In this document: one piece after another, positions 1 to 64,000 of the stretch
Layout: the number at the start of each line of letters is the position of its first letter
How positions within the stretch are numbered: the stretch's first letter is position 1
Source: a virus
Length of the DNA: 64,000 nucleotides
Reading direction: 5' to 3' (one strand)
Virus record (IMG/VR): IMGVR_UViG_3300024259_000010
Coordinates: 124,001 to 188,000 of that record
Translations under genes and position numbers: made by a program
The notes under the pieces: model-generated
The model's database searches: none
What the model was told of the DNA's origin: nothing
Seen by the model: only the letters and a program-made list of their open reading frames with translations

Positions 1-2278
1 CACTAGTATCGTTAGCATATACAGATTTCAAACCTGGGAAATGTAAGTGTGTCATATCGTAGTACTGACAGTAGTTTACATTATTACCCCACAAGCTACG
101 CTTGGTTGGTTTGTCATATGGGAACCATGAAAGCTCACGGAACTGATCTACTTCAGAGTACGGCAATCCGTTAGGCTGCTGTTTGATGTAGGTCAAGTTA
201 TGATACTCAGCAATCTTAATTGCATACCAGATAGTGTGAGGAACATCTTTCTTGTAGTACTCGCCATTCAAGACGCCATACTGCCCGAAGATAGATCCAC
301 GACATGCACCAGTACCAAACAGTTCTGATTCAGGATTCAAGACAATCTTAGCAGTCAGCATATCACCAGTAGCGATAGACATAGCTTCATCTTGATCTGA
401 TCCAGACCATGTGGACATAACAATTTTGATATCATCACGGAATGACAAGAATGCAATAAGCTCATCTTTAAGAGCAACGCTATATCCAGTATCAATAATA
501 GTATTGAATGGGAATTTAGCTTTGTCTTCAATCTGAGGATTAAAGGTTCTGTCATAGAATTTCTCAATGAGTGCTTCAATTCTATTAGTACCGAGAGGTC
601 CACCAGTATCGTCATCCAAAGATGCGCCATCAATATCAGTATCACCATCACTACCATCAGTTAAGTAATCTGGGGTAGAGGAAACGAATTCGCTCATTCC
701 AGCTTCTCTTACAATCGCAGGAGTATTGAAACCATAATCAAGATTATCACCAAGTACTATTTCAGCATAACCAGAATAAGTAATAAGAACATCTTCTGCC
801 CATGAAATTTCATAAGTACCAGCATTGTCAATAACGTCAGTTACGAAAACTTGTGTCCCGTCAATGAGTAATTCCATTCCGATATCCGGAGATACTTCAG
901 TGGCAGTAAACTGTGAAACATCACCAGGGACATCAACAGTACAACCAGTCTCTGCGATATTAGCAACTGTCATAGTAACATTAGCACCACCATTAAGAGC
1001 AATAACTATATCAACCGAAGTACCATCTATTTCACCAGTAGTTCCAACAGGAGCATCCCACGTTAGTAAGATATTCGAGCCGTCAACTTCAACAGTATTG
1101 ATAGTAGTAGTTTCAGCATTGCCAAATGTAACAACATCGTCAATCTGTGGAGATGGAGCATGTGGTGTAAACAGATTCTTAGAAACAGTTTCAGTTACAT
1201 TACCAGTATGTTCAAAGGCATCAACAATATTGAATGCATCCACATCATTAGGATTCTCTTCATCGAAGTCACCAAGTGCAACCTCGTTATATGAGGTAGG
1301 ATCTTCAGACTTAACAATAATTTTACCGTTAAGGATATTGATCTTATATGCTTTGGTATCATCTTCTTCATAACCAACAATCGGGTTAGAGATCGAATGC
1401 CATGGATCAGCTGGTGTCTGTAAGATTTCAGCTCCACCAAGTTCTTTTTTGACGCTCAAAATAGAATCATCAAAGAATTTAGAATACATATCATCTTGAA
1501 TTTCTTTTACATAAGCAGGGTAGAAATGTGCATTGACAGGAGAAACATATGAAGCATCGAAATAACGACCAAACATATTTTCAAAGTCAACATTAATACC
1601 ATCTTCAACGGTACCGTCAATAGTAGCAAATTCAAATGAGTAAGGACTGTATTTAGTTTTTACAAAACTAAATGTGCTAAATCCATAATCTTTTTGAACA
1701 AACCCTAATTCAAGGAACGAAGATTTACTAGAATTAATTCTATCATATGCAGCTTCAATGTCAGAAGTATTGTTCCATAAACGGAATCCAAGATCATTAC
1801 CATACTTACCTTCATTAGTAACATCAAATGCCATAACAGGAACAGTGTTACCACTATTAGTAGCCTGTATGTTAGCGATCGATTCACCGACTTCAAGTTT
1901 TCTATAAGTATAAGTATAATCAACTGATCCAGAAGTTGGAATGTTACACTCTAAAACATAAGAGGCTTTGGCCATAAGCTTTGTACCAGTACCATCATTG
2001 TTACCAATACGTGTAATGAACGCGCCGTTATATGGGAATGTATTGTATAAGAACACAGACGAACGACTGAAATATTCGAGGTTTGTGTTATCAAATGTTT
2101 TTTCTCCAAAGATGCTAACAGCTTTAGCATAATTGTTACACCAGACGGGTACATTGATTGGACCCTTTTCTGTCTTCATCGCATAAATTGGGCGATGCAA
2201 GGGAAGCGTCTCTGAGCTAATAGCATCAAAAGCCGATTCATCTTTTACATTAATATTTAAATGTGGAAACACATCCAT
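1..2278 (-). CDS. Tail sheath protein, 3' end missing (runs off the left edge)
   Basis: One uninterrupted frame read on the minus strand from an ATG at 2278 to the window edge, about 759 codons. The start follows an AAAGGAG ribosome site and lies 44 nt from a CATTNTATG promoter. The N-terminal part has features I associate with contractile sheaths: a KTEKGPINVPVW stretch, then a SIFGEKTF segment and YNGAFITRI. The visible C-terminal part (NLTYIKQQ, then ELSWFPYDKP) also looks sheath-like. Roughly residues 380-520 form a beta-rich, Ig-like segment that looks like an inserted surface domain. The protein would polymerise around the tail tube and contract at infection. The alternative is another baseplate or tube-associated protein. 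Antisense frames here are shadows. Confidence 0.72.
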   Translation of the reverse strand, partial: MDVFPHLNINVKDESAFDAISSETLPLHRPIYAMKTEKGPINVPVWCNNYAKAVSIFGEKTFDNTNLEYFSRSSVFLYNTFPYNGAFITRIGNNDGTGTKLMAKASYVLECNIPTSGSVDYTYTYRKLEVGESIANIQATNSGNTVPVMAFDVTNEGKYGNDLGFRLWNNTSDIEAAYDRINSSKSSFLELGFVQKDYGFSTFSFVKTKYSPYSFEFATIDGTVEDGINVDFENMFGRYFDASYVSPVNAHFYPAYVKEIQDDMYSKFFDDSILSVKKELGGAEILQTPADPWHSISNPIVGYEEDDTKAYKINILNGKIIVKSEDPTSYNEVALGDFDEENPNDVDAFNIVDAFEHTGNVTETVSKNLFTPHAPSPQIDDVVTFGNAETTTINTVEVDGSNILLTWDAPVGTTGEIDGTSVDIVIALNGGANVTMTVANIAETGCTVDVPGDVSQFTATEVSPDIGMELLIDGTQVFVTDVIDNAGTYEISWAEDVLITYSGYAEIVLGDNLDYGFNTPAIVREAGMSEFVSSTPDYLTDGSDGDTDIDGASLDDDTGGPLGTNRIEALIEKFYDRTFNPQIEDKAKFPFNTIIDTGYSVALKDELIAFLSFRDDIKIVMSTWSGSDQDEAMSIATGDMLTAKIVLNPESELFGTGACRGSIFGQYGVLNGEYYKKDVPHTIWYAIKIAEYHNLTYIKQQPNGLPYSEVDQFRELSWFPYDKPTKRSLWGNNVNYCQYYDMTHLHFPGLKSVYANDTS

Positions 2279-2321
2279 AATTTTTCTCCTTTAAGTTTTA
2301 TATACATAAAGCCCTAGTCTT

Positions 2322-2332
2322 CATACAATGAT
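2322..2332 (-). promoter_or_regulatory. Late-type promoter motif ATCATTGTATG
   Basis: On the minus strand, 44 nt before the sheath start codon. Full match to the motif shared with 13298 and, except for one base, with 20886, 24625 and 34879. Confidence 0.6.
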
Positions 2333-2381
2333 TGTAGCTAGAGTCTATATACATACATATTATTAATAATAAATTTAGAAC

Positions 2382-2390
2382 ATTTTATGA
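2382..2390 (+). promoter_or_regulatory. Late-type promoter motif CATTTTATG
   Basis: It ends 28 nt before the ATG of the gene at 2418. It is divergent from the sheath promoter, so both directions of late transcription start in this 139-nt gap. Confidence 0.5.
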
Positions 2391-2417
2391 ATAACAATTA
2401 ATTTATTAGGAGATCCA

Positions 2418-3449
2418 ATGCAAAAGAACAGTATTCTCAGTACACATTTTTCAAGTATGTATAATTTACCAGCTCTCATTAAACCTGCACATGTTTGGTT
2501 ATTAGATAAAAGTAGATTAGACATGGACCAATCTGAATACAGTGAGTTGATTAATTCAATCAATCCATTACAGAAAAATCCGATCAGTGATTGCTTCCTA
2601 ACTATTAAAAGAAACAATTCTTTTAGTAATATTTATTTCATAAGTTCAGTACTTAATAAAAAATTAAGTGTTCCTGAAATCTTAACTATTAACGATCTAT
2701 CTATTTATGGTAAGCAGATTAATTATATCAAAGATCCTGATCTTAAGAAATCTTGGATTAATATTTCTGGTTCAATTAATGCACCATCTAGAAATAGATA
2801 TGGTAGTATTACAGTTGCATCAGTTAATGAAATCATGAACTCTGTGGTAAGAGCAAATCTATGTATGTCTTATGCTGATAGAAAAGAATGGACCTCTGCA
2901 TCAAACGCTGCTTTCTTAATTGAAACATATGCTACTATGATGCGTCTTGTTCTGGATAGAGCTTATCGATTAGACTTAGAGGAAAGTGTTATCTTTAAAT
3001 ATGCATTTGCGTATTATTATGCTTACCTTATTAATGACACTATGGAAGATGGTGCTCCAGTATTGTTGAAGCGGTGTACAACACTCTTCAAACATTCTAG
3101 CACATCACTTGGTGATCTTGCTGGCATGATGAAGGATACCTTAAAAGGACATCCTCCAACTATTCCATTAATCGTTGAGTTCATTAAAAAGAATGGACCA
3201 CCTCGTGTTAAGTCGTTGTCACCTGAAATGCTATACAGAGTTTTATCTGTAGCATCTAGTAATAGTGTTTCAACATGGTTAGCTATTGACTACCCACCTT
3301 ACTTAGCATACTTAATTCTGTTGACAGTATCTGGAACTAAACATCCAATCCTGTCGAATGTAATGAACAATATGTTCTCTCAAACATATGTTAAGAAACA
3401 TGTGGATGAACTGATTAAATATAACAAGACGTATATCGGAGAAAAATAA
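2418..3449 (+). CDS. Unknown, probable tail or virion protein (343 aa)
   Basis: I do not recognise a family. The protein is mostly helical with a hydrophobic segment near residues 190-205 (FKYAFAYYYAYL) and another near 285-300. No signal peptide is visible. It has a clear AGGAG site, its own late-type promoter at 2382, and it is followed after 2 nt by the 1372-aa gene, so the two are co-transcribed. Lying next to the tail sheath and ahead of two large structural-looking proteins, it is most likely a virion or tail assembly component. That role is inferred from position and promoter class only. Confidence 0.6.
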   Translation: MQKNSILSTHFSSMYNLPALIKPAHVWLLDKSRLDMDQSEYSELINSINPLQKNPISDCFLTIKRNNSFSNIYFISSVLNKKLSVPEILTINDLSIYGKQINYIKDPDLKKSWINISGSINAPSRNRYGSITVASVNEIMNSVVRANLCMSYADRKEWTSASNAAFLIETYATMMRLVLDRAYRLDLEESVIFKYAFAYYYAYLINDTMEDGAPVLLKRCTTLFKHSSTSLGDLAGMMKDTLKGHPPTIPLIVEFIKKNGPPRVKSLSPEMLYRVLSVASSNSVSTWLAIDYPPYLAYLILLTVSGTKHPILSNVMNNMFSQTYVKKHVDELIKYNKTYIGEK

Positions 3450-3451
3450 TC

Positions 3452-6400
3452 ATGAAGAATGTGGCCTATGCAGCAGAAGCTTTTAGGCACTATCTATCTA
3501 CAGAATTATTTGACATCTATGATCCAGTCGAATCAACCAGAGGTCTGACAATGCAAGTGTTGTCAGGCCCTCTTGGGAGTGTTCCAATTTTAAATGAAGG
3601 AGTTACTACTCATTTGTTTAACTATAATAAGAGATCCAGCGATGGTACTTATTATGAAAATTTGGAAATATTCGTAGATGATATAGGTGATTATAATAAG
3701 TGGATACTATGTAGTGTCAATAATCATGTGTTCAGTGGAACTATTTTAGATACCCCAAAGCCTGGTAATGAAATCGAAAACCATTTACCTTTAGATAGAG
3801 GAGCTGGGGAACGATACAGTAGATTGCCTAATCCAGTTATTCCAAAACTAGATGCATTTAACTTGAAAGATCTAAGTACTATATTACCGGATAACAATGT
3901 AAAAATTATATCCAAAGATGGTAAGATGTTACCATTACATAATATTAAAGTACAGCCTGATAACAGTACAGTCGATTCAGTGAGTGGTCATGTTTATATG
4001 TTAATACCATATGCACATTTTTTAAATTCAGGAACTGTATCATCTGGTAACTTCGATGATTTCTTCATGACTGTCGATAATGAGAAGAGATCATTTTCTA
4101 GAATTGTAGATACTGCCGACGGTACTGGGTTTTATACTAGTTCAGATGGATTCATGACATTCGCTGATGGTATGTTTATTAACTCCGCAGTACAGTTACC
4201 TTTAGATAAAGAAGTGATGCAGTACACTACGTACAATACCCTTGTTACTGAGGCTAGAAAAGTAGATATCATACTTAGTAATGTTTATGATGGTGATGAT
4301 ACTTTAGTACATATCGATAAATCAATTACCAATACAAGGTGTTTTTCTATTAATGACTGTGACATATTCTTATGTGATCGAGAACAGTTGAGTGAAGGAA
4401 AAGGTCTATGTATTAATAATGAGATATGGACTAGATGTACTCAGTTAACTCATAGTGATTTTCTAATACCTAATTCTATCTTAGATAGATATAAGGCATT
4501 ATTAGGAACCACTGAATTAACTATGGTTATCTATCTATATCCAGGTATAGTGTCAAGTACTATTATTGATAGTAAACATAAGATCCCTGAACTATATGAA
4601 CATAGTGATGCTGATATTGTTGATTTCTTAAAAGGTGATCATGTTGATACATTGGAATATGATTTCTGGACCATAGAGTCTCTAAGAGATTCGTATTTTA
4701 AATTCGTACAACCTGGGGTTCGACGTTTATCAGATCTTAGTGTAGATGGATTCAAAGTTGAGCAATCTAATATCCAAGCTCTATGGGATAAATTTACTTT
4801 ACATGATTTTATAGAATCAATGGGGTATTATGTATTCAATAAGGTTGTATACAAGGATAGATTCTTTTTAACAGCTGATGATATTGATTATGTGAATGGT
4901 AATATTATTATTAGTAGACCTGCTGGGTATTTAGATAAAGAAGTTAAATACATAATTAGGGAAATTGGTACTAATATTATTTTTACTCACACCTCTGTCA
5001 TGGAGAATAACGTTGATTATACTCTCTACTCTGAAAATATAATTAATGATTTTAATATCCCTGCACAATGTCATATATTGGTAGACGTAGGTATCTTAGA
5101 TCCACAACAAGAATATGTTGTAGATGTTATCGAATTAAAAGCTTCACATGTTACGTTTGTTCCACCTTCAATCGATAGTGCTACAGAACGTCTTATCATA
5201 AGGAAACATCGTAACTTTAATGTGTTTAAATTGCAATCGAATAAATTTGGTATTTATAAATGGGAATATGTTAGTGACCCATCAAATATAATAGAATTCA
5301 TCCAGATAAATGATATATCATATATTCTCTTTACTGAAACTTTTTGGTGTAAAACATATGCTGTTAGTTTTGGTGATGGGTTTGATGAGATTGATGCAAC
5401 CTTTGGTGATATCAAACAAGGTCTAAATATAAATGAGATAGTTACTGATTACTATGAAGATGGTGATCTTATTAGAACTATCAAAAGAGATGACTATGCT
5501 GATAATGTAATCGGTAAGTTTGAACTCCAAGGTGTTGATTATAAAGAACCGTGGTTCGCAAGTATGCAGAGTGGGATATGGAACAATGATGCATTGTGGG
5601 ACATGGATGCATTGTGGGATGAAGATACTGATGAATTAGTCAATGCGTATATACACGATATTGGAGTACCCGTTGAGGCTACTGATATTGTAGTTCGTAC
5701 TAAATTAAAGGCTACTCATGTAGGCGGTACTGCATTTCTAAATGATGTAGAATTCACACGATCTAGTTCATTACCACTGACATTTATTAGTGATGACACT
5801 GAAGTTGATTATGATGTTATATATAATACCATCGATGAATTATGGAATATAGTGGATAATACTGATACTTCTGCAACTGTGTTTGTTAGTAATTCAAAAC
5901 TAGGACCTTATACACCAGAAGGGTTTCCAGGTAGCGGTGAAACAATTGAGCTTGAAGAATCTGTAGGTTTCCGTTTACCAACACCTGATTACAAAATGTT
6001 GGATGCCCATTCTAAAGGATGGATTCATAATAACATTCTTTGTATTTCTAATGATGATACTTCAATTGCAATATGTGCTTATCGAGCGATGGAAGTATTT
6101 GATACATGGACTCTCCCTAATGGAGCTGAAGTAAATAATGCTGTGATTCGTGAACAGGATAGTCTCGCATTTGTATGTGAGAAAGATACTGGTATCGTAC
6201 ATGTACTGTCAATAGATGAGAACAATCTGTTTACATTTAAACACAGTATTAATTTAGCACCAGCTAACATTATGAATATAACTTGTGTTGCTGATTCAGA
6301 GAATATTATCTTAGAATTAGAATCACCAGTTGCAGATAAAGTGGCCTATTTATATAAGTATATATTTGCTAATGAATTTGTGGAATCTACATTTGAATTA

Positions 6401-7570
6401 GTCCAAGAGATTGAATCTATTAATGGTGCAGGTAGGCATCACTTTATTAGTGACCATATGACTGGTAATACATTTGTGTACACATTAGAAGGTAATAACT
6501 ACGATCTACATGTAGGATATCTTGATTATGTATGGAACGAATCTGTTTCAACATTTGAACTAACTGATGTCAAACATTATGGTTTTACAAATATACAAGA
6601 TATAGTCATTAGTGATAATACTGTATATGTGTTCAACAATGGTAATAGATTACAGCGAATCAATTGGTTTAGACATGTTGGGTTTAATCATAATAAAGAA
6701 TACACTAGTTTATCAGGGCCAACGGAAAACGATATTAGTAGTATTGCTCCATGTGGATCAAATACATTAATATGTGGTACCACGGATGATGATGTTATTA
6801 TCCTAAAAATACATGAAGATGTAGTAGAGCAAATCCGATTACTTGGCGTACCTTCACATGGAATTATAAATGCACATTGGATCAGAAATGGTTATCGTGA
6901 AGCCGATATTATTATTGATGATGATTCCGGTGGACATAGTTCTGCTATATTAAGTTGGGATATTGATATTGATGAAACTCCACCTGTTCCAGTACATAAG
7001 TTATTAACTAGTAATATTCCACACCCAGTATGTTTCTATATAAACGGTGTGACTATTCCTCCTGTACATACAGTGCTTCATGTTGATCTACATCCATATC
7101 TTATGTATGATTATGTTAATTCATATCATTATACTTTATGCGGTATTAAGATATCTTATGCTTATATGCAAGACTTTGATTATACTGATGAGTCTATACC
7201 CACGATGTTAAATAATGATACTGTGATTAATACAGATGGTACAGATAGAAATATTGATACTGATTTCAGTACTAATAACTTCGATCAACAAACTCATGAT
7301 ACAAAGGTTATAGGTTATGTAAATGATCCAATTGATACAGATGATTCAAACGATATCTTAAAATATATCGCACCTGTAAAAACATTTGATTGGATAAATG
7401 ATACTATCGAATGGACTGATGTACCGTTTAGAGTATATAAGAATTATATGGTTAATACATTTAAAATTGGTGACACTACAACAGTTGCAAATTGGAACTT
7501 ATCGTATGATAACAGCTTATATATCCCATTGTCTGCAGATGTGTTAATTCCAGAAGTGGACATAGATTAA
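3452..7570 (+). CDS. Large structural protein, probable baseplate or tail component (1372 aa)
   Basis: A long, acidic, Asp/Asn-rich and beta-strand-rich protein without signal peptide or membrane segments. Around residues 715-725 a short run, DALWDMDALWDED, repeats the unit DALWD. Residues about 850-1120 contain many short beta stretches such as HSKGWIHNNILCIS and TIICGTTDDDVIILK-like strands, which could form a propeller. I do not recognise a family. It starts 2 nt after the upstream stop and is followed after 10 nt by the 700-aa protein. Length, composition and company with sheath genes suggest a baseplate or tail fibre part. This is inference; no enzymatic motif was seen. Confidence 0.6.
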   Translation: MKNVAYAAEAFRHYLSTELFDIYDPVESTRGLTMQVLSGPLGSVPILNEGVTTHLFNYNKRSSDGTYYENLEIFVDDIGDYNKWILCSVNNHVFSGTILDTPKPGNEIENHLPLDRGAGERYSRLPNPVIPKLDAFNLKDLSTILPDNNVKIISKDGKMLPLHNIKVQPDNSTVDSVSGHVYMLIPYAHFLNSGTVSSGNFDDFFMTVDNEKRSFSRIVDTADGTGFYTSSDGFMTFADGMFINSAVQLPLDKEVMQYTTYNTLVTEARKVDIILSNVYDGDDTLVHIDKSITNTRCFSINDCDIFLCDREQLSEGKGLCINNEIWTRCTQLTHSDFLIPNSILDRYKALLGTTELTMVIYLYPGIVSSTIIDSKHKIPELYEHSDADIVDFLKGDHVDTLEYDFWTIESLRDSYFKFVQPGVRRLSDLSVDGFKVEQSNIQALWDKFTLHDFIESMGYYVFNKVVYKDRFFLTADDIDYVNGNIIISRPAGYLDKEVKYIIREIGTNIIFTHTSVMENNVDYTLYSENIINDFNIPAQCHILVDVGILDPQQEYVVDVIELKASHVTFVPPSIDSATERLIIRKHRNFNVFKLQSNKFGIYKWEYVSDPSNIIEFIQINDISYILFTETFWCKTYAVSFGDGFDEIDATFGDIKQGLNINEIVTDYYEDGDLIRTIKRDDYADNVIGKFELQGVDYKEPWFASMQSGIWNNDALWDMDALWDEDTDELVNAYIHDIGVPVEATDIVVRTKLKATHVGGTAFLNDVEFTRSSSLPLTFISDDTEVDYDVIYNTIDELWNIVDNTDTSATVFVSNSKLGPYTPEGFPGSGETIELEESVGFRLPTPDYKMLDAHSKGWIHNNILCISNDDTSIAICAYRAMEVFDTWTLPNGAEVNNAVIREQDSLAFVCEKDTGIVHVLSIDENNLFTFKHSINLAPANIMNITCVADSENIILELESPVADKVAYLYKYIFANEFVESTFELVQEIESINGAGRHHFISDHMTGNTFVYTLEGNNYDLHVGYLDYVWNESVSTFELTDVKHYGFTNIQDIVISDNTVYVFNNGNRLQRINWFRHVGFNHNKEYTSLSGPTENDISSIAPCGSNTLICGTTDDDVIILKIHEDVVEQIRLLGVPSHGIINAHWIRNGYREADIIIDDDSGGHSSAILSWDIDIDETPPVPVHKLLTSNIPHPVCFYINGVTIPPVHTVLHVDLHPYLMYDYVNSYHYTLCGIKISYAYMQDFDYTDESIPTMLNNDTVINTDGTDRNIDTDFSTNNFDQQTHDTKVIGYVNDPIDTDDSNDILKYIAPVKTFDWINDTIEWTDVPFRVYKNYMVNTFKIGDTTTVANWNLSYDNSLYIPLSADVLIPEVDID

Positions 7571-7580
7571 GGAATAAATT

Positions 7581-9683
7581 ATGAATGGAAAAATAAGCCC
7601 CTTAAAAACGTACAATAGTTTCGACATGGAGATGACTGCTGATTCTATTGGCCGATTGGCAAAGATACAATTGTTTACTAAACAAGTTGATCATGTACTA
7701 TCTGATTTTACTTCTGATATACCGTTTCTAACTGATGTTGACATTGTTGTCATATTAGGTGATAAAGAATTAAGTAGAGGTATTGATTATGTTATTTATG
7801 AAGAAGAAGAAAATGGTATATTTAAAACAAAGTTAAAACTTATTAATCACCAGTTGCTTATTGATACTGTGGATAATACTAAAGTCAAGATCTATATAAC
7901 ACGACGTAGTATTGATACTGCACTCGTATATAACGCCCTTGGTGATGATATTGTATCACAAGAGAATAGAGTAAATGCCCATAGAGATAATGATTACATA
8001 GCAAATGAAATTGATGGTATTACAAGGTATGTGACTTCTAATCATTTAACAGAGGTTGTAAATAATCCTAATGTTTCAGGTGTTTGGGAATTGGTTGTTA
8101 AGACGAGTTGTTCTTTTCAGTCGATCAGTGATCTGATAAAATTCCATCCTAATCCATACGCGATGATAGATGCAATTCAAGAAACCATTAATACATATGA
8201 TAAATTCAGTTCCGAATTAGGCGATGATACAATAGTAACTGAAGCCCCAAATAAGAAAATAATACTAGGGCTAGACTATATTAAAATTGTAAATCTATTA
8301 CTATCGGATGGTGGTATTGTAACAGAATTAGAAAGTATAATTAGTGCTGACTACTTAGGATTTACTAATTTCTTACTTAAGTATTCTATTACACTACAGG
8401 ATCATAAATTCTTGGATGCTAGGTTATATGATATATATATGAATCCTGATATTGATAATCCGATTAACCTCGGTGGATTGGATGGATTATTAGGCGATCT
8501 ACAATATCATATGTATCCTGGGTTTACTCATGTACATGCGATAGATACGAATGGTACTAGTGAAATTATAGGTAATGATGATGGTGATATTGTTAGCCCA
8601 CCCGCTGATGAGGAACTATGTGTAATGCCTGTAGTAAATACACCACCAGTGGCTAACGCACAAAATGTGACTACAGAGATGGATATAGATAAGGATATCG
8701 TATTGACAGGTAGTGATACAGATGTGACCGATGTATTAACATATACAGTAGATGATGAACCTACACATGGTAGTTTATCTGGTACTGAGCCTAATCTGAC
8801 GTACATACCTGATGGTGGTTATTATGGACCTGATTCTTTTACATTCATAATTAACGATGGGTATGTAGACTCACTTCCAGCGACTGTAGATATTACTGTC
8901 AATGAAGTGTTTGAAGATCCATTTGCTATTGAATATGGATTAAATAACTTTGCTGCGTCTATTGCTGCGGTAAACCAGGTAGATCAGACACTAAATATAA
9001 ACATGTCAGAAATGCCTTACATTCTTACAGGTATTACAATTGAGGATGGTTATGATGTAGAGATTGAATGTGAATGGGCTCATAATTATAATGGTAAAAC
9101 TAAGCGTACAATGTGTGCTGTTTCGAATGATCAAGTGGTAGATTGGCCGCCTACAATGCCAGATGCCCCTGAACCATATGGTGCATTAGATGTAATATAT
9201 GCTTTGGAAGAAAAGGGTGATACATATAGGTATACAAATGAGGGTAGATCTATCTGGCAGTATTCCGGATATGGTTACTTTAATGGTATGCAAACCGATG
9301 GGTTCTATCAGGAAGATGTGCGATATGTCATAGGTAAGAGTGGTACTACCATGTATAGAGGTAATGACACTACTGTAACAGGATGTACAGGTATTAGGAA
9401 TTCTAATAGAGGTATAACATTATTTGGTTCACAAATAAATGGTACTTATAGTCACCCAATACAAATGCACGGTTATGCATACAATTGTATTTTCTATTCA
9501 TTGAAGATATGGTCTAGTGATACAAGAAACGATCAAACTTTATTACATCATTTAATTGCAGTACCTTCCGGATGGACAGATGGTATTATAACAGCTACTG
9601 TTAACTGTGTTTATGATAAAGTAGATGGTGTATTCCACGAACCTGGATTCATGTCATTTGGTATTACTGAATCTATTACATAA
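7581..9683 (+). CDS. Structural protein with cadherin/Big_9-like domain (700 aa)
   Basis: The first 340 residues are unlike anything I know. Residues about 353-443 form a typical tandem-type Ig/cadherin-like domain: it opens with TPPVANAQNV, has GSDTDVTDVLTY, then PTHGSLSGT, and closes with YYGPDSFTFIINDG. Such domains occur in adhesins and in exposed phage tail proteins. The last 250 residues are beta-rich and Tyr/Gly-rich, like fibre tips. An AAGGAA site precedes the ATG and a strong hairpin follows the stop, so this gene ends the operon that starts at 2418. A role in surface attachment as part of tail or baseplate is likely but not proven. Confidence 0.65.
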   Translation: MNGKISPLKTYNSFDMEMTADSIGRLAKIQLFTKQVDHVLSDFTSDIPFLTDVDIVVILGDKELSRGIDYVIYEEEENGIFKTKLKLINHQLLIDTVDNTKVKIYITRRSIDTALVYNALGDDIVSQENRVNAHRDNDYIANEIDGITRYVTSNHLTEVVNNPNVSGVWELVVKTSCSFQSISDLIKFHPNPYAMIDAIQETINTYDKFSSELGDDTIVTEAPNKKIILGLDYIKIVNLLLSDGGIVTELESIISADYLGFTNFLLKYSITLQDHKFLDARLYDIYMNPDIDNPINLGGLDGLLGDLQYHMYPGFTHVHAIDTNGTSEIIGNDDGDIVSPPADEELCVMPVVNTPPVANAQNVTTEMDIDKDIVLTGSDTDVTDVLTYTVDDEPTHGSLSGTEPNLTYIPDGGYYGPDSFTFIINDGYVDSLPATVDITVNEVFEDPFAIEYGLNNFAASIAAVNQVDQTLNINMSEMPYILTGITIEDGYDVEIECEWAHNYNGKTKRTMCAVSNDQVVDWPPTMPDAPEPYGALDVIYALEEKGDTYRYTNEGRSIWQYSGYGYFNGMQTDGFYQEDVRYVIGKSGTTMYRGNDTTVTGCTGIRNSNRGITLFGSQINGTYSHPIQMHGYAYNCIFYSLKIWSSDTRNDQTLLHHLIAVPSGWTDGIITATVNCVYDKVDGVFHEPGFMSFGITESIT

Positions 9684-9692
9684 ATAAATAAT

Positions 9693-9725
9693 AACAAGCA
9701 TAGTGGATCATCCACTATGCTTGTT
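9693..9725 (+). terminator. Hairpin terminator after the tail operon
   Basis: Perfect 15-bp stem (9693-9707 with 9711-9725) and a 3-nt TCA loop, followed by AT-rich sequence rather than a long T run. The right arm merges into a TATATTAC octamer at 9725-9732. Confidence 0.7.
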
Positions 9726-9742
9726 ATATTACTTTATTCAAA

Positions 9743-9751
9743 CATTGTATG
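9743..9751 (+). promoter_or_regulatory. Late-type promoter motif CATTGTATG
   Basis: It lies 30 nt before the ATG at 9781, just downstream of the terminator hairpin. It would drive the 9781 gene and the GT90/sulfotransferase cassette. A TATATTAC octamer at 9725-9732 could add early transcription. Confidence 0.55.
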
Positions 9752-9780
9752 AAAAGTAAATAATGAATTAGGAGTTATAA

Positions 9781-10461
9781 ATGGATAACAGTAAATATTT
9801 TGAGAAGAAGGGGAGATCGTATATCTTCAAAGGAGATCTCTTGGAAGTGTTTATACCTATGCGGTATGCACAACATGGTTATTTGGAAATAGGGAACAAT
9901 GTTTCTACTATTGGTATTTTTGACATGACTATTAATGGTACAATTGAAACAGGTTATCTATTAGGTGCTGTTATTGAAATGTATCCATCTGATATTGAGT
10001 CAGTAACTATTGACCAACAGAAGTATGCAAAACTTATTCTACATAAAGATGATGTATTTATTAAAGACTGTAATGTTGTTAAAGATGCTAAGATCTCATA
10101 TATTATCTTTTATGAAATGTTCCACTCAGGACACTACCCTAAGTTTTTGAAGTACTTCGATTGTATTGGTATCTTTGATAGAATTATGAAAGCTAATGGA
10201 GACTCGTTCTCAGCTGACCATATGATCTTTGAAATGATTGTATCTGTATTGTTTAGAGATACTAAGAATATGTCTACTCTATTTAGACATACTAATATGA
10301 AGGGTACTTACCAAACTATCCCTCTAAGAACTATCGCACATGTTGCACAATCTACTACAGGTAAGATCATGGGGTCTTATATGAATGAAGGGTTGGATGC
10401 AGCTATTGTCAATGCTGACGATGTTGTATCAAATGATATTGAAGATCTATTAAGGCAGTAA
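9781..10461 (+). CDS. Unknown, possible virion protein (226 aa)
   Basis: A soluble 226-aa protein with mixed alpha/beta composition; no motif or membrane segment that I can name. The start has an AGGAG site 9 nt upstream and a CATTGTATG promoter motif. It is followed after one base by the first GT90-like gene, so it is the first gene of the modification cassette. The promoter class fits a late virion protein. Whether it is functionally tied to the glycosyltransferases, for example as their acceptor, cannot be told from the sequence. Confidence 0.6.
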   Translation: MDNSKYFEKKGRSYIFKGDLLEVFIPMRYAQHGYLEIGNNVSTIGIFDMTINGTIETGYLLGAVIEMYPSDIESVTIDQQKYAKLILHKDDVFIKDCNVVKDAKISYIIFYEMFHSGHYPKFLKYFDCIGIFDRIMKANGDSFSADHMIFEMIVSVLFRDTKNMSTLFRHTNMKGTYQTIPLRTIAHVAQSTTGKIMGSYMNEGLDAAIVNADDVVSNDIEDLLRQ

Positions 10462-10462
10462 T

Positions 10463-11437
10463 ATGAGGTATATATATTCCATAGATGAACGTGTAGCTCA
10501 TTATTCAGGTAACCCATATAACCATATATTCCATCGAAGTGATTTACCAAAAATGTTTGATTACCATAAATGGGCAGTATGTATGGGAGATGATATTGAC
10601 AATAGTGATATTGAAGATACAACGGAAATGAGCGATTATCATAAAAATTTGGTTGGATGTTATCATAGAATATATAATACTATTAATTCTGTAAAAAAAG
10701 AATATCCACATTTAAAAGATAAAAAAGCATTGGCTCATGTTTCAGATAATACAGCCTCATGGGAGATACCTATAATATGTAAAACCAGACCTATCGATAA
10801 TATTGGTGGTAATACTATAGCTCCTATCCGGATGACAAGAAATTATGGACATGTATTAGAATTACCTAGGATAGATTGTAAAGTATCGGAAAAAATACCT
10901 GGTGTTATGTGGCGTGGACTACTACATCTTAAAAAAAATTATAGACTGAATAACAGATTGTCTTTAATTGAGAAGTTTTATAATCATCCAAATGATCTAA
11001 TAAATATAAAACATACAGGGATACCATGTAATGAGTTTGTAGCAAGTGAAGAAGTACTTGGATATAAATTTGGTGATTATTTGAGTGTGGGAGAGATGCT
11101 CAAATATAGATTCAATGTATCTATAGAGGGTTGGGATATGGCATCTAATCTCCAGTGGATTCTTGCTAGCAACTCTATTGCTATGGCCCCTAAGATGGTT
11201 ATAGAGAGTTGGTTCATGGAGAGTAAGTTAGAACCATGGGTCCACTACATACCTATTGAAGATGATTGTTCAGATTTAATAGAGGTATATGAATGGGCAT
11301 TAATGCACCCAAATGCATGTGATGTGATTAATAGAAATGCTAAGATGTTTATGAATGAATTTGTAGATAAAAAACGTGAAAGAGAAATATTCTTTAGAGT
11401 AGTTAAGAAGTATCTTGAGAATTGTAATTTTGTTTAA
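10463..11437 (+). CDS. GT90-like (CAP10/LpsA-type) glycosyltransferase, copy 1
   Basis: 324 aa, paralogous along its whole length to the next gene. Features of the GT90/CAP10 family: a WRG motif (VMWRGLLHL), a FNVSIEGWDMASNLQWILAS stretch that matches the family pattern of Gly/Asp then a chain of small residues, then SWFMESKLEPWVHYIPI, which is the family's conserved W-F-x-x-x-L-x-PWxHYxPv block, followed by a helix with NANAKMFMNEF-like packing. Enzymes of this family move sugars such as glucose or xylose from a nucleotide sugar onto polysaccharide or protein. It is in one operon with copy 2 and a sulfotransferase. The acceptor could be a virion protein or a host surface glycan. Confidence 0.7.
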   Translation: MRYIYSIDERVAHYSGNPYNHIFHRSDLPKMFDYHKWAVCMGDDIDNSDIEDTTEMSDYHKNLVGCYHRIYNTINSVKKEYPHLKDKKALAHVSDNTASWEIPIICKTRPIDNIGGNTIAPIRMTRNYGHVLELPRIDCKVSEKIPGVMWRGLLHLKKNYRLNNRLSLIEKFYNHPNDLINIKHTGIPCNEFVASEEVLGYKFGDYLSVGEMLKYRFNVSIEGWDMASNLQWILASNSIAMAPKMVIESWFMESKLEPWVHYIPIEDDCSDLIEVYEWALMHPNACDVINRNAKMFMNEFVDKKREREIFFRVVKKYLENCNFV

Positions 11438-11446
11438 GGGAGTAAT

Positions 11447-12385
11447 ATGAATTATAAATATACGATTGATGAGAGGGTAAATTTCTATTTAGGTAATATG
11501 GATAAAAGATGTTACGATTACATGAAGGATATTACACCACGTGTACGTAATTATATATATACTGTATTGATAGGAAATAATATTGACAACACTGAAGTAT
11601 TAACTGGTGGTAAGGGTGCATTAGTTAATTCATTTAAATATATAGAAGGCACTCTTAATAAATTAATCAACGATGGTGTATGTCCTATAGATAAAACAAT
11701 ATTGGTATATTTAGCGGATCAAAATAGATTACGAACATTCCCAATGATTGCTAAAACACGTTTGATTGATGATAATGGTAATATTACCATAGCACCTATT
11801 GGTAGAGCTAGACACTATGGTCCCGTAGCAGACCTGCCTAATATTGATTGTAAAGTTAGTGATAAATGTAATAAAATTGTCTGGAGAGGACATTGTCAAC
11901 CTATGAATAATATTATTCATATTAGACAAGAAGTGGTTTCTAAATTTGCCGAACATAAAAACTCTAATATAGATATTGGATATTCTTCGGGTGTAGCAAC
12001 TGGATCTACATTATTAAAGAATAAGATGACATTACGTGAATTGTTGAGATATAGATTTAATATATCATTGGAAGGAAATGATGTTGCTACCAACCTTAAG
12101 TGGATTCTTGCTAGTAATTCAATAGCCGTAGCTCCTAGGATGACAACCGAGGGTTGGTTTATGGAAAGTAAGTTAGAACCTTGGGTACACTATATACCTT
12201 TAGATGACGACTGTATGGATATAGAGGACAAGTTAAATTGGGGGATATCTAATCCTGATAAATGTATTGATATTAATAAAAATGCTAATAAGTTTATGTT
12301 AGAGTTCGTGGACATAGAACGTGAGAATGAAATATTCTACAGAGTCCTGAAATCATATATTGAAAACATACATATAAATATTTAA
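11447..12385 (+). CDS. GT90-like (CAP10/LpsA-type) glycosyltransferase, copy 2
   Basis: 312 aa; an AAGGGAG site precedes the ATG. It has the same landmarks as copy 1: TIDERVNFYLGN at the N-terminus (copy 1 has SIDERVAHYSGN), VWRGHCQP, FNISLEGNDVATNLKWILAS, and the diagnostic WFMESKLEPWVHYIPLD block near the C-terminus. The divergence between the copies is high in the first half and low in the second, as expected if donor-site residues are kept and acceptor specificity differs. The two probably arose by tandem duplication; a third, broken copy lies downstream of the sulfotransferase at 13158. Confidence 0.7.
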   Translation: MNYKYTIDERVNFYLGNMDKRCYDYMKDITPRVRNYIYTVLIGNNIDNTEVLTGGKGALVNSFKYIEGTLNKLINDGVCPIDKTILVYLADQNRLRTFPMIAKTRLIDDNGNITIAPIGRARHYGPVADLPNIDCKVSDKCNKIVWRGHCQPMNNIIHIRQEVVSKFAEHKNSNIDIGYSSGVATGSTLLKNKMTLRELLRYRFNISLEGNDVATNLKWILASNSIAVAPRMTTEGWFMESKLEPWVHYIPLDDDCMDIEDKLNWGISNPDKCIDINKNANKFMLEFVDIERENEIFYRVLKSYIENIHINI

Positions 12386-12398
12386 AAGAAAGTAATCT

Positions 12399-13145
12399 AT
12401 GTTAGATTTTATAATAACCGGCCCATCTAGATCAGGTACAACAGGGTTAACCTACCTATTAAATTCTAGCTCTGAAGTACTATGTGGTCATGAAACTCAC
12501 GTGTTGGATTATTGGGACAAAGATATATCAGATCGTATAAGAAATAATATATTAGAGAAAATGTTTTATTCTGACCGTACACCAAGCATACTTGATTTTA
12601 CACCGAAAGGTGTAACCCCAGATATGTTAAAGACAATAGTTGAGACAAGTTCTACTGGTAAAGAATTATTTGATAGATTAAACAGTATTGCAAAATGTAA
12701 TTGTGTTGGTGATAAAGTACCTGGATATATTGTAACCCTTCCACAAATTCTTAAAAATAACCCACAACTTAAATTACTGATATGTATTCGTGATGGTCGA
12801 TCTATACTGGCATCACATTTACGTGGTTTAGAACCCGGATGGGCTACAGACAATATAAAAGATGCAGAAGAGCGAATAGTTATCTTTATGAATATCATTA
12901 ATAATATTGAGAATCATGATAAAGTTATATATGTTCCATATGAACACTATACACAACATACTGATTTTTTGATTAGAAGACTTGAGTCGTTTCTTGATAC
13001 CAAACTATCTAACTGTAATACTGATAAATATCGTGACTATACAGATTGGGATGACGTGTTCAAACAGCTACCGAAAGATTATATGGATAAAGTATCTCCA
13101 GAATTTATAGAATATCAAAAGAAATTTGGATATTCTTTAGTGTAA
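12399..13145 (+). CDS. Sulfotransferase (PAPS-dependent)
   Basis: 248 aa. The N-terminus IITGPSRSGTTGLTYLLN has the PAPS 5'-phosphosulfate loop of sulfotransferases (P-x-R-S-G-T-T/S), and residues about 127-138, CIRDGRSILASH, match the 3'-phosphate-binding segment (R-D-x-R-x-x-x-x-S). The C-terminal basic region that usually completes the PAPS site is only partly recognisable. The enzyme would transfer a sulfuryl group from host PAPS to a hydroxyl, most plausibly on the sugar placed by the neighbouring GT90 enzymes. Sulfotransferases are uncommon in phages. It lacks a strong ribosome site (AAGAAAG) and is probably translated with the upstream gene. Confidence 0.72.
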   Translation: MLDFIITGPSRSGTTGLTYLLNSSSEVLCGHETHVLDYWDKDISDRIRNNILEKMFYSDRTPSILDFTPKGVTPDMLKTIVETSSTGKELFDRLNSIAKCNCVGDKVPGYIVTLPQILKNNPQLKLLICIRDGRSILASHLRGLEPGWATDNIKDAEERIVIFMNIINNIENHDKVIYVPYEHYTQHTDFLIRRLESFLDTKLSNCNTDKYRDYTDWDDVFKQLPKDYMDKVSPEFIEYQKKFGYSLV

Positions 13146-13157
13146 ATAGAGGATGAT

Positions 13158-13277
13158 ATAATTTATAGATATTCATTAGAAGAACGTATTAATTTTTATT
13201 TAGGTAATATTGTGAAATGTAAAAATGTAACTATTATAAGTGATAACGATGAACATTATTTTAAGCTAAATATTTAA
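13158..13277 (+). pseudogene. Remnant of a third GT90-like gene
   Basis: The frame directly after the sulfotransferase stop encodes YRYSLEERINFYLGN, clearly like the N-termini of the two GT90 copies (YTIDERVNFYLGN). Only about 24 residues of unrelated sequence follow before FKLNI and a stop, resembling the INI end of copy 2. The only nearby ATG (13153) is in another frame and meets a stop after one codon. This looks like a frameshift at the start plus deletion of nearly the whole gene. Confidence 0.65.
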
Positions 13278-13297
13278 AAGCAATCGTTTTTATCTAA

Positions 13298-13308
13298 ATC
13301 ATTGTATG
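13298..13308 (+). promoter_or_regulatory. Late-type promoter motif ATCATTGTATG
   Basis: It ends 35 nt before the prohead protease ATG and is identical to the sheath promoter motif. It separates the head gene cluster from the decayed end of the modification cassette. Confidence 0.62.
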
Positions 13309-13342
13309 GTGTAAATTAATTTTTAAAATAAAGGAATAATCT

Positions 13343-14188
13343 ATGAAAAATAAAAGTCTAGCATTCTCTGTTCAGACCATGCAAACTGTTCTCGGTAATG
13401 GACTAAAGTCTATTAAGCCAGACAAAGATGGTGTTTATAAAGGTGTACCATTAGCTGTAATTGGCAAACCATCTAGAAACAATGTTGTATACGATCAGAA
13501 TAGCTTTGTTGAATCTATCACTAATCCTAATACACGATTCTATAAGAGTTTAGTAGAAGGTGGTCTTGAAGGCGAGTGGGGTCATCCCATGAACATTGGT
13601 TTAAATAATAAAGATGCTATCATGCGTACCATGCAGATCGATGGTTCGAGAGTATCACATTACTTCACTAAAGTATATGCTAAGAAAACCAAAGATGGTG
13701 AGTACTACGTTGTATATGGTGACATTGTTCCTTTCGGACCTAATGGTCAGTACTTAGCTGCATCATTCCAAGACACTAAAAGAAATACTGCATTCTCTTT
13801 ACGCTCACTGACAACTGATCCTGAATCAATTGGTGGTGGTTTATGCCGTAAGAAGATCCTTGCATTAATTACTTTCGATGCTGTTAATACCCCTGGGTAT
13901 CAAGAAGCATGTAAATGCTTTATGGATACTGGCGAAGAATCATTTAAGTATGAACTTACTGAAGAGCAGATCGTATCTGCTGGTCTAGAAGACTTTGCTA
14001 CAGTTGAATGTGCTGAAGTTATTGGACAAGAAACTGTATCACATCAGTCTTTATTAGATTTACTAGAAACTGATAGCGTCACGCTTGCTACAAAAGAAAT
14101 CTCTGTTGTTGGAAACTTTGATAAGAAAACTGGTAGTATCCGTACTGGCACTTCTAATATCTCTGCGTTCCATGGTCTGTTCCGTTAA
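13343..14188 (+). CDS. Prohead maturation protease, S80/gp21-like serine protease
   Basis: 281 aa. A GEWGHP motif puts a histidine at 81, an AFSLRS motif puts a serine at 152, and TFDAVNTPG puts an aspartate at 179. Order and spacing match the His-Ser-Asp arrangement of T4 gp21-type prohead core proteases and the jumbo-phage S80 family. The enzyme would cleave scaffold and head proteins inside the prohead. Residues 227-230 are IGQE, the same type of site seen in the capsid candidate (VGQE), so the 51-residue tail may be removed by autocleavage. An AAAGGAA site and a late promoter precede it; the ClpP-like gene follows after 20 nt. Confidence 0.8.
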   Translation: MKNKSLAFSVQTMQTVLGNGLKSIKPDKDGVYKGVPLAVIGKPSRNNVVYDQNSFVESITNPNTRFYKSLVEGGLEGEWGHPMNIGLNNKDAIMRTMQIDGSRVSHYFTKVYAKKTKDGEYYVVYGDIVPFGPNGQYLAASFQDTKRNTAFSLRSLTTDPESIGGGLCRKKILALITFDAVNTPGYQEACKCFMDTGEESFKYELTEEQIVSAGLEDFATVECAEVIGQETVSHQSLLDLLETDSVTLATKEISVVGNFDKKTGSIRTGTSNISAFHGLFR

Positions 14189-14208
14189 TATCAAATAGGT
14201 TTAAACAT

Positions 14209-14784
14209 ATGTTTAATAAATTACGATTAATGAAAAGAAAGTCTGTGAATTATCCGACGATCTCTCATCATAAAGATGAAGATGGAAAGTCAACATGGAT
14301 AATTTCCATTCGTGGAATTATTGGAGGACAAGAATTATATACTGATGTATGTAATATCTTACTAACAGCATCTGAAGATGATACTGTTATCATTACTTTA
14401 AATACTCCAGGGGGAGTGGTCTTTACTGGGCTAGCAATTATTCATGCTATGCAGAAAAGTAGAGCAACCGTAGTAACGAGAGTTATCGGAATGGCTGCAT
14501 CATGTGGAGCGTTAATCTGGTCATATGGACAAAAGTTAGAAATGTGTCCATTCTCTAGATTAATGTTTCACGCATCTTCTGGGGGATTCATGGGTAAGAC
14601 CCGTGATCAGAGAGATTATGCTGAAGTCACCGAAACTCTTATGAAGAGTATAAATCAACGTGCTTTAACTAAGAACATCATTACTGCAAAACAGTTTGAA
14701 GATATGTTTGAAGCACGTCAAGATGTATACTTAAATTCTAAGGATTTAGAAAACAATAACGTGGAGTTCAACTATGCATCTTAA
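14209..14784 (+). CDS. ClpP/SppA-fold serine protease
   Basis: 191 aa. Residues 65-70 carry the NTPGG turn of ClpP-type proteases, residues 94-101 are GMAASCGA with the nucleophile Ser98, LMFHASSGG supplies His121, and ARQDVYLNS supplies the likely Asp172, so the triad is complete. No signal peptide is present, so it acts in the cytoplasm or inside the prohead. Placement between the prohead protease and terminase suggests a role in head morphogenesis, as in lambda-like phages where a ClpP-fold protease matures the portal. It overlaps the next gene, a dead paralogue, by 11 nt. A weak AGG site precedes the ATG. Confidence 0.8.
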   Translation: MFNKLRLMKRKSVNYPTISHHKDEDGKSTWIISIRGIIGGQELYTDVCNILLTASEDDTVIITLNTPGGVVFTGLAIIHAMQKSRATVVTRVIGMAASCGALIWSYGQKLEMCPFSRLMFHASSGGFMGKTRDQRDYAEVTETLMKSINQRALTKNIITAKQFEDMFEARQDVYLNSKDLENNNVEFNYAS

Positions 14785-15580
14785 TTTAAATAAATTGAAT
14801 TCTGAAGGTAAAGCTGATATAATTGAACCATCACAAGAAGATCTGTTCTCAATCGAAGCAAATAATTCTCATGAAGATGAGCCTAAGCTAGATGTTGAAA
14901 TGGGTTTATCTGGAAACCTAGTTACAGTTGAAACAATGGAAGAAGAAGAGATCGTAGTAACACCTGTGATCGGAGTAGAAAACTTAGAGGATGAAATTCC
15001 TTTAGTATCTGCACCTGGTCCACAAGGTCTACCTACAGAACCTAAAGAGAAAGAACCTAATACTGTTTATGTTCTGACTCCAACTAAAGTACATGCTTAT
15101 CTACATGGTAAGTGTTCTGAATCTGTAGATACATTAATTCACTTATTATCGCAAGCGACTGAAGATACTGAAGCATATATTTCATATTGTTATCCAATGA
15201 TTGATATCTATGATGCATTAGAATTAGTTGGTGTAATCGGAGCTACTAAAGCAAAAGTTACTTTAGATATTATTGGTGTATCGAGTGTTGTAGATTTATT
15301 ACTATTGACGAATGAAGACTGTACTATTAATCTAGCACAGAATCTTATCGTCACTGGTATTAAAGAAGTTAGCTTTGGCTCTCTTTATAATCTAGAAGAA
15401 TCTTTGATCGCAACTAAGAATTATCAGGAGCTAGTATATACCTCACTGAAAGAGAATGGAATCTTATCGGATGATGAGATAGATACTCTATCTGCAAAAG
15501 GTGGTATGTTATATCTCGATAAGACAATAGTTGATTCACGTTCTAAGAAAACAACACCTGTTGAAGAACTCTCTGAATAA
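14774..15580 (+). CDS. ClpP-fold pseudoprotease paralogue with acidic N-terminal extension
   Basis: 268 aa. The first 95 residues are acidic and probably disordered, with IGVE at 66-69 resembling the presumed maturation site. From residue 98 the order of strands and helices follows the upstream ClpP-like protein: IIGVSSVVDLLLL corresponds to VIGMAASCGALIW, so the nucleophile becomes Val172; LIVTGIK corresponds to LMFHASS, so His becomes Thr194; the Asp position is lost in AKGGMLYLDK. It therefore cannot be an active serine protease. It starts inside the active gene (11-nt overlap), so the pair is translationally coupled and may form mixed rings. The alignment was done by eye. Confidence 0.65.
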   Translation: MHLNLNKLNSEGKADIIEPSQEDLFSIEANNSHEDEPKLDVEMGLSGNLVTVETMEEEEIVVTPVIGVENLEDEIPLVSAPGPQGLPTEPKEKEPNTVYVLTPTKVHAYLHGKCSESVDTLIHLLSQATEDTEAYISYCYPMIDIYDALELVGVIGATKAKVTLDIIGVSSVVDLLLLTNEDCTINLAQNLIVTGIKEVSFGSLYNLEESLIATKNYQELVYTSLKENGILSDDEIDTLSAKGGMLYLDKTIVDSRSKKTTPVEELSE

Positions 15581-15586
15581 ATATCA

Positions 15587-15620
15587 TATAGCAGTGTAGG
15601 CATTTGCCTACACTGCTATA
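15587..15620 (+). terminator. Hairpin terminator
   Basis: Near-perfect 16-bp stem (15587-15602 with 15605-15620), closing just after the pseudoprotease stop and ending the head-protease operon. It is followed by TATTTA rather than a long T run. Confidence 0.7.
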
Positions 15621-15674
15621 TATTTACCCAAGTACACTATAGTATACTATTAAACAGATAAGGAGAAATCCTAT

Positions 15675-17771
15675 ATGATTTTATTCAAGAAGGATATTTT
15701 AACAAATAAATGTATTATCGACACTAAGACTAAGAATGTAAGTTTTCTTAAGATGTCTATGGTTTTAAAAAAACTAGGTGTTAAAAATAATTTATTTATG
15801 TTAGTATTATGTGACGAGACATTGCAAGGTATTGATCCACATAGTACTACATTGACAGAGAATCAACAATTACGTGTAGCTTATGAAGCTAAGATTAACC
15901 CGTGGTATTTCTTTCGAGAAGTAATTCGAATACCATCACAGGGTGGAGAGCCAGTTCGATACAAATTGAACAGAGCTAACTTAGCATTGATATGGTTATA
16001 CTTAAACAATGTTGATACATACTTAACTATGCCACGACAGATTGGTAAAACAGTTGGTGTTATTTCTATAACATCATACTTCATGTATGTATTAGGTCGT
16101 AACTCAAACGTAGCTATGTTTGCAAAAGATGCAGACTTGAGAACGGAGAACGTTAGACGTCTAAAGGATTCCAAAGAAGGACTCCCTCCATATATGGTAC
16201 AAGAAGGTTCGGCATATAACACTAATAACCAAGAGACAGTGGAATACAAACCACATAATACAAAGTACATTACTTTTGTTGCACAGTCTGATAAGAAGCG
16301 TGCAGCTAAACAAGGTCGTGGTGAATCTTTTGTATGGTCGCACTGGGATGAGTTAGCATTCTATATTAATAATAAACTTTCATATCCTTCAGCTATTGCA
16401 GCTTCGGAAACTGTTGGTGAATTAGCAAGAGACCAAGGACTACCTTGTGCAACATTGATTACTACAACGGCTGGATTCACATCTACTGCCGAAGGTAAGT
16501 ATGCACATAGTTTCAAATCTCAAGCATTACGTTTCTCTGAGAAACTTTATGATACAGAAGACAATGAATCTCTCAAAGAGATTGTTGAGAACTCTTCCGG
16601 TAACAACTTTGTGTATGTAGAATATAGTTACAAACAGTTAGGCAAAGATGAGAAATGGTTTAAGAATGTTACTCGTAATAAGCCACCTGAAGTGATATGT
16701 ATTGACTACTTAAATAAGTGGGTTCACGGCTCCGGAGAGTCTATCATATCAAAGCGTTTAATCGACTTACTGGAGAAGAACATAGAAGAACCGGTTTCAA
16801 TAACTATCGATAACGGAATAGTTATGCGATGGTTTGCAGAACAGACGGATCTAGATTCACCTATGATTAAAAATATTCCATTTATCTTATCTAGTGATAC
16901 ATCAGATAATATTGGAAAAGACTTTACAACTCTAGTATTAACTAATCCAAAAGATATGGCCGTTGTTATGACATGTCGATGTAATCAATCTAATATGGTA
17001 CTTGTTGCTAATGCTATATTTAATCTAATGCGCCGGTTCCCGAACTCAGTATTTATTCCTGAGAGAAATAGAGCTGCTACATTGATTGATGTTATTGTAC
17101 ATATGATAACAACCAAAACTGATTGGGACCCATTCAAACGTATATTCAATTACTACTTCCAAGATAAACATGACACTGTTAATGTTAGAAGTTTGGATAT
17201 TGAATTAGGTTCAGTTCGTAAGATGTTTGGTTTCAAGACTACAGGTGCTGAGAATTCTCGTAAGTTTATTTACAGTAAAGTTTTGAACACTACTATTGAA
17301 CGGAACTATATGCGTATCTTTGATAAAACTATTGTTGATGAGATATGTGACCTTGTAGTTCGTGATGGACGTATTGATCATTCCATGAGTGGTAACGATG
17401 ATACACTTATTGCATACTTAATAGGTTGTTGGTTCATCATGTATGGTAAGCATGTATATCTATATGGGATAGATTCTAATGATATATTATCTGTAAAAGA
17501 TGATGAAGATGCAGAAGCTGCTGAAAACACTGGTGCTATTAAAAACAGAATTGTTTATCTACAAGATAAATTATCATCTGGTGAAGTATCAGAGTTTATG
17601 AGACATGCATTTGAATCAGAACTTAAAGAATTAAAAACTTTAATACCTGAGGATGATGGATTATCATCAGACGTTGTTAGTATGGCACAGGTGGATAAAG
17701 TTAAATCTGTTGAATACAGAACACTTGACACAGGTGGATTATCTAATAAATTAGAATGTTTATTTAATTAA
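15675..17771 (+). CDS. terL: Terminase large subunit (DNA-packaging motor)
   Basis: 698 aa. The ATPase has an adenine-side region then the P-loop PRQIGKTVG (residues 120-128, Lys125), coupled to a Walker B block at 219-226 (FVWSHWDE, Asp225-Glu226). The C-terminal RNase H-like nuclease shows its acidic residues in FILSSDTSDNIGKDFTTL, IPERNRAA and SMSGNDDTLIAY. Motor and nuclease package and cut the concatemeric genome into the prohead portal. The length is close to that of other jumbo-phage terminases. AAGGAG precedes the ATG; a hairpin follows the stop, so it is a single-gene unit. No small terminase is recognisable beside it. Confidence 0.9.
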   Translation: MILFKKDILTNKCIIDTKTKNVSFLKMSMVLKKLGVKNNLFMLVLCDETLQGIDPHSTTLTENQQLRVAYEAKINPWYFFREVIRIPSQGGEPVRYKLNRANLALIWLYLNNVDTYLTMPRQIGKTVGVISITSYFMYVLGRNSNVAMFAKDADLRTENVRRLKDSKEGLPPYMVQEGSAYNTNNQETVEYKPHNTKYITFVAQSDKKRAAKQGRGESFVWSHWDELAFYINNKLSYPSAIAASETVGELARDQGLPCATLITTTAGFTSTAEGKYAHSFKSQALRFSEKLYDTEDNESLKEIVENSSGNNFVYVEYSYKQLGKDEKWFKNVTRNKPPEVICIDYLNKWVHGSGESIISKRLIDLLEKNIEEPVSITIDNGIVMRWFAEQTDLDSPMIKNIPFILSSDTSDNIGKDFTTLVLTNPKDMAVVMTCRCNQSNMVLVANAIFNLMRRFPNSVFIPERNRAATLIDVIVHMITTKTDWDPFKRIFNYYFQDKHDTVNVRSLDIELGSVRKMFGFKTTGAENSRKFIYSKVLNTTIERNYMRIFDKTIVDEICDLVVRDGRIDHSMSGNDDTLIAYLIGCWFIMYGKHVYLYGIDSNDILSVKDDEDAEAAENTGAIKNRIVYLQDKLSSGEVSEFMRHAFESELKELKTLIPEDDGLSSDVVSMAQVDKVKSVEYRTLDTGGLSNKLECLFN

Positions 17772-17779
17772 ATAAAGTT

Positions 17780-17808
17780 AGGTGTACTAGGATTAACCTA
17801 GTACACCT
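17780..17808 (+). terminator. Hairpin terminator after terL
   Basis: A 12-bp stem (17780-17791 with 17797-17808), loop ATTAA, followed by TTCTTTATAT. Confidence 0.75.
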
Positions 17809-17828
17809 TTCTTTATATATTTCAAAAC

Positions 17829-17837
17829 CATATTATG
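17829..17837 (+). promoter_or_regulatory. Variant late-type promoter CATATTATG
   Basis: It lies 30 nt before the ATG at 17867. The same nonamer occurs at 52066 (plus) and 31539 (minus) at similar distances from starts, keeping the TATG end of the late motif. Confidence 0.45.
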
Positions 17838-17866
17838 AACTAAATTTAATAATGTAAAAGGAAACT

Positions 17867-19117
17867 ATGAAACTATCATTAAAACAAGTTTTGTACGATA
17901 ACTTTGATTTTACTATTACTAAGAAGCAGTATCTAGATATACGTAGATATGTCTCAGAGTTTGAAATGCGTCCAACGCATATGATTGCTTTGAACACCGC
18001 CATGCTTGGTATCAGTAAAATGTTTTTCGTAGCAAAAGATGTAAATAAGTTATTTAATATTTTCGATGTAGAATTACGACACTTTAAAAAAACAGTGCAT
18101 ACTGCAGATTCAATCGATACATCAAGATCAGTTACAAGTGATCCATATAATATATTTGTTATGTGGCTATCACATAAGATTAGATTATCAAACTTATCTA
18201 TTAAAGAAAAAGAAGATATGCAATTCTTAATCTTCAAGATGTTACATTACAAATTCTTCACATCAGTTGTAAACCATAATCTTAAATATGGTGCAGATGA
18301 AGAAGTGATGTTCTATACAATTGATGAGCTTAGTGGTAAGTTCTATATCAAACAAAAAGAAACTCCTACCTGGAGACTTGTCATAGAAGCTAGAAGTAGA
18401 GACGTCATCTCTCATGGATCTATTCATAGTTCTGCATTGTCTACATTACATCCAGATGAAAAAGTTCTATATGTGATAACAGATATCCAGACTAGAATAA
18501 GAAAACAATTAGTAACTATCATCTATAAATTTCATGATAATAAAAAAGCTGGTAATAGAATTTCTGCTACTGGTATGTCTAATGAGATAGATGGTAAAAC
18601 TGTATTGAAAGTAGTTACTACTAATATTGATAGTATGGTGAATAAGATTTCGAATACTGTTTTAAACACCAATGAATTTATCGATGCTGATATGATCAAC
18701 GTTGCTGCTACTCTGACTAAGAATATAACACCTGATATGTTATCAACGTTGTTAATTAAATTCTCAGACTTAGCAACTACGCAACAGAAGAAAAAAGATC
18801 AGGAGCTTAAGAAGGGTGCTAATAATAAAACCATCCTAATAGGATACAAACTCCTTATTAGAAACATTATCCAGAAGACTTATAGACAGTGTATGTTGGA
18901 TAAAGATATTGATATGGGTTCACGTGTTCAGATCTTAAATAAAGCTCGCAACATATATAGAAGTTCACGTATTAGTGATAAAGATATTATCATTGTTAAG
19001 AACTCCGTTGGACATGTTGTTGATGAATTTAATATTAGTAGACGTGAGTCTACCAATTCTAGTTTAAAAATCGGCTTTATTATTTATATAATACTGCTAT
19101 CGTTTAAGGAAATGTAA
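17867..19117 (+). CDS. Unknown protein, probable head or tail component (416 aa)
   Basis: A basic, helix-rich protein of 416 aa. Residues 305-320 contain a strongly charged run (QQKKKDQELKKG). The C-terminus ends in a hydrophobic stretch, IGFIIYIILLSF, that could be a membrane or packing helix. I do not recognise a family. It has an AAAAGGAAA site, a variant late promoter and is followed after one base by the 19119 gene, so the two form an operon closed by the bidirectional terminator at 20060. Position after terL points to a virion assembly role. Confidence 0.6.
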   Translation: MKLSLKQVLYDNFDFTITKKQYLDIRRYVSEFEMRPTHMIALNTAMLGISKMFFVAKDVNKLFNIFDVELRHFKKTVHTADSIDTSRSVTSDPYNIFVMWLSHKIRLSNLSIKEKEDMQFLIFKMLHYKFFTSVVNHNLKYGADEEVMFYTIDELSGKFYIKQKETPTWRLVIEARSRDVISHGSIHSSALSTLHPDEKVLYVITDIQTRIRKQLVTIIYKFHDNKKAGNRISATGMSNEIDGKTVLKVVTTNIDSMVNKISNTVLNTNEFIDADMINVAATLTKNITPDMLSTLLIKFSDLATTQQKKKDQELKKGANNKTILIGYKLLIRNIIQKTYRQCMLDKDIDMGSRVQILNKARNIYRSSRISDKDIIIVKNSVGHVVDEFNISRRESTNSSLKIGFIIYIILLSFKEM

Positions 19118-19118
19118 T

Positions 19119-20054
19119 ATGAAAATTGGAATAGAAGAAGCTACTACTGATAGTGTGTCTTTAGATATTGCTTACAATGCTTTAGTAGAAGATGCTGAGG
19201 CAGGATTTGAAGGAATGTTTGTTCAAGAGTTGTTCAATGGTGAACCATTCTCACATGCATTCCTAGCAACATTGATCCGTTTAGAAACACGTTTAAATAG
19301 AAACATAAATCAGTATGCAGAGATAACTGATAAAGTTGAAAAGAAATTAATGGAAAGTAAGTCTATTCATTTATTACGGCATAAAGATACCATAGAATTG
19401 ATCGATGGACTTGAAGCTCTTCAGGATGTGATATTAGACATTACTGGTAAGGGTACTAACTTGTCACAGAAAGACATTGTTACTGCGTTGAAAAAGCTTG
19501 GTATCGATGGTGGTAAAAATCCATATGATAGAACTAATTGGACATTAGCTTCTAGTGGAGCTGCTGTACGACTAGGCGCTGTACTACTAGGCTTTGGTGT
19601 AACAAGTGGTAATCCATTTGTATTCGTTGCTGGTGCAGTTGCTATTGCTGCTGGTAAAACAAAAAGAAGTATCCGACAATATTCTATTCAGGATAGAGGT
19701 TGGGATTTAGATAAACTTACTGATGCCAATAAGCGTACACTTTCTCTTATTGAAAATCATAAGAAGGTTATAGCTAAAATTAAAACTGCTGCTCATACTA
19801 ATGTAAGTGACAATGTTGCTGAACAAAAGAAAGATGAGTTTAAAGCTGCTGGTATAATCATGAAAAAGGTTATCAAGTTCTACAAGAAAACAATTGCGGT
19901 TGTTGCACGTGGTCTTGGTAATGCTAATATTGATAAAATTGAATTCAAACGTGGTATGAAGGATAGTCTTCTTAATAGAGATTCAGATCTTGGTGAGAAG
20001 AAAGAAGAAACTTCAGACCTCTATGATGATGGTGACGGTGGTTCTGACTGGTAA
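19119..20054 (+). CDS. Candidate internal or ejected head protein with hydrophobic hairpin (311 aa)
   Basis: The N-terminus begins MKIGIEEA, the same (I/V)GxE-type start seen in several other candidate virion proteins here. Residues about 150-185 form two hydrophobic segments (AAVRLGAVLLGFGV and FVFVAGAVAIAAG) separated by a polar turn, suited to membrane insertion. The C-terminus is acidic (DLYDDGDGGSDW). The central part is helical and charged. No enzyme motif is visible. The features fit an internal head protein delivered with the DNA, or a membrane-active morphogenesis factor. The gene starts one base after the 17867 gene. Confidence 0.5.
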   Translation: MKIGIEEATTDSVSLDIAYNALVEDAEAGFEGMFVQELFNGEPFSHAFLATLIRLETRLNRNINQYAEITDKVEKKLMESKSIHLLRHKDTIELIDGLEALQDVILDITGKGTNLSQKDIVTALKKLGIDGGKNPYDRTNWTLASSGAAVRLGAVLLGFGVTSGNPFVFVAGAVAIAAGKTKRSIRQYSIQDRGWDLDKLTDANKRTLSLIENHKKVIAKIKTAAHTNVSDNVAEQKKDEFKAAGIIMKKVIKFYKKTIAVVARGLGNANIDKIEFKRGMKDSLLNRDSDLGEKKEETSDLYDDGDGGSDW

Positions 20055-20059
20055 AATAA

Positions 20060-20096
20060 AAGTAATAGCTAGTGCATTACGCACTAGCTATTACTT
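20060..20096. terminator. Bidirectional hairpin terminator between convergent genes
   Basis: A 16-bp stem (20060-20075 with 20081-20096), loop ATTAC, A-rich on the left and T-rich on the right, between the stops of the 19119 (plus) and 20103 (minus) genes. Confidence 0.75.
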
Positions 20097-20102
20097 TATT
20101 AC

Positions 20103-20855
20103 TTATTTGTCTATATTAGAAAGTGCTTTACCTAATACACCAAATTGTTTTTTAAGATAGTTATGATTATTATGATTAACATTAGCAAACTTTTTATACT
20201 TACTACCACCTTTAGCTAACCACTCATGTGTCTTACTAGTATGTTCATCAACTTTAAACCATAGAAGCGCTAGAGCTTCAATTTTATTTTTGTTACACCA
20301 TCCAGATTTTTTAAGAGTAATTTCAGATCCCATACCTACCATGTTTCCAACTAACTCACCTTTTACGTTAGTATATTTTGATGTACTAAGTTGTAGATTT
20401 AACATAGAGTTCGGACCTTGCGTCAACCCAACTATTTCTTTTTCATTATTAGTACCCACAGCTTCGCCCAATAAACCTACTATATAACTCCAGCTATTGA
20501 CTTCTCTAAGTAAGAGCCTGATTTCTTTAACTGACATTATTTTAAGAGTGGATTTACCATATGTTCTAACAGTGTCTTCATTAGAATAACATAATTTATA
20601 TGCAGCTGGGTTACCAAGAATATCTTTAATATACTTATCCGCAATACTAGATGTAAATCCAATATTTTTTTTAATAAGACTTTGTAGGTCTTCTATTGAG
20701 GATAATATATTTTGGGAAGTAGTATCGACACCTACAGATCTAAGCTCTTCCCCAAAAAGTTGTTCTAGCTGTGGACTCCATCCGTGTGCTTCAATACATT
20801 CTTCAAGATCCATTAAATCCAATAGACTATCTATGATAGTATGTGTATTATTCAT
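20103..20855 (-). CDS. Candidate internal virion protein with IEAHG-x7-LFG motif (250 aa)
   Basis: Family unknown. Residues 21-38 read IEAHG, seven residues, then LFGEEL; the protein at 23568 carries the same pattern with identical spacing. The rest is a mixed, soluble protein of 250 aa without signal peptide. A CIE|A sequence inside the motif resembles a site for the prohead protease, so the first 22 residues may be a propeptide. A GGGG ribosome site precedes the start and the late-type promoter CATTCTATG lies 31 nt upstream. A virion role is inferred from these traits. Confidence 0.5.
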   Translation of the reverse strand: MNNTHTIIDSLLDLMDLEECIEAHGWSPQLEQLFGEELRSVGVDTTSQNILSSIEDLQSLIKKNIGFTSSIADKYIKDILGNPAAYKLCYSNEDTVRTYGKSTLKIMSVKEIRLLLREVNSWSYIVGLLGEAVGTNNEKEIVGLTQGPNSMLNLQLSTSKYTNVKGELVGNMVGMGSEITLKKSGWCNKNKIEALALLWFKVDEHTSKTHEWLAKGGSKYKKFANVNHNNHNYLKKQFGVLGKALSNIDK

Positions 20856-20885
20856 TGATCCCCTTTCATTAAATTATTTACATTT

Positions 20886-20896
20886 CATAGAATGAT
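20886..20896 (-). promoter_or_regulatory. Late-type promoter motif ATCATTCTATG
   Basis: Minus strand, 31 nt before the start at 20855; it differs in one base from the sheath and protease promoters. Confidence 0.58.
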
Positions 20897-20938
20897 TAAA
20901 TATTAACGTATTTACCACATACTATACGGGAGATTTAT

Positions 20939-23509
20939 ATGTATATAAACAACATTGAATTGAGTATGTTTAAACCTATGATGCACGCTGGTAATAATTT
21001 TATATCTATAGATAAACTAGATATGATTACAGTGTTGGTAGGTTGCAATGGTAGTGGTAAAACTACATTGTTGAAAGAGCTTACACCCCTTCCCTCTATA
21101 TCAACTGATTATGAACTTAGTGGTTATAAACGATTAGAGATAGAACATAATGGATCTAACTATACAGTTGAATCTAGGTTTGATGGGAAGACGGGTAAAC
21201 ATAGTTTTATAAAAGACACAGAAGAATTAAATATATCTAAGAAAGCAAATGTACAACAAGATCTCTGTGAACAAGAATTGGGATTAACACCAATCATTAG
21301 ATCTATCATTACAGGATCTATCGATATATGTAATATGGGTAGAGCTGAACGCAAAGCGTTATTATTATCATGCTATCCATCTAACATGGCTTTCGTATTA
21401 CAACATTATAAGAAGATTGTTTCTGAAATGAAAACAATTAAAGATAATCTTAAGATGCTAACAGCACGAAAAGCTGAATTGGAAAGTACAAGAATATCTG
21501 AAGAGATGTACAAAGCGTTGTCATCTGATATGGAGTTCTTAGTCAAGTATCGTGAGATGGTTAACAATAAGATATTATTGATAACAGATGATATAGATCG
21601 GATGAAACAACTTCCAGAATATAATCCATCTATAGAGCCAATTGAATGTGATACTGTTCAACAACTTACTAGAGATCTTTTTAATAGAGGTGTCTCATAT
21701 AGAATACAGCATCCTGAGTTATTTAAGAAGAGTCATCAGAGTAGTGTAGCAGAGTTATCAACTACACGAGATTTCTTAAAAGATAATTCAACTAAGATCG
21801 AAGAAGATATTCAAGCTCTACATTTAGATATTGAGAAGTTCACTCGTATGAACGAGGAAGCATCTGAAGAGAAGCTTAATGATTATATTGTTCTGGCTGA
21901 GAGTTATCAAAAACAGATTAATGATATAGTTGTGGATAAACATGTTCCAGTATTAGATATGTATGTTATTAATAAACTCAATGCAGATTTAATAACACAG
22001 CATATTCAAAACATTTACACATGCTCAACTAATTCAAATGGTCATATTGATGTTGAGTTATCTAATTCATCACATAGTGATATAACAGAAAGATATTATA
22101 ACCTACAGAGAGAGATTGAAATGCTCAAGCATGATAGCTCTCAATTACTAACATCTTTAAAAAGGGCTCAGGAGAGAATTACCAAAGCTGAGAAATATTC
22201 ATTTGCTCAGGGGTGTAATTTACCATGTCAGGCTAGAGAGAAGTATTCTGAAACTATAAATAGTCTTAAGCAAGAAGAAGGTGGTCTTGTTAAAACACTA
22301 GGTAAGTTAAAAGAAGATATAGACACTAAAGAAGTACTACTGGGTGATTATGCAATTACGCTAGAAGAGTTTAAATCTATCCTTCCTTCTATAACTTATA
22401 TAGAAACTGTATTAAGGGATATTGATAGTAACTCTTATATTCTAGGTAAATCAACGTTAGCAAAAGTTTTACAGAAAAACCCCTTGTCTATAAGCAATTG
22501 TATTACTAAGCTTATTGAAAATAGCTTAGATCAGTACAAGTGTATTGAACTAGAAGATAACCTTAAAACTTTATCAGAAAAGATAACTACTTTACAAGAG
22601 ATTAGAGAGAAGACTCTGAACGTTATTGGTGACTCAATTAATGTTAAGCAAACTAAGTTAGATGAACTACTTGCTAAACATGCAACTGATGAAACTAAGA
22701 TTAATTCTATCAGTGGTCTATTGGAATTATATGAAGATATTAAAGGCATGGATGATAGTGTTAATGATATCAAAGAAATATATGAGACCAAGATCATAGC
22801 TAATATAATTAATGCTAAGATAGTATTATTAGAATCTTGCAAAAGAGACTTATTAGTATATGATAATATTATTGAAGATGAACAGCTTTCTATCAAGTCT
22901 ACTATCAAAGACAAAGAGTCTATTAAAATTAGATTGGAAGAAGAGATCGTTCCTAATATAAAAAGACTAACTGAAGAATTAAGCAAGTTGTCTTTATTAG
23001 AAAAAGCATTATCTCCAACTAAAGGTATCCCACATCTATATATGATTCGGTTCATAAACAACATACTTGTGTATACTAATAAGTTAGTAGCTAGTGTATG
23101 GAATTATGAAATGGAATTTGAACCTCTTAAAGAAGATAAAGAATTAACATTTGATTTTGAGATCAAACTTTATGAAAAGAGTAAACTAAAAGATATCAGT
23201 TGGTTGTCTAAAGGTCAGAAAGAAATGACTAACTTAGCGTTCATTATATCTCTGTACATGATTATGAATCTAGGAAAGACATATCCTTTGAAACTAGATG
23301 AGATCGATAGTGGGTTCTCACATCAACATAGAGACAAGCTTGTTAATCTAATTGCTGAGTTAATCTTTAAGAAAGATATCGAACAGATGTTTATGGTGAA
23401 TCATCATGCGTCTATTTATACTGGTATTAAGGAAGCTCGAATTGTATGCCTCAATCCAGATGGTATTATTCTTCCAGTTGATTACAATAAAGACGTAATA
23501 TTAAAATAA
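20939..23509 (+). CDS. SbcC/Rad50-like (T4 gp46-like) recombination ATPase
   Basis: 856 aa with the SMC-like layout: Walker A VGCNGSGKTT near residues 34-43 (Lys41), a long coiled-coil centre, then a signature-type WLSKGQKEM stretch and Walker B KLDEIDSGF (Asp787-Glu788) followed by an H-loop region (NHHASIY). With an SbcD/Mre11 partner, such ATPases process DNA ends and feed recombination-dependent replication. The partner nuclease is not in the window. At the coiled-coil apex C426-N-L-P-C430 stands where the zinc hook CxxC is expected, but with three residues between the cysteines. The gene has a GGGAG site and stands alone between minus-strand genes. Confidence 0.85.
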   Translation: MYINNIELSMFKPMMHAGNNFISIDKLDMITVLVGCNGSGKTTLLKELTPLPSISTDYELSGYKRLEIEHNGSNYTVESRFDGKTGKHSFIKDTEELNISKKANVQQDLCEQELGLTPIIRSIITGSIDICNMGRAERKALLLSCYPSNMAFVLQHYKKIVSEMKTIKDNLKMLTARKAELESTRISEEMYKALSSDMEFLVKYREMVNNKILLITDDIDRMKQLPEYNPSIEPIECDTVQQLTRDLFNRGVSYRIQHPELFKKSHQSSVAELSTTRDFLKDNSTKIEEDIQALHLDIEKFTRMNEEASEEKLNDYIVLAESYQKQINDIVVDKHVPVLDMYVINKLNADLITQHIQNIYTCSTNSNGHIDVELSNSSHSDITERYYNLQREIEMLKHDSSQLLTSLKRAQERITKAEKYSFAQGCNLPCQAREKYSETINSLKQEEGGLVKTLGKLKEDIDTKEVLLGDYAITLEEFKSILPSITYIETVLRDIDSNSYILGKSTLAKVLQKNPLSISNCITKLIENSLDQYKCIELEDNLKTLSEKITTLQEIREKTLNVIGDSINVKQTKLDELLAKHATDETKINSISGLLELYEDIKGMDDSVNDIKEIYETKIIANIINAKIVLLESCKRDLLVYDNIIEDEQLSIKSTIKDKESIKIRLEEEIVPNIKRLTEELSKLSLLEKALSPTKGIPHLYMIRFINNILVYTNKLVASVWNYEMEFEPLKEDKELTFDFEIKLYEKSKLKDISWLSKGQKEMTNLAFIISLYMIMNLGKTYPLKLDEIDSGFSHQHRDKLVNLIAELIFKKDIEQMFMVNHHASIYTGIKEARIVCLNPDGIILPVDYNKDVILK

Positions 23510-23517
23510 TATATATA

Positions 23518-23550
23518 TATAGTACTACACCATTATGGTGTAGTACTATA
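23518..23550. terminator. Bidirectional hairpin terminator
   Basis: A 15-bp perfect stem (23518-23532 with 23536-23550) with loop TTA, between the convergent SbcC gene and the 23568 gene; T-rich on both outer sides. Confidence 0.78.
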
Positions 23551-23567
23551 TTATTTATTTATTCTTG

Positions 23568-24590
23568 TTATTCAGTATCAACTTTAATTGCATCGATTAT
23601 TAAAGTATATGCATTTAACATTCTACTTGCAACTGTGGTCTTTAAAGTCAAATATGTGGATATATATTTAATCACCCTAACTAATTCTCTACCTTCAGAT
23701 TCCGACTCGGAAAGGATTTTAAAAACTTTATCATTACTTAACTTATCCAATTCTTTTTGGTTATCAAGCATATTTTCGATAAATGCTATTGTCTTTTCTA
23801 TTTCAGTTTTTAATTTTAATATATCTGATTTATCTTTAATATATCTAATCCATGAAAATTGTTTATCAGATTGAATATTAGAGTTATTATAATACTCTGT
23901 CGAACTTGATTTTAGATCACGATCTTCTAGAATAGCATTCACATTACTATCATTAACATCAAACTTCCCATTTGTAATATCCTTAAATACGCTCATGATG
24001 CTTTTACTCATAACATATACACTTGTATTATCATTTTCTATTAGATTATTACCTGGAATTGGTATTTTTAAATCACTAATATCATCGACATCTAATTTAT
24101 ATTTTGCATCACTATCTAATTTAATAAGTAGTTTCATCATATCTTCATTAGAAGGTTTACCAAATTTCTTATTAAATTTATTCTGTATTAATTGTTTCTT
24201 TATTTTCATCCAATTAAAAATTTTCTTGAAAAAATTTTTAATTGCTTCAATTACCCTTTTAATAGCTTCCCATATCTTTTTAACAAAATCAGTTACAGCG
24301 CCTTCAAGTGCAATACATACTGCTTTACCATCTCTAGCTTCAAACCCATTAACATCTGTTAATTGGTCTCCGAACAATGAGATGATACTATTATCAATAC
24401 CATGTGCTTCAATAGAACATTTGATATCTTTAATATTTGTATGACTTTCAGTCATATAATCCAGATCTTTCACAGCATCTTCCAGTGCAATGTAAGATTC
24501 TAACATATCAACTTCTCTTGAAAAAACAACAGACATCGGTATAGTTTTTTCACTAAGGGGTTCTATAATTGCATCTAATCCAATATTCAT
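23568..24590 (-). CDS. Candidate internal virion protein with IEAHG-x7-LFG motif and amphipathic segment (340 aa)
   Basis: Family unknown. It starts MNIGLDAI and carries IEAHG at 60-64 and LFGDQL at 72-77. Further on, FEARDGKAVCIALEGAV (83-99) offers other possible protease sites. Residues 100-128 form a strongly basic, aromatic amphipathic run (VKKIWEAIKRVIEAIKNFF) that could bind membranes or DNA. The remaining 200 residues are helical and charged. A late-type promoter lies 35 nt upstream, and AAAAAGGAA precedes the ATG. I infer a processed internal head protein; the amphipathic segment would suit a role during DNA ejection. Confidence 0.5.
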   Translation of the reverse strand: MNIGLDAIIEPLSEKTIPMSVVFSREVDMLESYIALEDAVKDLDYMTESHTNIKDIKCSIEAHGIDNSIISLFGDQLTDVNGFEARDGKAVCIALEGAVTDFVKKIWEAIKRVIEAIKNFFKKIFNWMKIKKQLIQNKFNKKFGKPSNEDMMKLLIKLDSDAKYKLDVDDISDLKIPIPGNNLIENDNTSVYVMSKSIMSVFKDITNGKFDVNDSNVNAILEDRDLKSSSTEYYNNSNIQSDKQFSWIRYIKDKSDILKLKTEIEKTIAFIENMLDNQKELDKLSNDKVFKILSESESEGRELVRVIKYISTYLTLKTTVASRMLNAYTLIIDAIKVDTE

Positions 24591-24624
24591 ACTATATTCC
24601 TTTTTTTATAAATTATTCTAATTG

Positions 24625-24635
24625 CATATAATGAT
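24625..24635 (-). promoter_or_regulatory. Late-type promoter motif ATCATTATATG
   Basis: Minus strand, 35 nt before the start at 24590; identical to the motif at 34879 upstream of the capsid candidate. Confidence 0.6.
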
Positions 24636-24680
24636 TACATATATATATATTGTACTATAAATAAAATATTAGTAATTGTA

Positions 24681-25004
24681 TTACTTTATTATACTAGCTA
24701 TTTTAGATTCAATTTCTTTAGCAGGTTTCTGCTTAGACCAAGCATCTAATAATTCAATACGTAAACCATTTACAGTAGATGTAGTCATATTCACTTCTTT
24801 ATCAGATACTTCTGAATTAGAAATAATATCTGACATAATACCTAATGCCTCGGTACAATGTTTGATAGTAGTCAATACTTTTTCGATATCAACTTTTGTA
24901 GACACCTTCTTTAGTATCCATGTGAGTGTAATAGCTAATAATGTCTCAACTGGAATTTTCTTAAAGGTCATTCCTATTAATTTTAGTATTCTTACTTTCC
25001 ACAT
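24681..25004 (-). CDS. Unknown small protein with hydrophobic N-terminal segment (107 aa)
   Basis: 107 aa; AAAGGA site before the ATG. The first 35 residues contain VRILKLIGMTFKKIPVETLL then AITLTWIL, a moderately hydrophobic region, followed by a charged helical part. No family recognised. It is the third gene of a minus-strand series (25544, 25186, 25004) and overlaps the start of its neighbour by 13 nt. Function unknown; a phage accessory role is likely. Confidence 0.5.
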   Translation of the reverse strand: MWKVRILKLIGMTFKKIPVETLLAITLTWILKKVSTKVDIEKVLTTIKHCTEALGIMSDIISNSEVSDKEVNMTTSTVNGLRIELLDAWSKQKPAKEIESKIASIIK

Positions 25005-25186
25005 AATTTATCCTTTTCTTTATTTTTTAAGTTATTATAAAGTATGCCACAAGCATACGTTTCTTTATTAATAAGTTTAATTTTATTTAATGATGATTTG
25101 ACTTTACCATAAGTTTCATTGGGATACCGTTCCATTCTATCGGGTTTAATTATTGGAAACTTCCCACTAACATTACTTTTCTTCAT
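24992..25186 (-). CDS. Unknown small basic protein (64 aa)
   Basis: 64 aa with 18 lysines and arginines, and no signal peptide or motif that I recognise. It overlaps both neighbours (by 14 nt upstream and 13 nt downstream), which suggests translational coupling in a three-gene minus-strand operon. The central KIKLINKETYACGILYNNLKN stretch may form a small fold. Existence is supported mainly by the tight packing. Confidence 0.45.
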   Translation of the reverse strand: MKKSNVSGKFPIIKPDRMERYPNETYGKVKSSLNKIKLINKETYACGILYNNLKNKEKDKLCGK

Positions 25187-25544
25187 TCTTAGCTTCTTTT
25201 TCCATTTTAGCTAAGCGTGTATAATAATCGGGAAATTCAGTAAGGTGATCCAATGCTATCTTCTCAGCAATAAGAGGATTAGTAGTGTGTTCCATTTCTA
25301 CTTCTATTCCCATCTTAACTTGAGTTTTATTATGCCCGCCATAATCTTTACCCTTGGATTTACCTTCATTGAGAAAGGAGCACAATACTTCTTTAACAAT
25401 TACATTAAAAGTTTTAACATCAATACTTATAGTATCTACAAATTTCTTAATAGCGTCATCTTTAGGATATGGATTTTCCATGATCCATTTAATAACTTTA
25501 TCCTTCTTATCACTATTGTTTAATATCTCTAAACCAATTTTCAT
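25173..25544 (-). CDS. DUF5661-like protein (123 aa)
   Basis: 123 aa. The second half, with QVKMGIEVEMEHT, AEKIALDHLTE and FPDYYTRLAKME, matches my memory of the DUF5661 pattern (EHT, ALDHL, PDYYTRL), a short family common in large phages and in bacteria, of unknown function. The N-terminus MKIGLEIL resembles the other IGxE starts in this window. A GGGGGGA ribosome site lies 4 nt before the ATG. It is first of a three-gene minus-strand operon; its promoter must lie in the 25545-25830 stretch. Confidence 0.6.
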   Translation of the reverse strand: MKIGLEILNNSDKKDKVIKWIMENPYPKDDAIKKFVDTISIDVKTFNVIVKEVLCSFLNEGKSKGKDYGGHNKTQVKMGIEVEMEHTTNPLIAEKIALDHLTEFPDYYTRLAKMEKEAKNEEK

Positions 25545-25659
25545 AATCCCCCCTATAGTTGGTCACGTAATGATGTAAATAAAAATAGAAGACATCATTA
25601 ATGCTAGTATATTATGATCATTGCATGTACAGTGGGTATAGTCAAATGAGTTATAGGCA

Positions 25660-25667
25660 TATATTAC
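25660..25667 (+). promoter_or_regulatory. Early-type promoter motif TATATTAC
   Basis: Exact octamer, 163 nt ahead of the ATG at 25831 and 4 nt before the palindrome at 25672. Confidence 0.5.
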
Positions 25668-25671
25668 ATTC

Positions 25672-25687
25672 ATGTAAACGTTTACAT
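25672..25687. promoter_or_regulatory. Perfect palindrome ATGTAAACGTTTACAT, operator-like
   Basis: Self-complementary over all 16 bases with a central CG, the form of LacI/GalR-family operators. Placed where it would overlap the start of transcription from the TATATTAC motif. The binding protein, phage or host, is unknown. Confidence 0.5.
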
Positions 25688-25688
25688 T

Positions 25689-25715
25689 AAAGGGATTATT
25701 AAAAAAATTCCCTTT
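25689..25715 (+). terminator. Leader hairpin, possible attenuator
   Basis: A 7-bp stem (AAAGGGA with TCCCTTT) and an A-rich 13-nt loop, directly after the palindrome. No T run of note follows, so a transcription-pausing role is only possible. Confidence 0.3.
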
Positions 25716-25830
25716 ATTATCGTATGAATATATACGACGATCAATAACTTATAAACTAGATTTAAATAGCTACAATATAAACACATCGTCATATTTAGTA
25801 CTAATTAGTTAACTAGAAGGAAATGTACAA

Positions 25831-26244
25831 ATGAGTAAGAATAAACCCCTAGAGTGGTTGGGACAAGAACCAGTAGAAGCAAAAGACGGTCTTTTCAAAG
25901 TATCTAATAGTGGATTGAATGCTGCTAAAGATGCAGCAGGTTTGACCAAAGATGTTCGTAAAGCAATTACGGATTTTGAAGATTCATCTGATGGATCAGC
26001 TATCGCATTTTGTGGTGACCAGGTTATGAAGACTGGCAATCAGTGTACTCTTGAAGTTGGAACTGGTAACAGCAAAATTGTTTACACCATGGGTGCTAAA
26101 GGCGAAGCTCGTAATCCTAAGACTGGCGAAGTCTCTGATACATATGCACGCTTCGGAAAACGCAAACGTGGAGTTGTATCCAAAACATTGCGTGATGGTG
26201 ATCTAGCTGCTATGCAAGCTAAAATTGAAAAAGCATTAAGCTAA
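25831..26244 (+). CDS. Unknown, probably abundant phage protein (137 aa)
   Basis: 137 aa, basic near the C-terminus (FGKRKRGVVSKTLRDG), no known motif. The codon choice is richer in G and C (CGT, GGT, CTT, GAA mixtures) than in neighbours, similar to the capsid gene, which points to high expression. An AAGGAAA site precedes the ATG. It is a single-gene unit with a long leader and a strong T-run terminator. The C-terminal basic region could bind nucleic acid. Function unknown. Confidence 0.6.
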   Translation: MSKNKPLEWLGQEPVEAKDGLFKVSNSGLNAAKDAAGLTKDVRKAITDFEDSSDGSAIAFCGDQVMKTGNQCTLEVGTGNSKIVYTMGAKGEARNPKTGEVSDTYARFGKRKRGVVSKTLRDGDLAAMQAKIEKALS

Positions 26245-26269
26245 TTCAATTACAGTATTTTATATTAGT

Positions 26270-26307
26270 AATAGTCTATGGGTAACACCATAGGCTATTA
26301 TTTTTTT
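26270..26307 (+). terminator. Rho-independent terminator
   Basis: A 12-bp stem with one G-T pair (26270-26281 with 26288-26299), six-base loop and a run of seven Ts. Confidence 0.85.
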
Positions 26308-26321
26308 GTTTAAAATGTAAG

Positions 26322-26341
26322 TTTTTACAATGTTGTAAAAA
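26322..26341. repeat. Palindrome TTTTTACAA-TG-TTGTAAAAA
   Basis: Two 9-nt perfect arms around a TG spacer, between the terminator at 26270 and a second small hairpin (26344-26368, AAACCC/GGGTTT with T run). It may be an operator or part of a tandem terminator. Confidence 0.4.
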
Positions 26342-26343
26342 TG

Positions 26344-26368
26344 AAACCCCTTGTTAGGAAGGGTTTTT
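26344..26368 (+). terminator. Second short hairpin terminator
   Basis: AAACCC pairs with GGGTTT around a 9-11 nt loop, followed by TTAAATTATT; acts with the stronger terminator 40 nt earlier. Confidence 0.45.
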
Positions 26369-26467
26369 AAATTATTATTTAAAAAATACCATAATTATAA
26401 TATACAAATTCCACAAAACTCCACTCCGTATTCGATTTTAGTATTATAAAAGAAACGGATTATTAAA

Positions 26468-27097
26468 ATGGTTAAGAAGCAATATAGAATTTTATGTATT
26501 GACCCAGCGCTTTCAAGTTGCGGATGGTCGATCTTAGATCTGATGATCGATCAATGTAAAAAAACTTCTATACCTAAGATAGTGGTATATAGAACTAGCT
26601 GTTTCAAATCTTATAATGAAGCTATTAAAGCTGCTAATAGAGTTGAAGCTAATTTCTTTGGCAAACCAGTGTTAGGTCTGAGTATATTGATTAAGAATAT
26701 GACTCAGTTAATAGAATTGTATAAACCAGATTTTGTTGTTATTGAAGATGCGTTCTTCAATCCTAAACGACCTAATGCATATGCGTCGTTAATTTCATGC
26801 ATCGTCACAATATCACAAATGTGTCGTAACTTATTTAAGCTTCCTGTATATAGAGTTCCTACTCGTTCAGCTAAAGCATCTATTGCAATGGGTGGTGCTA
26901 AGAAAGTTGATGTTCAGAAAGCAGTATTAGAAAACCCTAACATTACCTTCAAGCAAAAGAAAAGTAGAGAGATGCTTAATGACCATGAGGCTGATAGTAT
27001 CGCAGTCGGTCATTTCTTCATAACTAGTCTACTACCTGGTATCGTACCAGAGGATTACTTCGGAACAATAGAAGCTTTGAAAGGGGCCGTGAAATGA
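26468..27097 (+). CDS. ruvC: RuvC-like Holliday junction resolvase
   Basis: 209 aa. RNase H-fold resolvase with the four acidic positions in order: D12 in CIDPALSSCGW, E93 in DFVVIEDAFFN, and D172 with D176 in the NDHEADSIAVGHF block. The DPxxxxxGW start and the DHEADxxAxG end are diagnostic for RuvC. In phages the enzyme trims Holliday and branched DNA before packaging. The length is slightly above the bacterial form (about 170). Only a weak site (AAGAAACGG) precedes the ATG; the gene overlaps the small zinc-ribbon gene by 4 nt (ATGA). Confidence 0.85.
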   Translation: MVKKQYRILCIDPALSSCGWSILDLMIDQCKKTSIPKIVVYRTSCFKSYNEAIKAANRVEANFFGKPVLGLSILIKNMTQLIELYKPDFVVIEDAFFNPKRPNAYASLISCIVTISQMCRNLFKLPVYRVPTRSAKASIAMGGAKKVDVQKAVLENPNITFKQKKSREMLNDHEADSIAVGHFFITSLLPGIVPEDYFGTIEALKGAVK

Positions 27098-27294
27098 AGA
27101 ATGAAATACAATGCGATTGTTGCAAACGTCCTGTGACAAAACTAACCCCCAGATACGTAGCTATTAAGAAAAAGATTTTAAATATTTGTGATACATGCAT
27201 TGCACATTATGTTACCTATGATCCAGCTGACTGGATTGAGGATGGTGACGCAACTATTATGTGTACTGGTGTAATTAAAACTGAAGATGAATAA
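27094..27294 (+). CDS. Small zinc-ribbon-like protein (66 aa)
   Basis: Two cysteine pairs form a ribbon: C7-x-C9-C10 at the start (IQCDCCKRP) and C33-x-x-C36 (NICDTCIAH). The tail is acidic. It overlaps ruvC by ATGA, so it is coupled to it. Such proteins can bind nucleic acid or modulate RNA polymerase; the target is unknown. Confidence 0.6.
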   Translation: MKNEIQCDCCKRPVTKLTPRYVAIKKKILNICDTCIAHYVTYDPADWIEDGDATIMCTGVIKTEDE

Positions 27295-27305
27295 TTTTAA
27301 TATGT

Positions 27306-27337
27306 ACTAAATAGGTTGGGCAACTGACCTATTTAGT
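27306..27337 (+). terminator. Hairpin terminator after the ruvC operon
   Basis: An 11-bp stem (ACTAAATAGGT with ACCTATTTAGT) with a 10-nt loop, followed by GTTTATATTTTTT. Confidence 0.72.
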
Positions 27338-27365
27338 GTTTATATTTTTTAAAAGGAATTTATAA

Positions 27366-28142
27366 ATGAAGTTAAGAATAGATAAACTATTTGGTAAAAA
27401 TATTAAATATATGGATTTCCCAAAAAGTGAATTAGAATCATATAGAAAAAGATTAAGCAAAGGGTTGCCTACATATACAACAAGAATATCTGCTGAACAA
27501 GGTAAATATATTGCTAATGAGATAGTTAACTCACCATTTGGCCGAATTAAAATAAATCAAGTCACTAGCTATAAGGCTGGTTCTAAACATCCATTTGAAA
27601 AAGAGTTGAGTCCAGGACAACTGGCTTCTATAAAAGGACCATTTGATATTATTAGATTCTCTCTTGTAAATGTATTTATTAAACATGGGCCTGCTAAATG
27701 GCTTAAGCTTGCACAGTTTAATTTTGACTCCACTGTTTGGAAGATTAAAGATCAACATAAATTAGATCTTAAAAAAGTAATATTGGTTATTTCAGATGTA
27801 CCTGTTGATAAAGATGGTAAGAAGTCATATGATCATATAAATGACTCACTTGGATCAGCTGCTAGTAAAGCAGTCCCACCATTTATAGTTATTCCATCTG
27901 AAGCTAAATTCATTAAGGTGATGAAACATTGGAATATACCAAAAGAAGATAAAGATGATATGCTCCAACATATAATCACACATGAGTTAATACATTTTGT
28001 AGTTGATACATATTCAGATGATAGAATCAAACGTGAAGTTAAAGCGCTTGGTAATTTTGGAACAGTATATTCAAAAGCAGTTAAGAAAGATACTGAGACA
28101 CTTGTTGAGTATCTATCACTTAAATTAATTGGAAAGATTTAA
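27366..28142 (+). CDS. Zinc metallopeptidase-like protein with HELIH motif (258 aa)
   Basis: 258 aa; the motif HELIH at 206-210 is the HExxH metal site of zincins, and a Glu in ETLVEYLSLKL (about 245-248) could be the third ligand. The first 190 residues are unlike any family I know. It could be a SprT-like or metalloprotease domain that cleaves a phage or host protein. No signal peptide, so it would act in the cytoplasm. AAAAGGAA precedes the ATG; the next gene starts one base after its stop. Confidence 0.6.
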   Translation: MKLRIDKLFGKNIKYMDFPKSELESYRKRLSKGLPTYTTRISAEQGKYIANEIVNSPFGRIKINQVTSYKAGSKHPFEKELSPGQLASIKGPFDIIRFSLVNVFIKHGPAKWLKLAQFNFDSTVWKIKDQHKLDLKKVILVISDVPVDKDGKKSYDHINDSLGSAASKAVPPFIVIPSEAKFIKVMKHWNIPKEDKDDMLQHIITHELIHFVVDTYSDDRIKREVKALGNFGTVYSKAVKKDTETLVEYLSLKLIGKI

Positions 28143-28143
28143 A

Positions 28144-29082
28144 ATGAATAATATAGGAATGGAAGCATTAGATGAATATGATCCAAGCAAAGAATGGATT
28201 GGTGTTGATCTAGATAGAACACTTGCTCATTATGAGAAGTGGGTAGATATTTATACTATTGGGGAACCTATCCCTAAGATGGTAAGACGAATCAAACATT
28301 GGATACGTGAAGGTAAGACTGTAAAGATCTTTACTGCACGTGCTAGTCAAGAACCTATTGAAGATATTTCAAAAGCTATTGGAGATTGGACTGAGAAGCA
28401 TATGGGTACTCGACTTGAAGTCACATGTCGTAAAGATATGTACATGACTCAACTCTGGGATGACATTGCAGTTAGAGTAGAAGTGAATACTGGGGAAATT
28501 GATAATTCATTTAAAGAAGAGGATTCCTCTGAAAAGCCTAGTAAATCATATAGTTTCATTGGCGAGAATGTTTTCATTATAGATGTTGAGTCCATTGGTA
28601 TTCACGGTGAACCTTTCTCAGTTGCAGGGGGTATTTATAATATCAAAACAAATAAAGAAATTGAATCATTTGTATTTGGTATTCCTAGAAATATTGCTAA
28701 TGGTTTACCTAGTGATAGAAAATGGGTTGATGAAAATATTCCAGAGTTTGACTACACTAAGTCTTTTGAATCAGTAGATGAAATGTGTCAAGCATTTATG
28801 GAGAAGTGGATAGCTATCAAGAAGCAATACGATGGTATTAATATGTTCGCTGAATGCCCATGGCCAGTAGAAGGTAGATTTTTAAATACTTGTGTTAAAA
28901 CAGATATTTCAAAATATATATTTGAAGGACCATATCCATTATACGATATAACATCTATGATGGCTATAGCTGGATTAGATCCTATGGCTACCTACAAAAG
29001 AATTGAATCAGAAAAACCTGCACACAATCCTTTATCTGATATTAGATTATCATTTAGATTATTATGTCACTCTGTGAAATAA
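28144..29082 (+). CDS. HAD-family hydrolase fused to a DEDDh-type 3'-5' exonuclease
   Basis: 312 aa, two domains. Residues 18-112 look like a HAD phosphatase: VDLDRT gives nucleophile D22 and D24, KIFTAR gives T64, and LWDD gives D106-D107. Residues 140-308 look like a DEDDh exonuclease: IIDVES gives D147 and E149, an Asp lies near 268, and HNPLSD gives H294 and D299. The fusion suggests coupled processing of nucleic acid ends, for example removing a terminal phosphate and then trimming. The ATG at 28144 is preferred over a TTG upstream, since GGAAAG sits before it. The start MNNIGMEAL has the IGxE pattern. Terminator follows. Confidence 0.65.
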   Translation: MNNIGMEALDEYDPSKEWIGVDLDRTLAHYEKWVDIYTIGEPIPKMVRRIKHWIREGKTVKIFTARASQEPIEDISKAIGDWTEKHMGTRLEVTCRKDMYMTQLWDDIAVRVEVNTGEIDNSFKEEDSSEKPSKSYSFIGENVFIIDVESIGIHGEPFSVAGGIYNIKTNKEIESFVFGIPRNIANGLPSDRKWVDENIPEFDYTKSFESVDEMCQAFMEKWIAIKKQYDGINMFAECPWPVEGRFLNTCVKTDISKYIFEGPYPLYDITSMMAIAGLDPMATYKRIESEKPAHNPLSDIRLSFRLLCHSVK

Positions 29083-29090
29083 ATAGTAAT

Positions 29091-29125
29091 AAGTAATAGT
29101 ATACCATCACGGTATACTATTACTT
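29091..29125 (+). terminator. Hairpin terminator
   Basis: A 15-bp stem (29091-29105 with 29111-29125) with loop ATCAC, followed by TTCTA. Confidence 0.75.
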
Positions 29126-29174
29126 TTCTATACAGGTTATTATATGATCAGTGTACTCCAATGGATTTTAGATA

Positions 29175-29182
29175 TATATTAC
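29175..29182 (+). promoter_or_regulatory. Early-type promoter motif TATATTAC
   Basis: Exact octamer in GATATATATTACTT, 40 nt before the start at 29222. Confidence 0.6.
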
Positions 29183-29221
29183 TTCCATAGATACAATAGT
29201 TAAATGAAAGGAACTATTATT

Positions 29222-29701
29222 ATGTACAAAACAATTATCGCACTTCTGACATTAGTTATCACAATTAACATTAATGCTGAGACGATCGGTATCCGGAACA
29301 ATAATCCGGGTAATCTGACAAAACCTACTGGAGAAGTCTGGTTGGGAACAATTGGATATGATGAACAGGGATACGTGATATTCGAGGACGTGTTCTTTGG
29401 CACGCGTGCCTTATATAAGAATTTTCAGACAAGAGTCCGTCGGACTCCTGAGATGAGCTTATATAAATATATGCGCGACGTGTATGTTCAGTCTCCCAAT
29501 GGAGTAAAAGAGGCTGCGTATATAGCTAAGAAGATGAACATTAGTCCATATACTTCATTGAAGGATATTAACATAGATGAGTTGGTTATCCATGTTGCTT
29601 GGTTCGAATCTAATCTCAGACTTAACCAAACGTGGATTGATTACGTAAAGGATCAGTTCAAGTTAGAAGGGTATAAGAATGTGGTGGCCTATAATGATTA
29701 A
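29222..29701 (+). CDS. Secreted muralytic-enzyme-like protein (IRNNNPGN family, 159 aa)
   Basis: 159 aa. An N-terminal signal peptide (YKTIIALLTLVITININA) leads to GIRNNNPGNL, a conserved motif of a family of lysozyme- or transglycosylase-like proteins that begin with IRNNNPGN, and a matching FFGTRALYKNFQ segment. Most of the family is cytoplasmic or virion-bound; here the signal peptide points to export to the periplasm. It could be the endolysin or a host cell-wall remodelling protein; an early-type promoter favours the latter or early lysis control. The start at 29222 has AAAGGAA 8 nt upstream, better than the ATG at 29204. It overlaps a small ORF at the 3' end. Confidence 0.7.
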   Translation: MYKTIIALLTLVITININAETIGIRNNNPGNLTKPTGEVWLGTIGYDEQGYVIFEDVFFGTRALYKNFQTRVRRTPEMSLYKYMRDVYVQSPNGVKEAAYIAKKMNISPYTSLKDINIDELVIHVAWFESNLRLNQTWIDYVKDQFKLEGYKNVVAYND

Positions 29702-29792
29702 GATTGTTAAAGATCCCACTAAGTACGACATACGGCATGTTTCTAAAACGAGACATAAACTGGGTCTTTTACTTAGTGTTAAAAAGAAGTAA
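29694..29792 (+). CDS. Small basic ORF (32 aa), tentative
   Basis: A 32-aa ORF (MIKIVKDPTKYDIRHVSKTR, then a basic end) overlapping the preceding gene by 8 nt and ending 4 nt before the terminator stem. The overlap and the lysine-rich end suggest it may be translated; nothing supports a function. Confidence 0.35.
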   Translation: MIKIVKDPTKYDIRHVSKTRHKLGLLLSVKKK

Positions 29793-29795
29793 TTC

Positions 29796-29833
29796 AAATA
29801 AGACACCTCCCAATTAAGGGAGGTGTCTTATTT
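29796..29833. terminator. Bidirectional rho-independent terminator
   Basis: A 16-bp stem (29796-29811 with 29818-29833) and loop AATTAA, then seven Ts; it serves the plus-strand genes and the minus-strand gene at 29841. Confidence 0.88.
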
Positions 29834-29840
29834 TTTTATT

Positions 29841-30548
29841 TTATTTGCCTTGCGGCTTAGGTAATGCGCTGGGGGCAGCACCTTTATTATAATTGTTTTG
29901 AGCGTGTAGTTCTTGTGCATCAGAGACAATAACTTTAAGTTGACTAGATAGTTTTAATACGGTTAACCCGCTTACAACGAGACCTAGGATTAAAGCTAAT
30001 GTTGTCAATAGAGTAAGAACACCCTTGGTACCGTATTTACGTCTATTAGAATCATCTGATATCGCTTTAACTTCTTCAACTAATGTATCAACTATATCAA
30101 AGTAAGGAGTCATCTTAGATACAGCTTTGGTAAACTCTTCTATACAGTGATCACATTTATTCTCTTTAGTCTCTTTTATCTTTTTAATTTCAACATAATA
30201 ATCTGCTTTGAAATCTTCAAGTTTTTTTACAAGAACTCTCAATAAAGAAACATCAATCTGAAGTTGAGTACATGCTTTAGATTTTTCTATAAGCCCTTCT
30301 ATTTTTTCTTTAATACCCTCAATGGTTTCAGTTAAATACTTTTTCTCTGTAGTTTGTAATTCGCTATACGAATCCAATTTACCAGAAAGCTTTTCAATTC
30401 CTTTTGAAATCGCATTTGCTTCAGTGGTTAATTCGGTAGTTCTAATCTCATTCCGTTCCATGGAACTAGACATAGAGTTAAAGCGCTCTTCAAGTACAGC
30501 TACTCTAGTTTTTAAGTCATTGACGGCAGCTAGTATATCATCAGCCAT
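29841..30548 (-). CDS. Coiled-coil protein with one membrane segment (235 aa)
   Basis: 235 aa. Residues 1-110 are charged and heptad-like, forming a coiled coil. Residues about 175-200 (VLTLLTTLALILGLVVSGLT) are a transmembrane helix, and the C-terminus is short and proline-rich. C131 and C134 (NKCDHCIEE) form a CxxC pair. The layout (long cytoplasmic coiled coil, then TM near the end) recalls tail-anchored proteins rather than a classical holin. Possible roles are a membrane-anchored structural or lysis-control protein. A motif like the late promoter lies 33 nt upstream. Confidence 0.5.
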   Translation of the reverse strand: MADDILAAVNDLKTRVAVLEERFNSMSSSMERNEIRTTELTTEANAISKGIEKLSGKLDSYSELQTTEKKYLTETIEGIKEKIEGLIEKSKACTQLQIDVSLLRVLVKKLEDFKADYYVEIKKIKETKENKCDHCIEEFTKAVSKMTPYFDIVDTLVEEVKAISDDSNRRKYGTKGVLTLLTTLALILGLVVSGLTVLKLSSQLKVIVSDAQELHAQNNYNKGAAPSALPKPQGK

Positions 30549-30572
30549 ATTAACTCCTATACATTAATATGG

Positions 30573-31496
30573 CTATGCTTGATACAATGATTTGTATACA
30601 TATGCCAGGTTGTGAGACACAGCCATAGTTCTAATTGTTGCTTTACCATAAATGATAAACAAACTATCAAGCTGTTTAATAAAACTAGCAAATGATAATA
30701 AGAACTGTTTGGATGGTACGTAATTAGATTCACCATTTTCAGATTTATCTAAAATGAACTGTGTACAAAGATCAAGTGAATCTTCAACTGCTTGGCATTG
30801 TTTCTCAACCTTGGTAATATCACCAACATAAGGAGAGATAGCTGCCAGTCCATGACGAACTGTTTTTAATTGTTCCATTGAATCAAATAACATCGAGAAT
30901 GGTTTCTTAGATCCGATCGAAGTTGTATCTTTAAATAATTTGCTCAATTTAACATCAGCGACAACAAGGGGTTTGGAAGATCGTTCTAATGAACTATTAG
31001 ACATTCTGACTACCTGTTCATGAGAGTTTGAATTCTTCGATACAGATGATAAGATAGAATCAGTAGTCTTAGATACTAATTCAAGCTGAATGGCTTTTTC
31101 AAAGTTAGTGAAGATCTCAGATGCTAATAACACGATAGTGCTATAGTCACCATTCATCCCAGTTGGGTAATCTACTTTAATGCTTTTAACATCATCGTAG
31201 TTCATCTCTTCTACTTTTTGAATAATTCTTTTTTCTTTAGTTAACCAGATATCAATATCGGTCTTATATTTATTTCTACCTAATTTAAATAGGTTGATAA
31301 TATTGTGTCTAGTATTTCTAACTGTATTAGAGATACCTTCAAAGATTTCTTTTAATGATTCTTCCGATACACCAACATCTGTAGCAGCGTCGATATAACC
31401 ATTTAACACTTCGAACCCTACATGGATTGCTTCAAGCTGGTTATTAATATCATCATCCATTAGCTCAGACATTGTGTCTGCAATTGATAAATTCAT
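30573..31496 (-). CDS. Candidate internal head protein (307 aa)
   Basis: 307 aa, helical, without motif or signal peptide. Near the N-terminus, QLEAIHVGFEVLNGY has VGFE, the same pattern as the probable cleavage site in the capsid candidate, and VSEESLKEIFEG nearby is faintly like the IEAHG-x7-LFG region of two other minus-strand proteins. The start has an AGGAG site at the right distance and the CATATTATG promoter lies 42 nt upstream. Between the late-type genes on the minus strand, an internal or prohead role is plausible, but no direct evidence exists. Confidence 0.5.
   Translation of the reverse strand: MNLSIADTMSELMDDDINNQLEAIHVGFEVLNGYIDAATDVGVSEESLKEIFEGISNTVRNTRHNIINLFKLGRNKYKTDIDIWLTKEKRIIQKVEEMNYDDVKSIKVDYPTGMNGDYSTIVLLASEIFTNFEKAIQLELVSKTTDSILSSVSKNSNSHEQVVRMSNSSLERSSKPLVVADVKLSKLFKDTTSIGSKKPFSMLFDSMEQLKTVRHGLAAISPYVGDITKVEKQCQAVEDSLDLCTQFILDKSENGESNYVPSKQFLLSFASFIKQLDSLFIIYGKATIRTMAVSHNLAYVYKSLYQA
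30581..30591 (-). promoter_or_regulatory. Late-type motif with one mismatch, ATCATTGTATC
   Basis: Inside the last codons of the 30573 gene on the minus strand; 33 nt before the start at 30548. Ten of eleven bases match the sheath promoter motif. Confidence 0.45.
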
Positions 31497-31538
31497 AATA
31501 AACTCCTATTTGTTTTTATTGTATAAATTATTTTATCA

Positions 31539-31547
31539 CATAATATG
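31539..31547 (-). promoter_or_regulatory. Variant late-type promoter CATATTATG
   Basis: Minus strand, 42 nt before the start at 31496; same nonamer as at 17829 and 52066. Confidence 0.45.
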
Positions 31548-31557
31548 TTGTAAAAGT

Positions 31558-31595
31558 ATATAAGTATCTTATGGAAAACCCATAAGATACTTATA
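31558..31595 (-). terminator. Hairpin terminator of the DnaB-like gene
   Basis: A 17-bp stem (31558-31574 with 31579-31595), loop AAAA, just after the 31601 stop on the minus strand; near-perfect, with a T-rich tail on the minus strand. Confidence 0.75.
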
Positions 31596-31600
31596 TATAT

Positions 31601-33118
31601 TTAGAATGCTACAGCACTTGTATCACTTACTCCTTCAGCAGTATCAGAATAAATATCTACAACTGATCTATCTAAACCATTAATATCATCTACGATACCA
31701 ACACCTTCTTCAAATCGTTGTGCAAAGTATTTATGCTTATCTGGTGTAGTCTGGTATTTATGCTTAGCCCATTTAACAGTTAAGTATGATTGACCATTTA
31801 ATCCTTTTTCAATATACATGAATGCAAGGAAGTCCATTTCTTTAACAGCAGATTTACAATCACTTAAATGTGCTGATCCAAACTTCTTAACAACATTGGT
31901 AGTACCAGAGGTTGCTATTCTATCTGCTTCAGTATCTAATTGGAAACCAGTAATGGTCAAGATGTTATTTCTATTTGCATAGTTTTTCATCTTACATAAT
32001 AACTCTTGTCTAAGCTTAGCATTATTATCTTTACCATCTGCAGGTAATGCCATCAATCCAGCATAGTCCAAGATAGCACTATTGATAGTGTACTTATCAG
32101 CTAACTCTTCAAGCAATGCACGGTATTCATTATAACCAAATAGATCACCCTCTTTACGGTAGACTAAAAGTTTATAACCACGTTTGCTATATAGTTCAGC
32201 TGTTTTATTAATGATCTCTGTTTCAGATAGTCCATCGGGTGGCTCACCATAATGTTGAGTATAAGCAGACTTAAACCACATCATCATATTTTCATAGATC
32301 TCATTCTCTAGAGATATGAATACGATAGCGGCTTGTTTACCATTCTCTTTTCTAGGTTCATTATAGAGTGCCATCCATCTGGCGAAGTCCATAAGTATAC
32401 CAGATTTATAATGATGAGATAAAGCAGCGAAACCAATGAACTCTCCTGGAACTGGTCCCTGTGATCTACCAAACATACGATTAAGACTTTGTAGCCCAGT
32501 TGTATATCCAGTATCAATTCTCTTTTTCTTATAAGAATCGAATCCACGTTTTAAACTCTTAGCACATGACATATCAATAAAGTCAACCGATGCATCTTCT
32601 GTACTAGCAGTGTCTTCATAGGTCTTAGTTAGTTCACGGGATCTATCCAATAGTTCATTCATTAATGTTTCTTGGATAACAGTATCACTAGTGTTAATAA
32701 CTTTCTGACTAGTTCTAAATAATTTCTTTAATGAATTATTACCGTTTACCCAGATGATCCATTTTTTTACTTTTTGTTTTAAATGTTTGATAGTGTGATC
32801 TGAAACATTAGCACGCTCTGCAATGAGAGTTCCAATTCGTTCAACAATCTTAGGTGACTGTTTTACCATCGGATGCTGTTCCAGTTTTATTAGTAAGGCT
32901 TCAACGTCAGCCTTGCTGGATAGATTCACATTCTTATTTGTAACATCGGTAATGATGGACATATAGAACTTAGTCAATTCATCGTTTAATGCAGTACCTT
33001 TAGCAACCTCATCATAATAGGTTTTTACAGCACTTGCTACAATGTTTTCTGAATCTAAATCGTTAGAGTATATTGTTAAACAAAGAACTTCTAAGAAAAA
33101 CTCCGGTCCACTCTCCAT
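31601..33118 (-). CDS. DnaB-like replicative helicase
   Basis: 505 aa. N-terminal half is helical without a clear DnaB N-domain. From about residue 205, TGLQSLNRMFG opens the DnaB/RecA-fold core; PGEFIGFAALSHHYKSG holds the P-loop (Lys238-Ser239), SAILDYAGLM is Walker B, and ITGFQLD is the sensor-like region. It should unwind DNA ahead of the phage polymerase. The hydrolysing Glu follows the strand in an altered context. It begins with an AAGGAG site. A TATATTAT early-type motif lies 25 nt upstream, back-to-back with the scaffold-like gene at 33183. Confidence 0.8.
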   Translation of the reverse strand: MESGPEFFLEVLCLTIYSNDLDSENIVASAVKTYYDEVAKGTALNDELTKFYMSIITDVTNKNVNLSSKADVEALLIKLEQHPMVKQSPKIVERIGTLIAERANVSDHTIKHLKQKVKKWIIWVNGNNSLKKLFRTSQKVINTSDTVIQETLMNELLDRSRELTKTYEDTASTEDASVDFIDMSCAKSLKRGFDSYKKKRIDTGYTTGLQSLNRMFGRSQGPVPGEFIGFAALSHHYKSGILMDFARWMALYNEPRKENGKQAAIVFISLENEIYENMMMWFKSAYTQHYGEPPDGLSETEIINKTAELYSKRGYKLLVYRKEGDLFGYNEYRALLEELADKYTINSAILDYAGLMALPADGKDNNAKLRQELLCKMKNYANRNNILTITGFQLDTEADRIATSGTTNVVKKFGSAHLSDCKSAVKEMDFLAFMYIEKGLNGQSYLTVKWAKHKYQTTPDKHKYFAQRFEEGVGIVDDINGLDRSVVDIYSDTAEGVSDTSAVAF

Positions 33119-33142
33119 ATTTATAAACTCCTTATACCGTTA

Positions 33143-33150
33143 TAATATAG
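33143..33150 (-). promoter_or_regulatory. Early-type promoter variant TATATTAT
   Basis: Minus strand, 25 nt before the DnaB start at 33118; one base off TATATTAC. Confidence 0.45.
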
Positions 33151-33182
33151 ATGAAAAAATTAATCAAGAGGTAATAATTCCA

Positions 33183-34838
33183 ATGAATAAAAAAATAATT
33201 TTAAATTGGGCCAAAGATCCTAATGGAAAAAAGAACCAATCTTCTAATTTGAAATTCGATACATGTGATCGTTTAGGTGTACTACTGAGCAAATCAATTT
33301 TGTTTAATTATATCTCAAGTATGTACTACCTTGATAATAACGTTACACAAGAATCTAGAATTTCATATAATGAAGATTCTAAATCTTTTATAAATTTAAT
33401 CTATAAGAGCCTACTCGAAGAATACAAGAGCTTACTAACTTGTAATACAGTTGAACTGGATAGTAATCTACATCCATGTGTCGTTCCTAAGTATGTTATC
33501 TTAGATGATAAACTAGAAATATTAAAACTAGTTGGAGCATTATTGGAAGTATCTAATGCCCCAGTGAGTTTCGATCTTATTAAATATATTGAATATTATG
33601 ATTTTGGTATTGCAAGTGGATTCCTAAAAGAATGGACAAGATTTAAATTAGCTGCAACTCTACAGAATAATACTGAAGAGAAAGATGTAGTTATATATTC
33701 TTCCACGTCCTTTAATATACCATTAGTATATAGACTCGGATACGATATCACATTTAATTTCACAGAATGTTTATGTGGTGAAGTTACATATAGAAAAGTT
33801 ACATATGTTGACCCAATGGCATTTATGTCAGTTGTCAATATCCCTGATGCGAACTCAGATGTATACTTGAGATTAATCGGTAATTTATATATTGGTAATG
33901 ATATGCGTATGAACAACAAATGTTTATATGAATTACTACATATTGTTTTTGTCTCTAATGTTAATTTAGATATAGCTTATAATGAGTTATCTGATTTAAA
34001 TGAAAAAGAAATCAAAGAGCTATTACAATCGTGTTATAGATCTATCTTAGAGTTCTTAAAAACTAAACATGTAAACAGTACTTTAAAGATCGGTAAGATC
34101 ACCAGTGGTATTCTAAATAGAATGGATATTAAAAATATCGAATACTACAATGAAATTCTATCGTTATTCTTACATAAGAAAGATGTGGCCTTCGAACAGT
34201 TATCTGATATCGATGGTGGTCGCTATTGTAAATATTTAGATCCAACTTCTATGTTCTTTGTAGAACCAGATAATATCTGGGCTGCTAAGGAAGATGAAAA
34301 GAAGAAAGCTAAAGACTCTGATGAAGAGGAAGATGATTCTAAAGAGGAAACTCCAAAAGAAGAAGAACCTAAAGAAGAAGAGACCGAAGAAAAGGAAACT
34401 AAAGAAGAATCAGAAGATACATCTGAGGAAAAGGAATCTAAAGAAGAAACTACTTCTGAAGAAACCACCGAAGAAGAACCTTCTGAGGATACGGCTGTAC
34501 CAGAGGATGATGAATCTGATACGGGAGAAGAAGGAGAAGGCGGAGAGGAAACACCCGAAGAAGAAAATGAACCTAATGAAGAGGTTGATTTAAAGAAAGG
34601 CGAATATTCTTTAACTATAATTGATCCAACGACTGTAAAGTTAGACGAGCATTTATACAGAAAAGAGATGGCAATTCTTATTTCTAGAGTGTTAGAAAAC
34701 CCACCAGACAACATGTCGGAAAATAACAAATTGTTCTTATCTGAATTCTACAGACAGTGGTTATATTTAATCTCTGTTGAGGATATTCACAGAATACTTG
34801 AGAATTTTTTAGATAATCTACCAGAAGTAGTGGATTAA
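33183..34838 (+). CDS. Acidic-segment protein, probable prohead scaffold or head protein (551 aa)
   Basis: 551 aa. Residues 1-365 form a structured, helix-rich part; residues about 368-472 are a run of Glu, Asp, Lys, Ser and Thr, among the most acidic stretches in the window; a 75-residue ordered tail follows. The gene sits directly before the capsid candidate, in the place of scaffold genes of large phages, and no fold match is known to me. It could be a scaffold or head core protein cleaved during maturation. ATG 33183 with a GAGGT site is preferred over the upstream frame, which overlaps the DnaB gene. Confidence 0.55.
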   Translation: MNKKIILNWAKDPNGKKNQSSNLKFDTCDRLGVLLSKSILFNYISSMYYLDNNVTQESRISYNEDSKSFINLIYKSLLEEYKSLLTCNTVELDSNLHPCVVPKYVILDDKLEILKLVGALLEVSNAPVSFDLIKYIEYYDFGIASGFLKEWTRFKLAATLQNNTEEKDVVIYSSTSFNIPLVYRLGYDITFNFTECLCGEVTYRKVTYVDPMAFMSVVNIPDANSDVYLRLIGNLYIGNDMRMNNKCLYELLHIVFVSNVNLDIAYNELSDLNEKEIKELLQSCYRSILEFLKTKHVNSTLKIGKITSGILNRMDIKNIEYYNEILSLFLHKKDVAFEQLSDIDGGRYCKYLDPTSMFFVEPDNIWAAKEDEKKKAKDSDEEEDDSKEETPKEEEPKEEETEEKETKEESEDTSEEKESKEETTSEETTEEEPSEDTAVPEDDESDTGEEGEGGEETPEEENEPNEEVDLKKGEYSLTIIDPTTVKLDEHLYRKEMAILISRVLENPPDNMSENNKLFLSEFYRQWLYLISVEDIHRILENFLDNLPEVVD

Positions 34839-34878
34839 TTTTAACATAAAAATGAATGGTATACAATACTTTATGTGT

Positions 34879-34889
34879 ATCATTATATG
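34879..34889 (+). promoter_or_regulatory. Late-type promoter motif ATCATTATATG
   Basis: About 186 nt before the capsid ATG, so it would give a long 5' leader including a GT-rich run (34968-34990). A second TATATG lies closer, near 35046. Confidence 0.55.
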
Positions 34890-35075
34890 CAATATAAAGA
34901 TAAAAAAATTGCATCGATGAAAATTGATGGATGTTTGCAACAGTTTATAGCTAGATCGTGTAATTAACGTGTGTGTGTTGGTGTGTGTGCTCTAGCATTG
35001 AACTTAGTAAATAAAAATTTATTTAATCACTTGCAATTAATAGTTTATATGAATAAATATAAAAAGGATAATATT

Positions 35076-37211
35076 ATGGATATTAACGCATTATTACAAA
35101 ACATCGAAGATGAATGCCGCGAAGGTAAAGTCGGTGGTGATGTTCTTACTACAGCTCGCGTTGTAAGTAAGTCTGTTACTGACTTCCTCTCTACAAATGC
35201 TGTAGGGTCTTCTTCCGAAGATTTCGTCGGACAAACTTTTAACATGAATAAAGCTTTCGGACAAGAGGAACTTGAATCCCTCGGTTCTAGCTCTATTATC
35301 GCACTCGTTGAAGAAGCTGGTGTTCCTACTCATTATAAAGCCGAAGCTGCAGCTACTGTTGCTAACCTGCTTTTCCGTGCTGCTGGTTCTTCTAGTGATT
35401 TCAATGCTGTTGTAAGCTCACAGACCAAACGTGCTGATAACGCCGGTTCGTCTGTTATTGGTATTGAACAGTTCATGCCTGAAGCAGTAAGTAACTTCTA
35501 CGTTGGCCAAGAGGCTTTCGGTGCTACTTCTGACCGTGTAATTTCTGACCTCCAGGTTGCTATTACCGTTAGCTTGCTCAAATGGCATAACACGATTACG
35601 CCTCGCGTACTCTCTAACATCCCTACAACCCAGCCTACGGTTAACTACATCCGTGAAGAACTGACTGTTTACCAACTCGAATCCGATGTTGAAAACGACC
35701 AGTCCCTGATCGACCTGTATGAAAACCCTGCTCTTGTTAGCAATGAACTGACCCGTATCATTCCTTTAGATAAGAATGATGAAGTCGGTGGTGCTGGTGG
35801 AGTCGGTGGAGCTGTTGTTTCAGATGGTATCCTCAATTTCGGCGTCGAAGCACGTCTATTGGAATTAGGTATCAAAGCTGATGTCTATGGATATAATAAA
35901 TATAATCGTACTGATATCGTTGCTGACGGTGTTAAGCTTGACACGATTCATATCAATATTACATCTGATGGTGGAACCACTGAATCGTTCGCTATTTCTA
36001 TCCCTGACAGTCGTTCACGTTTGACTCGTTCTAATAATCAGCTCAGTACTATCCGTACTGCACATATTGATTATACAACGACTCTTAACGTTAAATCTAC
36101 TGCTGACGGTGTTACAACTCCTTCTACTGAGTTGTTAGCGATTCTCGCTGCTACTGGTGATAGCCTGGTTATCAAACTTGAAGCTACTCCACGTATTGAT
36201 ATCCGTGACGGTATGGCTCATTGCTTAGGTGCATTATCTGTATCTGCTGTTTCTGATAACGGTGGCGATGCTGATAGCGCAACTACTGCTGCTCTTACTG
36301 CTTCTGATATCGAACTTAAGGGTTATTCCTTAGACGCTCGTTATGCAGAAGAAAATATGCGCAAGTCGAATATCGCTACTACTACTGAGCGTGCTCAGCT
36401 GGTATACGAAATTCCACAAGGCCGTAACTACCTCTTGGACGTTCCACTGAACGGACCACAGGTTGATCGTTCGCAGAACACTGCTAACCTTTACAATGTA
36501 TGTCGTATTGGTCAAGACAATGTAGTTCTGAAAACTATCTTGGCTGTGCTTGCTGATGTTGGTGTTGCTACTGAAGCATATGACTTAGATCCTACGCGTG
36601 AAAATCGCCCAGGTGCTATGTTCGCTGCAGGTGGACGTGTACGTCCTACGTATATCGCTGATACTCTTAACATGACTGGAATCGATTCGTTCGATGACGC
36701 TCGTCGTCAAGAAGCTATTCAGGGTCGCGTTCTAACGTACCTCAACTCTGTTGTTCAGCAGATCATGGCTACTTCGTTCTTCAGCCAACAGCTTGATGGC
36801 AATAGTGCTCCGACTTTCCGTCTGATCACTGGTCCTCAGATTCTTGGTAACATTGTTGGTGCTAAGCCAGGTGAATTCCAGGTTGAAAACGCTAATGGTG
36901 TTGAACTGACATTGAAGATGACCTCTGGCGTTGTGCTTGAGTGTGTTACTTCTACGTTTGACTTCATGCAAGATAAGATCGTTATCGTGCCGTTCCTCTC
37001 CGGAGATCCTGCATCTGATCTTAACTTTGGACATAACCGTGACTTCGGTACTGTTGTTGGTAGTTATACCCACAATGAAAACGGTGCTGCTGTACAGCGT
37101 CTGCTTGCTAATATCCGTGAGCTTCCTGTTCCTACCAATGTTATTGGTGCGATCTTGGATGTTGAAGGTATTGACATCGCTACGTTCCGTGCTGACATTG
37201 TCACGCCGTAA
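35076..37211 (+). CDS. Major capsid protein candidate (711 aa)
   Basis: 711 aa, close in length to the phiKZ major capsid protein (about 747 aa). GC and codon choice rise sharply over this gene (CGT, GCT, GGT, CTC), typical of the most abundant virion protein. Residues 127-131 (VIGIE) and 142-146 (YVGQE) resemble the maturation site of the prohead protease, so a propeptide of about 146 residues would be removed. The start at 35076 has AAAGG at the right distance; an upstream ORF from 34971 lacks a site. It lies after the scaffold-like gene and ends with a UUCG hairpin. Exact fold not confirmed. Confidence 0.72.
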   Translation: MDINALLQNIEDECREGKVGGDVLTTARVVSKSVTDFLSTNAVGSSSEDFVGQTFNMNKAFGQEELESLGSSSIIALVEEAGVPTHYKAEAAATVANLLFRAAGSSSDFNAVVSSQTKRADNAGSSVIGIEQFMPEAVSNFYVGQEAFGATSDRVISDLQVAITVSLLKWHNTITPRVLSNIPTTQPTVNYIREELTVYQLESDVENDQSLIDLYENPALVSNELTRIIPLDKNDEVGGAGGVGGAVVSDGILNFGVEARLLELGIKADVYGYNKYNRTDIVADGVKLDTIHINITSDGGTTESFAISIPDSRSRLTRSNNQLSTIRTAHIDYTTTLNVKSTADGVTTPSTELLAILAATGDSLVIKLEATPRIDIRDGMAHCLGALSVSAVSDNGGDADSATTAALTASDIELKGYSLDARYAEENMRKSNIATTTERAQLVYEIPQGRNYLLDVPLNGPQVDRSQNTANLYNVCRIGQDNVVLKTILAVLADVGVATEAYDLDPTRENRPGAMFAAGGRVRPTYIADTLNMTGIDSFDDARRQEAIQGRVLTYLNSVVQQIMATSFFSQQLDGNSAPTFRLITGPQILGNIVGAKPGEFQVENANGVELTLKMTSGVVLECVTSTFDFMQDKIVIVPFLSGDPASDLNFGHNRDFGTVVGSYTHNENGAAVQRLLANIRELPVPTNVIGAILDVEGIDIATFRADIVTP

Positions 37212-37254
37212 ATTAATATAGTTTATTATATTAATACCTTAGTCTTGAAATGTG

Positions 37255-37280
37255 AGAGAGTAGTCTTCGGACTACTCTCT
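37255..37280 (+). terminator. UUCG hairpin terminator of the capsid gene
   Basis: An 11-bp stem (37255-37265 with 37270-37280) capped by a UUCG tetraloop, then TGCATTTTTTTC. Confidence 0.88.
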
Positions 37281-37320
37281 TGCATTTTTTTCTTTTTTGT
37301 AGTTCATGAATTAATAGACA

Positions 37321-37328
37321 TATATTAC
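37321..37328 (+). promoter_or_regulatory. Early-type promoter motif TATATTAC
   Basis: Exact octamer, 41 nt before the start at 37370; followed by TTACATGTAC, similar to the sequence at 37563. Confidence 0.62.
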
Positions 37329-37369
37329 TTACATGTACATATAAGTTAACATATAAATAGGAGTATATA

Positions 37370-37507
37370 ATGAACGATACAGATACACCAAAAAAAGATG
37401 AAGATGTTATAGATAGGAAACTGGCGATTGGGGTTGGTATAGTTGGTATGATCGCTACAGCTTTTGCTGGAGCAATGACCACATGGGCGATTATGTATAA
37501 AGAGTAA
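37370..37507 (+). CDS. Small single-pass membrane protein (45 aa)
   Basis: 45 aa: charged N-terminus (NDTDTPKKDEDVIDRK), then one hydrophobic helix (AIGVGIVGMIATAFAGAM, then TTWAIMY) and KE. AGGAG precedes the ATG. Flanked by its own TATATTAC promoter and a UUCG terminator, so it is a monocistronic early gene. It could be an exclusion, membrane-modifying or holin-like peptide; nothing decides between them. Confidence 0.7.
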   Translation: MNDTDTPKKDEDVIDRKLAIGVGIVGMIATAFAGAMTTWAIMYKE

Positions 37508-37515
37508 TGAATTAA

Positions 37516-37535
37516 AAAGAACCTTCGGGTTCTTT
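37516..37535 (+). terminator. UUCG hairpin terminator
   Basis: An 8-bp stem AAAGAACC/GGTTCTTT with a UUCG loop, then Ts. Confidence 0.82.
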
Positions 37536-37562
37536 TTTTTGTAGTTCATTGTTTTATAGATA

Positions 37563-37570
37563 TATATTAC
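37563..37570 (+). promoter_or_regulatory. Early-type promoter motif TATATTAC
   Basis: Exact octamer; 56 nt before the start at 37627. The sequence from TAGTTCAT to here is a near copy of that at 37301-37328, so the promoter cassette is duplicated. Confidence 0.62.
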
Positions 37571-37626
37571 ATGTATAGAATCCCAATATAAAGTTTTAAA
37601 TAAACAAATCAAACAGGAGAAACAAA

Positions 37627-38085
37627 ATGAAAAATGGTAAAGTATTTATTATCCCTAATGGTATTTCAGAAGAAGGCGCAGACTATAACCTTAAGCAGAC
37701 CAATGACATCATGACAGCATTTGGTCTAGATGAACAAACGGTAACACCATCCGGTCACAAAGGATGGCCTCATCATTATTCTGATCCACTCGTACAAGTG
37801 TGGTGGACTGATGGACTCGAACATAAAGAGGAAGAGAATTACAGTGAAAACTGGACTGATCATGGTGTAGCTTTAGATGGTGAAGAAATGCGTGGGACAC
37901 GACGTGTCCCTTATGCTATCCCTCTTTCACTTATTGTTGATAAGAAAGAAGGTGACATTCTTAAAGTGACCATTCATGGTCATGATGTAGAAGTGGTCTG
38001 TCAGCAAGCAGGTTTCCGTCATGCGAGTCATGGAACATTTGAAGAAGTTCTTCAGGGACTCCTAGACCGTCGTGAAGCGGCATAA
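37627..38085 (+). CDS. Unknown early protein (152 aa)
   Basis: 152 aa, acidic and soluble, rich in His, Trp and Gly. WPHHYSDPLVQVWWTDG and FRHASHGTFEE are distinctive but I know no family. Six or more His and three Trp in 40 residues suggest a metal or ligand site. AGGAG precedes the ATG; early-type promoter before and terminator after make it monocistronic. Early expression fits a host takeover function, but the mechanism is unknown. Confidence 0.6.
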   Translation: MKNGKVFIIPNGISEEGADYNLKQTNDIMTAFGLDEQTVTPSGHKGWPHHYSDPLVQVWWTDGLEHKEEENYSENWTDHGVALDGEEMRGTRRVPYAIPLSLIVDKKEGDILKVTIHGHDVEVVCQQAGFRHASHGTFEEVLQGLLDRREAA

Positions 38086-38096
38086 GAACAAATAAG

Positions 38097-38125
38097 AATA
38101 AGAGTAGCTAACAACTACTCTTATT
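38097..38125 (+). terminator. Rho-independent terminator
   Basis: An 11-bp stem AATAAGAGTAG/CTACTCTTATT with a 7-nt loop and a long T run. Confidence 0.85.
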
Positions 38126-38147
38126 TTTTTTTATTATTTTGATGGGA

Positions 38148-38155
38148 TATATTAT
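38148..38155 (+). promoter_or_regulatory. Early-type promoter variant TATATTAT
   Basis: 24 nt before the DNA polymerase ATG at 38179; one mismatch to TATATTAC. Confidence 0.48.
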
Positions 38156-38178
38156 ACTCAGATTAGAGGAGATCAAAT

Positions 38179-39619
38179 ATGGATAAGAAACCTGTTTACC
38201 AGTTCTTACATTCCACATACTGGAAGAAGAAAGGTAATGATGAAGATGCAGTCGTTGCCTGTCTCAAAGATGTAGATACTGGGAAAACTAAATTAGAAGT
38301 TATCACCAACCCAAAACGTAGTATTGGTATAACCAGAAAAGGGTTACAGGAATCTACTAATACTAAAAAGATTTGTGAAGATAATAACAATCTAGATATT
38401 TACACAATTGATAATAAAGATTTACGGGATGAGCTACAAGAAAAGTTACTTGGTTACAGTGGTGGTTATACATCACTCAAGAAACTTATTAACTCCCCAT
38501 ATGTATATGGAGCTGATATTGACATTTCTGTACTTATTAAACAACACTTTCTAAAGCAGTCAGATCGTACTGCTAAAAGCTTCAGGGTAGGTGGTCTGGA
38601 CATCGAAACCTCTGTTTTAGGGGGTAGAGAAATCCTAATGATTACATACGTTTCACCGGAGCTAAAAGTCTTTACTGCAGTTCTAGACTCATTCGTTGAA
38701 AACGTTTCTATCGATTCTATTAAAGAAAAGTTTAAAAAAGAATTAGCTGAGTTCAAAGGAAAGCTAAATAAAGAAACTTTAAAGATATTTGATGAGTATG
38801 CATCTGATATCATGCCCAATATTAATATCACTTACCATAAGACTGAAGTAGATGTCATCACTTGGATCTTTAAAATGATTCATGCGGATAAACCTGACTT
38901 CATTTCAATTTGGAACATGGGTTACGATATCCCATATATGCTAGATCGTCTGAGAGTACATAATGTATTCCCACATAAGATCATGTGTCATCCAGAAGTA
39001 CCATGGCAATATCGTATATGTTCATATAAAGCAGATCGTAATCCTAACGTAAGTCACTTCTCATATAAATGGGATGTGTTTGAATTATCTGGTTACAGTC
39101 AGTTCTATGACTCAATGTGTCTATTCAGTCGAATCCGTAAACATGAAGGTGTTGAGGATAGTTATAAACTCGAAGCTATTGCTAAGAAGATAACTGGTGC
39201 TGGAAAGATGGACAATGATAATGCTAATCACTATACCATGCAAACAGAGAAACCCGGTGAGTATGTTGTCTACAATATTTTTGATAGTTTGTTACTACCT
39301 CTAATTGAAAAGAGATGTAAAGATATTGAATCTATGATGATGTTACTTGAGGATACTAGTATTGATAGTTTCGCTCAACAGACAACTCAATTGAAAAACT
39401 GGTTCTATCGGTATTGTAAAGATAAAGGTAAAATGCCTGCTTCTTGGTATGGTAAGATTGAACATGAAACAGATGGTATGTTACATAACACAGGTGGTAA
39501 TGTATTAGCTCCAGGGCTAGCATGGCGAACTGGTGTGAATAAGATTAAAGAATTATTATCTTGTTCTAAAAACATTTTATCTAAACTTATTATTCTAGCA
39601 TGTGATATTGACGTTGCCT
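38179..39619 (+). CDS. Family B DNA polymerase, exon 1 (exonuclease domain and start of palm)
   Basis: Exon 1 encodes 480 residues and the first base of codon 481. The 3'-5' exonuclease motifs are visible: Exo I GGLDIETS (D141, E143), Exo II WNMGYDIPY (D250) and Exo III YNIFDSLL (Y365, D369). The frame then enters the palm: CDIDVA, where D478 should be the catalytic Asp of motif A. The unspliced reading hits a stop at 39649. AGGAG precedes the ATG. The splice proposed in codon 481 joins GCCT to CA, so motif A becomes D-V-A-S-M-Y-P-S. Confidence 0.85.
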
Positions 39620-39969
39620 TTTGTTTGAAAAAAAACATTGGGGCCTTGTAGTAGTAATACTATAATGAAAATTTCCTTAATTGACTGGAACCCACATAAT
39701 CAAATAAACTACAACATAACCAGTAATGGTAAGTGTGAATGTTTTAAAATTATTTGTTGTGGCAATCAGCAGCGAAGCTGTTACTGTAGTTACAGTAACC
39801 TTACTATGTAAATAGATAAGCCTATGTGATACATAGGGTGAACGTTCAGAGACTATCCCGACAGGGAGTACACCTTTCATAGGGTGGAAATAGGAAACAT
39901 CCTACGGGATGATAATATAGTCCAAATTCTCAAATAATCATACAGATGTATTTCAGTGTAGTTTAAGTA

Positions 39970-39977
39970 TATATTAC
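39970..39977 (+). promoter_or_regulatory. Early-type promoter TATATTAC inside the intron
   Basis: Exact octamer, 24 nt before the HNH endonuclease ATG. It would let the endonuclease be transcribed apart from the DNA polymerase. Confidence 0.6.
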
Positions 39978-40000
39978 TTAAATAGTAAGGAGATATAAAT

Positions 40001-40567
40001 ATGTATGAGATAGATACTTATAGTTATGAAGAAAAAGTATCATTATACGAACATGGTTTCCCGGATTACATCCTGACAATAGATGGTAGAGTATGGACGA
40101 ATAAACAACGTCGATGGTTGACTATTGATAAAGGAGGGTGTGTACTTTTAGCTTATGGTCCACAACAATACAGTAGAGTAAGTGTACGAGTATTGGTAGG
40201 TAATATATTTATTAACCCACCAGTGTTCAACAACCATTGTCAACCACTTTGGTTCAATGTTGATTATTACATTTATTCTGATGGTAAAGTGTGGAGTTGT
40301 TTCTCTGCTAAATGGTTGTTGCCAAACTTAGTAAAGCAATATCATTATATTAATATAAGTGGTAGTGCGTATTTACTAAATAGATTGGTAGCACAGACAT
40401 ACGTACCCAATCCAGATAATAAACCAGAAGTGAATCATAAGAATGGAATTAAAATAGATAATCGTGCAGAGAACCTTGAATGGTGTACGAGATCTGAGAA
40501 TATGATTCATGCGTATAATAATGGATATCTTGATGATAGTCTTGCGAAAGCACAGGCTGCCAGATAA
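40001..40567 (+). CDS. HNH homing endonuclease encoded in the intron (188 aa)
   Basis: 188 aa. Residues about 145-175 contain the HNH core: [19 protein letters not shown] has the His-Asn-...-Asn-Glu pattern, followed by [14 protein letters not shown], which belongs to the same fold. Two N-terminal repeats ([13 protein letters not shown] and [14 protein letters not shown]) look like NUMOD4-type DNA-contact modules. It would cut intronless copies of the polymerase gene near motif A and so spread the intron. AAGGAG precedes the ATG. The C-terminal DNA-binding NUMOD1 repeat of relatives is absent or shortened. Confidence 0.85.
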
Positions 40568-40580
40568 GATATTTAAAATT

Positions 40581-40600
40581 AAGATAGATTGTTCTATCTT
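40581..40600 (+). terminator. Hairpin terminator in the intron after the HNH gene
   Basis: An 8-bp stem AAGATAGA/TCTATCTT with loop TTGT, then TTTTTG; it ends 18 nt before the 3' splice site. It may alternatively be an intron P9-type hairpin. Confidence 0.55.
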
Positions 40601-40618
40601 TTTTTGTTTGAGAATTAG

Positions 40619-40833
40619 CAATGTACCCCTCCATTATGGCGGCGTGTAATTTCTGTAAGGATAGTAAAATCTTAACAGTGCTTAATATTCAGAATATGCG
40701 TTCCATTGATATTGTAGATTTCTTAGGTCATGCTTCTGCGCCCGAAGAGAACTCAGTTTATCTATGTCATAAGTATTTAAAGTTACCAGACTATAAAGAA
40801 ATGTTAGAAGCGTTCGAGAAGGAGAAGACATAA
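40619..40833 (+). CDS. Family B DNA polymerase, exon 2 (motif A only, then ends)
   Basis: Continues from codon 481 (TCA, Ser) into MYPSI and 69 further residues, ending at a TAA at 40831-40833. The spliced protein is 551 aa. The segment after motif A (NFCKDSKILTVLNIQ) is palm-like and resembles phage B-family pols, but motifs B (Kx3NSxYG) and C (YxDTDS) are not present anywhere in the window. The remaining palm, fingers and thumb are therefore either on a separate gene elsewhere or lost. The frame is continuous from exon 1 only via splicing. Confidence 0.75.
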
Positions 40834-41006
40834 TGTCTGAAGATGAGAAAGTTATTGTTGATCAAGCAAGAGAGATTATTCGATTAAAAGGAGTTGTAAA
40901 AGAGAATAATAATGCATTCTCTTCTATTAAAGGTATTTTAGATAATATACCTGGTAAGACTTCTGAGATGAATCGTATTTATAATCAGATTCCAAAGATT
41001 GATTAA
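40833..41006 (+). CDS. Small unknown protein (57 aa)
   Basis: 57 aa, charged, helical (a REIIRLKGVVKENNNAFSS segment). Its ATG overlaps the DNA polymerase stop (TAATG), so it is probably coupled to it, with GGAGAAG as the site. It could be a small polymerase-associated peptide, but there is no motif to support this. Confidence 0.55.
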   Translation: MSEDEKVIVDQAREIIRLKGVVKENNNAFSSIKGILDNIPGKTSEMNRIYNQIPKID

Positions 41007-41007
41007 T

Positions 41008-41343
41008 ATGAAAATTAAATCAGTTTGGTTCTGGAGACACTGGATTCCATTCAGAGAGAAGCTTGGTATACTAATGCCAACTTTCTTTCCGAATAAACCA
41101 GCTTGGTCGATCGAGTTTAAAGAAGATACTAGTAATCAAATATATGAGTACTTCTCTAGATGGTGTAAAGATATTGAGGAACATACTAGACTTAATGATG
41201 ATGACGATGAACATCCTACTATTATTAGTATAGATCCTGGTAAGTTAATGTTAACCGGTGTTGATATGTCACCTACACCAGCTATGAAGAAATTCATTTT
41301 TACATTTAACAATATGAATACTAATGAAAACTCTACAACTTAA
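41008..41343 (+). CDS. Unknown protein (111 aa)
   Basis: 111 aa; starts after one base from the previous stop. Mixed composition with several aromatics (WFWRHWIPF) and an acidic run (NDDDDEHPT). No family known. It overlaps the next gene by 20 nt. An upstream TTG in frame is possible, but the ATG at 41008 is preferred. Confidence 0.55.
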   Translation: MKIKSVWFWRHWIPFREKLGILMPTFFPNKPAWSIEFKEDTSNQIYEYFSRWCKDIEEHTRLNDDDDEHPTIISIDPGKLMLTGVDMSPTPAMKKFIFTFNNMNTNENSTT

Positions 41344-41893
41344 TAATTGTGGTGATCTAGACTTAGTAGCATTCACAGGACATAGACCTTGTAAACTTGG
41401 TGGGTATGATGAAGATAATTATCGCATTGTAGAAGTCAAGAAAATATTACGCAAAGCTATAATAGAACGTATTGAAGATGGATGTGATGGGTTTATTAGT
41501 GGTATGGCAATGGGTGTTGACATATGGGCTGCTGAGATAGTTTTAGAGCTTAAAGAAAAATACCCACATATTAAACTAGTAGCTGCTGTCCCATTTGAAG
41601 GACAACAAAAGATGTGGCCCTATCCATCACAGGAAAGATGGAGAAATGTACTAGGTGCGGCTGACCATGTTGAATATGTATGTGATCCAGGGTATGCTCC
41701 TTGGAAGATGCAGAAACGTAATGAGTGGATGGTTAATAGTGCTAAGTGGTTGATAGCTATTTGGGATGGTACTAAAGGTGGGACTGGTAATTGTGTAGCA
41801 TATGCTAAGAAGAACAATATTGAGATTGTACATAAAGTCCCCCCAAGAGAATTAACATATCCCCATGTAGATATTAATGTAAAGGATGATTAA
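41324..41893 (+). CDS. SLOG/DUF1273-like (YpsA-type) nucleotide-binding protein
   Basis: 189 aa. FTGHRPCKLGGYD opens the family signature (TGHR-P-LGG), SGMAMGVDIWAAE is the Rossmann-type GxxxGxD region, and PFEGQQKMWP and WMVNSAKWLIAIWDG complete the DUF1273/YpsA pattern. SLOG proteins bind nucleotides or nucleotide-derived signals, for example in DprA or in signalling systems tied to defence. In a phage near replication genes it may sense or degrade a nucleotide signal. It overlaps both neighbours by a few bases. Confidence 0.75.
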   Translation: MKTLQLNNCGDLDLVAFTGHRPCKLGGYDEDNYRIVEVKKILRKAIIERIEDGCDGFISGMAMGVDIWAAEIVLELKEKYPHIKLVAAVPFEGQQKMWPYPSQERWRNVLGAADHVEYVCDPGYAPWKMQKRNEWMVNSAKWLIAIWDGTKGGTGNCVAYAKKNNIEIVHKVPPRELTYPHVDINVKDD

Positions 41894-42087
41894 TGTTATC
41901 ATATTCAAAATACACAATTGGTCGTGAGTTACGATTCACATGGGTGCCAACTAAATTAGAATCAGGTAGTATAGTGTGGGGTACTTGGGTAGAGCGAAGT
42001 GTAGTATATATGCGAGTACATCTACTTAAGTTTATAAAGTTTACTATAACTTTAAAATATATTTATAATATTAGAAATGGGGCTTAA
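41893..42087 (+). CDS. Small unknown basic protein (64 aa)
   Basis: 64 aa, basic, with a hydrophobic C-terminal half (VHLLKFIKFTITLKYIY). Coupled to the previous gene (TAATG) and to the next (overlap of one base). It could be membrane-associated. No motif recognised. Confidence 0.5.
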   Translation: MLSYSKYTIGRELRFTWVPTKLESGSIVWGTWVERSVVYMRVHLLKFIKFTITLKYIYNIRNGA

Positions 42088-42602
42088 TGGAAATTGGAAT
42101 AGGAGATCTTAAAGAAGGCGAGTACGATAGTACCGAAGATACAAAAAAACATATCGCTAATGTAGCAGGTAAAATCATGCGAATGATTGATGCTCTTACC
42201 AATCGTGCTAAAGTACATGACAAGAGTAAATTGGAGTCTCCTGAGAAAGAAGACTTCGATAAGTTTACCCCACGTCTTGCAGGTATGGATTATGGTGGAG
42301 ATGAATATAAACAGTGTTTGAAAGATATGGAACCTACCATAGCTCATCACCATGCTAATAATAGACATCATCCTGAGTTCCATGAAAATGGAATCGCTGA
42401 TATGAATCTTATTGATGTCTTTGAGATGTTTGCTGACTGGTGCGCTGCTACTGAACGCCATGATACTGGGAACATCTTTAAGTCTATTGAGCTTAACCAG
42501 AAACGCTTTGGTTATAGTGATGAATTAGCCGCTATTATGGTTAACACAGCTAAGTCTATGAAAATGGGTAAAGGTGCTGATGAGAAACCTGAAGTGGATT
42601 AA
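42087..42602 (+). CDS. DUF5662-like HD-type protein (171 aa)
   Basis: 171 aa. KVHDKSKLESPEKEDFDKF, AHHHANNRHHPEFHENG, and MNLIDVFEMFADW are the landmarks I remember for DUF5662: a HD pair followed by a cluster of His that would bind metal in a helical HD-like fold. Such proteins are common in large phages; a phosphohydrolase activity is plausible but not shown. The MEIGIGDL start resembles other IG starts. It follows the SLOG gene in the same tight operon, so the two could act on one nucleotide pool. Confidence 0.65.
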   Translation: MEIGIGDLKEGEYDSTEDTKKHIANVAGKIMRMIDALTNRAKVHDKSKLESPEKEDFDKFTPRLAGMDYGGDEYKQCLKDMEPTIAHHHANNRHHPEFHENGIADMNLIDVFEMFADWCAATERHDTGNIFKSIELNQKRFGYSDELAAIMVNTAKSMKMGKGADEKPEVD

Positions 42603-42612
42603 GAAATTAGAT

Positions 42613-42744
42613 ATGTTCTTATTTAGAATCGTTTGGAGAAAACGTCTAGAAGGAAGAACATTAGTTAATACACGAACATGGAAGACGGCTGTCGTTGACA
42701 CTAAAGGTGGTCAACGGCAAGTCGTCACATGGATTCTACCATAA
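42613..42744 (+). CDS. Small basic protein (43 aa), tentative
   Basis: 43 aa, arginine-rich start (MFLFRIVWRKRLEGR) and a VVDTKGGQRQVVTW end. It starts 11 nt after the DUF5662 stop. No good ribosome site. Likely but uncertain gene. Confidence 0.4.
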   Translation: MFLFRIVWRKRLEGRTLVNTRTWKTAVVDTKGGQRQVVTWILP

Positions 42745-42766
42745 TGGTTCTATAAACTTACAAGCA

Positions 42767-42774
42767 TATATTAT
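42767..42774 (+). promoter_or_regulatory. Early-type promoter variant TATATTAT
   Basis: 46 nt before the start at 42820; one mismatch to TATATTAC. Confidence 0.48.
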
Positions 42775-42819
42775 TTAAATGTAACTACAGATTTAAATAA
42801 CAAGAAAGGGTCAACAAAT

Positions 42820-44253
42820 ATGAGTATGAAATTACTCCCGCTTATGGACTATGAAGCTCTATATCAAAAATCACCCAATGCTAAAATCATTCCTGCTGAT
42901 GTATCATCGTTTACTTCTAAGAAACAAGTAACTGAATTTACTAAGCATATCTTCATGGATGGTGATATTGGTGTTGGGTTAGACGCTACATGTGAGTGTG
43001 GTAATCTGACAGGGTTATACTTGTTAGGAAAAGAATGTAATTTTTGTAAGACTGAGGTAAAGCGTCCTACAGCTACAGATGTTGCTTTTAATAGTTGGAT
43101 TGAAATTCCAATGTTCTTACCACCATTACTACAACCAGCCGCTCACCGTATCTTAAAGAAATGGATGGGAACTGGATGTAACAGAGAACAGTTGTTAACA
43201 TCACTGTTAACAGTTGGGTCACAATTACCAGAACCTATTGCTGAGTTCTATACACCTGGTGTATGGTCTTTCTATAATAACTTTGATAAATTAATCGAGT
43301 TCTTATTGACAGAGTATCGCCCACTACGTGAACCACAAAAAGGTGTTAAGACTGTAAATGAGAAATCTATACATATCCGTAAGTTTATCAAGATGTATAG
43401 AAAGAGATTATTTACACGTCACTTCCCTGTCATGGATAAAAGTATGCATGTTGTTAATGCACAAGGTACAATGAGTTTCGTTGATACTTCTGTACAGTGT
43501 ATTATGAAAACAGTTATTGAACTTGCAACTATTCATTATAATTATGTTGAATCTAAAAATATGCCGGAGATCGAAAGATGTGCGGTTGATATGATATCAG
43601 CTTATTATGAATATAGTGAGATCATTCTTACAACTAAAGTACAGAAGAAGTTCGGATTAATCCGCAGACATATTCTAGGAGCAAAATGTCATCTCACTTT
43701 CCGAGGTGTTATTGTTCCTATTGTAGATGCTGCAGACGGGGATGAACTTTATCTACCATGGGGTATTGGTGTACAGCAACATAAATTAGAGATTATCAAT
43801 ATCTTAGTTAATAGAAAAGGTCACACCCCACATCAGGCTCAGTTAATATTTGAGAAAGCCAAATATAAGTATGATCCTGAAGTAGATGCAATCATCGACA
43901 TATTAATTAAGGAATGTCCTTACAAAGGATTCCCATGTATCTTAGGACGTAATCCAACACTTAACCATGGAGCCATGCAAATGTTCTTCGTAACAAGGGT
44001 TAAGAAGGATGCGGATGATGATACAATATCAATGAGTCCACTGTGTCTGAGAGCACCTAATGCTGACTTTGATGGTGATGCTTTATATGGAAGTATGATT
44101 AAAGAAATGGGTGAAGTTCCATTCTTTATGAACATGCATCCTATGACCACTATGTTAACAGAAGAAGAATTATCAATATCTTCCAATGTACATATTGGTG
44201 AGCAATGCTGTGTACAATTAACCAGTTGGTTAAATCAACCAATTGTAGGATAA
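42820..44253 (+). CDS. RNA polymerase beta-prime-like subunit, N-terminal fragment with active-site loop
   Basis: 477 aa. Near the N-terminus, cysteines C58-x-C60 and C73-x-x-C76 (CECG... CNFC) match the beta-prime zinc ribbon. Near the C-terminus, LRAPNADFDGDALYG has the universal NADFDGD motif, with Asp416, Asp418 and Asp420 binding the catalytic Mg2+. The next block, MHPMTTMLTEEELSI, suits the region after the active site in beta-prime. The protein ends soon after, so this is the first part of a split beta-prime, as in phages with multisubunit RNA polymerases. It is probably part of the polymerase that transcribes later phage genes. AAAGGG precedes the ATG. Confidence 0.82.
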   Translation: MSMKLLPLMDYEALYQKSPNAKIIPADVSSFTSKKQVTEFTKHIFMDGDIGVGLDATCECGNLTGLYLLGKECNFCKTEVKRPTATDVAFNSWIEIPMFLPPLLQPAAHRILKKWMGTGCNREQLLTSLLTVGSQLPEPIAEFYTPGVWSFYNNFDKLIEFLLTEYRPLREPQKGVKTVNEKSIHIRKFIKMYRKRLFTRHFPVMDKSMHVVNAQGTMSFVDTSVQCIMKTVIELATIHYNYVESKNMPEIERCAVDMISAYYEYSEIILTTKVQKKFGLIRRHILGAKCHLTFRGVIVPIVDAADGDELYLPWGIGVQQHKLEIINILVNRKGHTPHQAQLIFEKAKYKYDPEVDAIIDILIKECPYKGFPCILGRNPTLNHGAMQMFFVTRVKKDADDDTISMSPLCLRAPNADFDGDALYGSMIKEMGEVPFFMNMHPMTTMLTEEELSISSNVHIGEQCCVQLTSWLNQPIVG

Positions 44254-44262
44254 GTTAAAATC

Positions 44263-44291
44263 AACACATAACCCAAAAAGGGTTATGTGTT
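44263..44291 (+). terminator. Rho-independent terminator
   Basis: A 12-bp stem AACACATAACCC/GGGTTATGTGTT with a 5-nt A loop and T run after the RNA polymerase gene. Confidence 0.88.
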
Positions 44292-44313
44292 TTTTTCATC
44301 GCTTTTATAAAAC

Positions 44314-44322
44314 TATATTATG
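44314..44322 (+). promoter_or_regulatory. Promoter-like TATATTATG
   Basis: A blend of the two classes (TATATTA and TATG), 62 nt before the start at 44385. Confidence 0.35.
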
Positions 44323-44384
44323 TATATAGAATATATATTCAATGGAATATAATCAATAACAACCATTAAAATAGGAGTAGTACA

Positions 44385-44939
44385 ATGAACCCACACAGAA
44401 CATCAACATTGTCAATAGCTAACGTCGAACGGAACATCGATGGTGGCAAAACAGTGTTGACCAAATTACTAGAAAAACTCAGATCAATGCACAAGGGTAT
44501 GTGTATGGATGTGAAAAATTGTGAATGTGTCAGAAATGACATGAGCATGTTCTATGAGGAAGATGATGTAAAACAAGACGTCATCGCAATTGATATGGAT
44601 TTACATAACTTTAATAATATCGCACTGTTTAGTAAATGTTGTATGGACGATTGGATCAACTTATTCTCTAAATGTATTTCATTGATTGATAATACTTTAG
44701 ATCCGATTGTACACCACTACAAAACAGGTAATTGTTATCTGACGAATTATGAACTCGAAAAAGCCATAATTCTCGCTGCTGACATTTGCACCGATCTCTA
44801 TAGTATTACACTTGGGTATCCAGAGTATACTAAGGACCCTGAAGTTATAGAACTATTTTCATCATATGCCAGATTTATAAAGTATCTAAAATGTGTTAAT
44901 CAATGTGTTGTTGATGATGTAGTAGATGCTGTAGCATAA
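44385..44939 (+). CDS. Unknown cysteine-rich protein (184 aa)
   Basis: 184 aa with nine cysteines. MCMDVKNCECVRND near residue 45-58 (Cys x4) could bind a metal, and further Cys lie around residues 87-88 (KCCMDDW). Mostly helical. AGGAG precedes the ATG; a terminator follows. No family known. Confidence 0.6.
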   Translation: MNPHRTSTLSIANVERNIDGGKTVLTKLLEKLRSMHKGMCMDVKNCECVRNDMSMFYEEDDVKQDVIAIDMDLHNFNNIALFSKCCMDDWINLFSKCISLIDNTLDPIVHHYKTGNCYLTNYELEKAIILAADICTDLYSITLGYPEYTKDPEVIELFSSYARFIKYLKCVNQCVVDDVVDAVA

Positions 44940-44947
44940 AAAGGACT

Positions 44948-44970
44948 TAGCCCTATTTCATATAGGGTTA
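44948..44970 (+). terminator. Hairpin terminator
   Basis: A 9-bp stem with one G-T pair around loop TTCAT, then TTTTTTT, only 10 nt before the next ATG (44981). Confidence 0.7.
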
Positions 44971-44980
44971 TTTTTTTACC

Positions 44981-45769
44981 ATGAATACTATATATAAATG
45001 TAAGACTGTTAAAGATGTAATAGAAGTATTAAACATTAAGAATGTTAAACATTATGATATCATTAAAGATGTTGTTTTAATTAACATGCACAATGAACCT
45101 TATAGATTATCAGATATATATAGAAATATTAAAAGTGCTATAAAATCAGTATTATCTGAACCAAAACACGATCGTACTATTGGTTACAAATATGCATCAT
45201 GTATAAAAGTAAGTGGTATAGAAAATAGTGATAAGTTATTTAAAAGTATTGTAAAACAGAATGTTAAATACAGTAAACCTAAAGTAAATGAAATTGTTAT
45301 TGCACTTCGATTATCAGATAAACCAAATAGTATTAAAGATACATTTGATAAGTCTATTAATAAGATATTGGATATATGTGGAGATATTGATAGTAAGAAA
45401 ATAACTATAATGATAGGGTTACATTATCCATCGTTAGATGTTATGAATGAAGAGAGTCTCATATCAGATATTAGAACTTTAGATAATATCATTTCAGTGT
45501 TTGTTAAACATCGGTATAAAGTATCTATTAGATCAAATAGGAATCCAGATAAAGATTTCTATTACATGTGTCATGCTAATTTTTTTATATCAACTGAAAG
45601 TGGATTTGGTGCATTAGCTGGTTTTTTTAATGAAACAGAATCTAAATGGATAGTGAATTCAACCAGATCTACTAATAGACTATTCTTAGGTGGATATGAT
45701 TACACATGTGGTATTCATAGAAGGCAGCCGATACGGAAAAAGACAAGGAGTACTAAGTTACTCTATTAA
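44981..45769 (+). CDS. Possible glycosyltransferase (262 aa)
   Basis: 262 aa. The C-terminal part NANFFISTESGFGALAGFFN-like stretch (residues about 205-228, with HANFFISTESGFGALAGF) resembles the donor-side loop of fucosyltransferase-like enzymes, which end with a Ser-Gly-x-x-x-x-Ala pattern, and IALRLSD at about 108 sits where a strand with an Arg-Asp pair is expected. The likeness is weak. It would add a third sugar enzyme to the GT90 pair. The gene starts just after a T-run terminator and has no ribosome site, so its expression is unclear. Alternatives: an unrelated GT-B-like protein. Confidence 0.35.
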   Translation: MNTIYKCKTVKDVIEVLNIKNVKHYDIIKDVVLINMHNEPYRLSDIYRNIKSAIKSVLSEPKHDRTIGYKYASCIKVSGIENSDKLFKSIVKQNVKYSKPKVNEIVIALRLSDKPNSIKDTFDKSINKILDICGDIDSKKITIMIGLHYPSLDVMNEESLISDIRTLDNIISVFVKHRYKVSIRSNRNPDKDFYYMCHANFFISTESGFGALAGFFNETESKWIVNSTRSTNRLFLGGYDYTCGIHRRQPIRKKTRSTKLLY

Positions 45770-45770
45770 A

Positions 45771-45779
45771 CATTATATA
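45771..45779 (+). promoter_or_regulatory. Late-type-like motif CATTATATA
   Basis: 52 nt before the start at 45832; lacks the final G of CATTNTATG. The same CATTATATAG is at 59981. Confidence 0.35.
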
Positions 45780-45831
45780 GTAAATAGTTAGGGGCCACAA
45801 GTTTTGAATATCAAAAAGAAAGAAAATTATC

Positions 45832-46479
45832 ATGACCGCAAGTAATAGTAAATTAGGAATTGTAAAGAAGGCAACACATGTTCTTGTTAAACAAGATGAT
45901 GTAACTGCATTGTTAGCAGAAGAAGGTGTGTACGATCCGGATAATGAGAACCATACTTTTAAAGCAGCATTGCTTGTTAAGATGGTTGGAGATATGGGAA
46001 CGATTGCTCTTCCTCCAGGTGGTATCACAGTTGACTCCGTAGAACTTAAAGATGCTATTGATGATATTAGATTATCCATCATTGATTTCATCACAGGTAA
46101 TCCTACTGGTAAGAATGCTATCCCTACAATTGGTGTAGATGGGTTTGGTAATCCATTAGTTAAAGTAATGCCGAATGTTGTTAATCTAGATGATGTTACC
46201 GATGATCAAGATGGTACATCAGTAGACATCTCAAACTTTTCCGATATGTCAGTAATGATTTCTACTGGTACTGCTGGTGTAGATAATGCAACCGGTAAAG
46301 TAATTGTAGAGGTGAGCCATGATGAAGTAATATGGGCTCCAGTATCTGAACAAGAATTTGCTGATGAACCAGGTGTTGTTAATGTAGCATCTATCCCAGC
46401 ACCTTGGCTCTTTGTAAGAACTCGTACTGTTGATTTAACAGCAGGTGAAATTACAACACAGATCTGTGCTAAAAACTAA
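45832..46479 (+). CDS. Fibre operon protein, probable tail structural (215 aa)
   Basis: 215 aa, acidic, beta-rich in the second half (SVDISNFSDMSVMIS, then VEVSHDEVIWAPV), looking like a small phage head-tail or fibre-associated domain. It is first of a tight three-gene operon that continues with the two long fibre proteins (23-nt gap, then 4-nt overlap). No motif of an enzyme. Position suggests a fibre connector or a chaperone. Confidence 0.55.
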   Translation: MTASNSKLGIVKKATHVLVKQDDVTALLAEEGVYDPDNENHTFKAALLVKMVGDMGTIALPPGGITVDSVELKDAIDDIRLSIIDFITGNPTGKNAIPTIGVDGFGNPLVKVMPNVVNLDDVTDDQDGTSVDISNFSDMSVMISTGTAGVDNATGKVIVEVSHDEVIWAPVSEQEFADEPGVVNVASIPAPWLFVRTRTVDLTAGEITTQICAKN

Positions 46480-46502
46480 ACCCCTTAATAGGAGGCATAA
46501 AA

Positions 46503-49500
46503 ATGATTTTAATTAATGGCATCCAACAGGGCGGCGCGGGACTAGATCCCGTAGATGAAGCAAAGGTTGACAACATCACTGTTGAAAACCCAGTTAATCT
46601 CGATGATGTAGTAGCTGAAACAGATGCTAATACTAACCATGCTGATGGTCCTGTTACGGATCATACGGATGTATCAAATGCAGGTAGTGGAGCTATTATT
46701 ACAGTAGCTGAGCGTAATGCTATTACAGAAAATAGTGGTAAAGTATCTGCTGATGAATCAGTTGAAACACATAGTGATATTTCTTCCAAAGGAAGTGGAG
46801 CTATTATTACTGATCAAGAGAGAATTGACTTAGGTATTGCTAAAGATGCGAGTCATACTGAACATGTAGCAGATGATGTTGAATGGTCTACTGAACATGA
46901 GCATGTGAATAGTATGAAGGATGTTATTGATCATGTCTGGAGTGCAGGTGCATGTGGTGGTGTGGATAACTTTAAAATTACTAAAATAGGTAGTGGTGGA
47001 GTTACTGTAACTGACGGTTATGCGGTATTAAGAAATGATGTAACATCTCACGCATCATTAGATGGATATCATATACCGGCTTCAGGAGATATTTATGTTG
47101 CCAATAATAAGACAAGTATTATCTATATTGACCAAGCGACACAATCTGTATTACATACGGATGCGATTGATCAAGTTATGATGAATAATCAGAGAACTAT
47201 TATCTATGCTGTTAATAGAGTTGATGATGCTTTAAATATTGTAGACTTCAGAGCTTATAACGTAGATTATCTTAGAAAAAATTCACTCAAAGACTGGAGT
47301 GTTAATGGTATTGAATATGGTGGTGGCGCTTTTGTAACAGATGGTGCAGTCACACATACAATGCAAATCTCTTCTGGTTTATTTTTCTTATTAAATACTG
47401 TATTAACTACCCCTGAAATAAATACCGACGTTACCCATGTGGATAATGATCCATTAGTAGATATATTTGATTATGTTTATACTGATGGTGATGGTGATTG
47501 GGATCGTAATCCAGGATCTACAGTAATTAACAAGTTACAATATGATACAGGAACTGGGTTAGCCAATATTGGTAATAAAGATTTTGGTTGCCATTATGTA
47601 TATACAGTGTTGAATTCTCCTAGCCATTACGTAGTTGTATTAGGCAAAGGGTCATATTCTTCATATGCTGATGCGATTGCTACTCCAGTACCATCTGGAT
47701 CATTAGTACCACCAGATCTGGCAAAACCATCTACAGCTACACATATTGCAACTATTATTACTAAACAAGATAATACATGGTTCTATGATGTATTGACACC
47801 TTTCTATGATAATTTAGTGTCATCTTTTAATTTACCTATTACTCATAATGAGCATAATGGTATTCAAGGTGGTGATGATGTCAATAAAGAATATTATCAT
47901 ATAACTGAAGCTCAAGAAGCTGCCATTGGCGGAAGTATTGCTAAAACAGCCTTAATAACTGTAGCATCTGCTGTTGACTTGAATGACATGCCCGTGTCTG
48001 AAGATCAACAAGCTGCTATTAATAATGCTGTTGTAGGTATGTATGATCATATAGGTGGTTATAATGGTACTACTAATGTTCCTTCATTGGATGATCGTAA
48101 TGATCCAGGTACTCCTATTATAGCAGATATTCTTAAAGGACATACTTATACTGTTGAAGTAGAAGGTACGTTCTTTGGTGAATCAGTTGAAGTCGGTGAT
48201 CACATTATTTCAAATCAAGATGATCCATCTGAATTATCACATTGGTCTAGAGTTAATAAGAACATTAGTTTTGGTTCAACCCAAGGAACAGCTTGTGAAG
48301 GTAATGATGGTCGTTTACCATCTGTTAATGAAAAAGCTGCTATGAAAGGTACTGAAGTAGGTGATCCTCCTTCAGCTACAAATGAATTCATTACTAATGA
48401 TGATGCTCGATTATCTGATGATCGTGATCCTAATACCCATGCTGGTAATCATATATCCGGTGGAGAAGATCCAATACGTGAAGCTACTAATGGGCAGAAT
48501 GGATTAGCAACAGCTTCTCATATTCAAAAGATAGAAGCTAGTTATTCTGTTAAGCATTCACATGTTAATAAGGTTAACCTTGATACTATTGATCAGAATA
48601 TGGCTAAAGCGGATTCTCCTGAGTTTGCAGGGGCTACTATCGGTGGTGTTAACTTCAATGATACTCTTGCATTAATGCATAATCCAACAGGGTTTGACCG
48701 TATGAATGTTGCATCATATGGAACACTTACATTAAACGGTGGTACCACTAGAACAGTTACGCATGGTCTTAATGGTCAGGATATTGAATACTATAGACAT
48801 GGTGTTAAAATATCTAAAACTGAAGCTCAGGTAACTACACAATTCCCTAATACCGAAGGACTATGGTTTATCTATTATAATGAAACTGATACATTAGTGA
48901 TAACACAGACTCCTTGGAATGTTGCGGCTGATCATCATGTGTTTGTAGCTATCCTATATTGGGATGCTGTAAATGAAGTAGGTGTTCTTGGTGAAGAGCG
49001 TCATGGACTGATGGACCCCTATACTCATGATATTATGCATCATGGAATTGGTTCATTGCACCGTGGTGGATTTGATCCAACCTTTACAATAGGTAATGGT
49101 AGTGCAGATGCACATTGTGAGATCCAAGGATTCACAGCCGGTTCATTCTCAGATGAAGATATTATCAATGTCAACGATGAACAGACTACATATGAAGTAT
49201 GGTGGAAAGAGGGATCAGAGACCGCTCCAGTATGGAGATGGGAAACTGCTTCAGCTGCTGCTGTAAGTATGGCTGGCTCTAGACCATATTGGAATCAGTT
49301 AACGGGTGGTACATGGCAACGTACTGAGATGACTGATAATGATTATATGTGTATGCATCCTATTGCACTTAATCGTTATGGTGTTACTAATAAAGTAATT
49401 CTCATTATGGGTGAAAATCTATACGAGACTGCTGCTGAAGCACGTGTTGCTGCACCTGGTGAATTAAATACGATTAGATTCGGTAGTTTGCCTTCACCTG

Positions 49501-49949
49501 AAACAATGCCAATTGGTACTTATATTGTTCATGCTAGAAATAAAAATAATAATGTTTATAACGCAGCTATTGTATTAACGGATGATGGTAGAGAGTTTAT
49601 CGATTACCGTGGACGTAATTCAGTCGGTGATGATAGTGGTAATTCTGGTACATTATCTAAAACTGTTGTTCCTGGAACAACGTATACGTTGATACCAACT
49701 GACAATGGTAAGATAATTGAATTCACTAGTGCTACTGCTGTTACCTTAACAGTCCCAGTTGATTTATCTTCTACATTTAATTGTACAATACTTCAGTCTG
49801 GTGCTGGACAGATAACTATTGTTGATGATGGAACTTCTACTGTTAACAATGCAGATAACTTCTTTACTACTGAAAAGCCATATGTGTTTGTTTCACTATT
49901 GCATCTAGGTAGTAATAACTTCGTCATTGACGGGAGGTTAATACCATGA
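46503..49949 (+). CDS. Long tail fibre protein (1148 aa)
   Basis: 1148 aa. Two N-terminal repeats, HTDVSNAGSGAIITVAERNA and HSDISSKGSGAIITDQERID, are typical of phage fibre shafts and are followed by a third HNGIQGGDD and EAQEAA type repeat. The C-terminus (about residues 1045-1148) is a beta-rich tip with TLSKTVVPGTTYTLIPTDNG. There is no signal peptide. AGGAGG precedes the ATG. It overlaps the next gene by 4 nt (ATGA). It is probably a trimeric host-recognition fibre; receptor unknown. Confidence 0.75.
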   Translation: MILINGIQQGGAGLDPVDEAKVDNITVENPVNLDDVVAETDANTNHADGPVTDHTDVSNAGSGAIITVAERNAITENSGKVSADESVETHSDISSKGSGAIITDQERIDLGIAKDASHTEHVADDVEWSTEHEHVNSMKDVIDHVWSAGACGGVDNFKITKIGSGGVTVTDGYAVLRNDVTSHASLDGYHIPASGDIYVANNKTSIIYIDQATQSVLHTDAIDQVMMNNQRTIIYAVNRVDDALNIVDFRAYNVDYLRKNSLKDWSVNGIEYGGGAFVTDGAVTHTMQISSGLFFLLNTVLTTPEINTDVTHVDNDPLVDIFDYVYTDGDGDWDRNPGSTVINKLQYDTGTGLANIGNKDFGCHYVYTVLNSPSHYVVVLGKGSYSSYADAIATPVPSGSLVPPDLAKPSTATHIATIITKQDNTWFYDVLTPFYDNLVSSFNLPITHNEHNGIQGGDDVNKEYYHITEAQEAAIGGSIAKTALITVASAVDLNDMPVSEDQQAAINNAVVGMYDHIGGYNGTTNVPSLDDRNDPGTPIIADILKGHTYTVEVEGTFFGESVEVGDHIISNQDDPSELSHWSRVNKNISFGSTQGTACEGNDGRLPSVNEKAAMKGTEVGDPPSATNEFITNDDARLSDDRDPNTHAGNHISGGEDPIREATNGQNGLATASHIQKIEASYSVKHSHVNKVNLDTIDQNMAKADSPEFAGATIGGVNFNDTLALMHNPTGFDRMNVASYGTLTLNGGTTRTVTHGLNGQDIEYYRHGVKISKTEAQVTTQFPNTEGLWFIYYNETDTLVITQTPWNVAADHHVFVAILYWDAVNEVGVLGEERHGLMDPYTHDIMHHGIGSLHRGGFDPTFTIGNGSADAHCEIQGFTAGSFSDEDIINVNDEQTTYEVWWKEGSETAPVWRWETASAAAVSMAGSRPYWNQLTGGTWQRTEMTDNDYMCMHPIALNRYGVTNKVILIMGENLYETAAEARVAAPGELNTIRFGSLPSPETMPIGTYIVHARNKNNNVYNAAIVLTDDGREFIDYRGRNSVGDDSGNSGTLSKTVVPGTTYTLIPTDNGKIIEFTSATAVTLTVPVDLSSTFNCTILQSGAGQITIVDDGTSTVNNADNFFTTEKPYVFVSLLHLGSNNFVIDGRLIP

Positions 49950-51997
49950 GATTAGGAAACTTACCTATAGCGAGTACCAAGACAACACTTAAGACTGGAT
50001 TAGTTGGATGGTGGTTAATGGATAAGATCGTAGGTGGTAAGGTTCAGGACCTTAGTGGTAATGGCCACGATGCCACCGTTGTAGGTGATGTTGAAGACGG
50101 GCATAGAGGGTTACATGGAGGCTCCCTCTATTTCCCCGGAACCAACGATCGCTTAGTAGTAGCACATACTGCAAAACTTGCAATAACAGGAAGTATTACA
50201 ATATCCTATTGGGTAAATATAGATAAGGGTGAAACTGGTGATCAGATGGTACTATCTAAAAGTGCTGGTTTTGAACCAGGTGGATACCAATCATATATGA
50301 ATGGTGGTCTTGAAGGTTATGGTATGCGATTTGGTCGCGGTAATGATCTTCCTGATCCTGATGATAGTAGTGAACGTAGGAATTGTGATCTATTAAATCA
50401 TACTGGAGTATGGGCCAACTATTCAGTATCATGTACTTCAGTAGGGGATGTTCATACATTAAGATTCTTTATCAATGGGGTATTCTCCAATGAAGATGTG
50501 TTTACTGAACCGGTTATTGACAGGGGTAATGATCTATGGATAGGTGAATCCCCAGGCGGTAGTCGTGATTTTAATGGACACTTAGCTGACTTACGTATAT
50601 GGAATCGAGCATTGACTGATACTGAAATGGAAATTGTATATAACGATATTAACTATAATATTAGACCTGCTTTGAAACTTAAGCTTAATGATGTTGATGA
50701 AACAAACAGGCTTCTTGATAATGCTTACCGTAGTAGTGAAGTTTTGATTAACTCTACTGAACCGGAAGATATGGTGGGGCATCCTGGTATATTCGGTAAT
50801 GACTTATGTTTTAAATTTGATAACAATGATGACTTTTTAAGCATAATTCCATCTACTACAATATTTGATTGTTTACTTGGTGATTTCACATTCTTAGGGT
50901 GGTTTAATACAACGGCTGGTTCTGTTACTAATGAAGTTCTGATAGCACAGGCTAAAGATGATGGTGATATTACTCCAGCACCTATATCTATAGAAGTGAA
51001 TACTAATGATGTATTAACAATGAGATTCGGTGATGGTATTGATTCTACTACTTCAACAGGGACTTCTCTTGTGACTCGTGGTAGATGGGAACATATAGCA
51101 GTTGTAGTATCAGGAACGTCAGTATATTTTTATATTAATACTGTTCTCGATGCTAGTGGTGCTATAACTAATACTAAAACTAGAGCATTTGGTGAGCAAG
51201 AACTGCGTATAGGTATAAGACAACTTGCTAGAGACTTCGGTGGATTTATGGATCATCTTGAACTACATCCTAGTGCATGGTCACAAGATAGTATTCAAGA
51301 AGATTATAATGAAACTGATTCACTTGGATCATATGGTGATCTGGAATGTTGGTATAAGTTAAATGAAGAGTCTGGAACAGTTGCAGAAGATTATTCAAAG
51401 AACCACAATAACTTAAATATATCAAGTGGTGTAACTATTAATCAACCTGGTCAAATATATAAATCATATGAAATGGATGGATCGGTTAATTCTGTAGTTC
51501 AAGCAACTGGTCTTTCTGGATTACCAGCTATTGGTACTGGGGATTATACAATATCTCTGTGGATGAAAATAAATGGTACCCCGGCTGATAGTACTCAATC
51601 ATTACTTGCATTTGGTGGGTTTTCAAATGGACTAGTGTTGCGATATATTGTAAGTGGTGAAGGCACAACTGGTTACTTTAGTATGTCTGAAAACACTAGA
51701 GGTGAAAATAGTCCAAGTAGAGCAGGTCTTAATGATAATGTATGGCATCATGTATGTGTTATAAGATACAATGGGCTTATATCTTATCATATAGATAATG
51801 TATTAGAAGGTACGGATGAGTCCGATGATGGTTCTGGTGACACTAATGACATTACTGTCGCCCCTACACTTATTGAACTTGGTAGAAATGGTGCTGGTAA
51901 TCAGGAACTTGATGGTTGGATAGATGATGTACGTTTCTATTCTAAAGCATTAACTAATTACCAGATTCAACAACTGTCAGAAATGAGCGAACCTTAA
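49946..51997 (+). CDS. Fibre protein with three LamG-like domains (683 aa)
   Basis: 683 aa. Three concanavalin/LamG-like domains of about 200 residues, each opening with a short W-x-M/L-DLSGN or YSKNHN start and closing with a RIWNRALT or RFYSKALT strand. LVGWWLMD and DLSGNGHDATV mark domain 1, and KLNEESG with DYSKNHNNL domain 3. LamG folds bind sugars or proteins, so this is probably a receptor-binding fibre tip. It is translationally coupled to the fibre gene through an ATGA overlap. A strong palindromic hairpin follows the stop. Confidence 0.72.
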   Translation: MRLGNLPIASTKTTLKTGLVGWWLMDKIVGGKVQDLSGNGHDATVVGDVEDGHRGLHGGSLYFPGTNDRLVVAHTAKLAITGSITISYWVNIDKGETGDQMVLSKSAGFEPGGYQSYMNGGLEGYGMRFGRGNDLPDPDDSSERRNCDLLNHTGVWANYSVSCTSVGDVHTLRFFINGVFSNEDVFTEPVIDRGNDLWIGESPGGSRDFNGHLADLRIWNRALTDTEMEIVYNDINYNIRPALKLKLNDVDETNRLLDNAYRSSEVLINSTEPEDMVGHPGIFGNDLCFKFDNNDDFLSIIPSTTIFDCLLGDFTFLGWFNTTAGSVTNEVLIAQAKDDGDITPAPISIEVNTNDVLTMRFGDGIDSTTSTGTSLVTRGRWEHIAVVVSGTSVYFYINTVLDASGAITNTKTRAFGEQELRIGIRQLARDFGGFMDHLELHPSAWSQDSIQEDYNETDSLGSYGDLECWYKLNEESGTVAEDYSKNHNNLNISSGVTINQPGQIYKSYEMDGSVNSVVQATGLSGLPAIGTGDYTISLWMKINGTPADSTQSLLAFGGFSNGLVLRYIVSGEGTTGYFSMSENTRGENSPSRAGLNDNVWHHVCVIRYNGLISYHIDNVLEGTDESDDGSGDTNDITVAPTLIELGRNGAGNQELDGWIDDVRFYSKALTNYQIQQLSEMSEP

Positions 51998-52010
51998 TAT
52001 TAAATAATAT

Positions 52011-52042
52011 CATAGATCTACAGCCTAGGCTGTAGATCTATG
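52011..52042 (+). terminator. Palindromic hairpin after the fibre operon
   Basis: A perfect 15-bp stem (52011-52025 with 52028-52042) with a TA centre; no T run follows, so it acts by pairing alone. Confidence 0.65.
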
Positions 52043-52065
52043 GTGTATTACCGTTTATTGAAAAT

Positions 52066-52074
52066 CATATTATG
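52066..52074 (+). promoter_or_regulatory. Variant late-type promoter CATATTATG
   Basis: 39 nt before the start at 52113; same nonamer as at 17829 and 31539. Confidence 0.45.
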
Positions 52075-52112
52075 TCGATATAAAAACTTACAAAATTTAT
52101 GGGGGTAAATTT

Positions 52113-52325
52113 ATGAGTAAAGATAATGGTGAAAGAGCAATAGCTGAGGCACGTATTATATGCTCATGGATAGATAGTCATATGAATCAATTTGCTAACT
52201 GTCCACAAAGTGATTTTATAAAAGAGAAAATTAAAAAAGATTTAGAGTGTATTAAACGGAGTTGTACACAGTCAACATACAAATGGTACGCACATGTATA
52301 TAAAGCTATATTGGATGTAGAATAA
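52113..52325 (+). CDS. Unknown small protein (70 aa)
   Basis: 70 aa, helical, three Cys, and GERAIAEARIICSWI and FIKEKIKKDLE segments. GGGGG precedes the ATG at 8 nt. Possibly a small fibre-assembly factor, but position is the only hint. Confidence 0.55.
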   Translation: MSKDNGERAIAEARIICSWIDSHMNQFANCPQSDFIKEKIKKDLECIKRSCTQSTYKWYAHVYKAILDVE

Positions 52326-52381
52326 TTTATCTAATATATAGTATACTAAGAATTTATAAATAAGAAAAGGAAAGGGACATT

Positions 52382-55300
52382 ATGAGGAAGTATTTAAATA
52401 AAGCCTTACTGACATCTATTATGTTTATTAGCATGATGAGCAGTAATGGTTATGGGCAAACACCATATACAGATGGTATGCCTATTACAGATATTGCAAA
52501 TAAACAACCTATGAGTATTATATCTGGTAAGATTAATTATGGTTGGGATCAACTATATAACTTATCTCAAGGACAAGGAGCATCCGGTCTAAGAATCGAT
52601 GCATTGGAAGCTCAAACAAATTACTGGAACTCGGTGTCTAATAATGTGACACAGAATTATGAAGCTGCTGATACATTATTAGATAATTCTAAACTTAATA
52701 TCACTAATGGTGTATTTGTTACATCACTGAGTTCTACTGATGGTAGTGAGGTAGTTAGTTTATCCCCAAGTGAGGTATCTGTATTTAACGGAACTAGTGG
52801 AAGTAAACTAACAGACTTAGATATATCTATTACTGATGGTAGTGATAGAGCATCATTGACTCCAGGTACTCTCGCTTTAGATAATTTATTTATATTACAA
52901 ACAACTTCTAGTAAATTAGAAGTAAGTAAAAATGATCCAAACTATACCACACAGATTAATGGTGATGTGCAGATTAGTAAAGGTGATGCTTCTCTAGATT
53001 CATTAACAATGGGATATTGGACTATCAATAATTGGTATGACATTATAGGACCAATACCGCTGCAATATACTATTGAAAGAGGTATATGGGCAGGTCAAGT
53101 ATTATATTGGACAGCTACTACTCAGGGGAGACCAACCTATAATAATAATGATGTAACATTATACTGGGATGGGGAAAAGTGGAGACTGACCGACAATGGA
53201 GCGATTTATTATGTATGTACTTCCAACACACAACATCCACCATGGGACCATGAATGGAATGCAGTACCATCAGGTTTAACATATAATCCTACAACAAGTC
53301 CTTTACTCACACGGCAATTAAACTCTAAACAGGAGATGATGAATGTTGTAGACAGTAAAGTAGATATGTTAAATGGTACTGCTACTAATCTAACTGTCGA
53401 TACATTATTAACAGCAGACGATGTTATTATAACTGAAAGTGCTCTTATTGACGGTGTAGATATAAAAGATTATGCAGTGTATATTGAAGATGATCCTGAG
53501 AACTGGGCGAAGTTAACAAGTGAAAAACTACGAATAGATTCAGTTATTGAAGAATGGGAACTTCCAACTGAAACCAATCGGATGGATCTGACATCAAGTG
53601 GTATTGGGATAGATGATTATACGAATGATAAACATGCTTCTTTTAACCCAAGTGCGGTAACCTTTGGTACGACTACTGATTCCGCTACTTTATCAGCATC
53701 CCACCTAGCATTGGGACACAATGATACTTCTGTAGAATCAGATGGTACTGATGTAATGATAGGTAATACATACATAGATACTATAATCAAAGCTAATAGT
53801 TTGGTTGATATACAAGCAAGTGTTGATATCATGGATGATCTTACTGTAGACGACCGATCATACTTCTATGGTACTGTAAATTTCAAAGATACTGTATGGT
53901 TAACCGATGGTGATAATGGTGGTCAAGTATGGATGCAAGATACTAGAGTTACTCTGGTCGATGTTGCATTTACTACATCCGATGGATTATGTACGTTCGT
54001 TGTTCCTGATCATGGGTTAAATAATAACAATAATACAGATGTAGCTATATTAGCTAGTAATCAAAATGATCTACCAATTGGTGTTCAATACGTTATTGAT
54101 GTCTTGGATAACAATACGTTTACAGTTCCTGCTGGTGCTGGTGCTGATGGATTAGGTGGTACTGCTGATATAAATGAAGATGGTAAAACAGCATATGTAT
54201 ATAATTCATGGACTGACAGACATAGTTTTAACAGCCCTGTAACATTCGACGTAAATCATCAGGTGACTATGGAAGGACCTGTTGTTATTGCTGAAGCAAC
54301 ACTCGATGATCTCTATGTAAAAGGTAGTACTTATCTCAATTCCGATAGAGGTACTGGTAATGTAATATTACGAGGCCAAAGTGTTGTGTTAGATAATCAA
54401 GCATTTACTTCTGGAATGGGTGATGATATCCTAGTTGCAAAAACAGACCATGGATTAATTAGTGGTGACAATGTCAATGTTACATTGTCAAGTAATACTG
54501 GAGATCTACCAAATGGTGCATATGGTGTGTATGTACTCAATGACAATATGTTTATGGTAGACTCTGGTGGTGTTATCAATGGTGAAGGTGGTACAGCAAC
54601 TTTCACTGAACAAGATTCAACTCCATATCAATATGTTAATGCCTATGATAAACATTACTTTTATAGTGAAGTGGATTTTTCAGAACCAGTTACTATTAGT
54701 GAAGTGGATTTTTCAGAACCAGTTACTATTAGTGAAGGGACACTTGGCAATATTACATTAAGTGATGATATAGATGCTGCTGAATATAATATTGAAAATG
54801 TTGATGATATGGATGTCACTACGGTTTCAGTAGATGGCTATACTGTTGCAGATATCGATTCATTTGATTTACTATTAGGTAATTCTTCTTTGGGGACTAA
54901 GATTGATTCAAATAGCTCTGGTATTGAAATGGATCATAATGTTAAAATGAATTTCCAACTTAATGTGGCAGGTAAATCAACATTTAATTATCTCAATGGA
55001 TATAATGATTTCAAAATTAGAAACTATACTTCGGATGAAGTAGATGCACCATTCACATCTGTTGTAGGTAATACAGTAACATTTAATTATTATCACGGTT
55101 TGCAGAATGGTGATCAAATTCGTATTCAGAATTCATCTGCTGAAAATGAACTACCAAATGGATACTACAACATATCTCGAATAGATAGTAGTACCTTTAC
55201 CGTTGATGCTGGCCAGCCTGGTACTGGAGCAGCTGGTACTGCAGATGTAGCAGAAGAAAGTAAAGATGTACTTTTCTACGATGTAGGTGATGATGAATTC

Positions 55301-55951
55301 ACATTCAATAGTCCCGTATCATTTGGATATGGTCATCAGGTAACTATAGATGGACCTATTGATATAAATGACGGTCTTACATTAGGTGGTGATATAGATG
55401 CTGCTGTATATGATATTAATAATGTTGGTGAGTTACAAGCTACATCTTTAGAAGCTTCAGATTCCACTGGTTATTTACTTACGTCTGTAGTTGGAGGCGA
55501 GGGTGATATACGTTGGGTACCAGGAACAGTAGGAGGTCTTGCAACAATTGACTTCCGTATTGAACCTAATAACAATGATGATGGTAATTATAGATTCGGC
55601 TTGTCTTCTGGTAGCACAGGGGCTAATTCCATTGAGATATTCTCACCAAATAGTGCAATTAAAAATACTAGATTATCTTGTGGTAATATCACATATATTA
55701 ATGGTAATACAGACTTAAATAGAGCAGCTCAAACTGTTGTCATAGGAGCCACTTCTGGTACTGACAATACTGATACTCTATTGGAAGTAAAGTCAACACC
55801 TGATTTACCGGGTTGTTTCTTATTACCACGAATGAGCACAGCTGATCGCGATACATATATAAGTTCACCAACTGCAGGACATATGATATTTAATACAACA
55901 ACCACAAAAGCTGAAGTGTACGATGGTTCTACATGGCAAGCTTGTTGGTAA
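52382..55951 (+). CDS. Very large fibre-like protein with a Sec signal peptide (1189 aa)
   Basis: 1189 aa. The first 27 residues look like a Sec signal: RKYLNK, hydrophobic ALLTSIMFISMMSS, and a possible cut near SNGYGQ. The rest is beta-rich and fibre-like. Three modules of about 100 residues repeat, each with a DHGL or YHGL opening, LPNG or LPIG, FTV or FMV, and a TAD or TATF strand (near residues 535-615, 670-760, and 890-985). An exact 33-bp tandem duplication (54668-54733) repeats EVDFSEPVTIS. The C-terminus (LPRMSTADRDTYISSPT) is seen in other fibre tips. AAGGAAAGGG precedes the ATG. Export would be odd for a virion fibre. Confidence 0.6.
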   Translation: MRKYLNKALLTSIMFISMMSSNGYGQTPYTDGMPITDIANKQPMSIISGKINYGWDQLYNLSQGQGASGLRIDALEAQTNYWNSVSNNVTQNYEAADTLLDNSKLNITNGVFVTSLSSTDGSEVVSLSPSEVSVFNGTSGSKLTDLDISITDGSDRASLTPGTLALDNLFILQTTSSKLEVSKNDPNYTTQINGDVQISKGDASLDSLTMGYWTINNWYDIIGPIPLQYTIERGIWAGQVLYWTATTQGRPTYNNNDVTLYWDGEKWRLTDNGAIYYVCTSNTQHPPWDHEWNAVPSGLTYNPTTSPLLTRQLNSKQEMMNVVDSKVDMLNGTATNLTVDTLLTADDVIITESALIDGVDIKDYAVYIEDDPENWAKLTSEKLRIDSVIEEWELPTETNRMDLTSSGIGIDDYTNDKHASFNPSAVTFGTTTDSATLSASHLALGHNDTSVESDGTDVMIGNTYIDTIIKANSLVDIQASVDIMDDLTVDDRSYFYGTVNFKDTVWLTDGDNGGQVWMQDTRVTLVDVAFTTSDGLCTFVVPDHGLNNNNNTDVAILASNQNDLPIGVQYVIDVLDNNTFTVPAGAGADGLGGTADINEDGKTAYVYNSWTDRHSFNSPVTFDVNHQVTMEGPVVIAEATLDDLYVKGSTYLNSDRGTGNVILRGQSVVLDNQAFTSGMGDDILVAKTDHGLISGDNVNVTLSSNTGDLPNGAYGVYVLNDNMFMVDSGGVINGEGGTATFTEQDSTPYQYVNAYDKHYFYSEVDFSEPVTISEVDFSEPVTISEGTLGNITLSDDIDAAEYNIENVDDMDVTTVSVDGYTVADIDSFDLLLGNSSLGTKIDSNSSGIEMDHNVKMNFQLNVAGKSTFNYLNGYNDFKIRNYTSDEVDAPFTSVVGNTVTFNYYHGLQNGDQIRIQNSSAENELPNGYYNISRIDSSTFTVDAGQPGTGAAGTADVAEESKDVLFYDVGDDEFTFNSPVSFGYGHQVTIDGPIDINDGLTLGGDIDAAVYDINNVGELQATSLEASDSTGYLLTSVVGGEGDIRWVPGTVGGLATIDFRIEPNNNDDGNYRFGLSSGSTGANSIEIFSPNSAIKNTRLSCGNITYINGNTDLNRAAQTVVIGATSGTDNTDTLLEVKSTPDLPGCFLLPRMSTADRDTYISSPTAGHMIFNTTTTKAEVYDGSTWQACW
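54668..54733 (+). repeat. Exact 33-bp tandem duplication
   Basis: Two identical 33-nt copies (54668-54700, 54701-54733) in frame in the 1189-aa gene; repeats EVDFSEPVTIS. Perfect identity indicates a recent duplication or slippage. Confidence 0.9.
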
Positions 55952-56002
55952 CACATAACTTAAATAAACAAATTGTTAAACTAGAAAGAAAAGGAATAGA
56001 AA

Positions 56003-56407
56003 ATGAAGAAATTAATTATTATTGGATTGATGGCACTTATCGGCGGTGGATTATTTGGAGATGTTTACCCAGCTCCTACTAACACTACATTCACATTAAC
56101 CGTAACTGCTTTTGATGTCCGTAAGACTGAAGCTAATGTAGATGGCTCATGGGATATCATTACTGATGTTGTATTGGATAAAGAATTATCTAATGCTGAT
56201 GAAGAAGGTTCTAATGAATCTGTTAAGGTCCGCACTATCCGTGCTGATGTTACAGTATTTGCAGAAGAGATTGCTACAGCTGCTGGTATTGACATTGAAG
56301 TCGAAGGATGGGAAGCATTGTTAACCACAAAGCCATATGCTGAAGTTCGAGTAGCTGTCATTACTGCCGCTCAGATGAAAGTCATTGCTCTTGTAATGGC
56401 TCCCTAG
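56003..56407 (+). CDS. Secreted protein with signal peptide (134 aa)
   Basis: 134 aa. The start KKLIIIGLMALIGGGLFG is a Sec signal, with possible cleavage near GDVYPAP. The mature part is beta-rich and acidic. It follows the 1189-aa gene by 51 nt and has an AAAAGGAA site. Two signal-peptide genes in a row suggest that they act together outside the cytoplasm, perhaps as a surface pair. No family recognised. Confidence 0.6.
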   Translation: MKKLIIIGLMALIGGGLFGDVYPAPTNTTFTLTVTAFDVRKTEANVDGSWDIITDVVLDKELSNADEEGSNESVKVRTIRADVTVFAEEIATAAGIDIEVEGWEALLTTKPYAEVRVAVITAAQMKVIALVMAP

Positions 56408-56418
56408 TGTGAACTAAA

Positions 56419-56817
56419 ATGATAAAAAAGTATTACAAATGGACATTGGAAGATGGTGATGTCACTATTATAATACCTGATAAATATAAATTACCAGACT
56501 TCGAGAATGAATGGGTCACGATCAAGGATAATGTGATGACTATTCGAAATGGTTATTCATGGGATGGATGTAGTCCTAAAAGAATACTATTTGGAAAACT
56601 CATTGTAGGAACTTGGGATGGACCCATTGATCCGGGGACTGGTAAACAAGTAGCTTATATACCTAGCTTAGTACATGATATATTATGTCAATTTGAAATT
56701 GGTACTCGTAAGAGAGCTGATCGTATATTTAGATATTTACTAGATCTTGTGGATTTTAAATTCAAAAGATTGTATTATAGGGCTGTAAGAATATTTGGAT
56801 TCTTTGTATCATTTTAA
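56419..56817 (+). CDS. DUF1353-like protein (132 aa)
   Basis: 132 aa. IRNGYSWDGCSPKRI, SLVHDILCQ, and RADRIFRYLL match my memory of DUF1353, a phage family related to lysis or structural modules: a G-Y-x-x-D-x-x-S-x-P stretch, then HD near the middle. The HD pair could bind metal. Twelve nt separate it from the secreted protein. A terminator follows, ending this operon. Confidence 0.65.
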   Translation: MIKKYYKWTLEDGDVTIIIPDKYKLPDFENEWVTIKDNVMTIRNGYSWDGCSPKRILFGKLIVGTWDGPIDPGTGKQVAYIPSLVHDILCQFEIGTRKRADRIFRYLLDLVDFKFKRLYYRAVRIFGFFVSF

Positions 56818-56824
56818 TATTACA

Positions 56825-56860
56825 AAAGACACGTAGTGGTTAATTTCACTACGTGTCTTT
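56825..56860 (+). terminator. Hairpin terminator
   Basis: A 14-bp stem (56825-56838 with 56847-56860) with 8-nt loop, followed by ATTTCCTTTTTA. Confidence 0.8.
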
Positions 56861-56907
56861 ATTTCCTTTTTATTTGGATTCAGTACGGATATCTTGAATG
56901 TGATTAA

Positions 56908-57012
56908 ATGGTGATTCCAAGAGTAGAAAAAGTAATAATAACAGGGCTAAATTTTGAAGTAGATCATGTAATCCGATTTAGATACATATTAGTATTGTTT
57001 ATAAAATACTGA
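56908..57012 (+). CDS. Tentative small ORF (34 aa)
   Basis: 34 aa (VIPRVEKVIITG start, FRYILVLFIKY hydrophobic end) in the gap before the ribonucleotide reductase. No ribosome site is seen, so it is probably not translated. Confidence 0.2.
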   Translation: MVIPRVEKVIITGLNFEVDHVIRFRYILVLFIKY

Positions 57013-57061
57013 AGGTAGTTATGGTATGAGTTGGAAAATAGATTGAAGGGAAATGGAATAT

Positions 57062-59308
57062 ATGAATACTCTTAATATTGAAAATAAAATTATCAAACGT
57101 GATGGATCTGTTGTGGAATACGATGGTTCTAAAATCACAAAAGCTGTTTTAAAAGCAATCGAAAATGTTTCACAGGAGAATGTAGAAACTAATTACAAAT
57201 TAGCTGAAGAGATCTCAGCTGCAGTAGAGAATGTTATTAAATGGAAGTTTGTTTCCATTGATGATAATATTGAAAATATCAACATTGAAGAAATTCAGAA
57301 TATTGTAGAACAACAGATGATGTCTATGGGACACTTTGATATTGGACGTTCGTTCATTGTACATCGTGAAGAACAGAAGCAAAAGCGTAATACACGACTA
57401 CGCCCCGACATTACAGCTATTGAGGACTATGTATTTACTAGTAAGTATGCGCGTTATATCCCAGAGCTTAATCGTCGTGAAACATTTGAAGAAACATGTA
57501 CTCGTGTAAAAGATATGTTCATCAAACAATATCCTAATATTGAAGATGATATTGAATGGGCATTTGAACGTGTGCTTGATAAACAATGCCTACCTTCTAT
57601 GCGTGCTATGCAATTTGGTGGTGTTCCAGTAGAACGTCATAATGCAAGATTGTACAACTGTAGTTTCTCATTATGTGATAGAGTTGATTTCTTTAAAGAA
57701 TCTATGTACTTATTACTATGTGGAGTTGGTGTTGGATTTAGTGTTGAGTTTGAACATGTTGAAAAGATTCCTAAGCTTGCACAGTCACTTGATAAACATG
57801 ATGTTAAACATCATATCATTGCTGATAGTATTGAAGGTTGGGCTGATGCAATTAGTGAACTTGTCGACAGTTATATCAAAGGAACATATGTTGAATTCTC
57901 ATATGCTGAGATTCGTCCATTCGGAGCTGCTATCTCATCTGGTGGAAGAGCACCCGGTCATGTTGCATTAAAGAACTCTATTGAAAAATGTCGATTAGTT
58001 CTTGATGGTGCATTAGGTCGTCAGTTGAAACCTATTGAATGTTATGACATGATTATGCATAGTGCCGATGCTGTACTAGCTGGTGGTGTGAGACGTAGTG
58101 CTTGTATTTGTTTGTTCTCCCAAGATGATGGTGAGATGATCAATGCTAAACGTGATAATTGGTTTGAAACTAATCCACAACGTGCTCGTTCTAATAACTC
58201 TGTTAAGCTCATCCGTAAAGATGTAACTAAAGCACAGTTCATGCGTGTGTTCCAGAAGCAGAAAGAATGGGGTGAACCTGGATTCTTCTTTGCTAACGAT
58301 CTTAATCATGGAACTAACCCTTGTTGTGAAATTGGACTCGATCCTACATTGGAAACAGAAGATGGATTAGTTACTGGTTGGCAGTTCTGTAACCTGACTG
58401 AGATCAATGGTAGTAAGTTAGTTAACGTAGATGCTTTTAGAGAAGCAGTTACAGCAGCTACTATTATTGGAACATGTCAAGCAGGATTTACAAGCTTCCC
58501 ATATCTAGGAAGTGTTACTGAAGATATTTGTAAACGTGATGCTCTATTGGGTGTATCTATTACAGGTATGATGGAACATCCTGATGTAGCATTAGATCCT
58601 GATACTCAGAAGATGATGGCTTTGTATGCAGTTGGTGTAAATGATAAGATGTCTAAGAAGATTAATATCAATCAAGCTAAACGTATTACTTGTGTTAAAC
58701 CAGCTGGGACTACATCATTAGTATTAGGAACAGCTTCTGGTATTCATCCTCGACATGCTCGTAGATACTTCAGACGTGTTCAAGCAAGTATTGCAGATCC
58801 TGTCTACAAACACTTCAAAGCAGCTAATCCACATATGTGTGAAGCATCTGTTTATAGTGCTAATCAAACTGATGATGTTATTTCATTCTGTATTGAATCT
58901 AGCCCTGATGCGATCCTACGTAAAGATGTTTCTGCTCTTGATCTACTTGGTCATGTTTTGAACACTCAGAACAACTGGGTTAAGTATGGTAATACTGTCG
59001 ATATGGATGGTCTAAATCATAACGTTTCCAACACCGTTACAGTAGCTGAAGGCGATTGGGATAAAGTATCGGAATTCATCTGGAACAACCGTAGCGACTT
59101 TACAGGTGTTACAACACTAGCTGACTTTGGTGACAAGATGTACCAACAAGCTCCACATGAAGAAGTCACTACAAATGGTGATGAGAAAACATGGGGCGAT
59201 ACTATCTCTAAATTCAATAAAGTGGACTACACTGAATTGAAAGAACAAGAGGATGTCACAACATTAAATAAAGAAATTGCATGTGCCGGTGGTAAGTGTG
59301 ATATCTAA
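57062..59308 (+). CDS. nrdJ: Class II (B12-dependent) ribonucleoside-triphosphate reductase, monomeric NrdJ type
   Basis: 748 aa. Residues 1-95 form an ATP-cone-like regulatory domain (IIKRDGSVVEYDGSKI). The catalytic barrel has NCSFSL (C200), LLLCGVGVGFS, NPCCEI (N419, C421, E423) and QFCNLTEIN (C443), matching the RTPR residues N406, C408, E410 and the redox Cys pair. The C-terminus CAGGKCDI (C741, C746) matches the CX4C thioredoxin-linked shuttle. The enzyme makes deoxynucleotides with adenosylcobalamin, needing no iron or oxygen. ATG 57062 fits GAAGGGAA better than the earlier ATG at 57053. Confidence 0.88.
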   Translation: MNTLNIENKIIKRDGSVVEYDGSKITKAVLKAIENVSQENVETNYKLAEEISAAVENVIKWKFVSIDDNIENINIEEIQNIVEQQMMSMGHFDIGRSFIVHREEQKQKRNTRLRPDITAIEDYVFTSKYARYIPELNRRETFEETCTRVKDMFIKQYPNIEDDIEWAFERVLDKQCLPSMRAMQFGGVPVERHNARLYNCSFSLCDRVDFFKESMYLLLCGVGVGFSVEFEHVEKIPKLAQSLDKHDVKHHIIADSIEGWADAISELVDSYIKGTYVEFSYAEIRPFGAAISSGGRAPGHVALKNSIEKCRLVLDGALGRQLKPIECYDMIMHSADAVLAGGVRRSACICLFSQDDGEMINAKRDNWFETNPQRARSNNSVKLIRKDVTKAQFMRVFQKQKEWGEPGFFFANDLNHGTNPCCEIGLDPTLETEDGLVTGWQFCNLTEINGSKLVNVDAFREAVTAATIIGTCQAGFTSFPYLGSVTEDICKRDALLGVSITGMMEHPDVALDPDTQKMMALYAVGVNDKMSKKININQAKRITCVKPAGTTSLVLGTASGIHPRHARRYFRRVQASIADPVYKHFKAANPHMCEASVYSANQTDDVISFCIESSPDAILRKDVSALDLLGHVLNTQNNWVKYGNTVDMDGLNHNVSNTVTVAEGDWDKVSEFIWNNRSDFTGVTTLADFGDKMYQQAPHEEVTTNGDEKTWGDTISKFNKVDYTELKEQEDVTTLNKEIACAGGKCDI

Positions 59309-59486
59309 GTTATATAACTTTATAACTAGACCAGATACCACATCATTATTTGGAAAAGTATTTCCATTGTGGTTATCCCTTATATGGGACATAGGGATTA
59401 TGATATCTCTATTTCTTATATTTTGGGGTGGTATGCTTGGTTTCGGAATAGTAGCTTTGAAATTTTTCCCAATCCTAGGAGGATAA
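59298..59486 (+). CDS. Small membrane protein, GTG start (62 aa)
   Basis: 62 aa from a GTG inside the last codons of nrdJ, coupled to it by overlap. A hydrophobic region (VFPLWLSLIWDIG, then IMISLFLIFWGGMLGFGIVAL) forms one or two membrane helices. The next gene starts one base after its stop. Start codon tentative: GTG at 59298 has GGTGG before it; other in-frame GTG codons lie upstream. Confidence 0.55.
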   Translation: MISKLYNFITRPDTTSLFGKVFPLWLSLIWDIGIMISLFLIFWGGMLGFGIVALKFFPILGG

Positions 59487-59487
59487 T

Positions 59488-59958
59488 ATGAAAGAAAATA
59501 TGTATAATAAAAAACAGATAGCTGATTTCTTAAAGAAGCAGTTCCCAAGTAGTACAACTAAGATTGTACTTGAAGATGATCTTTATGAGATCTTACCTAA
59601 GAAGTTTTTCAAATTAAGTTTAATGCAGAGAATCCTAGGAGTGAAAGCTTGGGAGTATGCATTGGGTGGAGCAGATTGTGGTAAACGTGCTGTTAGATTA
59701 TGCGCATACTACTTCTCTAAGTTCCATGATAAAGGTGGTGTTAAGTTTTTCCAAGAAGGATTAATGCCTGCACCGATTGTTGGTATTGTTAAGTACAAAC
59801 GTGAACGTCAACAAGATTGGCATATCATTCTAGCTACAGTTCTTGTAGAAGATGGTAAAATGAAACTCATGTTTATAGAACGCAAAAAAGATCATTTATG
59901 GTATCCTACTCTTAGTGATACTGAGATGAGATCTATTAAATATTTCCATTCGTATTAA
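59488..59958 (+). CDS. Unknown protein (156 aa)
   Basis: 156 aa with GGADCGKRAVRLCAYYFS and WHIILATVLVEDGKM stretches. The Cys near residue 62 followed by aliphatic residues, the WHII segment and an acidic strand recall a small beta-barrel or papain-like fold, but I do not recognise a family. AGGAGG precedes the ATG. It is likely co-transcribed with nrdJ and the membrane protein. Confidence 0.55.
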   Translation: MKENMYNKKQIADFLKKQFPSSTTKIVLEDDLYEILPKKFFKLSLMQRILGVKAWEYALGGADCGKRAVRLCAYYFSKFHDKGGVKFFQEGLMPAPIVGIVKYKRERQQDWHIILATVLVEDGKMKLMFIERKKDHLWYPTLSDTEMRSIKYFHSY

Positions 59959-59980
59959 TTAATTTGTTATAGGTTTAATA

Positions 59981-59989
59981 CATTATATA
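59981..59989 (+). promoter_or_regulatory. Late-type-like motif CATTATATA
   Basis: 36 nt before the start at 60026; lacks the final G of CATTNTATG. Same sequence as at 45771. Confidence 0.35.
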
Positions 59990-60025
59990 GATTTAATAGA
60001 ATCGTATTAATAAGGAGAAAGTAAC

Positions 60026-60604
60026 ATGGAAGAACCTGCAGTTGAAGAAGTACAGGAACTTAACGTAGAAGAAATTGTTGATAACGTATCACCTGTTGAA
60101 AATAAAGAAGAAGATGATGGAACAGGTTTCCCATTGTTAGAAGATATGTCTTTTCTAGAATCAGGTGGTGTTGACAAAGATGGTAATCCAGTTGTTGACC
60201 AAGCGGCTCTACAAAAGCAGCTCGAAGAATCTAAACGTTCTACTCTATTGAAAATGGAACACATTGAACAAACGATCACTGATGTACCTAGACCATCATC
60301 ATGGACTGAAGCACATAAGTATGCGGATATCATTATACGAGTAATGGATATGAAGCAACAATATGGTGAAGGCCCAACTGGTGATCCATCAGCTGTAATT
60401 AAACTCATGCCTAAAGATATCGCCGATAGAGATCTTAAGGAAGAGTATCAAAAAGTTGAAGCTAAAGAATCTGACCTCAGTTTTCGTGGTCGTGAGTTAA
60501 TCAGTAAGTTGTATTTCATTTATGGTAAACGCACATATGCTAATATTGTAAGATCTGCCGCTAACACAGCAAAGGTAAATCTAGTTAAAAAATGGTGGGA
60601 GTAG
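60026..60604 (+). CDS. Unknown acidic protein before the RecA-like gene (192 aa)
   Basis: 192 aa. Residues 1-50 are very acidic (MEEPAVEEVQELNVEE); residues 60-192 are helical with a basic tail (KVNLVKKWW). AAGGAG precedes the ATG. It ends one base before the RecA-like gene, so the two are coupled. It may be a recombination mediator or loading partner (the role UvsY plays in T4); this is inference from position. Confidence 0.5.
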   Translation: MEEPAVEEVQELNVEEIVDNVSPVENKEEDDGTGFPLLEDMSFLESGGVDKDGNPVVDQAALQKQLEESKRSTLLKMEHIEQTITDVPRPSSWTEAHKYADIIIRVMDMKQQYGEGPTGDPSAVIKLMPKDIADRDLKEEYQKVEAKESDLSFRGRELISKLYFIYGKRTYANIVRSAANTAKVNLVKKWWE

Positions 60605-60605
60605 T

Positions 60606-61985
60606 ATGAGTAATAACGTATTCGAGTCACTATATGGAGATAGTCCTCCATTAACATTATTTAACACAGGTACATTGTTCGACCTTATGGCTGGAGCATA
60701 TACTGTAGGCTCGGATGGTAAGTTTTATCTAAATGGGGGTTTAGGTAATTTTATCACCGGTCTCCATGGAAGAGGTAATACTTTTAAAAGTACTCTTACT
60801 GATGCTCTTGTTATGGGTGTTCTTCGTAACTATGATGATGTTCAATGCTTCTGTGTTGATACTGAACATAGTAAAGATAAAGCACGCATCATGTCCTTTG
60901 TTAATAGTGGTATATTTGAACCTACAGATGTATCAGATAGATTCCATCTTAAAGCTGGTCCTGAATGGACTATCAATAAAGTATGGGATTTAGTTAAGCA
61001 AGTTTGTGAACTAAAGGCTAAGAATAAAAAAGCTCTTTATCAGAAAACTAACTTCCTAGATTATCATGGTAAACAGATGAATGTCTGGTCACCAACTATT
61101 ATCTGGATCGATAGTTTCTCTCAACTTAAATCTGATGCAGAAGGTGATATCCTCGGATTGGATGCTGATGCTAAATCAAAGAAAGATGAGCGTGAAATAG
61201 AGAATAAGAAAAATAAGACTCTCTATATGGATGATGGTAATAAGAAGACTATGTTGATGGCCGCATTAAATAAGATGTGTGCTGAGTATGGTATCATCAT
61301 TACAACCACTGCTCATACTGGTGATAACTTTGCTATGGATGGTGCACCACCTTCTAAAGAGTTATTACATCAGAAACAAAAAGATAAGATCAAAGGAGTT
61401 GGATCTAAGTTCACAACATTGACACATGTTCTTACTCAGGTACAATCCTGTAAGTTCTGTCAAGACAGTGCTAAGAAAGCTCTTTACTGTGATGGTGCAA
61501 CTGCTGATCAAGATCTAAATGAATTAAGTGTTGTTATCAGTAGAAACAAAGTAGGTGCAAGTGGTATCTCTGTTCCATTCGTTGTATCCCAAGCACATGG
61601 ATTGTTAAACGATGTTAGCAATCTTAACTTCTTGAGAACATATGGATATGAAGGTTTGACTGGCGGTGCTAGTAAACCTAACAATAGTTGTTCATGGTTG
61701 CCCGAAACTACCTTCACTCGAAACAATGTTAGAGAGAAGTTTAGAGGCGATTACCAACTATGTCGTGCAATGGAATTAGTTGCAAGATATAGATATATTC
61801 AATTATCATGGAATCTAAGTAAACTACCTATTGATTTCACTCGACCACCCGAACAAGTATTCGACCTATTGACCAAGTCTTCAATGAAGATGGAAGATAT
61901 TTTGAATACTACATCTAATTGGTCCTTTAAGAAACGTGATCGTGAGTTCATGACTCTGTTCGACATTATTGGACAAATCAAATAA
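60606..61985 (+). CDS. RecA/UvsX-like recombinase
   Basis: 459 aa. P-loop GLHGRGNTFKST at residues 52-63 (Lys61) is an unusual Walker A; Walker B TIIWIDSFSQL (Asp169) and a THTGDN-like loop (IITTTAHTGD) complete the RecA core. DTEHSKD near residue 85-91 contains the Glu expected after strand 3. The N-terminus is short. It would form filaments for strand exchange and recombination-dependent replication; SbcC and RuvC in the window suit the pathway. It is coupled to the acidic 60026 protein, and a GAAA-capped hairpin ends the operon. Confidence 0.82.
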   Translation: MSNNVFESLYGDSPPLTLFNTGTLFDLMAGAYTVGSDGKFYLNGGLGNFITGLHGRGNTFKSTLTDALVMGVLRNYDDVQCFCVDTEHSKDKARIMSFVNSGIFEPTDVSDRFHLKAGPEWTINKVWDLVKQVCELKAKNKKALYQKTNFLDYHGKQMNVWSPTIIWIDSFSQLKSDAEGDILGLDADAKSKKDEREIENKKNKTLYMDDGNKKTMLMAALNKMCAEYGIIITTTAHTGDNFAMDGAPPSKELLHQKQKDKIKGVGSKFTTLTHVLTQVQSCKFCQDSAKKALYCDGATADQDLNELSVVISRNKVGASGISVPFVVSQAHGLLNDVSNLNFLRTYGYEGLTGGASKPNNSCSWLPETTFTRNNVREKFRGDYQLCRAMELVARYRYIQLSWNLSKLPIDFTRPPEQVFDLLTKSSMKMEDILNTTSNWSFKKRDREFMTLFDIIGQIK

Positions 61986-61992
61986 ATTATAT

Positions 61993-62024
61993 CTACAGTA
62001 CTACGGGAAACCGTAGTACTGTAG
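61993..62024 (+). terminator. GAAA-loop hairpin terminator
   Basis: A 14-bp stem (61993-62006 with 62011-62024) capped by GAAA, then TTCTTTTT. Confidence 0.88.
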
Positions 62025-62042
62025 TTCTTTTTAGTTCAGATA

Positions 62043-62050
62043 TATATTAC
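62043..62050 (+). promoter_or_regulatory. Early-type promoter motif TATATTAC
   Basis: Exact octamer in GATATATATTACTTA, 43 nt before the start at 62093; nearly the same 20-nt context as 37563. Confidence 0.62.
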
Positions 62051-62092
62051 TTATTTAGATTAACTAATTTAAATAAATAAGAAAGGTATATT

Positions 62093-62551
62093 ATGAAAAT
62101 TATTAAGAACATTGCGCGGTTGATTTTAATGGATATGGCTATGTTATTGTTCAAGAACAATAGCGGATTCGTAGAAGCTATTCTAATGCAGTACTGTGGG
62201 GTTACAGAAGGAGCATGTTGTTTAGTAGGTTTCTTTGTCAAACAACATATCATATGTAATGTGAAAGACGAGCAGACGGCTCATGCATTTCTATTACATG
62301 AGGAAGGGCATAAGGATTTGATACTTCGAATCCGAATGCAGGTATTAAAAGGTAAAGCAGCACCTGGTATAGTGCTCGATTTAGAAGAAGAGATGATAGC
62401 CGATAACTATGCTACCAAGCGTGGATATGGTAAACCCATATTAGATGCATTAAACAACCTATTAATGGGCAATACTGCTGACATTAGTGAAGGATGTATT
62501 GATCTTCTGACAACACGACGGAATAATATCTTATCGCAATTGTTGGTATGA
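62093..62551 (+). CDS. Zincin-type metallopeptidase with HEEGH (152 aa)
   Basis: 152 aa. HEEGH at residues 69-73 is the HExxH zinc motif, and EEEMIADNYAT (98-108) supplies the Glu/Asp pattern of M48- or ImmA-like peptidases. A hydrophobic N-terminus (LILMDMAMLLF) may be a weak membrane anchor. An early-type promoter precedes it, so it may inactivate a host protein such as a regulator or defence factor early in infection. The substrate is unknown. AGAAAGG precedes the ATG; it is monocistronic. Confidence 0.68.
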   Translation: MKIIKNIARLILMDMAMLLFKNNSGFVEAILMQYCGVTEGACCLVGFFVKQHIICNVKDEQTAHAFLLHEEGHKDLILRIRMQVLKGKAAPGIVLDLEEEMIADNYATKRGYGKPILDALNNLLMGNTADISEGCIDLLTTRRNNILSQLLV

Positions 62552-62579
62552 TATGACATTAATATGTGTAACAAAAGAG

Positions 62580-62597
62580 AGAGAGTGTAAACTCTCT
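62580..62597 (+). terminator. Short hairpin with T run
   Basis: A 7-bp stem AGAGAGT/ACTCTCT with loop GTAA and an eight-base T run. Confidence 0.8.
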
Positions 62598-62637
62598 TTT
62601 TTTTCTTTTTATCAATTTTTGAAAAACCTATACTTGC

Positions 62638-62646
62638 CATTATATG
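62638..62646 (+). promoter_or_regulatory. Late-type promoter motif CATTATATG
   Basis: 33 nt before the start at 62679; identical core to the motifs at 24625 and 34879. Confidence 0.6.
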
Positions 62647-62678
62647 TATATAAATTTATAAAAGCAAAAGGAGAGGCT

Positions 62679-64000
62679 ATGTTCGAAGTCATAAGCTCAG
62701 TCCCTGATATATTTAACACTGCTATCTATACTGTAGCTAGGCAGGCGTTTAATGAATTCACAGAACGTGCTGGTATTGCAGGATATTTTAAAAACAATAT
62801 TAACTATAATTCACTTGGTACTAGTGTGTCAGGTTCTAATGATATTGGTGGTTTACCACTGATGCAACAGAATAGAGCAGATATTGCTATTCAATATAAT
62901 TTTGGATTATTAGAACAACATTATGAAGTTGGTAAAACATCCGATGAGTATCAACAATCATTATCACATCTAAACCATGCTAATTACAAAGTTATTTTCA
63001 CTGAACCACTTGATAGGATTTCAATTATTGAATACGATAGACCATTAACTATTACTCTCAGTTGTGTATTATTTCTAAATGATCTAGTTAGCGCTACAGA
63101 TGTACAACAGCGTCTACAATCTATTTTCACTAACGGTGTCATAACACATGATATCATGTACTCATATTTCTTACCGCCTAATGTTTATGTGAGATTATAT
63201 GAACTGTATAAGTTTGCAGGAAATGATCCTCAGGATTTCATGGCACATATTGCTAAGTTCTCAGGTGATAGAATTATGAAGACTGTCAATAGACATGATA
63301 ATTCAGATAGTGCATTATCTGTTAAGAAAACAAAGACAGGCATTGTATCTAGTATTGAACCTATACAGGGGACACCCACCCCAGTTGGTAATGAAAACTC
63401 TCCTGATATGTATGAGATGTCGTTATCAATAAATACACAATTATCCATGTCTAATCTAATAGGTATTTCATATCCTATCGTTATAGATAATAAATTGGTA
63501 CCAAGAGAATATATAACTTTAAAAGATACTCATATATTCACTCCACCTAATACTACACATCCATACTTCTCTGTAGATAAATATATTAATTTATTGAAAG
63601 ATGAAATGACAGTACCAGAGAAACCAGTACACATACCTTGGTATGATAAATGGACTCCACCTGTAATCAAGATAATGCATAAGTATAAACCTTTTTTTAT
63701 CTCTGTTGTGCTTCTTGATAATATCGCTGATGATAATGCTTTTACTGATATTGATTTAGATGGTGACTTAGGAGGTGTTACATTAATACCTAGTGTTGTC
63801 AATGCCATTAGAGATCAGGGTGATAGTAGTTTATATCTAATTGAAAATATAAATATTAGTTTATATAGAAATGATATAATGGTAGAACCATCGACATTAG
63901 AATTTGTAAACGGCACCACACTTCGTATTCATAATAGAAATACCAATGGTGTATATCGATTAGTAATATCAGCCACTGACGTTATTCTAGGTTCTCTTCG
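62679..64000 (+). CDS. Large unknown virion protein, 3' end missing
   Basis: Open frame from ATG 62679 to the window edge (about 440 codons visible). AGGAG precedes the start and a late-type promoter lies 33 nt upstream. The protein is beta-rich, with VDKYINLLKD, WTPPVIKIM and VLLDNIADDN segments; no domain recognised. Length and promoter suggest a tail or baseplate component. Its C-terminus and function are outside the window. Confidence 0.65.
   Translation, partial: MFEVISSVPDIFNTAIYTVARQAFNEFTERAGIAGYFKNNINYNSLGTSVSGSNDIGGLPLMQQNRADIAIQYNFGLLEQHYEVGKTSDEYQQSLSHLNHANYKVIFTEPLDRISIIEYDRPLTITLSCVLFLNDLVSATDVQQRLQSIFTNGVITHDIMYSYFLPPNVYVRLYELYKFAGNDPQDFMAHIAKFSGDRIMKTVNRHDNSDSALSVKKTKTGIVSSIEPIQGTPTPVGNENSPDMYEMSLSINTQLSMSNLIGISYPIVIDNKLVPREYITLKDTHIFTPPNTTHPYFSVDKYINLLKDEMTVPEKPVHIPWYDKWTPPVIKIMHKYKPFFISVVLLDNIADDNAFTDIDLDGDLGGVTLIPSVVNAIRDQGDSSLYLIENINISLYRNDIMVEPSTLEFVNGTTLRIHNRNTNGVYRLVISATDVILGSL

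Follow-up and report, generated by a model that had tools for sequence, protein, structure and literature searches.

Two upstream motifs in a distant phiKZ relative as probable promoters of a programme run by two phage-encoded RNA polymerases

The window analysed here, a stretch of 64,000 nucleotides, comprises bases 124001-188000 of a virus record of 235,833 bases (235.8 kb) with a GC content of 34%, in which 247 genes were called with our own simple coding-potential script. The virus is a jumbo phage and a distant relative of phiKZ, as shown by homologues of the portal, terminase, sheath and protease proteins as well as of DNA polymerase, helicase and UvsX, and the RNAP beta-prime encoded in the window is 26-30% identical to the beta-prime of the best-matching known phages. 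An Rfam scan of the window matched no RNA family. Two motifs, TATATTAC and CATTNTATG, stand in front of many genes; promoter classes were assigned by PWM score with a threshold, and the sites within the window are collected in Table 1 together with the genes of the non-virion RNAP (nvRNAP). Among the virion genes, two similar neighbours (10463-12385), encoding 324 and 312 aa, appear to be tandem paralogues.

Table 1. Predicted early and late promoter sites of the window and genes for nvRNAP subunits (window coordinates unless marked as genome)
Feature	Position	Strand	Predicted +1	Score	Downstream gene or remark
Early core TATATTAC	25660..25667	+	25674	28.8	gene 25831-26244; +1 to ATG 157 nt
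Early core TATATTAC	29175..29182	+	29189	26.6	
Early core TATATTAC	37321..37328	+	37335	24.6	
Early core TATATTAC	37563..37570	+	37577	27.8	
Early core TATATTAC	39970..39977	+	39984	28.7	HNH endonuclease gene at 40001
Early core, TATATTAT form	42767..42774	+	42781	22.6	nvRNAP beta-prime gene
Early core TATATTAC	62043..62050	+	62057	27.9	
Late CATTGTATG	2322..2330	-	2322	16.4	sheath homologue (phiKZ gp29), 44 nt to ATG
Late CATTTTATG	2381..2389	+	2389	16.0	
Late CATTGTATG	9743..9751	+		15.8	phiKZ gp176 homologue
Late CATTGTATG	13300..13308	+		13.5	head protease homologue (phiKZ gp175)
Late CATATTATG	17829..17837	+		13.9	phiKZ gp32 homologue; outside the pattern of the sequence-only reading
Late CATTCTATG	20886..20894	-		15.4	
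Late CATTATATG	24625..24633	-		15.7	weak match to phiKZ internal head proteins (Pfam phiKZ_IP, below cut-off)
Late CATATTATG	31539..31547	-		13.1	
Late CATTATATG	34881..34889	+		15.7	major capsid gene, ATG 35076, 187 nt away
Late CATTATATG	62638..62646	+		15.0	
nvRNAP beta-prime N-terminal subunit (phiKZ gp55 homologue)	42820..44253	+			catalytic motif NADFDGD; PHROG 2987, E 1e-84; PDB 7ogp PHIKZ055, E 4e-51
Other nvRNAP homologues	genome: gp68 201223; gp71-73 with gp74 208856, 210956; gp123 102324				

A sequence-only reading of the window had taken these motifs for early and late promoters. All six exact copies of TATATTAC that it listed lie where it had placed them, and its CATTNTATG sites are present within 2 bases (2381 instead of 2382, 13300 instead of 13298, 34881 instead of 34879), while its lists left out in-gene copies (3880, 9192 on the minus strand, 40200 on the minus strand and 52891; 33364 and 47355, both on the minus strand) and an intergenic TATATTAC at 9725. 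The variant TATATTAT is a full early promoter by score at 42767, but its copies at 33143 (minus strand, helicase) and 38148 (DNA polymerase) fall below threshold. The distances to the start codons given in that reading hold, the early core lying mostly 35-56 nt from the ATG and the late leader, from predicted +1 to ATG, usually measuring 26-48 nt (187 nt for the capsid gene). CATATTATG, proposed there as a possible intermediate form, was rejected as a third class, being the late CATNNTATG with AT in the spacer and preceding a virion-protein homologue (17829) as well as other late-type genes.

Enrichment over shuffled sequence, the absence of which would have refuted the same reading, is found in upstream regions of both the window and the genome, but not in raw counts over the whole window; the null models were dinucleotide shuffles of either the whole window or the upstream regions. 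TATATTAC occurs 11 times in the whole window against 9.7 in shuffles, which is no excess, but 7 times in the upstream regions of the window, where 0.85 would be expected and none of 400 shuffles reaches 7. Genome-wide, it lies in 41 of 147 upstream regions (2.9 expected from shuffles) and its longer core ATATATTAC is found 37 times in such regions (1.3 expected), although several early cassettes nearly duplicate one another and the early count is thus not fully independent. The early motif tops an unbiased search of the genome's upstream regions. Alignment of 38 sites reveals the core ATATATTAC with T at the sixth base in 37 and then a purine in all 38, and a second element, TGTA(T/G)TTCA, about 14-22 bases 5′ of the core; the T at -1 and the purine constitute a sequence signature of the early start, so that the purine is the predicted +1. 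All 45 early sites to which a gene was assigned lie on the plus strand. Many are directly preceded by a T-run, so that terminator and promoter resemble a single cassette.

The whole-window count of CATTNTATG (10 versus 6.8 in dinucleotide shuffles) likewise shows no excess, whereas the upstream regions of the window hold 6 copies with 0.23 expected, a number reached in 0 of 400 shuffles. Once upstream regions with the early core had been taken out, a blind search for gapped words ranked CATNNTATG (25 versus 1.8) and CATTNTATG (18 versus 0.65 in upstream regions genome-wide) at the top, and an expectation-maximisation search returned the same motif with a log-likelihood ratio of 99, as compared with 32-37 in shuffles. 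Of 52 copies of CATNNTATG, 33 are intergenic, with about 6 expected by area. The resulting late anatomy is C-8 A-7 T-6 T-5 N-4 T-3 A-2 T-1 G+1, with a putative +1; late sites occupy both strands (19 and 17), and the genome contains 37 late calls against about 4 expected, near-threshold scores including a few false positives.

Single-protein searches of IMG/VR with beta-prime and capsid returned no close relative; relatives came to light through the promoter pattern and through a capsid alignment. A scan of IMG/VR with a pattern of 17 fixed early-promoter bases returned 26 stretches, among them the relatives L019, L027, L037 and L040, the more distant L026, and a 150-kb contig of L021. Large relatives are G001 (142 kb, from L019), G002 (150 kb, from L021) and G009 (265 kb, GC 48%, obtained via the capsid alignment). 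Early motifs recur in G001 and G002, mostly on a single strand, and G009 carries TATATTAC in 17 copies on one strand and 1 on the other. The late motif was found de novo in G001 as CCAT-NN-TAT(A/G), and in G009 the upstream regions that remained yielded C.AT..TATG in a blind search (log-likelihood ratio 86-105 versus 21-47); (C)AT-NN-TAT-R has thus emerged from blind searches in two divergent relatives. In G002, it recurs weakly as AT-NN-TATAA; another G002 candidate, GGACNTAT, was discarded, several of its copies being mirror pairs within inverted repeats that resemble terminators. Orthologs shared with G009 agree in class, with 8 early-early, 20 late-late and 0 discordant (Fisher p 3e-7, same-operon genes being counted separately); in G009, gp178, gp180, gp149 and gp80 fall in the late class, and gp68, gp55 and gp123 in the early one. 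The close contig L027 retains both promoters where a late gene and the gene for nvRNAP beta diverge.

Judged by homology, both phiKZ-type RNA polymerases are encoded in the genome. Genes for all five nvRNAP subunits are spread over four units, and an early motif accompanies every one of these (4/4), while among the virion RNAP (vRNAP) homologues (gp178, gp180, gp80 and gp149) CATNNTATG is present at the first three (3/4) and the near variant CATAGTATAG at gp149. The subunit genes of each polymerase carry the predicted motif expected from the phiKZ programme, in which the genes for nvRNAP belong to the early class and those for vRNAP to the middle or late one (PMC4666361, PMC4848604); this supports the earlier suggestion of transcription by phage-encoded polymerases. 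Homologues of phiKZ virion proteins comprise 13 late and 1 early, and the remaining homologues 6 late and 8 early (Fisher p 0.013). The functional split into early and late genes is broadly right, but the helicase (31601-33118, minus strand), DNA polymerase (38179), UvsX (60606) and terminase (15675) genes were assigned neither motif, and there may be a middle class or a promoter form that escaped detection; genome-wide, 101 of 247 genes are without a promoter class, DNA polymerase and helicase among them.

The two motifs are most probably the promoters of a phiKZ-type two-polymerase programme, a reading to which we give a probability of roughly 0.87. According to it, virion RNAP would enter with the DNA and read early promoters, each composed of an element near TGTA(T/G)TTCA, the core, six bases and a purine at +1, which would drive small takeover-type genes and the units for the five nvRNAP subunits. 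The nvRNAP would next read late promoters of the form C(-8)A(-7)T(-6)T(-5)N T(-3)A(-2)T(-1)G(+1), and these would drive virion proteins together with the vRNAP subunits packaged into the next virion. We infer the pairing of enzyme and motif, the start sites, the timing and the CAT-reading subunit from sequence. By homology, the beta lobe (in the gp123 homologue) would hold TATG as it does in phiKZ; the TATG-pocket residues His185, His331 and Tyr399 correspond here to His, Tyr and Phe in an alignment of 17-21% identity. The CAT box lies near the side where the phiKZ sigma-like subunit stabilises opened DNA, and we propose this subunit as the likeliest CAT reader.

The late motif, which had been equated with the phiKZ TATG promoter, corresponds to it in part. 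Shared features are the TATG box with its G as +1, the virion and vRNAP genes downstream and the homologues of all five nvRNAP subunits, whereas the motif here is longer, with a CAT box at -8 to -6 that is not in the published phiKZ consensus. Since blind searches return this box beyond plain TATG, the late promoter appears to be a variant of the phiKZ type and not a plain member, with a predicted bipartite structure of TATG start-site box and CAT box. TATG alone might nevertheless be the promoter, the CAT box having no role in transcription start and arising incidentally, for instance from a site for another protein: the phiKZ nvRNAP starts in vitro at TATG (PMC4666361), only TATG has been found as the phiKZ late consensus, substitutions in it strongly lower nvRNAP transcription, and base-specific contact is made only there (PMC4666361, PMC12809450). 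We consider this unlikely, as the spacing from CAT to TATG is constant across G000, G001 and G009, CAT lies upstream of +1 and so outside the leader, and in phiKZ, AT occupies -7/-6 at 10 of the 29 TATG sites that precede virion genes versus 3 of 24 antisense, a suggestive if modest over-representation. The well-studied phiKZ p119L is without AT at these positions; CATNNTATG itself shows no enrichment in phiKZ (2 sense and 1 antisense of 203), and genome-wide in phiKZ and six other phages it is not clearly above a reversed-pattern control, with small excesses in two.

A bipartite late promoter has a parallel in AR9, where a related nvRNAP reads AACA-6N-T(A/G), with one element upstream and one at the start site (PMC5312081), but sequence and spacing differ; blind searches returned CAT-NN-TATG here and no AACA of the AR9 type. 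The AR9 late promoters need uracil in the template strand (PMC7598289). It can be speculated, though we hold it doubtful, that (C)AT-NN-TAT-R is the ancestral late promoter of these polymerases, with the sigma-like subunit (the gp68 homologue) reading CAT and the beta lobe of the gp123 homologue TATG, and that phiKZ lost most of the upstream box. Such a loss would bear on why the four-base consensus seems too short for specificity, a question raised by structural work on phiKZ (PMC12809450). According to a review, late promoters of such phages are not predictable from sequence (PMC7598289); unlike those of phiKZ, the late promoters described here are detectable by sequence alone, having been found blind in three divergent genomes, one of them near-balanced in base composition, with a second element at fixed distance. 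CAT and TATG together provide a concrete target for mutation in the study of nvRNAP recognition, and the motifs allow genes of uncultured jumbo phages to be classed as early or late.

The early motif had been equated with the phiKZ early promoter, and this identification stands. In phiKZ, 26 intergenic plus-strand TATATTAC sites share the core, T-1, mostly G+1 and an upstream TGTATTYAAA at equal distance, an agreement in core, upstream element and spacing by which the early promoter here would be of the phiKZ kind, read by virion RNAP; early sites on one strand and nvRNAP genes downstream are further likenesses, whereas the sequence separating the two elements is not the same and a T-run directly precedes many of the sites here. 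The core might also be seen as an ordinary sigma-70 -10 box used by host RNA polymerase, since TATATT matches TATAAT in 5 of 6 bases and the start spacing would fit, but this is very improbable: a TTGACA-like -35 element at 15-19 nt is not enriched (3.09 of 6 matches versus 3.00 in shuffled flanks), and the core continues with AC and is followed, six bases later, by a constant T and purine. That both motifs are artefacts of AT-rich intergenic DNA, as raw window counts no higher than in shuffles might suggest, has practically no probability, being refuted by the shuffle and G009 tests, namely the strong excess relative to dinucleotide-shuffled upstream regions, the strand bias, and the recurrence of both motifs at 48% GC, which means that base composition is not their explanation.

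A perfect inverted repeat, CTGTAGTTCATTGAACTACAG, abuts the early core in a hairpin-like manner in close relatives (L027:5568-5597, L027:8825-8854 and L040:7323-7352). A hairpin upstream of the core, suggested by these repeats, was dropped because in the window's genome the dyad does not covary, with 145 pairs as against 139.8 by permutation (p 0.23).

The gene for the family B DNA polymerase (38179-40833) appears to be interrupted: an N-terminal ORF of 490 aa (38179-39651) is followed by an HNH endonuclease ORF (40001-40567) with its own early promoter at 39970 and then by an ORF (40621-40833) carrying the polymerase motif YPSIMA. This arrangement suggests a mobile intron, and Rfam matched no known intron family. 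The ribonucleotide reductase gene is intact in the window (57053-59308) and split by about 0.9 kb in a relative (L037:2438-5635), perhaps by another intron.

Beyond the window, the genome encodes a 528-aa protein, g207 (genome 193562-195148; L011:13562-15148), which the PHROG shell profile misses; PHROG chimallin and PhuZ profiles gave no match. Aligned as a family with hhalign, it matches the chimallin alignment with a probability of 94% (E 1e-7, 306 columns), and its G002 ortholog matches the chimallin profile (E 3e-4). The orthologs directly precede the gp55 homologue in G001, G002 and G009, the same place as that of phiKZ chimallin, and g207 is possibly a highly divergent shell protein (chimallin) of the phage nucleus.

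Follow-up and report, generated by a model that had tools for sequence, protein, structure and literature searches.

Two GT90 glycosyltransferase genes and a sulfotransferase gene inserted among the head genes of a phiKZ-like jumbo phage, with a possible role in virion modification

Introduction

Why should a phage carry two glycosyltransferase genes, a sulfotransferase gene and the remains of a further glycosyltransferase gene between two conserved genes of its head block, and what would their products modify? These genes lie in a window of 64,000 nt (positions 124001-188000 of the 235,833-bp virus record IMGVR_UViG_3300024259_000010), to which all coordinates below refer unless otherwise stated. 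The terminase is closest to those of the phiKZ-group jumbo phages (about 32% identity) and, judged from such sequence comparison, the source of the window is a phiKZ-like jumbo phage; no close cultured relative of it was found. An initial annotation, made from the letters of the window, had read the genes as a late-expressed cassette that places a sulfated glycan on a part of the virion, possibly the product of the gene at 9781, or on the host envelope.

A putative late operon among the head genes

A strong terminator-like hairpin of 17 pairs (9691-9727) parts the gene at 7581 from the cassette operon, whose first gene encodes a conserved head virion structural protein (9781-10461; phrog_2926, PHROG match 2.5e-47) and has the candidate late-promoter motif TTGTATG (9745-9751) 36 nt upstream. 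Behind this head gene and on the same strand, with gaps of 1, 9 and 13 nt, follow the genes for GT90a, a CAP10-type glycosyltransferase of 324 aa (10463-11437) that begins 1 nt past the stop of the head gene, for GT90b, a second CAP10-type enzyme of 312 aa (11447-12385), and for a PAPS-type sulfotransferase (Sulfotransfer_3) of 248 aa (12399-13145). The remnant of a third GT90 gene (13158-13277) comes next, and the downstream flank is formed by the S80 head maturation protease gene (13343-14188), which probably has its own promoter since a further TTGTATG motif (13302-13308) lies 41 nt upstream of it. All of these features are on the plus strand. A link to a glycosyltransferase-like ORF at genome positions 100198-100992 was considered and not supported.

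Across the whole phage genome, TTGTATG stands upstream in 5 of 93 intergenic regions against 0.9 expected, and several of its occurrences precede genes that the phage has in common with a sister contig; we take it to be a putative late motif of the phiKZ type. A scan for sigma-70 promoters gave no excess. The terminator and the TTGTATG motif upstream of 9781, together with the intergenic gaps of 1-13 nt, bear out the late-operon setting described by the initial annotation, and from these features we infer that the cassette is expressed late. A second motif, ATATTAC, which occurs in 22 of the 93 upstream regions (2.7 expected), resembles the early-promoter motif of phiKZ.

The GC and GC3 contents of the cassette resemble those of the other genes of the phage, so contamination or an assembly artefact is unlikely, and both GT90 genes have good ribosome-binding sites. 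Shine-Dalgarno sequences of at least 5 nt are found at 54% of the phage genes compared with 10% in shuffles, and such strong usage argues against a host of the Bacteroidota type. The N-terminus encoded at 57053-59308 looks to us like that of an anaerobic ribonucleotide reductase, presumably a hint that the host grows without oxygen.

Comparison with related phages shows how the cassette came to lie where it does. In the sister contig (L003, record G001) the phrog_2926 gene, whose product is 49% identical to the 9781 product, directly adjoins the S80 gene within extended synteny, and the two genes are likewise adjacent, with no cassette between them, in phages FLC6 and MIZ-Pa99. These empty junctions identify the cassette as an insertion and the direct junction as ancestral. 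Phages PhiEaH1 and KpLz-2_45 carry a phrog_5043 gene of unknown function at the same place (L119 3063-3803 and L120 2221-2946, respectively), and the phrog_2926/S80 junction is, on the evidence of these genomes, a variable site inside a conserved head block.

Two GT90 enzymes and the remnant of a third

Both glycosyltransferase genes score above the Pfam cut-off of 24 bits for Glyco_transf_90 (PF05686; GT90a 59.2 bits, GT90b 67 bits), which confirms the family to which they had been assigned. The two proteins are 44% identical and keep the residues that are invariant across 34 aligned GT90s. One of these, R160 of GT90b (an Arg also in GT90a), aligns with the diphosphate-contacting Arg218 of POGLUT1, and another, D91, lies outside the region of GT90b aligned to POGLUT1; the catalytic base of POGLUT1 is Asp133. 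The structure model of GT90b (pLDDT 81, with low confidence for residues 1-25) has a GT-B fold, and in the PDB its top four matches comprise POGLUT2, two entries of POGLUT1, and Rumi. With these enzymes GT90a and GT90b have the CAP10 domain and the arginine in common, and GT90b also the modelled fold; they differ in lacking ER signals and, in a hand alignment, in having at the position of POGLUT1 Arg279 an Asn, which bacterial GT90s have too. In GT90a a W replaces the N of the EGND turn, the counterpart of the POGLUT1 donor-sugar loop in the alignment, so that its donor may differ. No hydrophobic stretch was found in GT90a, GT90b or the sulfotransferase (maximum KD19 below 1).

Relatives of these enzymes are scarce among phages. 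PHROG profiles gave no convincing match for GT90a or GT90b, no true relative was found among 50,697 phage records, and direct search of IMG/VR found no direct relative of GT90b or of the sulfotransferase. The single apparent match among those records, MT836857 (L004), was rejected as a phage GT90, as it resembles a fragment of a bacterial glycan cluster, carrying fucosyl-, GT2-, GT4- and GT8-like genes, and groups inside the Bacteroidota. A degenerate DNA pattern recovered one more phage GT90 (L097), encoded by the 185-kb viral record G002, and structure comparison also brought up GT90 proteins of giant viruses and one protein of an uncultured tailed phage, so the family is no newcomer among viruses. 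The three phage GT90s split from the 79 other proteins in a tree of 82 (support 99/99), with GT90a and GT90b as sisters (100/98); the depth of the phage clade is unsure because of its long branches.

The bacterial GT90s sampled come mostly from Bacteroidota and Pseudomonadota and several adjoin GT2, GT4, GT8, GT9, GT11 or lipid A acyltransferase genes, which suggests that the ancestral role of the family was probably surface glycan synthesis. Those in LPS and glycan clusters are about 27-34% identical to GT90b and have the core EGNDVASNLKW...WFME in common with it, whereas the phage enzymes form their own clade and lack a basic N-terminal segment. In a comparison anchored on one short motif, ERVNYY, this segment precedes the motif in 66 bacterial GT90s with a median length of 55 residues (minimum 39) and a median net charge of +7, compared with 7 residues in GT90a, 7 in GT90b and 3 in the L097 enzyme. 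The starts of GT90a and GT90b are not mis-called, since an N-terminal extension would not fit behind upstream genes that end 1 and 9 nt before them. The basic, aromatic N-terminus of the bacterial enzymes would plausibly be a membrane anchor for work on lipid-linked glycans, and its absence from all three phage GT90s fits soluble, not membrane, acceptors.

The remnant at 13158-13277 has ATA where an ATG is expected, leaving a frame without a start codon, of which only about 18 residues align to the N-terminus of GT90b. At the protein level this alignment scores 72, whereas the highest of 2000 shuffles reached 51, and GT90b is the best match of the remnant among the phage ORFs, with GT90a second (46); at the DNA level the score against GT90b is 49 (shuffle mean 21, maximum 33). 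The resemblance between the 3' ends of the remnant and of GT90b is within chance. A third GT90 copy therefore existed and then decayed, as the initial annotation had held, and the identity and sister position of the two intact copies sustain its wider claim of duplication and decay in this region. As far as alignment and tree can tell, the GT90a/GT90b pair is best explained by a duplication inside the phage lineage.

The sulfotransferase of the cassette

The product of 12399-13145 scores 51 bits against PF13469 (cut-off 27) and 23.2 bits against PF00685 (cut-off 22) and carries the key residues of a PAPS sulfotransferase, in agreement with its first assignment. These comprise the 5'-PSB loop GPSRSGTT with the invariant R11, the E32 of CGHET, which aligns with CGEET of TPST1 and is a candidate catalytic base, and the 3'-PB motif RDGRSILAS with the invariant R131 and S139. 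Three positions essential in RaxST and other sulfotransferases are matched by R11, E32 and S139 (PMC6637879). Among solved sequences TPST1 and TPST2 come closest, at an overall identity of about 20-25%, and tyrosylprotein sulfotransferases also rank nearest in Foldseek, which lends weak support only as the model is poor (pLDDT 52). In TPST1/2 and RaxST the PSB arginine, the position of the catalytic Glu and the PB serine are arranged as in the cassette enzyme; these proteins differ in their low identity to it and in their demonstrated peptide substrates. Sulfotransfer_3 also includes NodH, a glycan sulfotransferase (PMC11625862), so the sequence does not single out one acceptor. The sulfated glycan proposed at the outset is thus one of two options, the closest solved relatives being enzymes that sulfate tyrosine.

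Matches to the sulfotransferase were few in bacteria, with three weak ones in 274 genomes from the class to which a gammaproteobacterial reference belongs, none in 198 from that of a Bacteroidota reference and none in 15 GT90-bearing genomes; phmmer, at low sensitivity, found no sulfotransferase near bacterial GT90s. Earlier annotations list virus-encoded PAPS sulfotransferases among AMGs or morons (phrog_3347; PMC8290583, PMC10829341), and like these the cassette enzyme is a predicted viral PAPS enzyme; unlike them it has no match to phrog_3347 and shares an operon with two GT90s. Given these earlier reports, the novelty lies in the combination and setting of the genes and not in the enzyme class. 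The impression that phage sulfation is rare was not borne out, as all three jumbo phages that we examined carry a sulfotransferase-like gene and viral metagenomes report them as well.

Sulfotransferase-like genes beside fibre-like genes

The three jumbo-phage records hold four sulfotransferase-like genes, all of them beside virion or fibre-like genes, the fibre calls of several neighbours having been made by eye and with weak profile matches. A second such gene of the same phage (genome 17169-18035, in the minus-strand locus L007 17169-19010, genome coordinates) lies 6 nt after an LRR/fibre-like gene. Its product scores 19 bits against PF03567, below the cut-off of 22, with both PAPS motifs visible (PKSGSE, RNPVDRFLSA), and has a C-terminal phrog_6034 domain; in P26059A, phiM5 and phiM9 the homologues of this domain come immediately after tail-fibre genes. 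The gene at 122 kb in G001 lies inside a run of repeated 161-170-aa proteins within a fibre-like cluster, and that at 167 kb in G002 faces a fibre-like, repeat-rich gene of 1628 aa and overlaps a glycosyltransferase-like ORF (L113 297-2025; G002 165997-167725) that is GT9-like by eye and has no Pfam hit. G002 is thus a jumbo phage with a GT90 as well as a sulfotransferase-like gene. This context points to modification of the virion or its fibres, and with four cases in a genome setting rich in virion genes it is no more than suggestive.

Several fibre-like proteins start with a secretion-signal-like sequence ending in AQ or GQT, which is odd for virion parts (52382-55951; L007 19058-19354 and L009 7943-8746, both on the minus strand). 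The phage also encodes an HldE/RfaE domain II-like nucleotidyltransferase (L008 8182-8580, genome 28182-28580; TIGR02199 130 bits, cut-off 181.5) and, to judge from this resemblance, may make an activated heptose-like sugar.

What the cassette may modify

Our preferred reading, to which we assign a probability of roughly 0.48, is that the cassette is an accessory, late-expressed virion-modification module between conserved head genes (we infer when it is expressed, its donor and acceptor, the order of its steps and its benefit). Such a module would have been inserted between the two head genes, and its GT90 gene then multiplied by duplication to give two intact copies and one decayed. Head and cassette genes would be co-transcribed late. 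GT90a and GT90b, as soluble cytoplasmic GT-B enzymes, would use a nucleotide sugar, probably a UDP-sugar, to glycosylate hydroxyls of freshly synthesised, surface-exposed virion proteins, or would extend the sugar already placed there, and the sulfotransferase would move sulfate from host PAPS to the GT90-made glycan or to tyrosines. A virion target, which the initial annotation had preferred, is favoured by the loss of the basic N-terminal segment and by the fibre-adjacent sulfotransferase genes and is retained here as a proposal, the probable ancestral role of the family in surface glycan synthesis counting against it; the suggestion in that annotation of the 9781 product is not supported, since that protein is conserved in phages without the cassette and is therefore an unlikely target. 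Surface-exposed fibre-like proteins are likelier targets, for example the product of 7581-9683, a lineage-specific Big_9 protein of 700 aa that was not detected in the sister contig. We know of no sulfotransferase reported in the virion glycosylation of mycobacteriophages, whose system belongs to phages of Actinobacteria (actinobacteriophages). The glycans on their capsid and tail-tube subunits (Freeman 2023, as cited in PMC12619734) make those virion proteins the kind of target that we propose here.

The foremost alternative, a serious one that we regard as less likely, is that the cassette remodels the host envelope, placing GT90 sugars and sulfate on LPS, capsule or lipid-linked precursors and so blocking superinfection or re-adsorption to debris. 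The bacterial GT90s, mostly of Bacteroidota and Pseudomonadota and several in glycosyltransferase or lipid A clusters, would suit this role, as would the place of NodH in Sulfotransfer_3 (PMC11625862). However, the basic segment at the N-terminus of the bacterial enzymes is missing from the phage GT90s, the cassette shares one operon with a head gene, and genes expressed late would have little time left in which to exclude superinfecting phages.

Distinctly less probable is a pair of separate modifications, in which the GT90s O-glycosylate virion proteins and the sulfotransferase, like RaxST in Xanthomonas, forms sulfotyrosine on a protein of the virion or of the host. In its favour, the solved sequences and folds closest to the cassette enzyme are tyrosylprotein sulfotransferases, CGHET lines up with CGEET in TPST1, and R11, E32 and S139 match the RaxST essentials (PMC6637879). 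Set against this are the low identity and poor fold model given above, the many acceptors found among Sulfotransfer_3 members, and a shared glycan that is equally plausible given the co-operonic GT90s.

To our knowledge GT90 is not a DNA-modifying family, and the thymidylate synthase of the phage keeps FNIASY, the motif expected of a true thymidylate synthase and not of a dCMP hydroxymethylase. A connection between base modification and the glycosyltransferase and sulfotransferase genes of phages has been drawn (Iyer 2013, as cited in PMC10829341), yet decoration of modified phage bases by these transferases is highly improbable here, with no Tet/JBP match in the genome (nor in the controls) and a cassette that sits in a head operon and not among nucleotide genes. 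We give as little credence to a decaying passenger, recently acquired, functionless and being lost like the third GT90 copy: one copy is already a remnant and the cassette is absent from the sister contig and other phiKZ-like phages, but the three long frames are intact, the GT90s keep the residues invariant in 34 GT90s, the composition is phage-like and the ribosome-binding sites of both GT90 genes are good.

Implications

Beyond this phage, it is conceivable, if doubtful, that swappable glycosyltransferase/sulfotransferase modules lie next to the head and fibre genes of jumbo phages from several lineages and that these phages make sulfated virions, bearing sulfoglycans or sulfotyrosine, with GT90s re-targeted from bacterial surface glycans through loss of the basic segment. 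The pairing of sulfotransferase and fibre-like genes would offer a simple rule for finding further cases. If true, sulfated virions would represent a class of virion surface chemistry that no phage has so far been shown to have. Sulfate groups would bring strong negative charge to the virion or to a receptor-binding protein, and the added charge could alter adsorption, recognition and diffusion in sulfated mucus or algal polysaccharide.

Follow-up and report, generated by a model that had tools for sequence, protein, structure and literature searches.

The question raised by this locus is whether a short motif, (I/V)GxE, that recurs in the tail of a protease, in a capsid protein and near the starts of several other proteins, marks the sites at which these proteins are cut during head maturation, as the initial annotation proposed. 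The 64,000-nt window (the whole stretch of DNA that was analyzed, whose positions are used below) is part of a 235.8-kb jumbo phage genome related to phiKZ. All of the motifs named in that proposal were present, i.e., those ending at E230 of the protease (gene 13343), at E69 of the 14774 protein, at residues 131 and 146 of the major capsid protein (MCP) and at E29 of the 30573(-) protein (VGFE), and those at the starts of the 19119, 25544(-) and 28144 proteins.

The protease gene (13343..14188, + strand) encodes 281 residues that matched Peptidase_S80 (PF20034; E = 1.7e-31, 109.6 bits, above the cut-off of 23.4) and phrog_3014 (2.3e-34). H81, S152 and D179 were invariant in an alignment of 45 proteases, in which the catalytic S153 of SPN3US was aligned with S152. 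Judged by its profile, these Ser/His/Asp positions and an [S/A/G]xE sequence in the C-terminal tail, this is the head maturation (prohead) protease of the phiKZ gp175 family. A Foldseek search of its structural model against the PDB gave no usable match. The MCP gene (35076..37211, + strand) encodes 711 residues when read from the ATG at 35076, from which residues are numbered here, rather than from the GTG of a longer open reading frame at 34971. The product matched PhiKZ_MCP (PF25620; E = 1.5e-18, 66.7 bits, cut-off 27) and, in profile searches, the solved phiKZ-type MCPs 8bfl, 8y6v, 36za and 11bt; by profile it is a phiKZ-type MCP, with a cleavage motif at the family position. With this MCP alone, neither tblastn among annotated phage records nor a peptide-pattern search found relatives, and the MCPs of related phages were reached via an alignment of TerL instead.

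The proposal that (I/V)GxE is the maturation cleavage site is well supported for MCP residue 146 and protease E230, but the motif was drawn too narrowly and its bare form was not enriched: there were 29 occurrences genome-wide against 35 expected from shuffles. Between 13343 and 37211 there were 8 versus 4.0 expected (p = 0.05), in a region picked after the fact. In G001, the closest relative, [SAG]xE was kept at all five of the proposed sites with an aligned homologue, against a background of 39/251 (15.5%); in a second relative, G002, the figures were 3/3 against 12.4%. The family rule is the [S/A/G]-x-E of phiKZ/S80 proteases, with Gly favored at P3 in this phage. Because this is the rule, the Gly need not follow a hydrophobic residue, and the proposal overlooked sites such as GEE-199 in the protease and GQE-64 in the MCP propeptide.

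Within the MCP, both VIGIE and YVGQE had been put forward as candidates, and their ranks can now be distinguished. YVGQE-146 (35499..35513, + strand), the predicted main site, is [S/A/G]xE in 17 of 18 MCPs of the clade, and would yield a mature chain starting at AFG (residue 147). It occupies the same alignment place as ATE-130 of SPN3US and GLE-163 of phiKZ (VGLE), among others, in agreement with the earlier suggestion that a site near 146 matches that of a phiKZ-like propeptide; the SPN3US cut at ATE-130 has been proven by mass spectrometry (PMC7411985, PMC10052503). VIGIE-131 (35454..35468, + strand), a predicted secondary site within the propeptide, is [SAG]xE in 7 of the 18, all close relatives, although an E-INS-i alignment made without the clade sequences had put this site, and not YVGQE-146, in the column of the SPN3US and phiKZ sites. 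The predicted 146-residue propeptide (35076..35513, + strand) is mostly helical in a model of poor overall quality (pTM 0.37), with helices at 3-16, 21-40, 63-80 and 85-118, and both sites fall in a low-confidence linker (105-157). Since conserved [SAG]xE columns also occur inside the mature fold, at residues 426, 445 and 610, a conserved motif is by itself no proof of cutting. Cleavage at residue 146 is nevertheless a well supported prediction, given conservation across the family, the exact match to the SPN3US mass-spectrometry position and a P1 residue linked with that of the protease tail; cleavage at residue 131 is moderately supported by the alignments.

In the protease, the predicted site of C-terminal self-cleavage is VIGQE-230 (14018..14032, + strand). 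Column 230 was Glu in 43 of the 45 aligned S80 proteases, the exceptions being Goslar (Leu) and an IMG/VR phage, G020 (His), and P3 was Gly, Ala or Ser in every Glu-type row inspected by eye. A second candidate nearer the core, GEE-199 (13931..13939, + strand), lies near the position of SPN3US AQE-203; a Glu is aligned there in nearly all proteases, and the [SAG]xE form was not kept in pairwise alignments with G001 or G002. Both residues are inside a post-core linker (196-234) modeled with pLDDT below 50, after which comes a mini-domain of low-to-moderate confidence. From the model and homology to SPN3US we predict a 51-residue C-terminal propeptide (14033..14185, + strand); the SPN3US protease loses 64 residues from its C-terminus (PMC10052503). 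In SPN3US, mass spectrometry has proven self-cleavage at AQE-203, whereas the large alignment puts column 230 on E234, so that the correspondence of E230 to that site is approximate. With this proviso, E230 is also well supported as a predicted cleavage site, being conserved family-wide and linked at P1 with the MCP.

This linkage is seen when the two sites are read side by side. P1 was Glu at both the MCP site and the protease tail in 29 of 31 phages, while in Goslar it was Leu at both (MCP LVQL|SYDQ, tail ALAML|SGDS) and in G020 it was His at both (MCP PDAH|AFG, tail VRLH|SDI). The Goslar chain in PDB entry 36za comprises residues 158-740, and starts at the same alignment position as the MCP site. 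Column 230 was the only protease column that was invariant in all 37 Glu-type proteases yet different in both Goslar and G020. K191 at first appeared invariant except in G020, and was considered as a reader of the P1 Glu; it was dropped, since the Glu-type protease L164 has Ala at this position and Goslar keeps the Lys. A search for further phages with either switch returned only near-identical records of Goslar, and none resembling G020.

Two other proteins carry candidate sites in regions aligned with the closest relative. A pseudoprotease-like protein whose N-terminus carries an acidic extension (14774..15580, + strand), which had no Pfam or PHROG match, is homologous to the 78211 protein of G001 and, distantly, to the 29768 protein of G005; VIGVE-69 in the extension (14966..14980, + strand) is aligned with DISIE in G001. 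In the protein encoded at 30573-31496(-), VGFE-29 (31410..31421, - strand) is aligned with TSTE. Kept in the nearest relatives only, E69 and E29 are moderately supported as cleavage sites by these alignments.

The remaining motifs lie at the extreme N-terminus. Five genes, three of them in the window, start M-x(1-3)-[I/L]-G-x-E: 19119, 25544(-), 28144 and those at genome positions 224095 and 225325. Between residues 2 and 12, [ILVM]G[ILVM]E was found in five genes versus 0.37 expected, a number reached by none of 2000 column shuffles (p ≤ 0.0005). The broader [SAG][ILVMF]E at residues 5-9 occurred 11 times in this phage against 3.3 expected (p = 0.001), and the broader N-terminal [SAG]xE test was significant in this phage only, being marginal in G004 and G016. 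The candidate leaders in the window are MKIGIE-6 (19119..19136, + strand) of a 311-residue protein for which the relatives tested gave no detectable homolog, MKIGLE-6 (25527..25544, - strand) of a 123-residue DUF5661 protein, and MNNIGME-7 (28144..28164, + strand), which starts at an internal ATG of open reading frame 28129. The 224095 protein, which starts MNMKLGLE, matched phiKZ_IP (E = 3.8e-9), and the 225325 protein is related to two further phiKZ_IP-family-like proteins; the three in the window have no such link. A paralog of 224095, encoded at 23568-24590(-) (genome 147568) and weakly phiKZ_IP-like (PF12699, E = 2.4e-5, below the cut-off), starts MNIGLD (24573..24590, - strand), a like element with Asp at P1. 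In T4 IPIII, Asp at P1 preserves targeting and blocks cutting (PMC9026906), behavior that would fit MNIGLD. A short shared sequence ending in the protease motif therefore occurs at the N-terminus of several mostly unrelated proteins, as do T4 capsid-targeting sequences. This suggests a reading that had not been part of the initial annotation, i.e., that the MxIGxE starts act as leaders of 6-8 residues, which target proteins to the prohead and are removed afterwards. By analogy with T4 we give this about an even chance; cleavage at these starts is plausible from their sequences.

Two alternative explanations concern these outlying motifs. That the MCP and protease-tail sites alone are real, the other (I/V)GxE motifs, including the N-terminal set, being due to chance or conserved for other reasons, would fit the chance-level frequency of the bare motif. 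It would also fit our rejection of LLGIE-21 in the portal, VIGLE-25 in RNAP beta and VIGVE-28 in the head-tail joining protein 188062, where the cleavable motif was not kept in relatives, and the position of MGIE-81 of the 25544(-) protein inside its DUF5661 match. We consider this rather unlikely, because the excess of N-terminal genes over expectation occurs among genes with upstream DNA unlike one another and mostly unrelated bodies, and because the pseudoprotease and 30573 sites are kept in G001. Slightly less doubtful, while still short of an even chance, is that the MxIGxE start serves for targeting or core binding without necessarily being cut, with a separate version in each phage of the clade. 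The strict start was absent from the relatives checked; internal-protein relatives in G002 start MKFK[VL]E/Q, against the P3 rule, and head-region proteins of G001 share M-x(0-1)-[KN]-[FY]-D-[IL] starts, weak support given pairwise similarity scores near the top of the shuffled null. The Asp at P1 of MNIGLD points the same way. Against this, the element fits the GxE cleavage signature of the phage itself, and internal-protein or conserved proteins of G004 and G016 start with an [SA]xE at residues 6-8 (MFRSLE, MAFKFSLE, MFKAIE).

Two further alternatives concern the main sites, and both seem to us very improbable. A ClpP-like enzyme adjoining the S80 protease gene (14209-14784) matches CLP_protease (PF00574, 3.3e-20) and head maturation protease PHROGs, and as a member of the same gene cluster might make some of the cuts; however, P1 at the MCP site has switched in step with that in the tail of the S80 protease itself, and the equivalent cuts in SPN3US and phiKZ are made by S80 enzymes (PMC10052503, PMC9026906). 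The presence of Glu-146 and Glu-230 in so many relatives might instead reflect a structural role that has nothing to do with cutting, as conservation extends past the Glu at the start of the mature MCP (EAFG/ESFG) and [SAG]xE columns are conserved within the mature fold. Yet SPN3US is cut at ATE-130 in vivo, the Goslar chain starts at the aligned position, and the two Glu residues, each in a low-confidence linker, are replaced in concert.

The best overall explanation, and one that we regard as highly probable, is that the GxE motifs mark the substrates of the phage's own S80 prohead protease. The analysis shows that the motifs are present, conserved and suitably placed, to which families the proteins belong, and that P1 in the MCP covaries with P1 in the protease tail; the occurrence of cleavage, its order and the targeting role of the leader are what we infer. 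The protease, of the phiKZ gp175 type, would cut [S/A/G]-x-E sequences behind the Glu; in this phage P3 is Gly, mostly preceded by V, I or L. It would remove the MCP propeptide of ~146 residues at YVGQE-146, with VIGIE-131 probably an additional cut that breaks up this propeptide, and would sever its own tail at VIGQE-230 and possibly also at GEE-199. The pseudoprotease (E69) and the 30573 protein (E29) are likely further head-protein substrates, and MxIGxE leaders may direct proteins into the prohead and then be removed.

Prohead proteolysis of the phiKZ type was already known; the new points are the linked P1 switches and the possible short leader. Taken jointly, it is a tentative proposal that S80 P1 specificity evolves (from Glu to Leu in Goslar and to His in an uncultured phage), the capsid and own-tail sites switching together, and that this phage has a T4-like capsid-targeting leader of 6-8 residues on at least five proteins. 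Reading the capsid site against the site in the protease's own tail would make prohead protease specificity readable from sequence alone, and here provides residue-level candidate sites for a highly divergent jumbo phage, whose MCP has no tblastn relative among annotated phage records. If real, the leader predicts which proteins travel in the head and may enter the host by ejection, and a T4-like leader would open a way to load phiKZ-type heads with foreign proteins.

The closest known system is that of SPN3US gp245 (AxE), which resembles the scheme predicted here in its S80 protease, in self-removal of the C-terminus, in cleavage of the capsid propeptide at the aligned position (ATE-130), in multiple cuts to each propeptide and in a preference for V at P4 (PMC10052503). 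It differs in having Ala at P3, where all main candidate sites here have Gly, in a self-cleavage site that has been proven at 203, closer to the core, and in N-terminal propeptides of 20-254 residues, compared with the 6-8 predicted for the leader set. phiKZ gp175 and 201phi2-1 gp268 (S/A-x-E) belong to the same protease family, with capsids of the same family and VGLE-163 of the phiKZ MCP in the site column, although the protease is 24% identical to that in the window; around 19 head proteins are cleaved in the phiKZ-type system (PMC10052503). T4 gp21 (L/I-x-E) has L or I rather than G at P3, and the likeness is one of motif geometry, read from sequence: it too cuts after Glu in a three-residue motif, short N-termini target T4 proteins, among them IPI-III and Alt, into the core (PMC5694885, PMC9026906), and T4 Alt is cut at ITE-6, a six-residue leader with the geometry of MKIGIE-6 (PMC5694885).

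The virus record around the window, which spans its positions 124001-188000, comprises 235,833 bases. Judged by sequence, the phage is a divergent phiKZ-related jumbo phage. The terminases of this phage and phiKZ share about 32% identity, and profile matches assign the head protease to Peptidase_S80 (PF20034, 1.7e-31) and the capsid protein to PhiKZ_MCP (PF25620, 1.5e-18), whereas tblastn found no relative of the capsid protein among 50,697 phage records. Relatives comprised 48 IMG/VR loci obtained via a TerL alignment, with additional capsid and protease loci from further searches; nearest among the 48 were G001 (50% TerL identity) and then G002 (41%).

The initial annotation had proposed that a shared (I/V)GxE motif marks sites cut by the head protease. 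All of its listed motifs are present, and its capsid numbering is right provided that the protein (35076-37211(+), 711 residues) starts at ATG 35076. The bare motif was not enriched in the whole genome (29 seen, 35 expected), with 8 occurrences versus 4 expected in the region 13343-37211 (p = 0.05). The issue is therefore which occurrences exceed chance, and comparison with relatives, a fair test because the sites had been picked without sight of them, decides this. Using reciprocal best hits with G001 or G002, we counted retained [SAG]xE. G001 kept it at all five alignable sites, i.e., protease residue 230 (VIGQE; 13343-14188(+), 281 residues), pseudoprotease residue 69 (VIGVE; 14774-15580(+)), E29 of the 30573-31496(-) protein (VGFE), and capsid residues 131 (VIGIE) and 146 (YVGQE), versus 39 of 251 other [SAG]xE sites (15.5%; about 9e-5 for five of five if independent). 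G002 kept 3/3, versus a 12.4% background. Look-alike motifs in the portal, an RNAP subunit and a head-tail joining protein were not retained in relatives, and are thus usable as negative controls.

At capsid E146 (YVGQE/AFG; slash, cut), the pattern [SAG]xE/[ASV]FG occurs in 17 of 18 clade capsid proteins. Aligned with it are phiKZ GLE-163, PhiPA3 GLE-163, 201phi2-1 ALE-161 and SPN3US ATE-130, the last being cut in virions and uncut in protease mutants (PMC7411985, PMC10052503). An E-INS-i alignment predating the clade sequences placed VIGIE-131, instead of 146, in that column; with these added, 146 clearly occupies it, and only 7/18 keep the motif at 131. In a low-quality AlphaFold2 model, the propeptide is helical up to about residue 118, and both sites lie in a linker modelled with low confidence (105-157). 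We take 146 as the predicted maturation site and 131 as an additional predicted cut within the propeptide; SPN3US propeptides also receive multiple cuts (PMC10052503).

Protease column 230 is Glu in 43/45 aligned S80 proteases, in which H81, S152 and D179 are invariant, and each row inspected at P3 had G, A or S. In the protease model, a core predicted with confidence (20-190) is followed by a disordered linker (196-234), with E230 close to its end, and then by a C-terminal mini-domain. A second candidate, GEE-199, lies close to SPN3US AQE-203, the proven self-cleavage site there; in a large alignment E230 falls opposite E234 of SPN3US, which, like one other Glu, was regarded by the authors of that work as a possible further site (PMC5694885).

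Directly after the S80 protease gene, and before the pseudoprotease-like gene, lies one for a ClpP-like protein (14209-14784; CLP_protease, 3.3e-20). To our knowledge, ClpP-like and S80 proteases in one head cluster are unusual among phiKZ relatives.

Among 31 phages represented by both proteins, 29 had Glu at both the capsid site and protease column 230. The two exceptions switch both places to the same residue: Leu in Goslar (L021, L203; capsid LVQL/SYDQ, protease tail ALAML/SGDS) and His in the uncultured G020 (L137, IMGVR_UViG_3300028045_000001; PDAH/AFG and VRLH/SDI, where relatives have Glu). The chance of both lists' exceptions hitting the same two phages is 1/465, residue identity not yet counted. 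Of the columns that are fully invariant in the 37 Glu-type proteases, 230 alone differs in both exceptions. The 583 residues of PDB chain 36za are exactly Goslar 158-740, beginning SYDQ from S158, after LVQL; this is consistent with cleavage following Leu, but where a deposited chain begins does not prove a cut. These results give good support to a single enzyme recognising both sites; altered P1 specificity would be the simplest reading of the linked changes, which come from two lineages. The G020 protease also has Thr at the usually invariant K191.

Five genes start with M-x(1-3)-[ILV]-G-[ILVM]-E (window 19119, 25544(-) and 28144; genome 224095 and 225325), versus 0.37 expected in the test count. 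Their ribosome-binding stretches are plausible and their upstream DNA is dissimilar. Among the carriers, one is an internal head protein of the phiKZ_IP family, and a second has relatives in two more proteins of this type. These starts could equally well be, or not be, short leaders like those of T4, where cleavage at ITE-6 shortens Alt by six residues (PMC5694885) and IP leaders direct proteins into the core, IPIII with Asp at P1 being targeted but uncut (PMC9026906). A MNIGLD start at genome 147568 (window 24590(-)) would suit the IPIII case. Against a leader, the strict MxIGxE-type start is absent in relatives, and the G002 start MKFK[VL][EQ] violates the motif rule. A broader N-terminal [SAG]xE test gave 11 versus 3.3 in this phage (p = 0.001) and was marginal at most in other phages.

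Internal-protein-like paralogues with a common E-x2-G...LFG-x2-L core lie at window 20103-20855(-) and 23568-24590(-) and genome 220779, 224095 and 225325. Three G002 genes (22086(-), 45473, 108603) share a near-identical start, MAFPTKV[IV]PFS[EQ]AC. The 28144-29082 protein matches a phosphoheptose isomerase PHROG (4.4e-9) and, weakly, polynucleotide kinase and DNA polymerase exonuclease subunit PHROGs; it may fuse two enzyme domains behind its MNNIGME start.

The proposal of a common maturation site holds for the capsid protein and protease and probably extends to some other head proteins; the motif itself should be read as [S/A/G]xE, Gly favoured here, as in known phiKZ-type phages. While such cleavage is known from phiKZ-type phages, the new leads are the coupled switch of P1 and what may be a short leader of the T4 kind.
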